Positions 1 through 40,808 of a DNA stretch of 40,808 nucleotides are shown here, piece by piece (the first letter of the stretch is position 1; each line of letters starts with the position of its first letter). Source of the stretch: Clostridia bacterium (GTDB lineage: Bacteria > Bacillota > Clostridia > Oscillospirales > CAG-272); the NCBI GenBank assembly GCA_017463865.1, contig JAFTOI010000023.1:1-40808 (forward strand), written 5' to 3'. The translations under genes were made by a program, and so were the position numbers. A model generated the notes under the pieces. The model was not told where the DNA came from, made no database searches, and was given only the letters and a program-made list of their open reading frames with translations.

Positions 1-2
1 AA

Positions 3-203
3 TCTGATCCTGGCCGGCAGACCCTCACGGGCGGCGGTCTGATTCAGTGCGCTTTGGGGAGCGATGTCAGGGGATGGAGTTGGGCTTTCGCCGTGCTGTT
101 CTTGGTGGCAAGCTTCATTTGCCAATTTATGCGGTGTTGCCCTAAATATTATAACATCAGAACTTCCATAGAAAATGCTAATGCGTATTTTGAGGCAGCA
201 TAA
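3..203 (+). CDS. C-terminal end of a membrane protein (partial)
   Basis: An open frame enters from the left edge of the window and ends in TAA at 201-203, giving the last 66 residues of a protein. It has one clear hydrophobic segment (WAFAVLFLVASFICQF) followed by a Cys-Cys pair and a short polar tail ending YFEAA. The stop lies three bases before the ATG of the next gene, so the two are very likely one operon. The family is not recognisable from this fragment. Confidence 0.5.
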   Translation, partial: SDPGRQTLTGGGLIQCALGSDVRGWSWAFAVLFLVASFICQFMRCCPKYYNIRTSIENANAYFEAA

Positions 204-206
204 TCA

Positions 207-679
207 ATGACCACCATTGCGAATACTTTTCTATGGCTCTTGACGATAATTGCGATCGGCGTATTGGGGCTGAAGATTGCGGATATACCGCACAAAGAAA
301 TTCTGCGCAAATCAGGTTTGATGTGCAGTGTTGTGGGGGACTTGAACTGATTCGCCTCGGCGTGTGTCTTGCGTTCTGGGCGTATGCCGGTGCTCTTCCC
401 GACTTTCTTCAGCGTGTCTTCGCCGACGCATATCCCCCTACGATCTTGAGTATCGGCTATTTTCTCTTGATTACCCTTTGGGGCATATACGTTTTCCGCA
501 AAACAAGCTGTCATGTTGCGGCGTGCGGCGTTAGCATCCTTTTGTTGATTGCTACGATCTTTCTGTGCATCTATGCATCGGTTTCGGCGTCCGCTGTCGT
601 GCTTTCTTTCGCCTTGATCACCTGCATCATCGGCATGATACGCGGACTGCGTCAGCGCGCAGATCAGGACAGCCAATAG
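207..679 (+). pseudogene. Small four-helix membrane protein, frameshifted
   Basis: ATG at 207 has a GAGG site at 192-195. The first frame encodes about 46 residues with a first membrane helix (MTTIANTFLWLLTIIAIGVL) and stops at 348-350. A second frame, open from 233, continues with three more strongly hydrophobic helices to a TAG at 677-679. The switch from one frame to the other fits best at the five-G run at 335-339: a sixth G would give one continuous protein of about 157 residues with four membrane helices. This could be a true mutation, a phase-variable homopolymer or a sequencing error. No function is recognised. Confidence 0.5.
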
Positions 680-686
680 CCGCTGG

Positions 687-718
687 GGATCCTCTCCGCT
701 TGGGGAGGATCCGTTTTT
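687..718 (+). terminator. Rho-independent terminator
   Basis: An 8-bp stem GGATCCTC/GAGGATCC (687-694 with 705-712) is followed by G and five T. It closes the plus-strand operon at 679 and sits against the stop codon of the convergent gene ending at 718. Confidence 0.8.
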
Positions 719-1107
719 CATTCTGCCGGTTTGGCAAGCAGGAATTGCGCCAGCGCGGCGGTGCAGAGCAGGCCGCCGGCGGCGGGGTAGGCGGCAATGA
801 GCCGGTTGGTGGTACCGTAGATCTCGAGGACACCGGCGAAGAGGCTGCCGACGGTGAGGGTAGCCAGTCCCAGGTGCCAGCAGGTGCGGGCGAGGGGAGC
901 CGGCACGCGCCGCCCCCAGATCGCCAGTGCGGCGAAGGGCAGCGTTCCGCCGGCGAGGGGAATGGCGAAGGCATAGACCATCGGCACCGACCAGACGCCG
1001 TGGCTGAACTGCTCATAGATGAAGCCGAAGAGGGCGGTGCCGAGTGCCGCGCAAAGGTAGCCGAAAGCGATCCTCGCGCAGTCGTTACGGGATGATGATG
1101 CAGACAC
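718..1107 (-). CDS. Small integral membrane protein, unknown function
   Basis: 129 residues with about four hydrophobic segments (for example IAFGYLCAALGTALFGFIY and VPMVYAFAIPLAGGTLPF). The frame opens at a GTG at 1107, inside the end of the upstream phosphodiester glycosidase gene (23-bp overlap), with AAGGAG 11 bases before it, so translation is probably coupled. No catalytic motif is visible and I do not recognise the family. Codon use matches the GC-rich neighbours. It is downstream of a likely cell-surface glycan enzyme, which hints at an envelope role, but that is only inference. Confidence 0.65.
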   Translation of the reverse strand: MSASSSRNDCARIAFGYLCAALGTALFGFIYEQFSHGVWSVPMVYAFAIPLAGGTLPFAALAIWGRRVPAPLARTCWHLGLATLTVGSLFAGVLEIYGTTNRLIAAYPAAGGLLCTAALAQFLLAKPAE

Positions 1108-1954
1108 AGTCGCTCACGCTCCTTTCCTTGATGCTTTTGCCGTTTGTGGTGGGGTTATTGACCACCGCGCCGTCGACGACCATTGTCGACGAGCCGCCGC
1201 CGTCGAGGTTGTAGGCGATGGTACAGCCCAGCGACTGCATGAACTCAGCCAGCTCGCGCAGGCTCAGCCCCGTGCTCTCGCGGGTGCGGCCGTCCGAGAC
1301 GACGAGGTAATAGCGCCCATCGGCGTCGATGCCGATGGCGGTGCGGGGGTTGCTGGCCATGGCCTTGCCGACCTCTTCCCCGGGGTCGACGGCCACCTCG
1401 CCGTCGATGACCAGCGCCGGGCCGAAGCAGAAGACCTGCTCAGCCCCTTCGGCGACCAGCTCGGCGGCGGTGATATCGTCCTCGTCGATGATCGAGAAGC
1501 TGCCGTCGGCCCAGATGACGAGATCCTCGCCCCCGGCCGACGTTGCACGGAGCAGCTCGCCGTTGCGGACGACGTAGCCCCGCTCGCGTGAGCCGTAGAA
1601 GTCGCCGTTGACGGCGATAGCCGCGCCGGCCCGCGCGGCCATCGACGAGGTCGCCTCGGTGACATTCCGGCCATATGCCCCCTGCGCAAGGACGGTGCGC
1701 AGCTGGGCAGGATCGGCCGCTGCCACCGTCACCACATAAACGGTGGTGTCGTTTGTGCGGTGCTCGGTCAGCGTATACGACGCCTCGGTCGTCGCCGCAG
1801 TCGTCTCAGCCACGACCGGTGCCGTTGTCTGGGCAGGTGCCGCTTCGATCGCCTCGACCGGCGCATAAACCCGCGCGATGACAAAGGTATCCAGCGCAAG
1901 ATAAACCGTAAACAGCACGAGCACAGCACTGTAAAAACAAACAAAACGCCGCAT
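1085..1954 (-). CDS. Membrane-anchored phosphodiester glycosidase family protein (NAGPA/DUF2233)
   Basis: 289 residues. The start at 1954 is chosen because AAGGGAG precedes it at good spacing; a frame-open ATG upstream lacks a site. Residues 1-25 form an N-terminal membrane anchor (RFVCFYSAVLVLFTVYLALD), followed by an Ala/Thr-rich linker and the NAGPA-type domain. Family hallmarks are INGDFYG in the middle, ASNPRTAIGI before the C-terminal third, and YNLDGGGSSTMVVDG near the end. Members remove or trim sugars through phosphodiester-linked substrates or act on envelope glycans; here an extracytoplasmic envelope role is likely. It is first in a two-gene minus-strand operon. Confidence 0.85.
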   Translation of the reverse strand: MRRFVCFYSAVLVLFTVYLALDTFVIARVYAPVEAIEAAPAQTTAPVVAETTAATTEASYTLTEHRTNDTTVYVVTVAAADPAQLRTVLAQGAYGRNVTEATSSMAARAGAAIAVNGDFYGSRERGYVVRNGELLRATSAGGEDLVIWADGSFSIIDEDDITAAELVAEGAEQVFCFGPALVIDGEVAVDPGEEVGKAMASNPRTAIGIDADGRYYLVVSDGRTRESTGLSLRELAEFMQSLGCTIAYNLDGGGSSTMVVDGAVVNNPTTNGKSIKERSVSDCVCIIIP

Positions 1955-2020
1955 AAAAGACTCCCTTCCCGCATGCTTTTCCTGATAGTATAACACACAA
2001 ACCCTAAATTAACTTAAAAG

Positions 2021-2207
2021 ACGTGGGGGAGCCTTTTGAAAAAGGCTCCCCCACACCCCCGCGAAAACTTCCCAACATAGAACTGACCTTTGTGCGCATC
2101 AAATTTGATTGGCACAAAGGTCAGCAAAAATATGGAAAGTTTTTGGGGGAGTCCGAGGGGCCTTTTTTCAAAAAGGCCCCTCGGTGGGGTTTGGGGCAAA
2201 GCCCCAA
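2021..2207. repeat. Long palindromic intergenic repeat, copy A1
   Basis: Three nested inverted repeats: a hairpin GTGGGGGAGCC...GGCTCCCCCAC at the left, a central 13-bp repeat CTGACCTTTGTGC/GCACAAAGGTCAG (2083-2095 with 2112-2124), and a hairpin GAGGGGCC...GGCCCCTC at the right, then TTTGGGGCAAAGCCCCAA. The same architecture recurs at 27972-28190 and as a half copy at 29378-29462. It ends directly at the malQ stop codon and probably also terminates malQ. Confidence 0.8.
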
Positions 2208-3635
2208 TCACCGTCCGTACAATACATTCATCTCCCGCAGCCAGCCGCGGTCGATTTCGTCGAGCTGGTGTCTGGCTACGCGGTAGCTCCAGTTGCCGTT
2301 GGGGCTGCCGGGGGTGTTGAAGCGGCAGTCGGAGCCGTAGAAGAGGAGGTCCTGGATGGGCATGATGCAGAGTCCTGCGTGGCTGGCGAGCATGGTGCGC
2401 AGGATTGCGTCGCGGCTGCGGTCCCAGGGGCCGTTGTAATTGCAGTAGCGGAAGAGCTTGGCGCGGGTCGCCTCGTCGAGGCCGTAGACGTAGCCGAGGA
2501 GGGTGTCGTTGTCGTGGGTACCGGTGTAGGCGATGGCGTTGTTGTCGTAGTTGTGGGGCAGGTGGGTCGAGCCGTCGTCGCCGAGGAAGGCGAACTGGAG
2601 CACGCGCATGCCCGGGAAGCCGCTGTCCTTGACCAATTTCTGCACGGCGGGGGTGATGTCGCCGAGGTCTTCCGCGATCAGCAGCTTGTCCCCGCAGACC
2701 TCGCGCATGGCGCGGACGAAGGCCATGCCGGGGCCCTTCACCCATTTGCCGTTGCGGGCGGTCTCCTCGCCGGCGGGAATGCGGTAGTAGGACTCGATGC
2801 CGCGGAAATGGTCGATGCGCACGCCGTCGAAGAGCTCGGTCATGTGCGCCATGCGGGCTTTCCACCATGCGAAGCCGTCGGCTTTCATCTTCGTCCAGTT
2901 GTAGAGGGGATTTCCCCAGAGCTGGCCGTCTTCGCAGAAGTAGTCGGGGGGCACGCCCGCGACCGAGGTGGGCTGGTGGCGGCGGTCGAGCTGGAACTGC
3001 CCGGGGTTGGCCCAGACGTCAGCGGAGTCGAGGGCCACGTAGATCGGGATGTCGCCGATGATCGAGATGCCGCGTTCGTTGGCGTAGGCTTTGACCTTCG
3101 CCCACTGGGCGAAGAAGGTGTACTGCAGGAAGCGCCAGGTGCGCAGGACGCCGGCGTCGGGCTCGGTGACCGTCCACTCCTGCCACGGCGTGTCGCCGTT
3201 GGCGGCGCGGAGCGCCATGAATTCGCAGAATTTCGCGATGTGGGGGTGGGTCTCGTAGAAGGCGTCGAGGGCGGCTTCGTCGTCGAAGCGCTCGGCGGCG
3301 CGGGTGAGGAGGGCCATGCGCTCGTCGGCAAGGCGTTCGAACTCGCAGAGCCAAGGCTCACGCTGGCGGGCGGCGTCAAGCTCTTCGGCGGTGATCAGCC
3401 CCGCTTCGGCGAGGGTGGGGAGGTCGATGAAGTTGGGGTTCACCGAGAATGCGCTGTAGGATTTGTAGGGGGAGTTGTGCTCGTCGGGGAGGCAGAAGGG
3501 GAGCACCTGCCAGACCGAAAAGCCGCAGTCGGCGAGGAAGTCGATCCATTCGTAGGCCGCCGCGCCGAAGGAGCCTTCGCTGTAGTCGCCCCAGAGGGAG
3601 GAGATGTGCATCAGCACACCGCTTGCACGTTTCAT
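2208..3635 (-). CDS. malQ: 4-alpha-glucanotransferase (amylomaltase, GH77)
   Basis: 475 residues, close to the usual size for MalQ. It transfers alpha-1,4-glucan chains between maltodextrins in the cytoplasm. Motifs in order: SPYKSYSAFSVNPNFIDL in the N-terminal third, DGVRIDHFRG (nucleophile Asp in the GH77 region), LLIAEDLG (acid/base Glu) and YTGTHDNDT (stabilising Asp). The start at 3635 has GAAAGGA nine bases upstream and a good promoter behind it. It stands alone, with no maltodextrin phosphorylase or transporter nearby. The intergenic repeat begins at its stop codon. Confidence 0.96.
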   Translation of the reverse strand: MKRASGVLMHISSLWGDYSEGSFGAAAYEWIDFLADCGFSVWQVLPFCLPDEHNSPYKSYSAFSVNPNFIDLPTLAEAGLITAEELDAARQREPWLCEFERLADERMALLTRAAERFDDEAALDAFYETHPHIAKFCEFMALRAANGDTPWQEWTVTEPDAGVLRTWRFLQYTFFAQWAKVKAYANERGISIIGDIPIYVALDSADVWANPGQFQLDRRHQPTSVAGVPPDYFCEDGQLWGNPLYNWTKMKADGFAWWKARMAHMTELFDGVRIDHFRGIESYYRIPAGEETARNGKWVKGPGMAFVRAMREVCGDKLLIAEDLGDITPAVQKLVKDSGFPGMRVLQFAFLGDDGSTHLPHNYDNNAIAYTGTHDNDTLLGYVYGLDEATRAKLFRYCNYNGPWDRSRDAILRTMLASHAGLCIMPIQDLLFYGSDCRFNTPGSPNGNWSYRVARHQLDEIDRGWLREMNVLYGR

Positions 3636-3684
3636 GTGGGTAGATCCTTTCGTTGGTGATTATGATAGAATATGCAACTTATAT

Positions 3685-3713
3685 ATTATGCAACATTTCG
3701 GAAGAAATGTCAA
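3685..3713 (-). promoter_or_regulatory. malQ promoter
   Basis: On the minus strand TTGACA (3708-3713) and CATAAT (3685-3690) are spaced by 17 bases, about 50 bases upstream of the malQ start. The heptamer TTGCATA (minus strand) occurs four times around it (+ strand positions 3671, 3687, 3763, 3793); the first two flank the -10 box and could be regulator half-sites. Confidence 0.75.
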
Positions 3714-3797
3714 GAAAAATTTGTCGAGCGACGGGGCACCCCTACAGTATTGTCTTTACGATTATGCAAATTTATTGATTATTTTGCAGAAATATGC

Positions 3798-3832
3798 AAA
3801 AAGAGAGAAGTGCGTTCCACTTCTCTCTTTTT
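3798..3832. terminator. Bidirectional terminator after feoB
   Basis: A perfect 15-bp stem (AAAAAGAGAGAAGTG with its complement at 3818-3832) with a CGTTC loop, T-rich on both strands. It lies three bases beyond the feoB stop and separates feoB from malQ. Confidence 0.9.
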
Positions 3833-3835
3833 GGC

Positions 3836-4666
3836 TCACATCACCCAATTCACCACCGCACACACCGCCGCGCCGATCGCGGTGGGCAGCGCTGCCGCCA
3901 GCGCTGTCCACTTCCACGACCCGGTCTCCTTGCGCACCGTCCAGAGGGTCGTCGAGCAGGGCCAGTGAAACAGCGAGAAGAGCATGAAGCAGAGCGCCGT
4001 GCCTGCGTCCCAGCCATGCGCAACGAGCAGCGGGCGCAGAGCGGACAACTCGCCGAGCTCGGCCAGGCTGCCGCCTGCCGTGTAGGCCATCAGCGCGATG
4101 GGCAGGACGATCTCATTGGCTGGGAAGCCGAGGATGAAGGCCACGAGGATCACGCCGTCGAGGCCAATCAGCCGCCCGAGCGGGTCGAGCAGTGCCGCCG
4201 CATGCGTCAGCAGGGGAGCATCCGCGACGGAGATGTTCGCCATCAGCCAGATGACCAGCCCGGCCGGCGCGGCGACAGCCGCCGCCCGCCCCAGCACGAA
4301 CAGCGTCCGGTCGAGCACCGACCGCACGATCACCCGCCCCAGCTGGGGCCGGCGGTAGGGGGGCAGCTCGAGGGTGAAGGCCGACGGCACGCCGCGCAGG
4401 ACGGTCGCGGACAGCAGCCGCGTCGCGGCGAAGGTGGCGAGGATGCCGAGCAGGATCAGCCCGGTCAGCATCAGCGCCGACCAAAACGACGCCGCCAGGC
4501 CCGCGCCGGCTACGAAGAACATCGAGATCAGCGCGATGAGCGTCGGAAAGCGGCCGTTGCAGGGAACGAGGCTGTTGGTGAGGATGCCCAGCAGGCGTTC
4601 GCGCGGTGAGTCGATAATGCGGCAGCCGACCACGCCGGCCGCGTTGCAGCCGAAGCCCATGCACAT
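3836..4666 (-). pseudogene. feoB: FeoB, C-terminal half (ferrous iron transporter split by the island)
   Basis: 276 residues that align in order with the second half of FeoB: the start MCMGFGCNAAGVVGCR matches the conserved MGFGCN motif of the first Gate domain, followed by a nucleophilic-gate helix bundle and a second Gate domain with GFPANEIVLP, then the last helices. The GTPase domain and first membrane helices are missing here but present at 26625-27659 on the same strand. The apparent ATG lies inside the 13-bp core repeat at the island edge, and no ribosome binding site precedes it, so this half is probably not translated while the island is in place. Rejoining at the core restores one frame of about 608 residues. 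Confidence 0.93.
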
Positions 4667-4686
4667 GCGTGGGGAAATCTGGGGTG
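4656..4686. other. Left attachment site (attL/attR core plus element arm)
   Basis: Core CCCATGCACATGC (4656-4668), two bases GT, then the element arm GGGGAAATCTGGGGTG (4671-4686). The left neighbour of the core is feoB coding sequence. By symmetry of the reconstructed attP the crossover dinucleotide would be CA at 4664-4665. Confidence 0.85.
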
Positions 4687-4734
4687 TATATTTTTGACCG
4701 GCGGAAAGAAACCGAACAAATATTGCAGAATGGG

Positions 4735-4763
4735 TTGAAAAAAGGACGAAAATATACTATAAT
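4735..4763 (+). promoter_or_regulatory. Promoter of the flavoprotein/ABC operon
   Basis: TTGAAA (4735-4740), 17-base spacer, TATAAT (4758-4763), 51 bases before the start at 4815. It lies in an AT-rich stretch only about 50 bases inside the element's left end, so the operon carries its own promoter. Confidence 0.75.
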
Positions 4764-4814
4764 ATATAAAAGTTGCTCTTTATTAATAAATCAGTCATAT
4801 TTGGAAGGTTATTT

Positions 4815-6761
4815 ATGAAAACGATTAAATGGCCGTACGCCAATGAATTCGGCATGGAAGAGGTCGTTGACGCGGACGTGCTCGTCCTCGGCGGCGGGCT
4901 TGCCGGATGCTATGCGGCGATCGCGGCGGCAAGACGAGGCAAAAACGTCGTGCTGGTCGAAAAAGGCGCCACCGAGCGCAGCGGCTCGGCCGGCAGTGGT
5001 TTCGATCACTGGGAAAGTGCCTGCACGAACCCCTGCTCCCGCGTCACGGCGAAGGAGATCGCCGAGGCTTATGTCAACGAGCAGGACGGCTACAGCAACG
5101 GCATTGCACACTATATTGAGTGTCAGGAGGGCTATGACCGCCTGCTTGACATGGAGTTGTTCGGCGGCAAGATCCGCGATACCGAGGGTGAGTTCAAGGG
5201 CGCGGAGTTCCGCGACGATAAGACCGGCCTGATGTTCGCGTATGACTATCACAACCGCTTCACTCTGCGTGTGTGGGGCTCGACCTTCAAGCCTGCGCTG
5301 TACAAGGAATTGAAGCGGCTGGGCGTGAAGGTCTATGACCGCACCGAGGCGACGGCGCTGATGGTCGAGAACAAGAACGGCAAAAAGCGCGGCACGGGTG
5401 CCCTCGGCATGAACGTCCGCACCGGCAAGTTCATGATCTTCCGCGCCAAGGAGACGGTGCTGACCATGTCCCGGCCGGCGCGCATCTGGCTCTTCAATCC
5501 CGACCTGACAGGCCTGTGCGAATTCCGCCCGATGCAGAGCATCGGCAGCGGCCACGCGATGGGCTACCGCGCGGGCATCGAGTTCACCATGATGGAGAAA
5601 TCGGTCAAGGGTGAGTTTTCCTCGGCCGGACGCAGCTTTCCGCCCTACGGCACCGGCAACAACCACAACACCTGGTACGCCGCTACCATGGTCGACGCGC
5701 GGGGCGTCGAGATCCCATATGTCGACCGCGACGGCCGTGAGCTGAAGACGGTGTCCGAGCGCTACTATCCCGCGCCGGGACAGAAATTCTTCCTCAAGGG
5801 CGGCGTCATCGACGATCCGAAGTACGAATACCGCGGCCCCGAGACCCTGCCCTTTGACGAGCTGATGAAGCGGGGCTATCAGCTTCCTTTCTACGCTGAT
5901 CTGAGCCGCATGCCCGAGATGGAGCGCAAGGTCATCTGGGGGATGATGGTTGGCGAGGAGGGAAAGACCAAGATCCCGATCCTCAAGAATTACACCGAGC
6001 GCGGCTTTGACCCGGCGATCCACATGCTGCAGAGCTACGGCAACGGTTGGCAGTCGGCCAACTTCCTGCCCCAGGAGCGTCAGCTCTTCGGCGCGCCGGG
6101 CGGCATCATGATCGACTGGGATCTCAAGACCAACATCGACGGCATCTATGCCGCCGGTGACCAGCTCTTCGCCTCCGACTGCTGCGGCTTTGCCTGCGCC
6201 ACCGGCTACTACGCCGGGCGCAAGGCGGCGGCCGCATCCGAGACGGTGGAGCTTGCCGAGATCGACCGCGCCTTCTGCGATGCCGAAAAGGAACGCCTCT
6301 ACCGGCCGATGACCGTCGACGCCGAGAACGGCATGAGCTGGAAGGAGCTGAACATGGCCATCTCCAAGGCCATGCAGAACTACTGCGGCGGCGTGAAGTG
6401 CAAGGATCTCCTGCTGGAGGGCCTCGATCTGCTGCGCAGCTACGAGACCGATATCGTGCCTCAGATCAGCGCTGAGAACCCGCATGAGCTGATGCGGACG
6501 CACGAGGTGTTCGACATTCTCGAGGTGGCCAAGCTGATCCTCGAATCCTGCCTGCTCCGCGAATCGAGCTCGGCCCCCCTCTGCTTCGAGCGCAGCGATT
6601 TCCCCGAAGTCGACCCGCCCGAGAACGATCACTTCATCACCATCCGTCTCGACGATGACGGCAAGGTGGTCAAGGGCGCCGTCCCGAAGGGCTACTTCGG
6701 CGACCTCAAAACCGAATACGAGAAGCGAAATCAGGACTACATCCGGGGGGATCTGAAATGA
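4815..6761 (+). CDS. FAD-dependent reductase flavoprotein, AprA/fumarate-reductase-like
   Basis: 648 residues. The N-terminus has the FAD Rossmann motif VLGGGLAG (25-31) with the ribose-binding Glu in VVLVEKG (49), then ERSGSAGSGFDHW, typical of the succinate dehydrogenase/fumarate reductase/adenylylsulfate reductase flavoprotein superfamily. The later part has GGIMIDWDLKTNIDGIYAAGDQ, the second FAD-binding stretch. The start at 4815 is chosen for GGAAGG a few bases upstream. The next gene, a ferredoxin, overlaps by ATGA, which resembles an AprA/AprB pair. No other sulfate-reduction gene is in the window, so a true APS reductase is unlikely; a dedicated organic electron acceptor or substrate brought in by the adjacent importer is more plausible. 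No signal peptide, so cytoplasmic. Confidence 0.82.
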   Translation: MKTIKWPYANEFGMEEVVDADVLVLGGGLAGCYAAIAAARRGKNVVLVEKGATERSGSAGSGFDHWESACTNPCSRVTAKEIAEAYVNEQDGYSNGIAHYIECQEGYDRLLDMELFGGKIRDTEGEFKGAEFRDDKTGLMFAYDYHNRFTLRVWGSTFKPALYKELKRLGVKVYDRTEATALMVENKNGKKRGTGALGMNVRTGKFMIFRAKETVLTMSRPARIWLFNPDLTGLCEFRPMQSIGSGHAMGYRAGIEFTMMEKSVKGEFSSAGRSFPPYGTGNNHNTWYAATMVDARGVEIPYVDRDGRELKTVSERYYPAPGQKFFLKGGVIDDPKYEYRGPETLPFDELMKRGYQLPFYADLSRMPEMERKVIWGMMVGEEGKTKIPILKNYTERGFDPAIHMLQSYGNGWQSANFLPQERQLFGAPGGIMIDWDLKTNIDGIYAAGDQLFASDCCGFACATGYYAGRKAAAASETVELAEIDRAFCDAEKERLYRPMTVDAENGMSWKELNMAISKAMQNYCGGVKCKDLLLEGLDLLRSYETDIVPQISAENPHELMRTHEVFDILEVAKLILESCLLRESSSAPLCFERSDFPEVDPPENDHFITIRLDDDGKVVKGAVPKGYFGDLKTEYEKRNQDYIRGDLK

Positions 6762-7039
6762 AAAAAGAAATGTTTGCAACCGTAGTGCCCTGCAGCGCAA
6801 GACCGCTGATCTATGACGAAGCGCTCTGTGTCGGCTGCAACCGCTGCGCGCAGGTCTGTCAGGTCGATATCCTCCTGCCCAATCCCGAAAAAGGCAAGCC
6901 CCCGATCATCGCTTATCCCGGCGAGTGCTACTACTGCGGCTGCTGCGTGATGGCCTGCAATATCGAGGGCGCCATCCGCCTGCAGCACCCGCTGATGAAC
7001 CGCGCGAAATTCGTGCCGGTCAAGCAGGAGAGCAAGTGA
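6758..7039 (+). CDS. Small ferredoxin with two [4Fe-4S] clusters
   Basis: 93 residues with two complete CxxCxxCxxxC motifs: Cys24/27/30/34 and Cys57/60/63/67. This is the bacterial-type two-cluster ferredoxin fold and probably passes electrons to the flavoprotein encoded just upstream, with which it overlaps by four bases (ATGA). It is shorter than AprB of sulfate reducers. The following permease gene starts in a TGATG overlap, showing tight translational coupling of redox and transport genes. Confidence 0.92.
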   Translation: MKKEMFATVVPCSARPLIYDEALCVGCNRCAQVCQVDILLPNPEKGKPPIIAYPGECYYCGCCVMACNIEGAIRLQHPLMNRAKFVPVKQESK

Positions 7040-7956
7040 TGGCAAAGTATATCGGAAAACGCCTGCTGATGGGCATCATAAGCATCTTCGCGCTGATCAC
7101 GGTTACCTTTTTCCTCGTTCACCTGATGCCCGGCAATCCGTTCAATCTGGAAAACGTCAATCAGGCGGTACAGGATCGGCTGATGAGCTACTACGGCCTC
7201 GACCGGCCGCCCCACGAGCAGTTCGGAATGTACCTCGAGAAGCTGCTGCAGGGTGACCTCGGCATCTCCTACAAAAAGGTGGGCATGACGGTCAACGAGC
7301 TGATCGCGCTCAAGGCGCCGGCCACCATCCAGCTCGGCGTGATCGCTTATGTGCTGGCGCTCGTGCTGGGCACGGCGCTGGGCATCGTCATGGCTGTATC
7401 CAAGCGGGAAGTGCTGCGGGGCGGGATCATGTTTGTCACCGTCCTCGGCATCAGTATTCCCAACTACGTGCTGGCGCTGATTTTGATGCTGGTGCTGGGC
7501 GTCCAGCTGGACTGGTTCCCTGTGCTTGGTCTTGACACCCCTATGCACTATGTCCTGCCGGTCATCACGCTGACGGTGTATCCGCTCGCGCAGATCGCAA
7601 AGCTGGTGCGCAGCAGCTATATGGAGGCCATGAACCAGGACTATGTCATTATGGCGAAGGCAAAGGGACTGAAGCCCGCGCGTGTGGCCTTTGTGCATGT
7701 GCTCAAGAACGCCATGATCCCCGTCATCACCATCTCGGGGCCGATGATCGCCTTTCTGCTGACCGGCAGCTTCGTGGTGGAGAACCTCTTCACCATTCCC
7801 GGCATCGGGCTTGAGTTCGTGCAGGCGGTCAGCAACCGCGACTATACGGTTATTCTGGGGCTGACCATTTTCCTCGGCATGATCTTAGTGCTCTGCAACC
7901 TGATCTCGGACATCATCTGCGCCCTGGTCGATCCCCGCATTAAACTGGAAGATTGA
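7039..7956 (+). CDS. Oligopeptide/nickel-type ABC transporter permease 1 (DppB/OppB family)
   Basis: 305 residues with six membrane helices. The N-terminus MAKYIGKRLLMGIISIFALI followed by TFFLVHLMPGNPF is diagnostic of the DppB/OppB permease family, and the EAA-type loop is near YVIMAKAKGLKPARVAF. The ATG at 7039 overlaps the ferredoxin stop (TGATG). It forms the membrane channel with the next gene. Substrate cannot be told from sequence; members move peptides, nickel chelates or glycosides. Confidence 0.94.
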   Translation: MAKYIGKRLLMGIISIFALITVTFFLVHLMPGNPFNLENVNQAVQDRLMSYYGLDRPPHEQFGMYLEKLLQGDLGISYKKVGMTVNELIALKAPATIQLGVIAYVLALVLGTALGIVMAVSKREVLRGGIMFVTVLGISIPNYVLALILMLVLGVQLDWFPVLGLDTPMHYVLPVITLTVYPLAQIAKLVRSSYMEAMNQDYVIMAKAKGLKPARVAFVHVLKNAMIPVITISGPMIAFLLTGSFVVENLFTIPGIGLEFVQAVSNRDYTVILGLTIFLGMILVLCNLISDIICALVDPRIKLED

Positions 7957-7964
7957 GGACAGTC

Positions 7965-8879
7965 ATGTTAGAACCAAACGAATATTTCGAGCCGCTGGGT
8001 GCGTCCGAAAAACGGGACGACTACATCCCCATCGCCAGCAAATCCTTCGCGCGGGATGTATGGGAGCGGTTCTGCACCAATAAACGGGCGCTGGCAGGGC
8101 TGATCCTGCTCGCCGTCATCGTTGCCGTCGCGATGATCGGCCCGCTCGTCTCACCCTACCCCTATGACGGCATGGACGTTTCGATCGCCAATCAGGGGCC
8201 GTCGTCCGCGCATTGGCTGGGTACCGACCAGATGGGACGCGATGAGCTGACCCGCGTGCTCTACGGCGCACGCATCAGCCTGACCATCGGCTTTGTGTCG
8301 ACGGCCATCAATCTGCTCATCGGCGTGCTCTACGGCGGCATTTCGGGCTACATCGGCGGCAAGCTGGACATGGTCATGATGCGCATTGTCGACGTCATCT
8401 TCTCCATCCCCGCCATGATCTACATCATTCTCATCATGCTGATCTTCGGCTCGAATGTCTACAGCGTCATGATCGGCATCTGCATCAACGGCTGGGTCAA
8501 CACGGCGCGGCTGGTGCGCGGCCAGATCGTCGCGCTCAAGGAGCGCGAGTTCGCCGTCGCCGCCTTCACCCTCGGCGCATCGCGGATGAAGATCCTCTTC
8601 AAGCACCTGATGATCAACACCCTCGGCCCCATCATCGTCAATGCGACGCTGATGGTGCCGCAGGCCATCTTCAACGAGGCATTCCTCAGCTTCATCGGCA
8701 TCGGCATCTCGGCTCCGCAGGCCAGCCTCGGCACCCTTGCGCAGGACGCCAAGATGCTGCTCTCCCGCTATCCGATGCAGATGGTCTATCCGGTCACCGT
8801 GATCTGTCTGGTGATCTTTGCCCTCAATTTCATTGGTGAAGGCCTCGAAGAGGCACTGAACCCGAAAGGAGCGCGCTGA
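7965..8879 (+). CDS. Oligopeptide/nickel-type ABC transporter permease 2 (DppC/OppC family)
   Basis: 304 residues, with an N-terminal OppC-type segment and six membrane helices. Typical motifs are HWLGTDQMGRDELTRVLYGA and the coupling loop EFAVAAFTLGASRMKILFKH. Start at 7965 is preferred over an in-frame TTG upstream because GAGG precedes it by seven bases. The stop overlaps the next ATG (TGATG). Confidence 0.94.
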   Translation: MLEPNEYFEPLGASEKRDDYIPIASKSFARDVWERFCTNKRALAGLILLAVIVAVAMIGPLVSPYPYDGMDVSIANQGPSSAHWLGTDQMGRDELTRVLYGARISLTIGFVSTAINLLIGVLYGGISGYIGGKLDMVMMRIVDVIFSIPAMIYIILIMLIFGSNVYSVMIGICINGWVNTARLVRGQIVALKEREFAVAAFTLGASRMKILFKHLMINTLGPIIVNATLMVPQAIFNEAFLSFIGIGISAPQASLGTLAQDAKMLLSRYPMQMVYPVTVICLVIFALNFIGEGLEEALNPKGAR

Positions 8880-9936
8880 TGGATTCCTTACACAAAGAAC
8901 TGCTGACCGTCGAAGGCCTCGAGGTTGAATTCAAGACCAAGCAGGGGCCGGTCCACGCCCTGCGCGGCGTGACCTTTGACATCAAGACGCGCGAGATCCT
9001 CGGCATCGTCGGTGAATCGGGCTCGGGTAAGTCGGTCACGATGATGTCGGTCATGAATCTGCTGGCCGAAAACGGCACCATGACCGGCGGCTCCATCCGC
9101 TTCGAGGGCAGGGAACTCTCCACCGTGGGCCTCGGCACCAAGGCCGAGAAAAGAGCGCACGAAAAGGAAATGATGAACATCCGCGGCAAGGAGATCGCGA
9201 TGGTCTTCCAGGACCCGATGACCTACCTCAACCCGGTGCTGACCATCGGCACACAGCTGACCGAGGGGTTTCGCCGGCATTTCGGCTATTCCCGCGCCGA
9301 GGCGAAAGCCAAGGCCATCGAGCTGCTGGGGCAGGTTGGCATCTCCAATCCCGAGAAGCGGCTGAAGCAGTACCCCTACGAATTCTCGGGCGGCATGCGG
9401 CAGCGCATTATCATCGCGACAGCCCTCGCCTGCGAACCCAAGCTGCTCATCGCCGACGAGCCGACCACCGCGCTCGACGTCACCATTCAGGCGCAGATCC
9501 TGAGCCTGTTCGAGCGTTTGGTCAAGGAGCGTGGCGTCAGCGCCATCATCATCACCCATGACCTCGGCGTCGTCGCCGAGATCTGCGACAAGATCGTCAT
9601 CATGTACGGCGGCCAGATCGTCGAGCGGGGCACCGTCAAGGAGATCTTCAACGAGGCCAAGCACCCCTACACCCGGGGGCTTCTGGACAGCATTGGCAAG
9701 GTTGAAGCTGAGCGCACGCCGCTGCGCTACATCCCCGGCACGCCGCCCAATCTGCTGGTGCGCCACGCCGGCTGCACCTTCTGCCCGCGCTGTGACAAGG
9801 CAATGAAGATCTGCCGTGAATACAAGCCGGCCGAGACCGTCTTCTCCGACGGGCACAGCTGCAGCTGCTGGCTGTACTGCCGTGACCGCGCGGAAGAGCT
9901 CGTCCGGGCACAGGACGAAGAAAGGCAGGAAACGAT

Positions 9937-9940
<4 letters not shown>
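8879..9940 (+). CDS. ABC transporter ATPase 1 (DppD/OppD family)
   Basis: 353 residues: Walker A GESGSGKS (45-52), Q-loop [12 protein letters not shown], signature FSGGMRQR, Walker B LLIADEPT and switch IITHDLGVV, then the oligopeptide-family C-terminal extension with a cysteine group ([17 protein letters not shown] and CSCW) resembling the Fe-S-binding tail seen in some Dpp/Opp ATPases. It powers uptake through the two permeases. Overlaps the next gene by four bases. Confidence 0.94.
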
Positions 9941-10905
<965 letters not shown>

Positions 10906-10944
10906 GGAAATATATTTTACTTTCTCAGAAAAGGAGTCTCCATC

Positions 10945-12543
10945 ATGAAAAAGATCCTCTGCCTCATCATGGCGCTGACCATGCTGCTCTCGATGGCAGG
11001 CTGCGGCTCGTCGCAGACTGACAAGGGCAACAGCATCGTGATCGCCACCGTTTCCTCCACCGGCGGCCTCGACCCGGCCGGCTTCGCGCTCGACCTGTGG
11101 ACTGAGTATTCCAAGCTCTGCATCGATGGCCTCATCAGCTTCGACGACCAGGGCAACATGACCTACGAATCCGCCGAGAGCTACACCGTCAGCGATGACG
11201 GCCTCGTCTGGACCTTCAACCTCCGCAAGAACGCCAAGTGGAGCGATGGCTCTTCTGTCACCGCCGCCGACTTCATCAACACCATGATGCGCGCGCTCGA
11301 TCCCAACAACGGCAACGCCATCTACTCCAACATGCTCTACATCATCGACGGCGCTGAGGCCTACAACAAGGGCACCGGCAAGGCTGAGGATGTCAAGCTG
11401 GCCGCCAAGGACGACTTCACCCTTGAGCTTACCCTCAAGGCGCCCTGCACCTACCTGCTGAAGATGCTGTCCATGCCTGTCTTCTACCCCTCCAAGGCCG
11501 GCTACGCCACCAACGAAAACGCTTCGTGGTACAAGGATCCCGCCACTTCGCTTGGCAATGGTGCATTCTGCCTCGAGTCCTACACCGAGGGCGTCGGCTA
11601 CACCATCGTCAAGAACCCCTACTACTATCAGGCAGACAAGGTCAAGCTCGACCGCATCGAGACCCGCTTCGTCACCGACTCGACTGCTCTGCTCTCCTCC
11701 TATAAGACCGGCGAGGTCGATGTCGTTACCGGCCTGCCCTCCTACGTCACCGAGGAGTACACCGAAGAAGACGGTCTCTACACCTGGAAGATGCTGACCT
11801 CCAAGTTCATCCTGCCCAACCTCTCGGTCAAGCCGCTTGATGACGTCCGCGTCCGCGAGGCCATTGCCATCGCCCTGACCCGCGCCGACATCTGCGCCGC
11901 CATCGGCTCCGACTATATCCCCTCGGTCAACTACGTCGCCGAGTACATGATCTCCCCCTCGAGCAGCCAGCTCTTCAAGGATGAGGTCGAGCCGCTGTTC
12001 GTCGAGGATGCCGCCCGCGCCAAGCAGCTGCTGGCCGACGCCGGCTACCCGAACGGCCAGGGATTCCCGACGCTGACCTACAAGTACCCCAACAGCGAAA
12101 AGGATTCTCTCCTTGCGCAGGGTATTCAGGCCCAGCTGAAGTCGGTGCTCGGCATCAACATCGAGCTGGTCGGTATGGAGGACGAGGTCTACGCCCAGGA
12201 CAAGAAGGACGGCAACTATGAGCTGATCCGCCACAGCTGGACGGCCGACTACAACGACCCGATCAACTTCCTCAACCTCTACATCAGCGGTGCATCGTCC
12301 AACTACAACGGTGTCAAGGATGCAGCATTTGATCAGGCCATCGCCAACTCCGACGCGGCAACCGATCCCGCTGAGCGCACCAAGTACCTGCACGAGGCAC
12401 AGAAGATCCTCGTCAGCGAGAACTTCTACGTCATTCCCGCCGTTACCCAGGTCTACATCGGCCTCGGCAACCCCGACATCAAGGGCATTTCCTACTGCTC
12501 GACCGGCGAGCGCATGTACCGCTTCGCTTACATCGAGGGCTGA
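10945..12543 (+). CDS. Solute-binding lipoprotein, family 5 (DppA/OppA type)
   Basis: 532 residues. Signal peptide MKKILCLIMALTMLLSMAGC with the lipobox Cys at residue 20 (SMAGC), then the family 5 extracellular binding domain: a typical N-lobe motif TFNLRKNAKWSDGSSVTAAD and the C-lobe LTYKYPNSEKDSLLAQGIQ with RHSWTADYNDPINFLNLY. It captures the substrate outside the cell for the importer. A strong AAAGGAGT site precedes the start. It is the last gene before a terminator. The residues that set specificity cannot be read without a structure. Confidence 0.94.
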   Translation: MKKILCLIMALTMLLSMAGCGSSQTDKGNSIVIATVSSTGGLDPAGFALDLWTEYSKLCIDGLISFDDQGNMTYESAESYTVSDDGLVWTFNLRKNAKWSDGSSVTAADFINTMMRALDPNNGNAIYSNMLYIIDGAEAYNKGTGKAEDVKLAAKDDFTLELTLKAPCTYLLKMLSMPVFYPSKAGYATNENASWYKDPATSLGNGAFCLESYTEGVGYTIVKNPYYYQADKVKLDRIETRFVTDSTALLSSYKTGEVDVVTGLPSYVTEEYTEEDGLYTWKMLTSKFILPNLSVKPLDDVRVREAIAIALTRADICAAIGSDYIPSVNYVAEYMISPSSSQLFKDEVEPLFVEDAARAKQLLADAGYPNGQGFPTLTYKYPNSEKDSLLAQGIQAQLKSVLGINIELVGMEDEVYAQDKKDGNYELIRHSWTADYNDPINFLNLYISGASSNYNGVKDAAFDQAIANSDAATDPAERTKYLHEAQKILVSENFYVIPAVTQVYIGLGNPDIKGISYCSTGERMYRFAYIEG

Positions 12544-12560
12544 TCTGCCCGCACAAAGAA

Positions 12561-12584
12561 AAAGCCAGCGCAGCTGGCTTTTTT
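12561..12584 (+). terminator. Terminator of the importer operon
   Basis: Stem AAAGCCAGC/GCTGGCTTT (12561-12569 with 12573-12581), three-base loop GCA, then a T run. Confidence 0.9.
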
Positions 12585-12630
12585 CTTTTGGTGGGGGAGG
12601 GAATCGCGCGGCGCAGAAGCGCCGATCGTA

Positions 12631-12659
12631 TTGACAAAGCCACGGAAATGTGCTATCAT
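12631..12659 (+). promoter_or_regulatory. Promoter P2 (PHP/FAD oxidoreductase operon)
   Basis: TTGACA (12631-12636), 17-base spacer, TATCAT (12654-12659) with an extended -10 TG. It is strikingly similar to the promoter at 19871-19898: both read TTGACAAA, then CCACGG, then TGTGCTAT. Confidence 0.85.
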
Positions 12660-12695
12660 ACCTGCAGAGCCACAACAAACCCGGAGGTATTTTCG

Positions 12696-13919
12696 ATGAA
12701 CCATCCTGACAAAAAGATCGCCAAGCGCTATGACACCCCCGGCCGCTGCGCGAAATTCACCGACATTGTGTACAGCGGCGCATCGCAAAGTCCGGAGGTC
12801 CTCTGGGAACAGATCGCCCACACCCGGCGGAGCTTTGATCCGCCTGCGCCCGAGCTCAAGCCCTTTGTCGGGGAAATGCACGGGCACACCGATCTCTCGG
12901 ACGGAAAGCCGGACATCGATACCTATTTCCGGAATCTGCGCGACATTGCCCGCCTGGACTTTGCTGCCCTGACCGATCACGACCATGGCGGGGTGGGCAA
13001 GCCGGAGCTTTGGGTGGGCGATCCCTCGAAGTGGGATCTGATCCGCCAAAAGGTCAGAGAATACTGTGTCCCCGGGAAATTCTCGACCATCCTCGCGTAT
13101 GAGCGGGACTCCTACCCCTTCTACAATAACCTCGTGCTGTATTTCGCCGACCACAGCGCTGAGCTCATTCGCGGCGAGCGGGACGGCGAGCTGACCGAGG
13201 CCGAGCTCCGCGCCATTCTCGCCCGCGAGGATGTCATTGCCGTGCCGCACGACACCTACTCGTTGTCCTCGAACACCGACTTCACCGCGATCCCGAACGA
13301 CCTCATCACCCCCTTCATCGAGATCATCTCCCGGGGTGACGCCGCCGAATATATGGACAACCCCGCCTTTTCCCCTTCATCCTGCTGTGACGGCGGTTTC
13401 TGGCAGGACGCCCTTCGGAAGGGCGCGCATGTCGGCGTGATCGGCGGCAGCGATGACCACAGCGGCCATGGCGGACAGGTGCTGGAGTCGAAGGGCTATC
13501 CGGACATGTACCCCGGCGTCACCGGCGTATGGGCGGAGGAAAACACACCCGCCGCCATCTTTGCCGCACTCCGCGCCCGCCGCACCTATGCGTTCATGCT
13601 CGGCAAACCGGACGGCGCAATGGGCGGCCGGATGGAGATCGATTTCCGCATCAACGGGCATTGGATGGGGCAGACCATCGCCCGCCCGACGGACGGGACG
13701 CTTGCGATCTGGTTTTCGGTCGCCGCCGACACGCGCGTCAAGCGGGTCACACTGGTCAAGAACTGCAAAAATTACATCTCTCTCCGTGCGTCTGCGGATC
13801 TGATCTTCGACTACGACCAACAGACGCCCGAGGACTGCTTCTACCTTCGCGTAGAGCTTGCCGACGGCCGTTTCGGCTGGACGAGCCCGATCTGGGTCAC
13901 ACTTGCGTCTGCCGTTTGA
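12696..13919 (+). CDS. PHP-domain metal-dependent phosphoesterase-like protein
   Basis: 407 residues. The PHP motifs are HGHTDLSDG (62-70), ALTDHDHGG, and VGVIGGSDDHSGHGG near the middle, which bind a two- or three-metal centre; the C-terminal ~100 residues (RMEIDFRINGHWMG onward) look like a beta-sandwich. The start at 12696 has a good GGAGGT seven bases upstream; the frame is open further upstream but across the promoter. Members hydrolyse phosphate esters or, in related families, other ester or ring bonds. It begins a three-gene operon with an FAD oxidoreductase. Substrate unknown. Confidence 0.85.
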   Translation: MNHPDKKIAKRYDTPGRCAKFTDIVYSGASQSPEVLWEQIAHTRRSFDPPAPELKPFVGEMHGHTDLSDGKPDIDTYFRNLRDIARLDFAALTDHDHGGVGKPELWVGDPSKWDLIRQKVREYCVPGKFSTILAYERDSYPFYNNLVLYFADHSAELIRGERDGELTEAELRAILAREDVIAVPHDTYSLSSNTDFTAIPNDLITPFIEIISRGDAAEYMDNPAFSPSSCCDGGFWQDALRKGAHVGVIGGSDDHSGHGGQVLESKGYPDMYPGVTGVWAEENTPAAIFAALRARRTYAFMLGKPDGAMGGRMEIDFRINGHWMGQTIARPTDGTLAIWFSVAADTRVKRVTLVKNCKNYISLRASADLIFDYDQQTPEDCFYLRVELADGRFGWTSPIWVTLASAV

Positions 13920-13986
13920 CCGCGCTGACGCAACACCATAGCAAACCGAAAAAAGAAAATTTGCGCCATCAACAGGAGGATCATCC

Positions 13987-15333
13987 ATGAATCAGGCAGT
14001 TTTGAATATCACCAAAACCTATTCCTGCGACGTGCTGGTGTGCGGCGGCGGTGTCAGCGGCTTCGCTGCGGCGGTCGCGGCCGCGCGGAGCGGTGCCGAT
14101 GTGATCTTAGTCGAGTCGGGCGGCTGCCTCGGCGGGACGGCCACCAAGGGACTGGTTGGGCCGTTTATGACCTGCTACGACGCCAAAGGCGAGACGCAGA
14201 TCATCCGCGGTCTGTTTGCCGAGCTGGCGGAGCGGCTGGTGCGAGAGGGCGGCGCGATCCCGCCTGCGGCATGCCGCGGCGGCGACTCGTACAGCGGCTA
14301 TCGCCCGACCGGGCACATCGGCGTGATGCCCTTCAACGCGGAGGTGCTGAAGCGCGTCAGCGAGCAGATGTGCGTTGAGGCGGGCGTCAAGCTGCTGTAT
14401 CACACGATCGTGCTCGGCTGTGAGACGGACGACGCACGGATCACGCGGGTGTATGCAGCTGACCCCAACCGGGTGATCGCGATCGACGCGAATGTGTTCG
14501 TGGACACCACGGGCACGGCGGCGCTCGCCGCCTGTGCGGGTGCCGAAACGGTGCGCGGCAGCGAGGACGGCCCGATGCAGATGGCCTCCACCTTTTTCGT
14601 GCTCGACGGTGTGAACAAGGCGGTGCTCGACGCGCACATGGCCGAGCACACCGAGATGCGTTTGCGCTATTTCATGGACGAGATTGCCCGCGCACAGCAG
14701 GAGGGGCGATACTCCTGCGGCACGCCCAAGCTCCGCATGTTTGAGGCATCCGACGGGACATGGATCGTCAACATGGCGCAGACCGATGAGCCCCTGAATG
14801 AGCTGGACGGCGAAGCCGTGACGCAGGCTGAGATCGCCCAGCGCGCGCAGATCGCCCAGCTGATGACCTTCCTGCGTGAGACCATTCCCGGGTTGGAGAA
14901 TATCCGCCTGGTCGCCACCGGGTCAGACATCGGCATCCGCGAGAGCCGCCGGCTGGTCGGCAAGACAGTCTTCACCATCGACGATATCCGTGCCTGCCGC
15001 CAATTTGAAGATCGGATCGCGGTGTGCGCCAGCTCGGTCGATATCCACGGCAAAAACGGCGTCAGCTACGCGGCGCATGACCTCGACAATTATACTATCC
15101 CGCTCTCCTGCCTGATCTCGAACAACATCCGTAATCTGCTCACCGCAGGCAAAACGCTGTCGGCCGACCGATATGCTTTCGCGGCTGTCCGCGTCATGCC
15201 GCCCTGCATCGCCATGGGCGAGGCGGCGGGCATCACGGCGGCGATCGCGGCCAAGCGGGGCTTGGATGCCGCCGACGTCCCCTGCGGCGACGTGCAGGCA
15301 GAGCTGCGCGCACGCGGCGCGTATCTGAATTGA
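13987..15333 (+). CDS. FAD-dependent oxidoreductase (PF12831 type)
   Basis: 448 residues. FAD-binding GGGVSG (20-25), Glu43 of VILVESGG, and GGCLGGTATKGLVG immediately after, which is the hallmark of the FAD_oxidored family found in anaerobic glycan and xenobiotic loci. The C-terminal part has NLLTAGKTLSADRYAFAAVRVMPPCIAMGEAAG, the second cofactor-binding stretch. No signal peptide, so cytoplasmic. It has a GGAGG site 10 bases upstream and is followed after 28 bases by a gene of unknown function. Confidence 0.88.
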   Translation: MNQAVLNITKTYSCDVLVCGGGVSGFAAAVAAARSGADVILVESGGCLGGTATKGLVGPFMTCYDAKGETQIIRGLFAELAERLVREGGAIPPAACRGGDSYSGYRPTGHIGVMPFNAEVLKRVSEQMCVEAGVKLLYHTIVLGCETDDARITRVYAADPNRVIAIDANVFVDTTGTAALAACAGAETVRGSEDGPMQMASTFFVLDGVNKAVLDAHMAEHTEMRLRYFMDEIARAQQEGRYSCGTPKLRMFEASDGTWIVNMAQTDEPLNELDGEAVTQAEIAQRAQIAQLMTFLRETIPGLENIRLVATGSDIGIRESRRLVGKTVFTIDDIRACRQFEDRIAVCASSVDIHGKNGVSYAAHDLDNYTIPLSCLISNNIRNLLTAGKTLSADRYAFAAVRVMPPCIAMGEAAGITAAIAAKRGLDAADVPCGDVQAELRARGAYLN

Positions 15334-15361
15334 CCAACTATCCGGGAAAGGCGGAAGACAG

Positions 15362-16237
15362 ATGAACATCAAACACATTGCCAACACACACGGCGGACAG
15401 GACGGCGCCATTTTCGGGAAATACCTGTTCCGCTTCAACGCCAAGGGCCTATGCCGTGTATACGACCTGACGCTCCTGACGGCGGAGGCCGACACGGCCG
15501 TTGATCTCCCGCTCCTCGCCGAATTTACCCTTGACCGAGCCGGGGAGATCGTGCCCCACAGCAACGCGGTGGGATTCGGGCGCGAGTTCTACGCCGAGGG
15601 TGACGAGTTCCCGCTGCTCTACAGCAATATCTATAACAACTACGCCAAAGCCGAGGACAAGCTCTGCGGCATGTGCTGTGTCTACCGCCTGCAAAGAGAC
15701 GGCACACAGTTTTCCACCACACTGGTGCAGCTGATCGAGATCGGGTTTGCCGATGATCGTGACAGCGGCCTGTGGCGCTCCGCCGGCGAGACCGAAGATG
15801 TCCGTCCCTACGGCAACTTCGTCATCGACGCGGAAAACGGTGTGTATTACGCCTTCGTTATGCGCGATGACGACAGAACGACACGTTATTTTGCCTTTGA
15901 TCTGCCCAAGCTTGCCGACGGCGAGACGGACGGGAGATTCGGCGTGAAAAAAGTCACCCTGACCGCCGCTGACATCAGGATGCAATTCGATACGCCTTAC
16001 CACAACTACATCCAGGGTGCATGCTTCCGCAGCGGCAGAATTTACTCCGTCGAGGGCTTTCACGACCGTATTCACCCCGCCCTGCGCGTAATCGATGCGG
16101 CGGAGAAGCGACAGGTGCTGTTCTTCGACTTCTTCGAAGCCGGTTATCCGCTCGAGGCCGAGTTCATCGACTTTTATGCAGAGATGTGCCTCTACAGCGA
16201 TGCCAAAGGGCATGTATTTGCGCTGGACATCGAATAG
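15362..16237 (+). CDS. Protein of unknown function, possible beta-propeller
   Basis: 291 residues, cytoplasmic (no signal peptide). Repeated short strands with turn motifs such as GKYLFRFNAKGLCRVYDL, PYGNFVIDAENGVYYAFVM and NYIQGACFRSGRIYSVEG suggest a beta-propeller or similar all-beta fold, but no known motif is certain. It ends the PHP/FAD operon and is followed by a terminator. Conserved-looking His/Asp/Glu residues (PHSNAVGFGREFY, GFHDRIHPALRV) could be ligands. Function not assigned. Confidence 0.7.
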   Translation: MNIKHIANTHGGQDGAIFGKYLFRFNAKGLCRVYDLTLLTAEADTAVDLPLLAEFTLDRAGEIVPHSNAVGFGREFYAEGDEFPLLYSNIYNNYAKAEDKLCGMCCVYRLQRDGTQFSTTLVQLIEIGFADDRDSGLWRSAGETEDVRPYGNFVIDAENGVYYAFVMRDDDRTTRYFAFDLPKLADGETDGRFGVKKVTLTAADIRMQFDTPYHNYIQGACFRSGRIYSVEGFHDRIHPALRVIDAAEKRQVLFFDFFEAGYPLEAEFIDFYAEMCLYSDAKGHVFALDIE

Positions 16238-16291
16238 CCGCAGGCGAGGTCGGCGCAGCAAGTGTGCGGCTGATCAAATTTACCATAAACA

Positions 16292-16350
16292 AAATTGGAG
16301 ATAACGTCCGAACATGCGAAAGGAACGTCGGACGCTGTCTCCAATTTTTT
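16292..16350 (+). terminator. Terminator between unknown protein and recombinase
   Basis: Outer stem AAATTGGAGA/TCTCCAATTT (16292-16301 with 16338-16347), inner stem CGTCCGA/TCGGACG, then six T on the plus strand. It separates the plus-strand operon from the convergent recombinase gene. Confidence 0.85.
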
Positions 16351-16403
16351 GCGGCTGCAGAAGAGCATGACTTCTCGCTCGTTTGTGCAATGTATCGGGC
16401 GCT

Positions 16404-18029
16404 TTATTCCAACGGCGGCTCCACTGCCCCGATAAACCGATAGAATATCCTGATCTCCTGCACTTTGTGCCGCCTGCCGTCTTTGCCGGTAACATAGCAG
16501 CCCTGCCCGATCTCGATGCGGTCGATCAGCTTGTTCAGCAGGGGGCGGCTCAGCTCCGTCGCTTCGGTCACTTCTTCAAGCAGGGCGAAGAATTTTTTGT
16601 ATGCGTCGCGTTCATCCTCTCGCTCGGCCATGCTTCGTTTGCACGTCTCGATCTGCCCGGTCAGCGATGCCAGCTCAGCTTCATATTCCACCGCCATGCG
16701 CTGGTAGGCCGACTCGGGTATCCGCGCTAAGGCATAGTCTTCATACAGCTTTTTCGATAGTCGGCTGACATCCCGCTGCCGCGCTTCAAGCTGCTCCAGC
16801 CTGTCTGCCGCATCCCGGCTCGACTTGCGCAATCGCCTCTCCGCCTCCGCTTTCTGCAGATTGGCAAGGATCCTGTTCTTTTCCTCAGACGATAAAATCA
16901 TGTGCGCCTGCAGATCGTGCAGGACGGTGTCATACAGCAGCGCATAATCAATAAAATGATTGCTGCAGGCCCCCGCGCCCCGCTGCTTGTAGGTTCCGCA
17001 GCAGAGATTGTACAGCGCCCCCTTTTTCCGCGACGGAGACGATGTCATGTGGTGCCCGCAGTCGGCGCAGACGGCGATGCCGGAGAAGATATTGTGAAAC
17101 TCTCCCGTCGGCGGTGATCGCCGCGCGATGGTTCGTCTGCGGACAAGCGCGAACTGCGCCTCGCTCACCAGGGGCTCGTGCGCATGCGGGGTGACGACCC
17201 ATGTATCGCGCGGATTCTTCCGCACGTCCTTACTTTTGAATGAAATGTTCGATGTCTTTCCCTGCTGAAGGCTGCCGCAATAGACCTCGTTCCGCAGCAG
17301 CTTGCAGATCCCGCTCGAGGTCCATTCCCTGTGCGTCGAATAGTGCTCAATGTTCAGATGCGGGTGCGTCATACAGCGATACACCGCCGGTGAGGCGATC
17401 TCCGCCGCGTTCAGCTGTCGGGCGATCTCTCCCGGCGGCTTGCCGTCAGCCGCCAGCCGGAAGATCTGCTGTACGATCGGCGCGGTGACCGGGTCGGGGA
17501 TCAGATGGTTTTTGTCCTTCGGATCCTTCTGATAGCCATACGGCGCAAAATTACCGATGAATTGGCCATGCTTCATTTTGGCAGTCAGCGAGCTTCTGAT
17601 CTTGTAGCTGATGTCTCTGGCATAAGTTTCGTGAATCGTGGCCATCAGCGCCGCGCTGATTGACATGCCGCCTGTCAGGTGAAGCGAATCATAGCCATCG
17701 TTGACCGAGATATACCGCACATTGTACCGCGGGAAAAACTCGTCGAGCAGATCGATCGACCGCGCACCGTTTCTGGCCAATCGGGAAAAATCCTTGGTGA
17801 TCACACAGTTGATCTGCCCCGCTTCAATATCTCGCAGAAGCCGCTGTATCTCCGGCCGCTCGAGATTCGTGCCCGAGTAGCCATCGTCGACGTATTCCGC
17901 CGCCGGGAGCAGTTGGTGCGCCTGCGCGTATTCCCGCAGAATATTGCGCTGTGTGGAGATGCTCGCGCTCTCTCCCTCTCCCTCATCGTCCCGGGAGATG
18001 CGCATGTACAGCGCGGTGCGGCAGATCAC
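16404..18029 (-). CDS. Large serine recombinase (site-specific integrase)
   Basis: 541 residues from a GTG start at 18029 that overlaps the upstream stop (GTGA). The N-terminal catalytic domain has TALYMRISRDDEGE with nucleophile Ser12 and the helix motif CVITKDFSRLARN; next a recombinase domain (about residues 160-290); then a zinc ribbon CADCGHHMT...CCGTYKQRGAGACSNHF and a long Arg/Glu-rich coiled coil to about residue 500. This is the architecture of integrases of clostridial transposons and prophages and fits the palindromic attP rebuilt from the island ends. Unlike most integrases, it is about 8-12 kb from both ends. The gene has its own leader and a small partner gene upstream. Confidence 0.95.
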   Translation of the reverse strand: MICRTALYMRISRDDEGEGESASISTQRNILREYAQAHQLLPAAEYVDDGYSGTNLERPEIQRLLRDIEAGQINCVITKDFSRLARNGARSIDLLDEFFPRYNVRYISVNDGYDSLHLTGGMSISAALMATIHETYARDISYKIRSSLTAKMKHGQFIGNFAPYGYQKDPKDKNHLIPDPVTAPIVQQIFRLAADGKPPGEIARQLNAAEIASPAVYRCMTHPHLNIEHYSTHREWTSSGICKLLRNEVYCGSLQQGKTSNISFKSKDVRKNPRDTWVVTPHAHEPLVSEAQFALVRRRTIARRSPPTGEFHNIFSGIAVCADCGHHMTSSPSRKKGALYNLCCGTYKQRGAGACSNHFIDYALLYDTVLHDLQAHMILSSEEKNRILANLQKAEAERRLRKSSRDAADRLEQLEARQRDVSRLSKKLYEDYALARIPESAYQRMAVEYEAELASLTGQIETCKRSMAEREDERDAYKKFFALLEEVTEATELSRPLLNKLIDRIEIGQGCYVTGKDGRRHKVQEIRIFYRFIGAVEPPLE

Positions 18030-18355
18030 TCATGTGCCTCCTTTCGCCCGGAAGCAGGATTGACGGGCTGAATCACAGACCGGGACGCACCGAATGTCGG
18101 CAGGCCGGCCGACTGTTCCGCTATGTACGCCTGGATCAGCTCAGCGAGGGTGTTCTTCTCGCCGAAAGTATGTTGTACGGTGATCGTTGCGTTATGGTGC
18201 TTACCGCCCGCACGCGCGGCAGATCGGGTCTTGTCCATCGCATTTCCCCCGCTGCCATTATACGATGAAGGCGGCGGGGATATGCCGATGTAGGGAAGGA
18301 GCGGCTCATGCTGGGGGAAGGTCGGTGTGAAAAATGGGTGGATGGTTTTAGGCAT
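18026..18355 (-). CDS. Small protein co-encoded with the recombinase
   Basis: 109 residues, starting at 18355 with a strong AAGGAG seven bases upstream. Its stop overlaps the GTG of the recombinase, so the two are translationally coupled. The first 40 residues are Pro-rich and probably disordered; the middle reads NATITVQHTFGEKNTLAELIQAYIAEQ, a short helical segment that could bind DNA or the recombinase. It resembles small proteins found next to clostridial transposon recombinases, but I cannot place it in a named family. Possible directionality factor, as inference only. Confidence 0.75.
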   Translation of the reverse strand: MPKTIHPFFTPTFPQHEPLLPYIGISPPPSSYNGSGGNAMDKTRSAARAGGKHHNATITVQHTFGEKNTLAELIQAYIAEQSAGLPTFGASRSVIQPVNPASGRKEAHE

Positions 18356-18422
18356 GTGAAATCTCCTTTCTTGACAGCGGTGTACGTTGTCAGGGTGTTT
18401 GTCGGTTGTTAGTCTCCAGCTT

Positions 18423-18472
18423 TCTGCCTCGGGGGGTATCTGACACCATGGCGGCAGAACCGCCGAGGCAGA
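18423..18472 (-). promoter_or_regulatory. Structured leader upstream of the recombinase genes
   Basis: Ten-base inverted repeat TCTGCCTCGG/CCGAGGCAGA (18423-18432 with 18463-18472), and a competing inner hairpin GGCGG/CCGCC (18450-18454 with 18460-18464). It is about 70 bases upstream of the small-gene start. There is no T run, so it may be an alternative-pairing leader or a DNA-binding site. Confidence 0.4.
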
Positions 18473-18504
18473 GTTGGTTTGTTTCGCTGGAGGTGGGCTG
18501 CTTG

Positions 18505-18741
18505 TTAATATCTGAACCTTATTCCTTGGACATAGCTCTGCGGATTACTTTTGGCTTGTTTCCTCTTCCGCGTGTAGGTTACACCGGGAATTTGCTCAAC
18601 TGCTTCCTTGAAAAAACGGGCAAACTGCTCTTTTGAAATACTGGGGTAGTATAGCACACTTTGCGCCAACTTTCTACAATAATAAAAACGCATATTAAAC
18701 GAACATTGTATGAACAATTTTTGCTTGACAGCAAAATACAT
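18505..18741 (-). CDS. Possible small protein, AT-rich, unknown
   Basis: 78-residue frame upstream of the recombinase leader, on the same strand. The centre (SISKEQFARFFKEAVEQIPGVTY) could form two helices and the tail is basic (RKRKQAKSN), so a DNA-binding or excisionase-like protein is possible. There is no convincing ribosome binding site, and it is more AT-rich than the flanking cargo. It could equally be a remnant. Confidence 0.3.
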   Translation of the reverse strand: MYFAVKQKLFIQCSFNMRFYYCRKLAQSVLYYPSISKEQFARFFKEAVEQIPGVTYTRKRKQAKSNPQSYVQGIRFRY

Positions 18742-18751
18742 TTAAATGTAT
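18736..18751. promoter_or_regulatory. Perfect 16-bp palindrome ATACATTTAAATGTAT
   Basis: Perfect dyad at the start of the minus-strand 78-residue frame, six bases downstream of a plus-strand TTGACA (18725-18730). Shape and position are those of a repressor operator between divergent genes. Confidence 0.45.
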
Positions 18752-19340
18752 GGACGAATGGACAATAAATAACTTCGAATGGAAATTATATTTGCTAAGT
18801 AAATTGCATCGAAGAAAAATCGTGGAGACATGCCATGCAAATTGGCCGATAAATTTCTACTATGAATTTAGGCATTCTTTAGTTTTCCGGTTGTGAGACA
18901 CAGATAAAAAGCGTCCATCAATCTGCAGCTTGATGGACGCTCGGGGACAAAAAGGATATTTTCAACAGGTGACTTGTTTAGAAATGGAGAGGGTAATTTT
19001 CTTTCGCTGCGAATTTAGCCCCACAACACTATATAACTGATTTACCAATTGAGAAAACAAGTCGCTTTGGGTTCGGGATTTAAGTGGAGCGACCACTATC
19101 ATTTTCACAAACCGGCGCCGGTAGAGGCAGTGGCTGATAGCGGAAATGAGAGAGAAAACGATATTCGAAGGGATGCCGTGAAAAACAGAGACCGCGTAGG
19201 CTTTTTAACAACATTGAGGATGTTCGCAACATTTGCCATGAGAAGAATCTTCCTTTTATGGTCATCATTTTGCTGGTTGAGCATAGCACCTATGCTTGTA
19301 TGCGAGGATGTGTATGCTTCCCAAAACGTAGTATCTCAGT
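18752..19340. other. AT-rich stretch without a convincing gene
   Basis: About 590 bases, richer in A and T than the cargo on both sides. It holds a 48-codon plus-strand frame (18750-18896) without a ribosome binding site, a minus-strand terminator (18905-18941), and the non-conserved first part of a degraded regulator gene. A second short frame at 19150-19353 reads FNNIEDVRNICHEKNLPF, which looks protein-like but is broken. I see this as a junction of decayed genes. Confidence 0.5.
18905..18941 (-). terminator. Rho-independent terminator, minus strand
   Basis: Perfect 12-bp stem AGCGTCCATCAA/TTGATGGACGCT (18910-18921 with 18930-18941) followed, reading leftward, by five T. No intact minus-strand gene now feeds it, so it may be left from a lost gene. 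Confidence 0.7.
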
Positions 19341-19636
19341 TGTATACGCATGAACTGATCGAGGTATGTATGAACGTGTCTGGTTCGGGAATACATCGAG
19401 TACTCGATCAGGAAATTCACTGCAAAGCGGGAGCCATGCACATTATTTTACCTAACACCTCACACGGATATTTTCTTGCCAACGAAGGAGATACGCTAAT
19501 CGCAAAACAAGTATTCTTCGCTGTTTCCGATTGGTTTGACGAGCAGATCGCCGCGCAAAACGGAACACGTTTTTGTCACGGTATTTTTCGTGATCATGCG
19601 GTAATCGCTTGTACTACACTCAACAGTTCTGCATAG
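19049..19636 (+). pseudogene. Remnant of an AraC-type regulator (cupin sensor part only)
   Basis: The last ~100 residues of this frame (LYTHELIEVCMNVSGSGIHR, CKAGAMHIILPNTSHGYF, then FAVSDWFDEQIAAQNGTRFC) match the N-terminal cupin sensor of AraC regulators. The part before it is not conserved and the DNA-binding helix-turn-helix that should follow is absent, because the frame ends at 19636 against a minus-strand lipoprotein start. So the gene is broken on both sides. It may once have regulated the neighbouring carbohydrate genes. Confidence 0.6.
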
Positions 19637-19713
19637 TCTGCGTCACTGCCGCAAGCCGTACACAGCTGCAAGGCGACTAGCAAGGCGATAAAAAGGGTAC
19701 GCTTCTTGTTCAT
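19594..19713 (-). pseudogene. N-terminal stub of a lipoprotein
   Basis: 39 codons from ATG at 19713 with GGAGGT eight bases upstream. The peptide is a lipoprotein signal sequence (MNKKRTLFIALLVALQLCTAC, stated in two parts: basic start MNKKR, hydrophobic core, lipobox CTAC with Cys at 21) followed by GSDADYAELLSVVQ and a stop. Such a start usually belongs to a solute-binding protein several hundred residues long. The body is missing, and the stub runs into the AraC remnant on the other strand. An operator-like TTGTATGACAA lies 25 bases upstream. Confidence 0.55.
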
Positions 19714-19737
19714 GGTGAACCTCCATTAAAATTAAAT

Positions 19738-19748
19738 TTGTATGACAA
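19738..19748. promoter_or_regulatory. Operator-like palindrome TTGTATGACAA, copy 1
   Basis: TTGT-ATG-ACAA dyad matching the TnGTnnnACnA pattern of GntR-family operators. It lies upstream of the lipoprotein stub; an identical core is at 19900-19910. Confidence 0.5.
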
Positions 19749-19870
19749 CGCGGCTGCGATGTTAATGTCATTATATCAGAAAAGTTGTCGTTTTTCGATA
19801 AGAATTTCGGTGCTTTGTCTGATTTTTTTACCTGGGCTATGAGAGATATATACTAAATTTTATTTGTATC

Positions 19871-19898
19871 TTGACAAATCCACGGGGTGTGCTATAAT
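19871..19898 (+). promoter_or_regulatory. Promoter of the sialidase-like gene
   Basis: TTGACA (19871-19876), 16-base spacer, TATAAT (19893-19898) with an extended -10 TG. Very similar to the promoter at 12631-12659. Confidence 0.85.
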
Positions 19899-19914
19899 TT
19901 TGTATGACAAAATT
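19896..19914. promoter_or_regulatory. Perfect operator AATTTTGT-ATG-ACAAAATT overlapping the -10 box
   Basis: Eight-base arms with a three-base centre, overlapping the end of the -10 box and the start point, a classic repressor position. Core identical to the site at 19738. The pattern fits a GntR-family repressor; none is encoded in the window. Confidence 0.65.
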
Positions 19915-19935
19915 ACGTTTGGAGGATCAAATCCG

Positions 19936-21306
19936 ATGAAACCATCCATCAGTTGGAGCTACACCCACTACCGCCCCCTGCATCAGACAGAGCGTATCGA
20001 GGCGCCCTATATCTGCCGTATCGCCCCCTCGGCGACCGGATTTTCGTTTGATTATATAGATGGAAAAGAAAAAAATGCCGCACACCGCCTGATTTGGCGG
20101 CTGCGTGACAGTGAGGAAACACATGTTTTGCCGCTGGATAGCTTCTCCGGTGCTGTCGACGGCCTTGCGCCTGACACCGACTACGCCTTCCGCGTCGAGC
20201 GCGGCGATGGTGTTTCCTCGACCGAACGTTTCGTTCGCACCGGCGAGGTGCCCGGAATTGTTGTGAACTATCTGCACCCCGATGATCCGGAGTATGCCTT
20301 CTCGGGCCGCTACCTCTGCTCGCCGTCGATCATCCGCCTGCCCGACGGTAGTCTGCTGGCGTCGATGGATGTCTACGCCGCCGGCGCGCCGCAGAATTTG
20401 ACGTTGATCTATGTCTCACGCGACGATGGACGCACCTGGTCGCATTTGACCGAGCTTTTCCCCTGCTTCTGGGGGAAGATGTTCCTCTGCGGCGGCGCGC
20501 TGTACATGATTGGCTGCTCGACCGAGTACGGCGATCTGCTCATCGGCCGCTCGGATGACGGCGGTGCGAACTGGACGGTTCCGACCGTGCTCCTGCGCGG
20601 TGCCTGCCACTGCAAGGAGGTTGGCTGGCACCGCGCGCCCATGCCGGTGCTGATCAAGGATGGCCGCGTCATGACCGACGTGCAGTATGGCGCGTGGTCG
20701 GAGAAGGTCTTTTGCGACGCGGTGGTGTCGGCTCCGGTCGACAGCGATCTGCTTGATGCGTCAAACTGGGTCTGCACCGAGTTGTGGGATGCGCGTAAGC
20801 ACATCGCCCCGCTGCCCGAGCGCATCTGGGGCGGGATCGAGGGGAATGTGATCGCGGCTCCCCACGGCGGTGTGGTCGACTTCCTGCGCTTCGCCGACCG
20901 CACGGCGCTGATCCTGCGCTATGACCCGCACGACCCCGAGGCTTCGCTGACGTTTGACGAGGTCATCGACTTCCCGGCGACGGCGTCGAAGTGGGATGTG
21001 GTGTACGACGAGGTGAGCGGCAAATATGTCGCCATCGTCAGCTGGGCGCTGGACGAGCCGGTGACGAAGCGCAATCTGCTGTCGCTGATCTGCTCGGACG
21101 ACCTGCGGCGGTGGAAGCTCTGCCGGCATCTGATCGACCACCGCGATGTCGACCCGAAGCTGGTGGGGTTCCAGTACGTCGACTTCTTCATCGAAGGGGA
21201 GGATATCCTGTATCTTTCCCGCACGGCGGTTAACGGGGCGCACAGCTTTCATGATTCCAACTACACGACTTTCCATAAGATCGAGAACTTCCGAGCTCTG
21301 CTGTAA
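19936..21306 (+). CDS. BNR/sialidase-fold protein with N-terminal FN3-like domain
   Basis: 456 residues. The start at 19936 has GGAGG ten bases upstream. Residues about 25-105 look like a fibronectin III-type domain (AHRLIWRLRDSEETHVL, GLAPDTDYAFRVERGDG). The rest is a six-bladed propeller candidate with two Asp-boxes, SRDDGRTWS (about 160) and SDDGGANW (about 207), and propeller phrases SPSIIRLPDGSLLASMD. This suits an exo-glycosidase of the sialidase fold or a glycan phosphorylase-like protein. There is no signal peptide, so it would act on imported substrate. No catalytic Arg triad could be confirmed by eye. Confidence 0.75.
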   Translation: MKPSISWSYTHYRPLHQTERIEAPYICRIAPSATGFSFDYIDGKEKNAAHRLIWRLRDSEETHVLPLDSFSGAVDGLAPDTDYAFRVERGDGVSSTERFVRTGEVPGIVVNYLHPDDPEYAFSGRYLCSPSIIRLPDGSLLASMDVYAAGAPQNLTLIYVSRDDGRTWSHLTELFPCFWGKMFLCGGALYMIGCSTEYGDLLIGRSDDGGANWTVPTVLLRGACHCKEVGWHRAPMPVLIKDGRVMTDVQYGAWSEKVFCDAVVSAPVDSDLLDASNWVCTELWDARKHIAPLPERIWGGIEGNVIAAPHGGVVDFLRFADRTALILRYDPHDPEASLTFDEVIDFPATASKWDVVYDEVSGKYVAIVSWALDEPVTKRNLLSLICSDDLRRWKLCRHLIDHRDVDPKLVGFQYVDFFIEGEDILYLSRTAVNGAHSFHDSNYTTFHKIENFRALL

Positions 21307-21533
21307 GGAGGAGCATGGGCTGAACATCCCGCATAAAAAGCCGAATATGATAAAGAACACACTCCATTCAGCGCATCATGCATCGCACCGTCAACATCCT
21401 TCACCCTTGTGTACGATACCCATTTCTGAATATTCTCGCATTTTTGAAAAACGCATCCACAACGGACAATAGCGCCTCAAGGTGTTCTGCCTTGCTCTGC
21501 TGTTCTTCTTGGTGTACTTTCCGGGCATGACGA

Positions 21534-21569
21534 AACCTCCTGCTGTAGAATATTCTACAACAGGAGGTT
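21534..21569. repeat. 36-bp near-perfect palindrome
   Basis: AACCTCCTGCTGTAGAAT followed without loop by its complement (17 of 18 pairs). No T run follows on either strand, so it is not an ordinary terminator. Confidence 0.7.
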
Positions 21570-21583
21570 CTTGCATGTATCCG

Positions 21584-21691
21584 TCACACCTGCACCTGAT
21601 GTGTTACCCAGCCGGCTGCGGCATAGCCGGCAGAGCCGGGGAAGGCCTTGCGAGCCAGCATGGCGGCAGTTTTTTGTGAGAAAATAAACAT
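21584..21691 (-). CDS. Possible 35-residue small protein
   Basis: ATG at 21691 preceded by GGAGG nine bases away; peptide begins MFIFSQKTAAMLARKAF and contains GSAGYAAAGWV, moderately hydrophobic. The ribosome binding site is the main support. It may be a peptide or the start of a lost gene whose frame continues, with stops, through the palindrome. Confidence 0.35.
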   Translation of the reverse strand: MFIFSQKTAAMLARKAFPGSAGYAAAGWVTHQVQV

Positions 21692-21828
21692 AGCGTAGTT
21701 CCTCCGTGGACAGATGGCAGAGATGTGCAGCGATCGGTGCCGTTCATTTTGTGGAGAACACACCGGCGCATGATGTGTCCCTTTCGCGCTTTGACCGCTG
21801 CCCCGTATTCCGAGCCATCAACAGTATT

Positions 21829-22818
21829 TCATATTTGCGTCTCCCTGTCAGCCACTTTTTGAATCAAAAGAGCCGTTTCGGTGGAGCGCAGCAGGTTTTC
21901 GGTCACGGTGTGGCCGCCGTGTATTTCCCGGACAAATTCTGACAGATAATCCTTCTTGGATGCTTCGCCCTCTATTCTGATGGGGGTGGAAGCTCCCTCT
22001 TCATAGATCGTGACTGCAGGATCGGTATAATGAAAGGTCAAGAGCCCCCGCTCACACCAGATGCGGAACTCCCAATAGGTGGGCATGGAAAAGACCTGGG
22101 ACGGGGCGGAATAGGAAACGTCCGCCAACACACCCGCGTCGTTTTCCAGTCGTGCCATAAACATAGCCGAATCCTTAAAATCCCGATGACGGTCAGCATA
22201 GGCATTCCACACCCGTGCCGCGTCGGTCTTGACAAATTCCATTCCCGTCAGGATCCGCACCAGATCAATGCCGTGTATGGCAAGATCATTGATCGTGCCG
22301 CCGTGCATGCCCTTTTCAAAATACCAATCGGGGCGGTGAGCATAGTCGATGCAATGCTGACCGTTAAAGGCGATGCTGCGTACCTCACCCAGCCGTCTGC
22401 TATCCAGCACGCGCTTTGCGGTCAGGCTCTGAGGCAGATACCGCAGATCCAGCATACACGCAACCGTTAAGCTGTTTTGGGTACATAAGGCGCGGATTTT
22501 CTCCAACTGTGTAAGGCTTGTGCAGATGGGCTTGTCGGCGATCACGTGTTTCCCCGCCTCCAAGGCCTTGACGATCACCTCGCCCCGATCGCCGTAAGCG
22601 CTGCCTACTGCCACCGCGTCAATATCCGATGCAAGCCACTCCTCGTAGCTGTTTGGGGAAAATTTGACACCGAGCGCAGCTTCTGCCGCATTTCGCGCCT
22701 GCACATTTTCTTCGATACACCCCGCCGCCTCGGCAATTTCGGATGCCGCCACTTTTTTGTAAAGCGCGTAGATGTGCCCATGGCGAAAGCCGTTAAACAG
22801 AATTCTGCATTTTTTCAT
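21829..22818 (-). CDS. Gfo/Idh/MocA-family oxidoreductase 3
   Basis: 329 residues, NAD(P)-dependent sugar or cyclitol dehydrogenase family. The N-terminal Rossmann part has an atypical first motif (ILFNGFRHGHIYAL instead of GxGxxG), the family phrase EAGKHVIADKPICTSLTQ (EKP-like), and a C-terminal domain with HGGTINDLAIHGIDLVRIL, holding the usual catalytic-site His and Asp. It overlaps the NagB-like gene by four bases (ATGA) and is last in a four-gene operon. Confidence 0.9.
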   Translation of the reverse strand: MKKCRILFNGFRHGHIYALYKKVAASEIAEAAGCIEENVQARNAAEAALGVKFSPNSYEEWLASDIDAVAVGSAYGDRGEVIVKALEAGKHVIADKPICTSLTQLEKIRALCTQNSLTVACMLDLRYLPQSLTAKRVLDSRRLGEVRSIAFNGQHCIDYAHRPDWYFEKGMHGGTINDLAIHGIDLVRILTGMEFVKTDAARVWNAYADRHRDFKDSAMFMARLENDAGVLADVSYSAPSQVFSMPTYWEFRIWCERGLLTFHYTDPAVTIYEEGASTPIRIEGEASKKDYLSEFVREIHGGHTVTENLLRSTETALLIQKVADRETQI

Positions 22819-23579
22819 TCCAATACCCTCGCCGCGCTGTCTCTATCTAAAAACATCTTTGCGCATCCGTGCCGCCGGAGCGCTGTGGCGGGACAGCACT
22901 CGCCATATGCGCCCTTTAACATAGCCTCTACCGCCTTTGCCTTTGTGGCGGCGGGAACGGTGCAAATGATGGCCTCCGCCGACAGCAGTGCAGGTACGGT
23001 CAGCGTCAGGGCGTAACGCGGCACGCTTGCAAGATCGGGAAAGCATCCGTCGTGTACCTGCTGCATACGGCAAACCTCGTCCAGCGCCACACGTTTGATC
23101 AGTGCCTTGTCATGAAAATCCGCAACCGGCGGATCGTTAAAGGCAATGTGACCGTTCTCGCCGATGCCCATGCAGACCACATCGGGGGGATCGTGCTTCA
23201 GCAATGCCGTATAAGCGGCAATTGCCTCCTCTGCATCGGCTTTGGCGGGGATCAGATGAACCGAGGCAAAGGGTGCCTTGGAGAAGAGATGCTCGGTCAG
23301 ATATCTTGCAAAGGACTGTGCATCCTCCAGCCCAAGCCCCACATACTCGTCCATATGATAGGCGTGGATGCGGGAAAAATCAAGCTCCTCCGCGAGCAGT
23401 GCCTCCAGCATTTCGTTCTGTGACGGTGCCGCCGCGAAGACTACATTAGCACTGCCTTTCCGTTCGATCACCCGACGGATGGCACACGCCGCCTCTGCCG
23501 CCGCCGCGCGCCCCATTTCGGCACGGGTATCGTAAACATAGGTATCGAGATTTTCCGTTTTTATTCTTTTGATCTGCAT
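22815..23579 (-). CDS. Glucosamine-6-phosphate deaminase/isomerase-like protein (NagB family)
   Basis: 254 residues. Family motifs: AAPSQNEMLEALL (phosphate loop region), HAYHMDEYVGL (catalytic Asp) and MGIGENGHIAFNDPP (base-binding loop with His). It probably isomerises or deaminates an amino-sugar phosphate. Sequence departs enough from NagB that a related substrate is possible. Lies between two oxidoreductase genes, 12 bases after one and overlapping the other. Confidence 0.9.
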   Translation of the reverse strand: MQIKRIKTENLDTYVYDTRAEMGRAAAAEAACAIRRVIERKGSANVVFAAAPSQNEMLEALLAEELDFSRIHAYHMDEYVGLGLEDAQSFARYLTEHLFSKAPFASVHLIPAKADAEEAIAAYTALLKHDPPDVVCMGIGENGHIAFNDPPVADFHDKALIKRVALDEVCRMQQVHDGCFPDLASVPRYALTLTVPALLSAEAIICTVPAATKAKAVEAMLKGAYGECCPATALRRHGCAKMFLDRDSAARVLE

Positions 23580-23591
23580 GAAGGCCTCCTG

Positions 23592-24458
23592 TCAGAGTTT
23601 GATCTCGGGCACCGGTTCCCACTTCCCGCTTTCCAGCGAGCGCAGGATCGTGTTCATGAGAAAAACTGGCGCGATAAAGCTTTCGTAGCTTTTTTTCATC
23701 TCCCCGCCCCGCAGCAGGTCAAGCATATCGTTCATTTCATGACGGAAGCTGTCGGGGGTGAAGGTCAGCAGCTCGGAGCGGGCACTTTTGGTGCCGTATA
23801 CCGAGACGCTGTAATATCCGCTTTTTTCCACATAGGTGCCGGTCACGTTGTAATGCGCGTACCGCGCGGTAAAGGTGAGTGTGTCCTGCTGCCTGTCCGC
23901 AAATATTTCGATCACCTGCTCGCCGAAGATCGTCATCATCACCTCGATGAGGTGCTGGGCATAGAAGCAGAAGCCGCCGTAGGGGCTATCCATTTGGATC
24001 GGGCAGGCAAGGCTGCCGCCACGCAGCTCACCCAAGGCGTTGGTTCTGACTGCCTCGGCAAGAGAAAGTGTTTCCTCCAGCGCCGCACAGGTACTGCCGC
24101 CGCAAAGGCGGATGCCCTTTTCCTTTGCTGTCCGCATAAACTCGATTGCCTCGTCCTCGCGGCAGGTGATGGGCTTGTCGATAAACATGGGGATCCTGTC
24201 GTTCAAATAAGGCTTGGCGTATCGGTAATGGTTGTCTCCGTGACGGGCGGTAATCATCACCCCATCAAGCAGACCCTGCAGCTCACCGTAATCGGCCATG
24301 ATCGGCACGCCGAAGCTGTCGTGAAGCTTTTGCACAGCCTCCGGCTCGTTGCTGTATATGCCTGCGACCTCAATATCGGGGTAGTTCCCCTCGGAGATGA
24401 GCTTTAGAAAATTCTTTGCATGGGAATTTTCACATCCCAGTATGGCGATTTTATACAT
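23592..24458 (-). CDS. Gfo/Idh/MocA-family oxidoreductase 2
   Basis: 288 residues. The N-terminal cofactor domain starts IAILGCENSHAKNFLKLI and has PMFIDKPITCREDEAIEF, the EKP-type region; the C-terminal beta domain is shorter than usual. Members oxidise or reduce sugars, cyclitols or sugar acids with NAD(P). Twelve bases from the next gene, part of the four-gene operon. Confidence 0.9.
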   Translation of the reverse strand: MYKIAILGCENSHAKNFLKLISEGNYPDIEVAGIYSNEPEAVQKLHDSFGVPIMADYGELQGLLDGVMITARHGDNHYRYAKPYLNDRIPMFIDKPITCREDEAIEFMRTAKEKGIRLCGGSTCAALEETLSLAEAVRTNALGELRGGSLACPIQMDSPYGGFCFYAQHLIEVMMTIFGEQVIEIFADRQQDTLTFTARYAHYNVTGTYVEKSGYYSVSVYGTKSARSELLTFTPDSFRHEMNDMLDLLRGGEMKKSYESFIAPVFLMNTILRSLESGKWEPVPEIKL

Positions 24459-24469
24459 GCCGATACCTC

Positions 24470-25546
24470 TCAGTCAAATTTCACGGGCAGGGGATTTTGT
24501 GCATGGCAGGCTTCGATCACGGCAATGACCTGCGCCGCGTGCTCGGGCGTGATCGCAAGCGCTTGACCAAACATCACGGTGTGATAAAGCATCTGATAAA
24601 AATCCTTAACCGCAACATTGAAGGAGCTGCCCTTGATATCCCCCTCCTCCTCGGTAAAGGTCAGTTTTTCCGAGCAGTATACGGGCTTGCCGTCTGGCCC
24701 GGAAAGGGGTTCTCTTATCACCGGTCTTTCAGGATATGCCGAAAAATCCGCTACATATTTGAGTTTATACGACGAATTGGTTGCGAGAAGTGTTCCCTTT
24801 GATCCGTAGATTTTGAACACATAATCACCGGCAAAGGCGTCGGCGGAAATGACCTCGATGTCGACCACGGGCTTACCGGGGGCCGAAAGAATGATCTTTC
24901 CGTAATCGTCTCCGTCACCGCTGGTCAGTACCGTCCCCAGTGAGGAAAAGGCCACCTTAGTGTTCTGATCCCAGCCAAGCAGATCCAGCGCCTGACCGAT
25001 GGGGTGGGGCCCGGTATTGTAAACACCGCCCGCGCAGCAGCATTGCAGGGTCTGCCAGTCCCAACGTCTGGCAAATCCCGAATATTTCAGATTGATCTGC
25101 AAAACGTCCCCAAGTTTTCCGCCGGCAATGATCTCCTTGACCTTCAAAAAGGCAGGATTGTATAAGGATTGATGAAACGCCGTTACCACGACGCCATGCT
25201 TTTTTGCGGTCAGGATCAGATCCATACATTCATAATAGGAACGGGCAAAGGGCTTTTCGGAAAGCACGTTGAGGCCGTGCGTGAGGAGTTCCTTGGTGAT
25301 GGGGTAGTGCATTTGGGAATAGGAGGCATTCACCACGATGTCAATATCTTTTCTGTTGAACAGCTCCCTGTAATCGGCAACCGTTTCACAGCCGTATTCG
25401 ACAGCGGCGCACGCTCGACGTGCCTCATCGGTCTCTGCTACGCAAACCACCTCGCAAAAATCGTTATCTTCACTTCTCAAAAACTTTCCGTGAATATTTC
25501 TGCCGCTTCGGCCCTGACCGATTACGGCAACTCTCATTTTTTTCAT
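24470..25546 (-). CDS. Gfo/Idh/MocA-family oxidoreductase 1
   Basis: 358 residues. MRVAVIGQGRSGRNIHG gives a GxGxxG cofactor loop; NVLSEKPFARSYYE is the classic EKP motif; the C-terminal domain has YNTGPHPIGQALDLLG with the catalytic-type His and Asp. The start at 25546 is chosen for GGAGG nine bases upstream. First gene of the operon, divergent from the AraC regulator. Confidence 0.92.
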   Translation of the reverse strand: MKKMRVAVIGQGRSGRNIHGKFLRSEDNDFCEVVCVAETDEARRACAAVEYGCETVADYRELFNRKDIDIVVNASYSQMHYPITKELLTHGLNVLSEKPFARSYYECMDLILTAKKHGVVVTAFHQSLYNPAFLKVKEIIAGGKLGDVLQINLKYSGFARRWDWQTLQCCCAGGVYNTGPHPIGQALDLLGWDQNTKVAFSSLGTVLTSGDGDDYGKIILSAPGKPVVDIEVISADAFAGDYVFKIYGSKGTLLATNSSYKLKYVADFSAYPERPVIREPLSGPDGKPVYCSEKLTFTEEEGDIKGSSFNVAVKDFYQMLYHTVMFGQALAITPEHAAQVIAVIEACHAQNPLPVKFD

Positions 25547-25579
25547 TCGGTTCGCCCTCCTTTGAGTTTGGTGTGTTTT

Positions 25580-25608
25580 CATTATATCACAATAAAATAT
25601 GCATTGGA
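25580..25608 (-). promoter_or_regulatory. Promoter of the oxidoreductase operon
   Basis: On the minus strand TATAAT (25580-25585) with a 17-base spacer to a poor -35 (TTCCAA). A strong -10 with a weak -35 is usual for promoters driven by an AraC activator, and the divergent gene encodes one. Confidence 0.6.
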
Positions 25609-25677
25609 ATTGCGGATTTTATCTTTACTATTGTATTTTTTACTTTTATATGATAAACTAAAGGCGAGGTGAGCGTT

Positions 25678-26466
25678 ATGTTTGCGCAGCAAATTGGTGA
25701 AAGCATTCTGGAGGTGTCGCATAAGCGGATAGAGCGTCCTGACCGGAGCGTTTATTTCAACCACATCCACAATCATTGTGAGCTGCTTCTATTCATTCGG
25801 GGCGAGGCCGATTACAACATCGACGGTCAGATCTTCACCCCGTCCCCCTTTGACCTTCTTTTTATCCCGGCGGCGACCTATCATTATCTGATGCCCACTG
25901 CATCGGTTCCTTATGAAAACTACGTCATCGGGATATCCCCCGCCATTTTGCATGAAAAGCATTACCAAAAACTGTTCTCCCCTCCGTTGATGATCAATAT
26001 TAAGGAGGACGCAGAGATGAAGGCCTATTTCACACGGCTGGATCTTTACTACGAGCATTTTTCGGGGGAGGATTTTGCGAGCTGTGCGGAATCGCTGATC
26101 CGTGAGCTTATCACCTATTGCAGCTACTGTAAGGACAACCTGCATTCGGTCCGCAGCGGCAGCATTGCCTATATTGACGAGATCATCGGATATATTACCG
26201 AAAACATTGAAAAGCCCCTGGATGCGGACAGCATCGCCCACCATTTTCTGCTTTCCAAATCCTACATACAGAATCTGTTTTCGCAGAATATGCACATTGG
26301 TCTGAAAAAATATATTATGCAAAGAAAGATCTACGCCGCCCACGCAGATCTTGAACAGGGGATAAGCCCCTGCCAAGTCTGCGAAAAATATGCCTTTGGC
26401 GACTATTCCGTCTTTTATCGCCTTTATAAAAAAACCTTTTCAAGTTCCCCCGGGAGTAAAAAATAA
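25678..26466 (+). CDS. AraC-family regulator with cupin sensor
   Basis: 262 residues. N-terminal cupin (HIHNHCELLLFIRGEADY, FDLLFIPAATYHYL), linker, and C-terminal double helix-turn-helix (ENIEKPLDADSIAHHFLLSK then CEKYAFGDYSVFYRLYKKTF). Start at 25678 is preferred over the GTG at 25669 because GAGG sits eight bases upstream. Its divergent position suggests that it activates the oxidoreductase operon and the sugar isomerase gene that followed it before truncation. Confidence 0.92.
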   Translation: MFAQQIGESILEVSHKRIERPDRSVYFNHIHNHCELLLFIRGEADYNIDGQIFTPSPFDLLFIPAATYHYLMPTASVPYENYVIGISPAILHEKHYQKLFSPPLMINIKEDAEMKAYFTRLDLYYEHFSGEDFASCAESLIRELITYCSYCKDNLHSVRSGSIAYIDEIIGYITENIEKPLDADSIAHHFLLSKSYIQNLFSQNMHIGLKKYIMQRKIYAAHADLEQGISPCQVCEKYAFGDYSVFYRLYKKTFSSSPGSKK

Positions 26467-26486
26467 AAAGCAAAAGGTGAAACGAT

Positions 26487-26579
26487 ATGAAATTAGGATC
26501 CACAACGGGCCTGTTTGCGGCTTACGGTGAGCAGCGCGATAAAAAGATGAAAGAAATGGGCTTTGATTATATAGGGTAA
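26487..26579 (+). pseudogene. Sugar phosphate isomerase/epimerase, truncated after 30 codons
   Basis: ATG at 26487 with a good AAAGGTG site; the peptide MKLGSTTGLFAAYGEQ then KKMKEMGFDYIG is the N-terminal strand-helix-strand of an AP-endonuclease-2-type TIM barrel sugar isomerase. It stops at 26577-26579, about 75 bases from the right end of the element. It fits the operon logic of the AraC and oxidoreductase genes. The break marks the join between cargo and element end. Confidence 0.65.
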
Positions 26580-26624
26580 CACTAAATCTCTGGCAGACTT
26601 GACGCAAAAACAGTTTCCAGCGTT

Positions 26625-27659
26625 TCATATTACCCGCCGCACCCCAAATTTCCCCATGCACATGCACAGCGCCTGCTTGCCGCAGGCGCGGCAGGCGCGG
26701 AAGGGGCGGTCGAGATTGTACGCCACACGCGGCAGGTAGCCGGCGTCCTCGAGGAGGGTGAAGAGGGGGAAGAAGATGGCCATCGGGGGCAGCATGACCG
26801 ACACGACCCAGGCCAGCGTCCGCCAGACGCCCTCGATCAGCGCGCCGTGCAGCCAGTCGGGGGCGTGCAGTGCGGCGAAGAGGTCGCTCAGTCGGGCCTC
26901 CACCCAGAACAGCGCGTCGCTCAGCCATGCGGAGGGGTAATTCGCCCCCTCGATGGTCAGCCAGAAGGTGAGGGCCAGCAGGGCGAGCATGACGGGGTAG
27001 GCCGTCACCCGGCCGGTCAGGAGACGGTCGAGGCGGGAGATCGTCCGCGCCGGTGCCCGGACGGCGGCGCGGGCGATGGATTCGGCGCGCGTCATCAGCG
27101 ACACGGCGTCGGATTCCGGCGCGCTGAGACGGCGAGGTGGGCAGTCTGCCGGGCGTGGGGCGGCGAATGCGGCCTCCAACGCGTCGGTCAGCCTGCGCAG
27201 ATCAGCCTTCCTGCGGGCGGTGATGCCCACCACGGGCAGGCCGAGCGCGTCGCGGAGCGCGGCAAAGTCAATGTCGATCCCCCGCCGCTTTGCCTCGTCC
27301 ATCAGGTTCACGCAGACCACGACCGGCCGCGTGGGATCGAGCTCGACCACCTGCAGGACGAGGGCGAGGTTGCGCTCAAGGCAGGTTGCGTCGCAGACGA
27401 CGATAACGCCGTCTGCCTCCCCGCCGCAGAGGAAGTCACGTGCGACTTCCTCCTCGGCCGAATGCGCCAGCAGCGAATAGGTACCGGGGATGTCGACCAG
27501 CGTCCAGCGCCCCGACGCCGTCTCAAACTCGCCCGACGCGACCTCCACCGTCTTGCCCGGCCAGTTGCCGGTGTGCTGGTGCAGGCCGGTGAGGCCGTTG
27601 AAGACCGTCGATTTGCCCACGTTCGGATTGCCGGCGAGGGCAATGACCCGCCCGCTCAT
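26625..27659 (-). pseudogene. feoB: FeoB, N-terminal half (GTPase domain and first gate), truncated by the island
   Basis: 344 residues; about 336 belong to FeoB and the last eight (KFGVRRVI) come from the element. G-protein motifs: GNPNVGKS (10-17), DIPG (56-59), NLMD (118-121), then helices and the first Gate region up to PFRACRACGKQALCMCMG. It starts with an ATGA overlap with feoA. FeoB imports Fe(II) through the inner membrane using its GTPase. The product made now would lack half of the channel and is probably inactive. Confidence 0.95.
26640..26665. other. Right attachment site (element arm plus core)
   Basis: Arm CACCCCAAATTTCCCC (26640-26655) overlaps the core CCCATGCACATGC (26653-26665), after which feoB coding sequence resumes. 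The arm is the inverted copy (15 of 16) of 4671-4686. Inferred crossover CA at 26661-26662. Confidence 0.85.
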
Positions 27660-27901
27660 CGCCGCCCCGCCGGGGCGATGGCGATCGACCGCCCATCCGC
27701 CGCCCGGATGGCGATCACCGCCCCGCGGATGAGATAAGCCGACGGGTCGCCGCAGGGACTGCGCCCGACGCAGGTGACGGGCGTGTTCTCGATCAGCCCG
27801 ATGTCAAGAAAGCGCCGCCGCATGCTCCCGCACGCCGTGACCGCCGTGACCACCCCGCACTGTCCGGGCGCGAGGTCGCAGAGAGATTGTATCGTTTTCA
27901 T
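27656..27901 (-). CDS. feoA: FeoA, ferrous iron transport accessory protein
   Basis: 81 residues with the SH3-like fold motif typical of FeoA: QSLCDLAPGQCGVVTAV, then MRRRFLDIGLIENTPVTCVG and YLIRGAVIAIRAADGRSI. It works with FeoB in Fe(II) uptake. The start at 27901 has AAGGAG eight bases upstream; an earlier in-frame ATG lacks one. The ATG of feoB overlaps its stop. Confidence 0.93.
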   Translation of the reverse strand: MKTIQSLCDLAPGQCGVVTAVTACGSMRRRFLDIGLIENTPVTCVGRSPCGDPSAYLIRGAVIAIRAADGRSIAIAPAGRR

Positions 27902-27924
27902 GTAAGCACTCCTTTTGTTGAACT

Positions 27925-27936
27925 CGCGCATGCGCG
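27925..27936. promoter_or_regulatory. Palindrome CGCGCATGCGCG upstream of feoA
   Basis: Perfect 12-bp dyad 24 bases before the feoA start. It could be an iron-regulator site but does not match a Fur box. Confidence 0.3.
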
Positions 27937-27971
27937 CTTACCGTTAGGATATTCGACAAAAGGCGCGGGGG

Positions 27972-28190
27972 TGAAAGACCTTGGGGCTCCGCCCCAAACC
28001 CCGGTTAAGCCCCTTTTCGAGAAAAGGGGCTTAACGATCCCCAAAAGCTTCCCAGCAAAAGAAAGACCTTTGTGCGGATCAGATTTGATGCGCACAAAGG
28101 TCATGCATTTATTTGGAAGCTTTCGCGGGGGTCTGGGGACGCCTTTCTCGAAAGGCGCCCCAGCGGGATTTGGGGCGGAGCCCCAAGGTC
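27972..28190. repeat. Long palindromic intergenic repeat, copy A2
   Basis: Full-length copy: outer arms GACCTTGGGGCTCCGCCCC and its complement, a left hairpin TTAAGCCCC...GGGGCTTAA, a central GACCTTTGTGC/GCACAAAGGTC and a right hairpin of the same plan. The right arm reaches to one base before the serA stop (28192-28194). Confidence 0.85.
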
Positions 28191-28191
28191 T

Positions 28192-29355
28192 TCACCCAAT
28201 CACGCGGATTCTGCCCACGCCCTCGATGGCGTGGAGCTTTTCGACGGCGTCGGCGGGGACTTCGCTCGAGACGTCGAGCATGGTGTAGGCATTGTCGCCC
28301 TTAGACTTGTTGATCATGTTATCGATGTTGATGTGCAGATCGCCCATGACGCCCGAGATCTTCGACAGGATGGCCGGGATGTTGTCGTGCATGACGCAGA
28401 TGCGGGTGCCGGGGGTGCGGGGCATCGAGACGTTCGGGAAGTTGACGCTGTTGCGGATGTTGCCGTTGCGCAGGTAGTCATCGAGCTGGACGGCGGCCAT
28501 GACGGCACAGTTGTCCTCAGACTCAGCGGTCGATGCGCCAAGGTGCGGGATGGTGATGATGCCGGGGACGTTCACCGTCTCCTCGGTCGGGAAGTCGGTG
28601 ACGTAGCAGGACAGCTTGCCAGACGCCAGCGCAGCCTTGACGGCGTCAGCGTCGACCAGATCAGCGCGGGAGAGGTTGATCAGCTTCGCGCCGTCCTTCA
28701 TCATGGCGATGGTTTCGGCGTTGATCATTTTCTTGGTGGAGGGGGTTGCCGGTACATGCAGGGTGATATAGTCAGCCTGGCTGTAGATGTCGGTCTCGAC
28801 CAGCGCATGCTTGATCGAGCGGGACAGGCTCCACGCGGCGTCGACGGTCAGATACGGGTCGCAGCCGATGACGTTCATGCCCAGACCGGCCGCCGTGTTG
28901 GCGACCATGCCGCCGATGGCGCCCAGACCGATGACGCCCAGCGTCTTGCCGGCCAGCTCATTGCCGCCGAACTTCGACTTACCTGCCTCGACCGCCTTGG
29001 CGACACCCTCGGTGCCGGCCAGGCTGTTTGCCCATGCAATACCGCCCACAATGTCGCGGGAGGCCAGCAGCAGAGCGGCCACAGCCAGCTCCTTGACGCC
29101 GTTCGCGTTCGCGCCGGGCGTGTTGAAGACAACGATGCCCTGCTCGCTGCAGCGGTCGATCGGAATATTGTTGACACCGGCACCGCAGCGCGCGATGGCC
29201 AGCAGGTTATCGGCGAACTCCATGTCGTGCATGGCGGCAGAGCGCACCATGATCGCGTCAGGCGCAGTCACATCGGCGCCGACATTGTAAGCCGCACGGT
29301 CAAGCTTGTCAGTGCCGACCGCCGCGATCTTGTTGAGCAGCTGTATATTCATCAT
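28192..29355 (-). CDS. serA: D-3-phosphoglycerate dehydrogenase (short form with ACT domain)
   Basis: 387 residues. First step of serine synthesis. NAD loop GVIGLGAIGG, substrate Arg in ARCGAGVNNIP, Glu in the strand around TEETVNVPG, and catalytic His in IPHLGASTAESEDN; the C-terminal ~75 residues are an ACT domain. Start at 29355 is used: the ATG pair at 29355 and 29352 follows GAGG by nine bases. It is downstream of serC, same strand, with half of a repeat between them. Confidence 0.95.
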   Translation of the reverse strand: MMNIQLLNKIAAVGTDKLDRAAYNVGADVTAPDAIMVRSAAMHDMEFADNLLAIARCGAGVNNIPIDRCSEQGIVVFNTPGANANGVKELAVAALLLASRDIVGGIAWANSLAGTEGVAKAVEAGKSKFGGNELAGKTLGVIGLGAIGGMVANTAAGLGMNVIGCDPYLTVDAAWSLSRSIKHALVETDIYSQADYITLHVPATPSTKKMINAETIAMMKDGAKLINLSRADLVDADAVKAALASGKLSCYVTDFPTEETVNVPGIITIPHLGASTAESEDNCAVMAAVQLDDYLRNGNIRNSVNFPNVSMPRTPGTRICVMHDNIPAILSKISGVMGDLHINIDNMINKSKGDNAYTMLDVSSEVPADAVEKLHAIEGVGRIRVIG

Positions 29356-29377
29356 GATAGGATACCTCAAAAATAAA

Positions 29378-29462
29378 TTTGTTGGAAAGTTTTTGAAGAG
29401 TCCAGAGGGACTTTTTTCAAAAAGTCCCTCTGGTAGGGGTTTGGGGACAAAGTCCCCAAGGT
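29378..29462. repeat. Long palindromic intergenic repeat, half copy A3
   Basis: Has only the right part: GGAAAGTTTTT, a hairpin CAGAGGGACTTTTT...AAAAAGTCCCTCTG and TTTGGGGACAAAGTCCCC. Ends at the serC stop codon. Confidence 0.75.
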
Positions 29463-29464
29463 CT

Positions 29465-30553
29465 TTACGCCTTCGGATTCTCCGCGGCGAACTTCTTCAT
29501 GAATTCGACCAGCGCAGCCACGCCTTCTTCGGGCATTGCGTTGTAGATCGAGGCGCGCATGCCGCCGACCGAGCGGTGGCCCTTCAGGTTCTTCAGACCC
29601 GCCTTGGCCGCCTCGGAGGCGAACTTCTTGTCAAGATCAGCGTCACCGGTCACGAAGGTCACGTTCATCATCGAACGGGATTCCTTCTGGACGGGCGCGA
29701 TGTAGTAGTCCTGGCTGTCGAGGTAGTCGTAGAGCAGCGCGGCCTTGCGGGCATTGCGCTTCTGCATTTCCTCGAGGCCGCCGATGGACAGGATCCACTC
29801 ATACACCAGCTTTGCCATGTAGATGGCGTAGCAGGGGGGCGTGTTGTACATCGAGTCGTTGTCGGCCATGACCTTCCAATCGAGCATGGTCGGGGTCTCG
29901 GGACGGGCGCGGCCAAGCAGATCCTCGCGGACGATGACAAGGGTCAGACCTGCGGGCGCCATGTTCTTCTGCGCACCGGCGTAGATGACGCCGAACTTCG
30001 AAACGTCAACCGGCTCGGAGATGATGCAGGAGGACATGTCAGCCACGAGCGGGATGTCGCCCGTGTCAGGAATGTAGGGGAACTTGGTGCCGTAGATGGT
30101 GTTGTTGAAGCAGATGTGGACATAGTCAGCGCCGGCGCGGAAGGACTCGCGGGTGGTGGCGGGAACATAGGTGAAGTTGTCGGGCTTCGAGGTAGCGGCG
30201 ATCTTCACGTCACCGTACTTCTGCGCCTCGGTGTACGCCTTGCCCGAGAACTGGCCGGAGACGATGTAGTCGGCGTAGCCGTCGGGACGGAGCAGATTCA
30301 GCGGAACCGACGCAAACTGGGTCGACGCACCGCCCTGCAGGAAGAGCACCTTGTAGTTGTCGGGAATGTTCATCAGCTGGCGCAGCATGGCCTCAGCGTC
30401 CTTGATGATAGCCTCGTAATCCGGAGATCGATGACTCATCTCCATAACCGACATTCCGCTCTCACCGTAGCAGACAAGCTCGGATGCCGCTTTCTCCAGC
30501 ACCGGCAGGGGGAGCATCGAGGGACCTGCTGAAAAGTTATAGACTCTGTTCAT
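29465..30553 (-). CDS. serC: Phosphoserine aminotransferase
   Basis: 362 residues, the usual length. N-terminus VYNFSAGPSMLPLPVLE is diagnostic; the PLP lysine is in GAQKNMAPAGL; C-terminal HRSVGGMRASIYNAMPEEGV binds the substrate phosphate. It converts 3-phosphohydroxypyruvate to phosphoserine and is first in the serC-serA operon. No serB was seen. Confidence 0.97.
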   Translation of the reverse strand: MNRVYNFSAGPSMLPLPVLEKAASELVCYGESGMSVMEMSHRSPDYEAIIKDAEAMLRQLMNIPDNYKVLFLQGGASTQFASVPLNLLRPDGYADYIVSGQFSGKAYTEAQKYGDVKIAATSKPDNFTYVPATTRESFRAGADYVHICFNNTIYGTKFPYIPDTGDIPLVADMSSCIISEPVDVSKFGVIYAGAQKNMAPAGLTLVIVREDLLGRARPETPTMLDWKVMADNDSMYNTPPCYAIYMAKLVYEWILSIGGLEEMQKRNARKAALLYDYLDSQDYYIAPVQKESRSMMNVTFVTGDADLDKKFASEAAKAGLKNLKGHRSVGGMRASIYNAMPEEGVAALVEFMKKFAAENPKA

Positions 30554-30608
30554 ACTAAACCTCCGAAAGGATAATTCATTTTAGCGCAATAAAGCGTAGA
30601 ATACTATC

Positions 30609-30637
30609 ATTATACCGTTTTTGCAGCACCGCGTCAA
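30609..30637 (-). promoter_or_regulatory. serC promoter
   Basis: Minus strand TTGACG (30632-30637), 17-base spacer, TATAAT (30609-30614). GGAGG lies six bases before the serC start. Confidence 0.85.
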
Positions 30638-30770
30638 GGGCTTCGGCAAAAAAAGGACAAATTTTTCACAAAATTTTTGTGCATTTGGGGTGATTTTGCA
30701 GGGATAGCGGGGGTGGGAATGCAAAATACTGCTCTACGCTCCGTGGAGTGCCGCGCCGCTTTTGCGTGCC

Positions 30771-30799
30771 TTTACATTTCCCGGGCCATCTGCTATAAT
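30771..30799 (+). promoter_or_regulatory. Promoter of the XRE regulator gene
   Basis: TTTACA (30771-30776), 17-base spacer with extended -10 TG, TATAAT (30794-30799). Confidence 0.8.
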
Positions 30800-30846
30800 A
30801 CAGACAACGGTACCGCAGACAAAGTCAACATAAATGGAGGAACCCT

Positions 30847-31683
30847 ATGGCACATTCCATCGGCCAGACCATCCGAAAACTCAGAAAAGAACGCAATCTC
30901 ACCCAGGAGGAGCTGGCGGAACAGCTCAACGTGACGGCAAAGGCTGTCTCCAAATGGGAGAACGAAACCGGCCTGCCCGACATCTCGCAGGTCGTGCCGC
31001 TGGCTAATGTTTTCGGTGTCCCTACCGACATTCTCTTCGGTACAGCCAATCTTGACCCCGACGCCGAGGTCGAGCGCATCATCAACGAAGCCTCCGCCCT
31101 GCGGCGGCTAACCTATGAGACGGATGAGGCCGAGCAGATGCCCCACGGCTTCACCAATGAGCACGGACTGATGCAGGCCTGGATCCGCCGTGCCGCCGGG
31201 GACACTGACGGCGAGATCGAGGCGCGCTGCAATAACATCGCACGCCTGCTCGATACCCTGGCCGACGAGATCGGCCCCCTCGGCTGGGCTTATGCGGATA
31301 AGGGGCAGTATGAGGATGCCTACCGCGTCTTCCGCACCCTCTTCGACTTGCTCCCCGTCCTCTACGGCGACGAGCCATATACCCCGCTGATGCACACCCT
31401 GCATGCGTCGGGCATCGCTTACTGCTGTCTCAAGCTGGGGCAGCCCGACGAGGCGGTGGAATGGTTCTGGCGGGACTTCGACCACCTCTGCCGCAATGCC
31501 GAAAACTACAACCGCGAGGAACCCCTCGAGACGCCCCTGCTCCGCGCCTGCAAATTCCGCTATTTCGGTGAGGCAATGAGCGTCAAACAGCATATGGAGT
31601 ATATCCACTATAAGCGCTTCAAGCCCCTGTTCGATTATCCGCGCTACCGCGAGCTGGCGGAAAAACTTGAGTCGATGCCTTGA
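30847..31683 (+). CDS. XRE-family regulator with C-terminal helical repeat domain
   Basis: 278 residues. Helix-turn-helix at about 5-60 (IRKLRKERNLTQEELAEQLN, then AVSKWENETGLPDISQVVPLA), followed by ~200 residues of helical, TPR-like sequence (GQYEDAYRVFRTLFDLLP). Such proteins sense a peptide or cell state. The last codons (EKLESMP) and stop lie in a 25-bp repeat that recurs at 33048-33072, before the next kinase gene. Confidence 0.88.
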   Translation: MAHSIGQTIRKLRKERNLTQEELAEQLNVTAKAVSKWENETGLPDISQVVPLANVFGVPTDILFGTANLDPDAEVERIINEASALRRLTYETDEAEQMPHGFTNEHGLMQAWIRRAAGDTDGEIEARCNNIARLLDTLADEIGPLGWAYADKGQYEDAYRVFRTLFDLLPVLYGDEPYTPLMHTLHASGIAYCCLKLGQPDEAVEWFWRDFDHLCRNAENYNREEPLETPLLRACKFRYFGEAMSVKQHMEYIHYKRFKPLFDYPRYRELAEKLESMP

Positions 31684-31684
31684 C
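31660..31684 (+). repeat. 25-bp direct repeat, left copy
   Basis: Identical to 33048-33072; begins GAAAAACTTGAG and ends ATGCCTTGAC. It contains the last codons and stop of the XRE gene. The transporter gene lies between the two copies. Confidence 0.9.
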
Positions 31685-31695
31685 GGTGCTGCATG

Positions 31696-32967
31696 TCATC
31701 GATCGCGAAGTGACCGTTTGAACCCATCCCATTTCCGGCTGGCGGCAAAGCAGAGCAGGGTGCTGCCCGCGGCGAGCACAGCCCAGAAGAGCACGGCCAT
31801 GCCCCAGCCGAATGCTCCGGCAACCAGCGCAACAGCATAGGGCGAGAGGGAGCCCCCGATATAGGTGATGGCATTCAGTACGCCGACAATGCCGCTGACC
31901 CGCCCCACCGGCTTGAATGCACCGGGGATCCGGGTGATGAAGATGTGATTCGCACCGTGCATACAGCCGGTGATCAGTGCCATCAGCACGACGGTGATGA
32001 CAAATGTGACAGTACTGCCTGTATCCAGCAGCAGCACGATGATGCCCGCCGACAGTGCGCTCACCGCAAAGAAGAGCGCAGAGCTTCTGCCGTCCGAGGG
32101 GATGGCAAGGCAGATCTTTTTGGCGATGATCACGCAGACGATGCAGAAGATGGGAAGGATCGCTGTGGTGAGGATGGATATACCCGTCCCCAGCCCGCCG
32201 ACCTCGGCAATGAAGTCGGGCATCCAGGCCGTGATGCCGTCCCGCAGCAGCCCGTGGATCAGCACGGGCAGCAAAAACAGGTACAGCCCCGATTGGAAAA
32301 CAAGGGGAATAAAAGGGGCGGGACGTTCATCACGTGCATCGGGGACGGCCGGCGGCGGGGTAGGCTGATTGGCGCTGAGCCGCGGTACGAGGAAGCACCA
32401 GAAGCCGAGGGTGATCGCCCCGAGTGCCGCAGGAAGGTAGAAGGCCAGAGACCAGTTGTTGTCAGACAGATGCAGGCAGAGGGGAATAGCAAGGTAGATA
32501 AAGATCGTGGCGATCTGCGAAGAATTGGAGACCGCGACACAGGTGTCAAGATATCCCTTTTCGTCGTAGTTGGCGGCAATGATCCTGCCCAGCGGCGGGC
32601 GGATGAGGGCCTGGAAAAAGCCATTAATGCCCCAGACCAGCGCCATCAGATAAACCGATGGATAGAGCAGAGGAAGCGCCAGATTGCAGAGAACTGCGCC
32701 GCCAAGGCCAATGCCCACCAATGCGGCCGGACGGATCCTGTCGCCGAGCATGCCGCTGATGAATTGCCCGAGGCCATACGAAAGGGAGGCGGCAGAAATT
32801 GCAATGCCCAGCTCTGCCGCCAGTTCGGGATGGGTCAGGACGAGCGCATCCGCAATGGCAAGACGCACGGCGGCATAGTTGATTCGGGTCAGATAGCTGG
32901 CAAAATAGGCAAGGCAGCAGAAAAAGGACAGCAGGCGGAGTTTTACCTTGTTTTCAGCGTTGGGCAT
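31696..32967 (-). CDS. MFS transporter, organophosphate:phosphate antiporter-like
   Basis: 423 residues, twelve membrane helices. The N-terminus has CLAYFASYLTRINYAAVR, with the R-x-N-Y pattern seen in OPA-type (GlpT/UhpT-like) carriers, and the loop after helix 2 reads LSYGLGQFISGMLGDRI. Substrate likely a phosphorylated or anionic organic compound, not assigned. GAGG seven bases upstream and a promoter of its own at 33008-33036. Confidence 0.85.
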   Translation of the reverse strand: MPNAENKVKLRLLSFFCCLAYFASYLTRINYAAVRLAIADALVLTHPELAAELGIAISAASLSYGLGQFISGMLGDRIRPAALVGIGLGGAVLCNLALPLLYPSVYLMALVWGINGFFQALIRPPLGRIIAANYDEKGYLDTCVAVSNSSQIATIFIYLAIPLCLHLSDNNWSLAFYLPAALGAITLGFWCFLVPRLSANQPTPPPAVPDARDERPAPFIPLVFQSGLYLFLLPVLIHGLLRDGITAWMPDFIAEVGGLGTGISILTTAILPIFCIVCVIIAKKICLAIPSDGRSSALFFAVSALSAGIIVLLLDTGSTVTFVITVVLMALITGCMHGANHIFITRIPGAFKPVGRVSGIVGVLNAITYIGGSLSPYAVALVAGAFGWGMAVLFWAVLAAGSTLLCFAASRKWDGFKRSLRDR

Positions 32968-33007
32968 GGGAATACCTCACTTGGGGAGTGGATTGCGGGA
33001 CAGTCTA

Positions 33008-33036
33008 ATTATAGCACAGAGCAGGCCGGAGGGCAA
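33008..33036 (-). promoter_or_regulatory. Promoter of the MFS gene
   Basis: Minus strand TTGCCC (33031-33036), 17-base spacer, TATAAT (33008-33013) with extended -10. Confidence 0.7.
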
Positions 33037-33047
33037 GCCTGTCTGCC

Positions 33048-33072
33048 GAAAAACTTGAGTCGATGCCTTGAC
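33048..33072 (+). repeat. 25-bp direct repeat, right copy
   Basis: Second copy of 31660-31684. Its last bases (TTGAC) provide most of the -35 box of the kinase promoter. Confidence 0.9.
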
Positions 33073-33096
33073 AACCCCGCCGTTTTATGTTATGCT
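33068..33096 (+). promoter_or_regulatory. Promoter of the kinase gene
   Basis: TTGACA (33068-33073), 17-base spacer, TATGCT (33091-33096). Confidence 0.75.
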
Positions 33097-33128
33097 GAAC
33101 CTACCAAACTTTCCACGAGGTGACCACC

Positions 33129-34076
33129 ATGCCCACATCCAACCGCACGACCTTCCTCGCCATCGACGGCGGGGGCACCAAGACCGAGGGCGTCCGCGTC
33201 ACGGCTGACGGGCGCATTCTCGCCCGCGCTCGGGTGGGGGCGACCAATCCCAACGATCTCGGCCGCGAGACGGCATGCGCCCGCCTTGCGGCGCTGCTCG
33301 ATCAGCTGAGCGCCGACAGCCGCGACGCGGCGCTCTTCGCCGGTATTGCGGGTGCCATTGGCAACGAGGACGCACTGCGCGCCGTCCTTGCCGGGCGTGC
33401 GGCGCGGGTCGGCGTCGGCTCGGATGCGGTCAACCTGCTTTCGGCCATGGGGCGGCGGGACGGGGCGTGCCTCATCGCCGGTACCGGCTCGGTCTGCTTC
33501 GCCCGGCGTGGGGAGGAGATTCGCCGCATCGGCGGGTGGGGCTATCTGCTCGACAACGGCGGAAGCGGCTACGACATCGGCCGCGACGGCCTTTCGGCCG
33601 CGCTCCGCGCCCATGACGGGCGGGGTGAGCCGACCATGCTGACCGAGCGCCTGACCGAAGCCCTCGGCGAGCCCGTGCACACTGCCATCCCGCGCATTTA
33701 CCGAGAGGGCAAGCCCTTCATCGCCGCGCTTGCCCCTATTGTGTTCGCCGCCGCTGAAGATGGCGACGCGGCCGCGGCTGCCATCCTCGACCGCAATGCC
33801 GACTGCCTCGCCGAGCTGCTGCGCGCGGCCGCCGCGTGGCTGGGCGCGGACGCGCCCATGCCGGTACAGCTGGGCGGGAGCATCCTCACTGCCGCCGACG
33901 CGATGCGCGACCGCCTCGCTGATCGTGTGTCGGCGGGGATCACCCTCCACCGCAGCCCCGCGCCCCCCGTCTGGGGCGCCGCCAGCGAGGCCATGGCGCT
34001 GGCCGGGATCGAGCCGGAGGCGGGGGCGCTCGAACGATTCGCGGAGGAGCATTGGGACGGAACTGCGGAAAGGTAA
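33129..34076 (+). CDS. N-acetylglucosamine kinase-like ATPase (BadF/BadG family)
   Basis: 315 residues. FLAIDGGGTKTEGVRV is the phosphate-1 loop of the ASKHA fold, CLIAGTGSV the phosphate-2 region, and GGWGYLLDNGGSGYDIGRDG is typical of eukaryote-type GlcNAc kinases and their bacterial relatives. Probably phosphorylates an amino sugar in the cytoplasm. Start 33129 is chosen over GTG 33120 (which overlaps GAGG). A repeat element and terminator follow. Confidence 0.85.
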   Translation: MPTSNRTTFLAIDGGGTKTEGVRVTADGRILARARVGATNPNDLGRETACARLAALLDQLSADSRDAALFAGIAGAIGNEDALRAVLAGRAARVGVGSDAVNLLSAMGRRDGACLIAGTGSVCFARRGEEIRRIGGWGYLLDNGGSGYDIGRDGLSAALRAHDGRGEPTMLTERLTEALGEPVHTAIPRIYREGKPFIAALAPIVFAAAEDGDAAAAAILDRNADCLAELLRAAAAWLGADAPMPVQLGGSILTAADAMRDRLADRVSAGITLHRSPAPPVWGAASEAMALAGIEPEAGALERFAEEHWDGTAER

Positions 34077-34090
34077 CTTCGCATGGGGGG

Positions 34091-34218
34091 ACACCTCATC
34101 CGTCCTGGCCTTGCGGCCAAGCTACCTTCCCCTTGAGGAGAAGGTTTTCGGGAAAGCGCGAACGAAAAAGCCTTCCCCTCGAGGGGAAGGTGCCCCCCAT
34201 AGGGGGCGGATGAGGTGT
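34091..34218. repeat. Intergenic repeat B1, 128 bp with 12-bp terminal inverted repeats
   Basis: Ends ACACCTCATCCG (34091-34102) and CGGATGAGGTGT (34207-34218). The interior has two hairpins with CCTTCCCCT and AGGGGAAGG. A minimal relative is at 38957-38997. Confidence 0.85.
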
Positions 34219-34263
34219 AGTCTCGCTTTGGTAACATTCCCCGCCCCACATCACACCGCACAC

Positions 34264-34290
34264 AAAATCGGGACAGCCGTCCCGATTTTT
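34264..34290 (+). terminator. Terminator after the kinase gene
   Basis: Stem AAAATCGGGAC/GTCCCGATTTT with AGCC loop and a T run. It ends just before a possible -10 (TACAAT) of the next gene, which would make it also an attenuator-like element. Confidence 0.75.
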
Positions 34291-34321
34291 GCTACAATAC
34301 AGGCAGACGGGAGGGAGAGAC

Positions 34322-35227
34322 ATGGACTGGATCACCGGCATGCAGCGGGCCATCGACTATGTCGAGGCGCACATCACCGACGACCTCGATTACGCTGAGG
34401 TCGCGCGGCAGGGCTATTCGTCGAGCTACCATTTTCAGCGGGTGTTCAGCCTGCTCTGCGGCATGACGCTGGGTGAGTATATCCGCCGCCGGCGGCTGAC
34501 CCTGGCCGGGGCGGAGCTGAGCGCGGGCGAGATAAAGGTCATCGATGCCGCCCTCAAGTACGGCTACGACAGCCCTGACAGCTTTGCCCGGGCATTCTCG
34601 AAATTCCACGGCATCACTCCGTCGCAGGCGCGCGGCGGCGGGCGGCTGAAGTCGGTCTCACGTCTCACCGTCAAACTTGTATTGGAAGGTGGAACTGAAA
34701 TGAACTATCGCATCGAAACAAAACCCGAACTCATCCTCACCGGCTACCGCCGCCGCTTCACCGGCGTGCCCTATGGCCCCGACCGCGAGCGGCAGGAAGA
34801 GGCGCTCTTCTGCACTACCCGCGCGGCGCAGTGGATGCTCCGCGGCATCGCCGGGGAGCACAGCGTCGACTACTGCGTGGTCGACCGCATTGCAGACGAC
34901 GGCTATGACTTCCTCATCACCGTCCGGCTGGATGCCGCCGAACGCAAGTATATGCTTGATCCCGCCGTCACCGGCATCGACATGGCGCAGTTCGGCTTCG
35001 AGCACATCACCATCCCCGCGCGAACCTACGCCGTTTTCGTGACCGAGCGCAGCAAAATGCCGGTCGGCGAATACTGCGACATCCGCCGCCGCATCGCGGC
35101 CGAGTGGCTGCCGGGGTCGGGGTACACGCTGGCCGACGCGCCCGAGCTGGCGCTCTACCACTGGCGCCCCGCAGGCGGCAAGAGCGAGCGCTGCATCGAG
35201 ATCTGGCTGCCGGTCGAGGCGAGATAG
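34322..35227 (+). CDS. AraC-family regulator with GyrI-like effector-binding domain
   Basis: 301 residues. DNA-binding part first (residues 1-105: MQRAIDYVEAHITDDLDYAE to FARAFSKFHGITPSQAR), then a GyrI/SOUL-like effector domain (about 125-300: YRIETKPELILTGYRRRFTG to WRPAGGKSERCIEIWLPV). This order is that of Rob/SoxS-like multidrug or stress sensors. GGGAGGGAG site before the ATG at 34322. Confidence 0.93.
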   Translation: MDWITGMQRAIDYVEAHITDDLDYAEVARQGYSSSYHFQRVFSLLCGMTLGEYIRRRRLTLAGAELSAGEIKVIDAALKYGYDSPDSFARAFSKFHGITPSQARGGGRLKSVSRLTVKLVLEGGTEMNYRIETKPELILTGYRRRFTGVPYGPDRERQEEALFCTTRAAQWMLRGIAGEHSVDYCVVDRIADDGYDFLITVRLDAAERKYMLDPAVTGIDMAQFGFEHITIPARTYAVFVTERSKMPVGEYCDIRRRIAAEWLPGSGYTLADAPELALYHWRPAGGKSERCIEIWLPVEAR

Positions 35228-35260
35228 GGTGGTGCATCCGTATCGGATAACCCAAAAATA

Positions 35261-35288
35261 TGTCATTCTTCGGAATGACACATTTTTT
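35261..35288 (+). terminator. Terminator with UUCG tetraloop
   Basis: Stem TGTCATTC/GAATGACA, loop TTCG, followed by CA and six T. Closes the AraC gene. Confidence 0.85.
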
Positions 35289-35374
35289 CGCTCTGCAAAA
35301 TATTTTGAAAAAATTTCTCCGCAAATTGCAATAGCAAATTGCGAAGAAAAAACAACTTTTGGGATTATAACACA

Positions 35375-35400
35375 AAAAGGCGCCCCGTGGGGCGCCTTTT
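35375..35400. terminator. Terminator after the DUF378 gene
   Basis: Perfect 12-bp arms AAAAGGCGCCCC/GGGGCGCCTTTT around GT; on the minus strand followed by a T run. It lies 14 bases after the DUF378 stop. Confidence 0.85.
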
Positions 35401-35414
35401 CCTATCCCATTCCT

Positions 35415-35627
35415 TTACATCACCTCATGCCGTTCCTCCCGCGAGCGGAAGAGCAGCGACACGCACCACAAGCCCGCCAGCGCGATGACGGTGTAGATGA
35501 TGCGGCTGCCAAGCGCGGCCTGGCTGCCGAAGAGCCACGCCACCAGGTCAAAGCGGAACATGCCGACGCTGCCCCAGTTGAGCGCGCCGACGATGACCAG
35601 CAGCAGCGCGATCCGATCCATCAGCAT
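35415..35627 (-). CDS. DUF378 family small membrane protein
   Basis: 70 residues with two membrane helices: MDRIALLLVIVGALNWGSVG (the DUF378 signature LNWG) and RIIYTVIALAGLWCVSLLF. AAAGGAGG seven bases before the ATG at 35627. Function of the family unknown. Confidence 0.93.
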   Translation of the reverse strand: MLMDRIALLLVIVGALNWGSVGMFRFDLVAWLFGSQAALGSRIIYTVIALAGLWCVSLLFRSREERHEVM

Positions 35628-35746
35628 AGCAAAACCTCCTTTCTTTTTTTGCTATTCTCTCCGCCGCGGTGAATTTTTATGCGTCGAATAAAGGCCGCCG
35701 CAGCGGGCAAAACTATGACAGGAACAAAAACAAGAGGGAGGCAGAC

Positions 35747-36562
35747 ATGCGGCGGATGGGTGTGCTTTTGGCGGCAGTGCTGCTCTGCGGATGCGGGCAG
35801 ACGGCAGGTGTGGATGAGATCACGGCGGTGGTGCGGGAGGAAGGCTCGGGCACGCGGGCGGCTTTCGGCGAGGCCTTTGCGTTGGAGGAGGGCGACATCG
35901 ACCCCGACGCGGTGGTCACCAATTCGACCTCGGTGGTCAAGCTCTGCGTGGCGGGCAATCCGGGGGCGGTGGGCTACCTTTCTTACGGTGCGCTGGACGC
36001 CAGCGTCCGCGCGCTGGCCATTGACGGGGTTGCGGCGACCGAGGCCAGTCTCGCTGACGGCTCCTATCCCGTCATGCGCAGCTTCTATCTTGCCGCGCCG
36101 GCCGAGATCAGCCCCGCTGCTGTCGATTTCCTGCAATTTATTGCGGGAGAGCAGGGGCGGCGCGTGACGCAGGCGGCGGGCTTTGTTCCACAGGCTTTCG
36201 ATGCGCCGGGCGGCAGGGGGGAAGCCGGCCGCCTTGTCATCGCCGGCTCGTCGTCGGTGGCTCCTCTCTGCGAGGCTCTGCGCGAGGCCTACCTCGCCGA
36301 CCGGCCGGGGGCAGCGGTGGAGATCCAAATCAGTGATTCCTCCACGGGGGCGGCGGCACTTGCCGCCGGGATCTGCGATCTGGCCATGCTTTCCCGCACC
36401 CCCGCCGTCGGGGAGGGGGCGGTGGCCTGGGCCATCGCGCGGGATGCGCTGGCCGTCATCGTCCACCCCGATCATCCCGCGCATGGGCTGTCCTCGGCGC
36501 AGGTGCGCGCCCTCTTCAGCGGAAAGGCGGTGAGCTGGCATGCCTTCCTCAGCTTCGACTGA
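35747..36562 (+). CDS. pstS: Phosphate-binding lipoprotein PstS with swapped lobe order
   Basis: 271 residues. Signal peptide with lipobox Cys16 (LLCGC). The usual PstS order is lobe one (GSSSVAPL...DLAMLSR...VIVHPDHPAHGLS...LFSGK) then lobe two (VREEGSGTR...GNPGAVGYLSYG...DGSYPVMRSFYL). Here lobe-two motifs come first (EGSGTR at 32-37) and lobe-one motifs second (GSSSVAP at about 166), so the protein is a circular permutation. All phosphate-site motifs of both halves are present. It ends soon after SGKAVSW. Overlaps the permease gene by 23 bases. Confidence 0.9.
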   Translation: MRRMGVLLAAVLLCGCGQTAGVDEITAVVREEGSGTRAAFGEAFALEEGDIDPDAVVTNSTSVVKLCVAGNPGAVGYLSYGALDASVRALAIDGVAATEASLADGSYPVMRSFYLAAPAEISPAAVDFLQFIAGEQGRRVTQAAGFVPQAFDAPGGRGEAGRLVIAGSSSVAPLCEALREAYLADRPGAAVEIQISDSSTGAAALAAGICDLAMLSRTPAVGEGAVAWAIARDALAVIVHPDHPAHGLSSAQVRALFSGKAVSWHAFLSFD

Positions 36563-38179
36563 GCGCGCCGCCCGCGCCGGTTTCACCGCTGTCGCCTGGG
36601 CGACGGTGGCGGCGGTGGCCGCCATCGCCCTCTTCCTCGGCGCGCAGGCGCTGCCTGCCATTGTCGAGATCGGCGGCGACTTCCTCGGCACCGTCTGGTC
36701 GCCCGTGCGGGGGCTTTGGGGGATCCTGCCTATGCTCTGGGGCTCGGCAGCCGTCACCGCCGTTGCCCTCGCCGTCGGCCTGCCGCTGGGGGTGCTGACT
36801 GCCCTTTTTCTCACCCACTTCTGCCCCCGCTGCCTCGCCGCCCCTATCTCGGCGGCGGCTGATTTGCTGGCGGGGATTCCCTCGGTGGTCTACGGTTTCT
36901 TCGGCCTTGTGCTCCTTGTCCCCGCCGTGCGCAGCCTCTTCGGCGGGAGCGGCATGTCCATCCTCACGGCGGGTATCCTGCTGGGGATCATGATCCTGCC
37001 CACCATCCTGTCGCTGACCCGCACCGCTCTGCTGACCGTCCCCGACAGCCTCTATCGCGGTGCGCGGGCGCTGGGGGCCGAGCACACCGCCGCCGTCTTC
37101 ACCGTCGTGCTCCCCGCCGCTCGGACGGGCATCCGCAACGCCGCTCTGCTCGGCCTTGGCCGCGCGGTGGGCGAGACGATGGCCGTCATCATGGTGGCGG
37201 GCAATCAGGCGCGGCTGCCGGCAGGCCTGCTCGACGGCATCCGAACGCTGTCGACCGGCATCGTCATCGAGATGGGTTACGCGACCGGCCTGCACCGGTC
37301 GGCGCTCATCGCGCTGGCACTGATTTTGTTTGCCATCATCCTCGGTTTGAACCTCATCCTCATGCGTCGGCCGAAGGCCGGGCGGGAGCGGCGGTGGCGG
37401 CTCCGCCTGCCCCGCTTCGCGCCGCATACGGCGGCGGGGGTGACGGTACTCATCCTCTTCGCCATACTCGGCTTTGTGGTCGTGCGCGGCGCGCCGCATC
37501 TCGGCGCGGCGCTGCCCGGTCTTGCTGCGCCTGCGGTGACGACGCTGGCCGTCATCGCGCTCTCGCTGGCGCTGTCCCTGCCGGCGGGGCTGGCGCTGGC
37601 GGCGTATCTGGCCGAGTACGCCCGCCCCGGGTGGGTCATGCGGCTGGTGCGGACCATGACCCAGACGCTGGCCGGCCTGCCGTCGGTGGTGTGGGGGCTG
37701 TTCGGCATGCTCTTTTTCGTCATCCGGCTCGGCTGGGGATACTCGATCCTCGCCGGCGGTGCGACGATGGCGTTGATGCTCCTGCCCATCATCGAGCGCA
37801 CCGCCGAAGAGGGGCTGCGGGCCGTCGACGACGGCCTGCGGCGGGGGAGTGCGGCGCTGGGCGCTGGGCGCTTCCGCACCCTGCGCTGTATTCTCCTCCC
37901 CGCGGCGGGGGAGGGCATCGTTGGAGGGATCATCCTCGCCGTGGGGCGGGTGGTGGGCGAGACGGCCGCGCTGCTCTGGACGGCGGGCAGTGTGGCGCAG
38001 TGGCCGACCTCCCTCTTCGCGTCGGGGCGGACGCTGGCTGTCCACATGTACGCGCTGGCCGGCGAGGGGCTCTACACCGACCAGGCCTACGCGACGGCGC
38101 TGGTGCTGGTCGTGCTGGTGCTGGGGCTGAATCTCGCCGCCGGGGCGCTCGGCCGGCGGCTGCGCAGAAAGGTGGGGGC

Positions 38180-38183
<4 letters not shown>
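36540..38183 (+). CDS. Fused phosphate permease PstC-PstA
   Basis: 547 residues with two complete permease units. The first (about 1-275) is PstC-like: [54 protein letters not shown]. The second (about 290-547) is PstA-like: [52 protein letters not shown]. Usually these are two genes. It forms the channel for phosphate. Overlaps pstS by 23 and pstB by 4 bases. Confidence 0.95.
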
Positions 38184-38938
<755 letters not shown>

Positions 38939-38956
38939 ATGAGACAAGGCAGAGGA

Positions 38957-38997
38957 ACACCTCATCCGTCAGCCCGCAGGGCTGACGGATGAGGTGT
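38957..38997. repeat. Intergenic repeat B2, 41-bp hairpin
   Basis: Perfect 19-bp stem beginning ACACCTCATCCG with GCA loop, sharing its end with repeat B1. It lies between pstB and phoU and has no T run. Confidence 0.85.
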
Positions 38998-39029
38998 CCC
39001 CCAAAAACAAACTTCAGGAGGTCAGACCT

Positions 39030-39650
39030 ATGCGCGACAAATTCCATGAATCGTTAGGTCAGCTGACGGCATCTCTCGCTGGTCTCGCCGACTGCTGTGA
39101 GCGGGCGGTGGAGGCATCGGTGGCGGCGCTGGCCGACGGCGACGGGCGGGGGGCGGCCGAGGCGGTACAGCTCGAGCGGGAGACTGACCGGCTTGCGGGG
39201 GAGGTGGAGGGACTCTGCCTGCACCTGCTCATGACGCAGCAGCCGGTGGCGTCCGATCTGCGGCTGATCGGCGCGGCGATGAAGATGTCGACAGACCTCG
39301 AGCGCATTGGCGACCAATGCGCCGACATTGCGGCGCTCTGCCCGCTCGCGGCGGGGGAGATCGCGCCGGTGATCCGCGACATGGCGTCGCTCTGCGCCGC
39401 CATGCTGCGGGACGCGGTGGCGGCGTATGATCTGCGCGATGTCGATCTGGCCCGGACAGCCATCGCGCACGACGACGCCGTCGACGCGCACTATGCCGCC
39501 GCGAAGGCGGCCATCGCCGCCATGCAGCCGGCGCCGCTCGATCTGTTCCTGTGCGTCAAGTACTACGAGCGCATCGGCGACCACGCGCAGAACGTGGCCG
39601 AGTGGGTCGAGTATGCGCTGTCAGGGCTCTATCGGGGGCGGGAGCTGTGA
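39030..39650 (+). CDS. phoU: Phosphate transport regulator PhoU
   Basis: 206 residues in two PhoU three-helix repeats, with the metal/anionic motifs around STDLERIGDQCADIA and YYERIGDHAQNVAEW (E-R-I-G-D-H/Q). It controls Pst and PhoR signalling. AGGAGG site before the ATG at 39030. No phoR/phoB in the window. Confidence 0.96.
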   Translation: MRDKFHESLGQLTASLAGLADCCERAVEASVAALADGDGRGAAEAVQLERETDRLAGEVEGLCLHLLMTQQPVASDLRLIGAAMKMSTDLERIGDQCADIAALCPLAAGEIAPVIRDMASLCAAMLRDAVAAYDLRDVDLARTAIAHDDAVDAHYAAAKAAIAAMQPAPLDLFLCVKYYERIGDHAQNVAEWVEYALSGLYRGREL

Positions 39651-39659
39651 GGATGCATA

Positions 39660-39684
39660 AAGGCTCCCTCCCCGAGGGAGCCTT
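39660..39684 (+). terminator. Hairpin after phoU
   Basis: Stem AAGGCTCCCTC/GAGGGAGCCTT (39660-39670 with 39674-39684). No T run follows. Confidence 0.5.
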
Positions 39685-39693
39685 GGCAAAATC

Positions 39694-39731
39694 AAAAGGG
39701 ATACCGCACGATGGTGCGATATCCCTTTTTT
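39694..39731. terminator. Bidirectional terminator between phoU and the acyltransferase gene
   Basis: Stem AAAAGGGATA-CGCAC/GTGCG-TATCCCTTTT with T runs on both strands, ending at the acyltransferase stop. Confidence 0.85.
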
Positions 39732-40654
39732 CACGCGCGAACGATCTCGCCGTCCCGCCAGAGGAAGAACCCGCGGCCCCAGCCGGTGGGCTGGCCGAGG
39801 CGGATGCGCTCGATGTAGGCGCGGCGCAGGGAGGAGTTGCCGGGCAGGGCGTCGGGGTCGCCGGTGTAGGCGCAGTCAAAGAGCCGCCAGACGCTCGAAT
39901 AGCTGTCGTAGCTGCCGCTCTCGACGATCTCGAAGTCGCCATAGAAGGCGGCCATGTTTGAGGTGGGGGCGAGGACGGTCATGTTCCACGGGTCGAGCAT
40001 CCACGAGCTGCAGGTGAAGACGGTCGGCTGGCCCTCAAGCTGCGGGGCGAACCATTCGGCCGCCCGGCGGTAGGCATCGAGCACCTCGCCGTGGTCGAGC
40101 CGCGTGCCGGTGCGGGGAATGTGGATATTGATCGCCTTACTGCCGGCGGGAAGGCGGGTGCCGCCGACAGTGTAGTCCTGCTTTGTTTTGATGATCTCGA
40201 ACTGCAGACGGCCCAGCGCGAAGCGGGTCAGGTTGAAGAAGCCGGAGAACCAGCTGGCCACGAAGGAGCCGACCTCGCCGTGGACAAGGCGGCACTCCTC
40301 TAACTTATACCGCAGGTCGGCCATGGAAGCGTAGTAGACGGCCTCGTCGATGCCGCGCTCAGCATAGCGCGCACGCAATTTTTCGCCCAGGCAGAGGAAG
40401 AGCAGCAGCGAGACGGTGTATTCGTGCAGGCCGAGCGCCTCGCCCATGGCACGGATGTCGGCCAGCATCTGCCGGTAGGCGCAGGTTTCGCTCTCGTCGT
40501 ACTGCGCCATGAGGCGCGCGAGCCAGGCGGCGGCGACCTTGTCTGTGCCGATGCGATCAAGGGCGGCGAGGAGGACGGCCTGCGCGTCAGCGGGGAAGTC
40601 CAGTCGGGTCATCAGGTCGGTGACGTTGGTTTTGACGGTCGTGAGATCGAGCAT
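39731..40654 (-). CDS. Acyltransferase (NAT_N / GNAT_C type)
   Basis: 307 residues from 40654 (AAGGAG eight bases upstream). N-terminal helical part (RLMAQYDESETCAYRQML, GLHEYTVSLLLFLCLGEKLR) and C-terminal GNAT-like part (INIHIPRTGTRLDHGEVLDAY, TVFTCSSWMLDPWNMTVLAP). Similar proteins in Clostridia are called acyltransferase domain-containing. Substrate unknown. Confidence 0.8.
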   Translation of the reverse strand: MLDLTTVKTNVTDLMTRLDFPADAQAVLLAALDRIGTDKVAAAWLARLMAQYDESETCAYRQMLADIRAMGEALGLHEYTVSLLLFLCLGEKLRARYAERGIDEAVYYASMADLRYKLEECRLVHGEVGSFVASWFSGFFNLTRFALGRLQFEIIKTKQDYTVGGTRLPAGSKAINIHIPRTGTRLDHGEVLDAYRRAAEWFAPQLEGQPTVFTCSSWMLDPWNMTVLAPTSNMAAFYGDFEIVESGSYDSYSSVWRLFDCAYTGDPDALPGNSSLRRAYIERIRLGQPTGWGRGFFLWRDGEIVRA

Positions 40655-40713
40655 CTTATTTCTCCTTAGGCACCACCGCACAAAAAGCGGTAGAAACCTT
40701 CACAAAATAATGG

Positions 40714-40719
40714 TATAAT
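40714..40719 (+). promoter_or_regulatory. Likely -10 box of the transposase gene
   Basis: TATAAT seven bases before the ATG at 40726; TTCACA upstream could be the -35. With such a short leader, initiation is close to the start. Confidence 0.45.
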
Positions 40720-40725
40720 AAACAC

Positions 40726-40808
40726 ATGAACAAACAACTGAGTCTGTCGTTCATATACGACGAATTAAAAGCAGTAAAAACGCACAAACGGGAATTTCTT
40801 GAAAAGAT
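40726..40808 (+). CDS. N-terminus of a probable IS transposase (partial)
   Basis: 27 codons before the window ends: MNKQLSLSFIYDELKAVKT then HKREFLEK. The start is like those of IS5/IS1182-type transposases (a QLSL segment, then charged helix with FLEK). More AT-rich than neighbours. Rest lies outside the window. Confidence 0.5.
   Translation, partial: MNKQLSLSFIYDELKAVKTHKREFLEK

What the first reader, a model, noticed from the sequence alone, without database searches (positions are those of the whole stretch)
4656..26652. A 22-kb integrative element splits feoB exactly at a conserved motif
FeoB's GTPase half (26625-27659) and its channel half (3836-4666) are both on the minus strand and join in frame at a 13-bp repeat inside the conserved MGFGCN codons. 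This gives an unambiguous insertion and an intact predicted attB. Integration removes Fe(II) uptake by this FeoB, while excision would restore it exactly, so the element may act as a reversible switch on iron transport (inference).
Basis: partly seen in the sequence, partly recalled or inferred. Interest (0 to 1): 0.92.

Follow-up and report, generated by a model that had tools for sequence, protein, structure and literature searches.

The report
Mobile metabolic island splitting iron-transporter gene feoB
A 22-kb mobile block of metabolic genes sits exactly inside a highly conserved stretch of an iron-uptake gene, a spot that a number of related bacteria also have interrupted by such elements, while the broken gene's two halves stay well preserved.

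Summary
A 22.0-kb element splits feoB at the MCMGFGCN codons; the flanks rejoin in frame (608 aa), and four same-genus genomes have an intact gene. The joined element ends form a near-perfect palindrome (18/20 bp per arm) around a TG, the layout of a large serine recombinase (LSR) attP, and an LSR lies inside (16404-18029).

Thirteen of 14 sampled relatives with a close LSR (42% identity or more) have feoB cut at these codons (no ortholog found in the 14th). None of 15 genomes with a more distant LSR (36-40%) and a listed feoB ortholog do. These LSRs fall in one supported group, and their elements carry metabolic or surface-protein genes with no transfer genes among the families seen. A second, distant LSR group, including a prophage's, enters 2 bp away. 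In one genus 18 of 23 genomes have feoB interrupted, yet the halves examined keep dN/dS (medians 0.16-0.19) no higher than intact copies, and LSR and halves co-diverge across ten of them.

Best reading: a feoB-dedicated LSR metabolic island (well supported). A reversible iron-uptake switch is plausible but undemonstrated: no excised circle with restored feoB was found.

The parts
3836..4666 (-). feoB C-terminal half (276 aa; Gate and FeoB_C), beginning MCMGFGCN
   Evidence: ORF, Pfam PF07670 and PF07664, open to its stop codon
4656..4668 (+). core repeat CCCATGCACATGC at the left junction; inferred crossover dinucleotide CA at 4664-4665
4669..4686 (+). left attP arm GTGGGGAAATCTGGGGTG
   Evidence: palindromic partner of the right arm
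4665..26661 (.). integrated element, 21,997 bp
   Evidence: junction analysis
4815..6761 (+). cargo: FAD-binding flavoprotein, fumarate reductase / adenylylsulfate reductase-like
   Evidence: Pfam PF00890, NCBIfam matches below cut-off
6758..7039 (+). cargo: 4Fe-4S ferredoxin-like protein
   Evidence: Pfam Fer4
6925..7956 (+). cargo: oligopeptide-type ABC permease (true start probably downstream of 7039)
   Evidence: Pfam PF00528
7953..8879 (+). cargo: OppC-type ABC permease
   Evidence: Pfam PF00528, PF12911
8879..9940 (+). cargo: oligopeptide ABC ATPase
   Evidence: Pfam PF00005, PF08352
9937..10905 (+). cargo: second oligopeptide ABC ATPase
   Evidence: Pfam PF00005, PF08352
10945..12543 (+). 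cargo: family 5 solute-binding protein
   Evidence: Pfam PF00496
12654..13919 (+). cargo: CehA/McbA / PHP-like metallohydrolase
   Evidence: NCBIfam NF038032 at 68 bits, cut-off 80
13987..15333 (+). cargo: FAD-dependent oxidoreductase
   Evidence: Pfam PF12831, 6e-108
15362..16237 (+). cargo: 291-aa protein of unknown family
   Evidence: no Pfam, NCBIfam or PHROGs match
16404..18029 (-). large serine recombinase, 541 aa (Resolvase, Recombinase, Zn_ribbon_recom, DUF4368)
   Evidence: Pfam, PHROG 95 integrase, group of feoB-site LSRs
18026..18355 (-). small ORF (109 aa) overlapping the LSR start; weak match to an ORF at the same place in G576
   Evidence: 31% over 51 aa, E 9e-5; no Pfam, NCBIfam or PHROGs match
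19864..21306 (+). cargo: BNR/sialidase-like protein (weak, below cut-off)
21829..22818 (-). cargo: Gfo/Idh/MocA oxidoreductase
22815..23579 (-). cargo: glucosamine-6-phosphate isomerase-like protein
23592..24458 (-). cargo: Gfo/Idh/MocA oxidoreductase
24470..25582 (-). cargo: Gfo/Idh/MocA oxidoreductase
25669..26466 (+). cargo: AraC-family regulator
26640..26655 (+). right attP arm CACCCCAAATTTCCCC
26653..26665 (+). core repeat CCCATGCACATGC at the right junction; inferred crossover CA at 26661-26662
26625..27659 (-). feoB N-terminal half (344-aa ORF ending in a short element-encoded tail)
   Evidence: Pfam FeoB_N 5e-56
27656..27931 (-). feoA
   Evidence: Pfam PF04023

Best explanation
The 22-kb segment is a site-specific integrative element: a metabolic gene island with one large serine recombinase and no phage structural or conjugation family among its scanned proteins. 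Its LSR recombined a palindromic attP with a feoB attB across a TG dinucleotide in the first ATG of the MCMGFGCN codons. This split feoB into two open half-genes that would rejoin exactly on excision. It belongs to a group of LSRs tied to this feoB site in several families of the order. Shown: the junctions, in-frame join, intact orthologs, attP symmetry, recurrence, LSR grouping, and conserved halves in a related genus. Inferred: LSR activity, excision, and loss of FeoB function while integrated.
For: In-frame 608-aa join; ungapped alignment over the junction in 4 of 4 same-genus feoB genes. LSR domains. The inferred attP is an 18/20 palindrome centred on TG; in 11 of 12 elements of this LSR group the best centre is that same TG. 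None of 2594 TG-centred sites on the + strand of the window scores above 14/22, against 19/22 for the inferred attP. Close LSRs: in the order sample (394 genomes) 11 genomes besides this one had an LSR at 42% or more; 10 of 11 have feoB cut at these codons, and in the 11th (G636) no ortholog was found. In the family sample (395 genomes) 3 of 3 (G214, G200, G118). Control: of 21 order genomes whose best LSR is 36-40%, 15 have a listed feoB ortholog, and in 0 of 15 is the frame cut. LSR tree of 64 rows: the 18 feoB-site LSRs plus G636 form one fully supported side (SH-aLRT 100), all 45 others the other; 2 label changes against a shuffled mean of 15.9, 0 of 500 as low.
Against: No excised circle or restored junction was seen for this element. 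The LSR lies 11.7 kb from the left end and 8.6 kb from the right, not at an end as in G214, G200, G468, G576 and G600, although it is also internal in G546, G575, G752, G753 and G749. The host is a 67%-complete MAG. How an element without seen transfer genes moves between cells is unknown. The element lies in the opposite orientation, relative to its LSR, from G214, G200 and G468; I explain that by the near-symmetric attP but did not test it. Cross-paired arms from different elements of the group are also fairly palindromic (mean 12.9/20, maximum 20; own pairs mean 16.0), so arm symmetry is a group feature rather than proof of each pairing. Starred branches force two label changes on the tree because of G636, whose element is not seen in feoB.
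Confidence: 0.93

Rival explanations
1. Reversible regulatory switch: the LSR excises the element in some cells or conditions, restoring feoB, so the element governs this FeoB's Fe(II) uptake.
For: Exact restoration is predicted. In genus g157, 18 of 23 genomes with the ortholog (25 searched) have a standalone C-half, and an N-half was found for 17 of the 18. dN/dS medians among 12 split genomes are N 0.189 (66 pairs) and C 0.163 (55 pairs, 11 genomes), against 0.253 and 0.203 among four intact ones (6 pairs each). LSR distances track N-half distances across 10 g157 genomes (Mantel r 0.85, 2 of 5000), so the association looks old. G636 holds an unrecombined attP-like site next to a close LSR.
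Against: No regulated excision shown. Other FeoB-like frames exist in all 10 split genomes. Within the five g157 genomes sharing the core element the LSR-feoB correlation is weak (r 0.37, 705 of 5000), so re-acquisition is not excluded. The exact attP-type pattern searched in 25 g157 assemblies hit only C-half junctions (13 matches).
Confidence: 0.3
2. Ordinary parasitic or cargo insertion into a dispensable FeoB paralog: integration knocks out one of several FeoBs at little cost, and halves look conserved because populations gain and lose elements often.
For: Several FeoB-like genes per genome; hot-spot use by distant LSRs and a prophage; published serine-recombinase IMEs disrupt dispensable genes (PMC5704250, passages).
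Against: Co-divergence of LSR and feoB halves over 10 genomes argues for long residence rather than only recent gains; all 18 complete C-halves taken from split genomes (this one included) run 276-281 codons to a stop.
Confidence: 0.55
3. The halves work as a two-part FeoB: N-half and C-half are translated separately and assemble.
For: Both halves are conserved, and the break gives the C-half an ATG at its first codon.
Against: No GGAG, GAGG or AGGA just before that ATG in 19 of 19 C-junctions; the break lies in a highly conserved membrane motif.
Confidence: 0.07
4. Assembly artefact joining unrelated contigs at a 13-bp repeat.
For: MAG, 67% complete; short repeat.
Against: Same break in other genomes, including single-contig G552 and G699 and two-contig G694.
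Confidence: 0.01

Closest known systems
Listeria comK prophage and analogous gene-splitting excisable elements, as reviewed in PMC8987985 (passages read; skin/sigK and nif element names recalled)
   Same: A site-specific recombinase splits a coding gene whose excision restores it
   Different: Target is an iron transporter; cargo is metabolic, no phage structural genes seen; excision and regulation not demonstrated
TnpX/TndX-type serine-recombinase elements (Tn4451, Tn5397; Tn4451 in PMC5704250 passages, domain make-up recalled)
   Same: Resolvase + Recombinase + zinc ribbon + DUF4368 recombinase; 2-bp crossover
   Different: Tn4451 and relatives integrate with low specificity; this group is tied to one feoB site. 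No mobilisation genes seen
Serine-recombinase IMEs disrupting dispensable genes such as rumA (PMC5704250 passages)
   Same: Site-specific insertion into a host coding gene
   Different: No relaxase found here
LSR catalogue of Durrant et al. 2022 (PMC10083194, passages read)
   Same: Diverse LSR clusters converging on one conserved gene site are described there (prolyl isomerase; magnesium chelatase/ATP-dependent protease)
   Different: 'feo', 'ferrous' and 'iron' do not occur at word starts in its main text (supplements not read). There DUF4368 commonly marks multi-targeting LSRs; here a DUF4368 group is tied to one site
Staphylococcal cassette chromosome recombinases (CcrB)
   Same: Best NCBIfam match (131 bits); LSR-borne cargo without transfer genes (recalled)
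   Different: Far below the CcrB cut-off of 900 bits; different site

Membership tests
Large serine recombinase (LSR) integrase | Resolvase catalytic domain plus Recombinase, zinc-ribbon and C-terminal domains | tested here: met
   Pfam PF00239, PF07508, PF13408, PF14287 all over cut-off
Large serine recombinase (LSR) integrase | Short crossover core, near-palindromic attP of about 40-50 bp, attB in the host gene | tested here: met
   18/20 arms around TG; attB in 4 of 4 same-genus feoB
Large serine recombinase (LSR) integrase | Catalyses integration and excision | not testable with these tools
   needs an assay
Integrative conjugative or mobilisable element (ICE/IME) | Relaxase and/or conjugation genes | tested here: not met
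   No such family among the window cargo proteins scanned with Pfam; ORFs under about 90 aa not scanned
Prophage | Structural or lytic phage genes | tested here: not met
   PHROGs on 10 window proteins: no structural or lysis family; the LSR matches the integrase PHROG; Pfam on the rest of the cargo
Regulatory switch element ('active lysogeny' type) | Gene split in frame and exactly restorable | tested here: met
Regulatory switch element ('active lysogeny' type) | Excised circle and restored gene observed | tested here: inconclusive
   Only C-half junctions matched the attP-type pattern in 25 g157 assemblies; the viral-contig scan gave no attP beside an LSR; one unrecombined attP-like site in G636. 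Reads could not be searched
Regulatory switch element ('active lysogeny' type) | Regulated excision with a phenotype | not testable with these tools
   experiment needed
SCC cassette | CcrA/B/C recombinase over cut-off; insertion at rlmH (recalled) | tested here: not met
   CcrB 131 bits against cut-off 900; inserted in feoB

The most novel reading that the evidence does not exclude
feoB is a genus-wide, long-maintained DNA switch: LSR-borne metabolic islands occupy the FeoB gate codons in most species of a genus, excise to restore Fe(II) uptake when needed, and so trade iron import against island-encoded metabolism. Two distant LSR groups converged on these codons with crossovers 2 bp apart.
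Probability: 0.25. Interest if true: 0.88.

Novelty: new variant of a known kind. Interest (0 to 1): 0.66.

Why it matters
It identifies a conserved codon motif of a core iron transporter as a recurrent landing site for LSR elements and a prophage, and gives a set of LSRs with inferred attP and attB sites. A gene interrupted in most genomes of a genus and yet under purifying selection makes a precise question testable: is this FeoB regulated by DNA excision, or do populations simply turn elements over? The LSRs and their single-site attB may also be useful as integration tools.

Tried and rejected
Searching for the attP arms in 395 family genomes found only this window and three single hits (G077, G140, G152), with no feoB match in their 3-kb stretches. 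The LSR's genome-contig scan found three relatives at 29-31%; the first viral-contig scan found none. The viral attP-pattern scan (68 stretches) gave one useful hit, L242/L285, the C-half junction of a phage-like contig. Phage-record feoB hits H21-H23 proved to be intact feoB frames (645-729 aa) in records labelled phage, so I dropped them. I first read the TGA flagged in the G118 N-half as decay; it is the codon formed at the junction, so I dropped that argument. Megablast of parts of two elements of the second LSR group (19 kb of G552, 20 kb of G699) against phages found nothing. Megablast of the element against plasmids found 320 records, none covering 80%; the 5 rows shown cover 2-3% each, ABC-transporter genes where annotated.

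Rows dropped: among the 150 orthologs listed (164 genomes matched), 20 have a C-half frame under 360 aa; I did not count G471 (contig edge) or G443 (one in-frame stop, halves not separated), leaving 18 of 150, this genome included. dN/dS used 12 of the 18 split g157 genomes and 4 of the 5 intact ones; G739 was left out of the C-half medians (contig end); the dS limit of 2.5 removed no pair. The Mantel test with the C-half used 8 of the 10 genomes. My first LSR tree (37 rows) left out 27 family LSRs by a naming slip in the script; one search repeats it with all 64 rows and the result is the same or clearer. Both trees leave out the second LSR group (too distant) and the truncated G118 LSR.

Cargo of relatives: ORFs were picked by a greedy longest-ORF rule that can choose antisense frames in GC-rich DNA; of 9 ORF lists 6 were scanned, with flank, LSR and some short ORFs left out (27 of 29, 22 of 25, 27 of 42, 27 of 37 and 33 of 48 proteins). 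The tables show only the first 25 of 28 and 25 of 35 families; 18 of the 27 proteins were then scanned one by one. So 'no transfer genes' is provisional for the relatives.

Literature: searches (9 of 10 used); no listed paper was seen to describe feoB as an LSR site. Papers were seen as listings, and as passages for PMC10083194, PMC3158075, PMC5704250, PMC8987985 and PMC10808065; none was read whole.
Full report
The 13-bp repeat is exact at 4656-4668 and 26653-26665. The two flanking ORFs are the two halves of one FeoB, next to feoA. Joined at one repeat they read through as 608 aa. The four same-genus genomes found have a feoB that aligns over the junction (residues 318-356) without a gap and shows the empty site once in the fetched stretch.

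The element carries its own integrase. The 541-aa protein at 16404-18029 has all the domains of a large serine recombinase and matches the integrase PHROG. Joining the element's ends gives ACACCCCAGATTTCCCCACGCA-TG-TGCATGGGGAAATTTGGGGTGC: 18 of 20 positions per arm are complementary around a TG that is not itself palindromic. None of the 2594 TG-centred sites on the window's + strand exceeds 14 of 22, against 19 of 22 here. The crossover is therefore placed in the first ATG of the MCMGFGCN codons. That LSRs exchange strands at a 2-bp core in a near-symmetric site is established knowledge; activity of this one is inferred.

The comparison decides the case. In 395 family genomes the three closest LSRs (46-50%; G214, G200, G118) all lie in a feoB broken at these codons. 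In 394 order genomes, 11 others have an LSR at 42% or more; 10 of 11 have feoB broken there, 7 of the 10 with the LSR between the two halves on one contig, and in the 11th (G636) no ortholog was found. Of 21 order genomes whose best LSR is 36-40%, 15 have a listed feoB ortholog, none cut. On a tree of 64 LSRs the 18 feoB-site ones plus G636 form one side of a fully supported branch and the 45 others the other side; the feoB label needs two changes (shuffled mean 15.9; 0 of 500 as low). For the non-feoB rows the label rests on no feoB match within the 1.5 kb of flank held. A phage-like contig in IMG/VR (L285: DNA polymerase, helicase, ligase) carries a 37% LSR at this site and falls in the feoB group.

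A second lineage converged on the same codons. G552, G447, G755, G699, G748 and G590 carry LSRs only 22-25% identical to the window's but 48-58% to each other (G699 and G748 99%). In the four with both junctions readable (two of them near copies) the attP palindrome is centred 2 bp downstream, on the next TG (14-20 of 20), whereas 11 of 12 elements of the window's group centre on the first TG; the exception, G118, has a truncated LSR. The G552 element is a siphovirus-type prophage. Elements of the window's group instead carry metabolic or surface-protein cargo in the lists scanned: galactose genes in G546, a sugar transporter with Gfo/Idh/MocA and NagB-like enzymes in G749, surface-polysaccharide genes in G468, a melibiase, an isocitrate/isopropylmalate dehydrogenase and an aconitase-type protein in G118, and SLH proteins, polysaccharide deacetylases and permeases in a set of five g157 elements. 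G576 shows little but a second small resolvase. The window's cargo is of the same kind: flavoproteins, an oligopeptide-type ABC transporter, a metallohydrolase, three Gfo/Idh/MocA enzymes, a NagB-like enzyme and an AraC regulator. No relaxase, conjugation or phage structural family was seen in the window proteins scanned.

How common is it? Of 150 listed orthologs in the order sample (164 genomes matched), 20 have a short C-half frame; without a contig-edge case and a nonsense case, 18 of 150 are split, this genome included. Several of these (for example G433, G552, G447, G613, G590, G699) had no LSR match at E 1e-95 or better. In one genus (g157; name not shown by the tools) 18 of 23 genomes with the ortholog have a standalone C-half (25 searched); an N-half was found for 17 of the 18. 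Three of the 18 (G755, G699, G748) carry the second LSR group.

Are the halves dying? No sign of it. All 18 complete C-halves taken from split genomes run 276-281 codons to a stop, like the four intact g157 genes checked (275-277); G739's is cut at a contig end. In g157, dN/dS medians for split-split pairs are 0.189 (N, 66 pairs) and 0.163 (C, 55 pairs), against 0.253 and 0.203 for intact-intact pairs (6 each); this used 12 split and 4 intact genomes. LSR distances follow feoB-half distances (r 0.85 with N in 10 genomes, 2 of 5000 permutations; r 0.82 with C in 8 genomes, 1 of 5000), about as closely as N follows C (0.88); among the five that share the core element the correlation is weak (0.37; 705 of 5000). 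LSR dS (0.49-1.13) exceeds that of both halves (0.27-0.88) in 9 of the 10 LSR-bearing pairs printed (exception G575/G752). So the association is probably old, but repeated re-acquisition from a shared pool is not excluded.

What does it do? Best supported: a site-specific metabolic island that uses highly conserved codons of feoB as its address. While integrated, this FeoB should be truncated after its GTPase domain and first gate region, and the C-half has no GGAG, GAGG or AGGA before its ATG in 19 of 19 junctions. That excision would restore the gene exactly follows from the sequence; that excision occurs, or is regulated by iron, is not shown. The nearest hint is G636, where a close LSR stands beside an unrecombined palindromic attP-like site (16 of 22), as in a circle or a copy that never entered feoB; that contig has no exact terminal overlap. 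Other FeoB-like genes in the 10 split genomes weaken the claim that Fe(II) uptake is lost.

Known or new? Gene-splitting excisable elements are known (PMC8987985, passages), serine-recombinase IMEs disrupting dispensable genes are known (PMC5704250, passages), and LSR clusters converging on one conserved gene site are known (PMC10083194, passages). No paper in searches was seen to name feoB as such a site; the held library is open-access only and supplements were not read. I file it as a new variant of a known kind: new target, a DUF4368 LSR group tied to one site, cargo without recognised transfer genes, a convergent second group, and a gene split in most genomes of a genus yet under purifying selection.

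Noticed in passing
G200 (L104), G609 (L178), L284: A further break in feoB near residues 367-372 (VPCNGRFPT codons), each with a distant serine recombinase beside it and similar element ends (GGTGGCGC), so feoB may have another LSR landing site.
   Followed up: partly
G428 (L166) and G040 (L105): Breaks in feoB near residues 285-291 with another distant LSR-like gene nearby; G428 carries this in addition to the break at the main site.
   Followed up: partly
L102 (G118) 14378-15290: LSR cut down to 299 aa directly against the feoB C-half, with the attP symmetry reduced: probably a frozen insertion.
   Followed up: partly
L439 (G613:C17): The two feoB halves lie on opposite strands about 6.5 kb apart with no LSR detected, suggesting an inversion after insertion.
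   Followed up: no
window 18026-18355: 109-aa ORF overlapping the LSR start, weakly similar to the ORF at the same place in G576; a candidate directionality factor or TnpW-like protein (TnpW recalled, no family match).
   Followed up: partly
window 26487-26579: Short open frame (MKLGSTTGLFAAYGEQRDKKMKEMGFDYIG) close to the right end that looks like the start of a truncated gene (read).
   Followed up: no
window 19049-19636: AT-rich ORF that looks to the eye like the remnant of an AraC-type regulator's sensing domain; no Pfam match.
   Followed up: no
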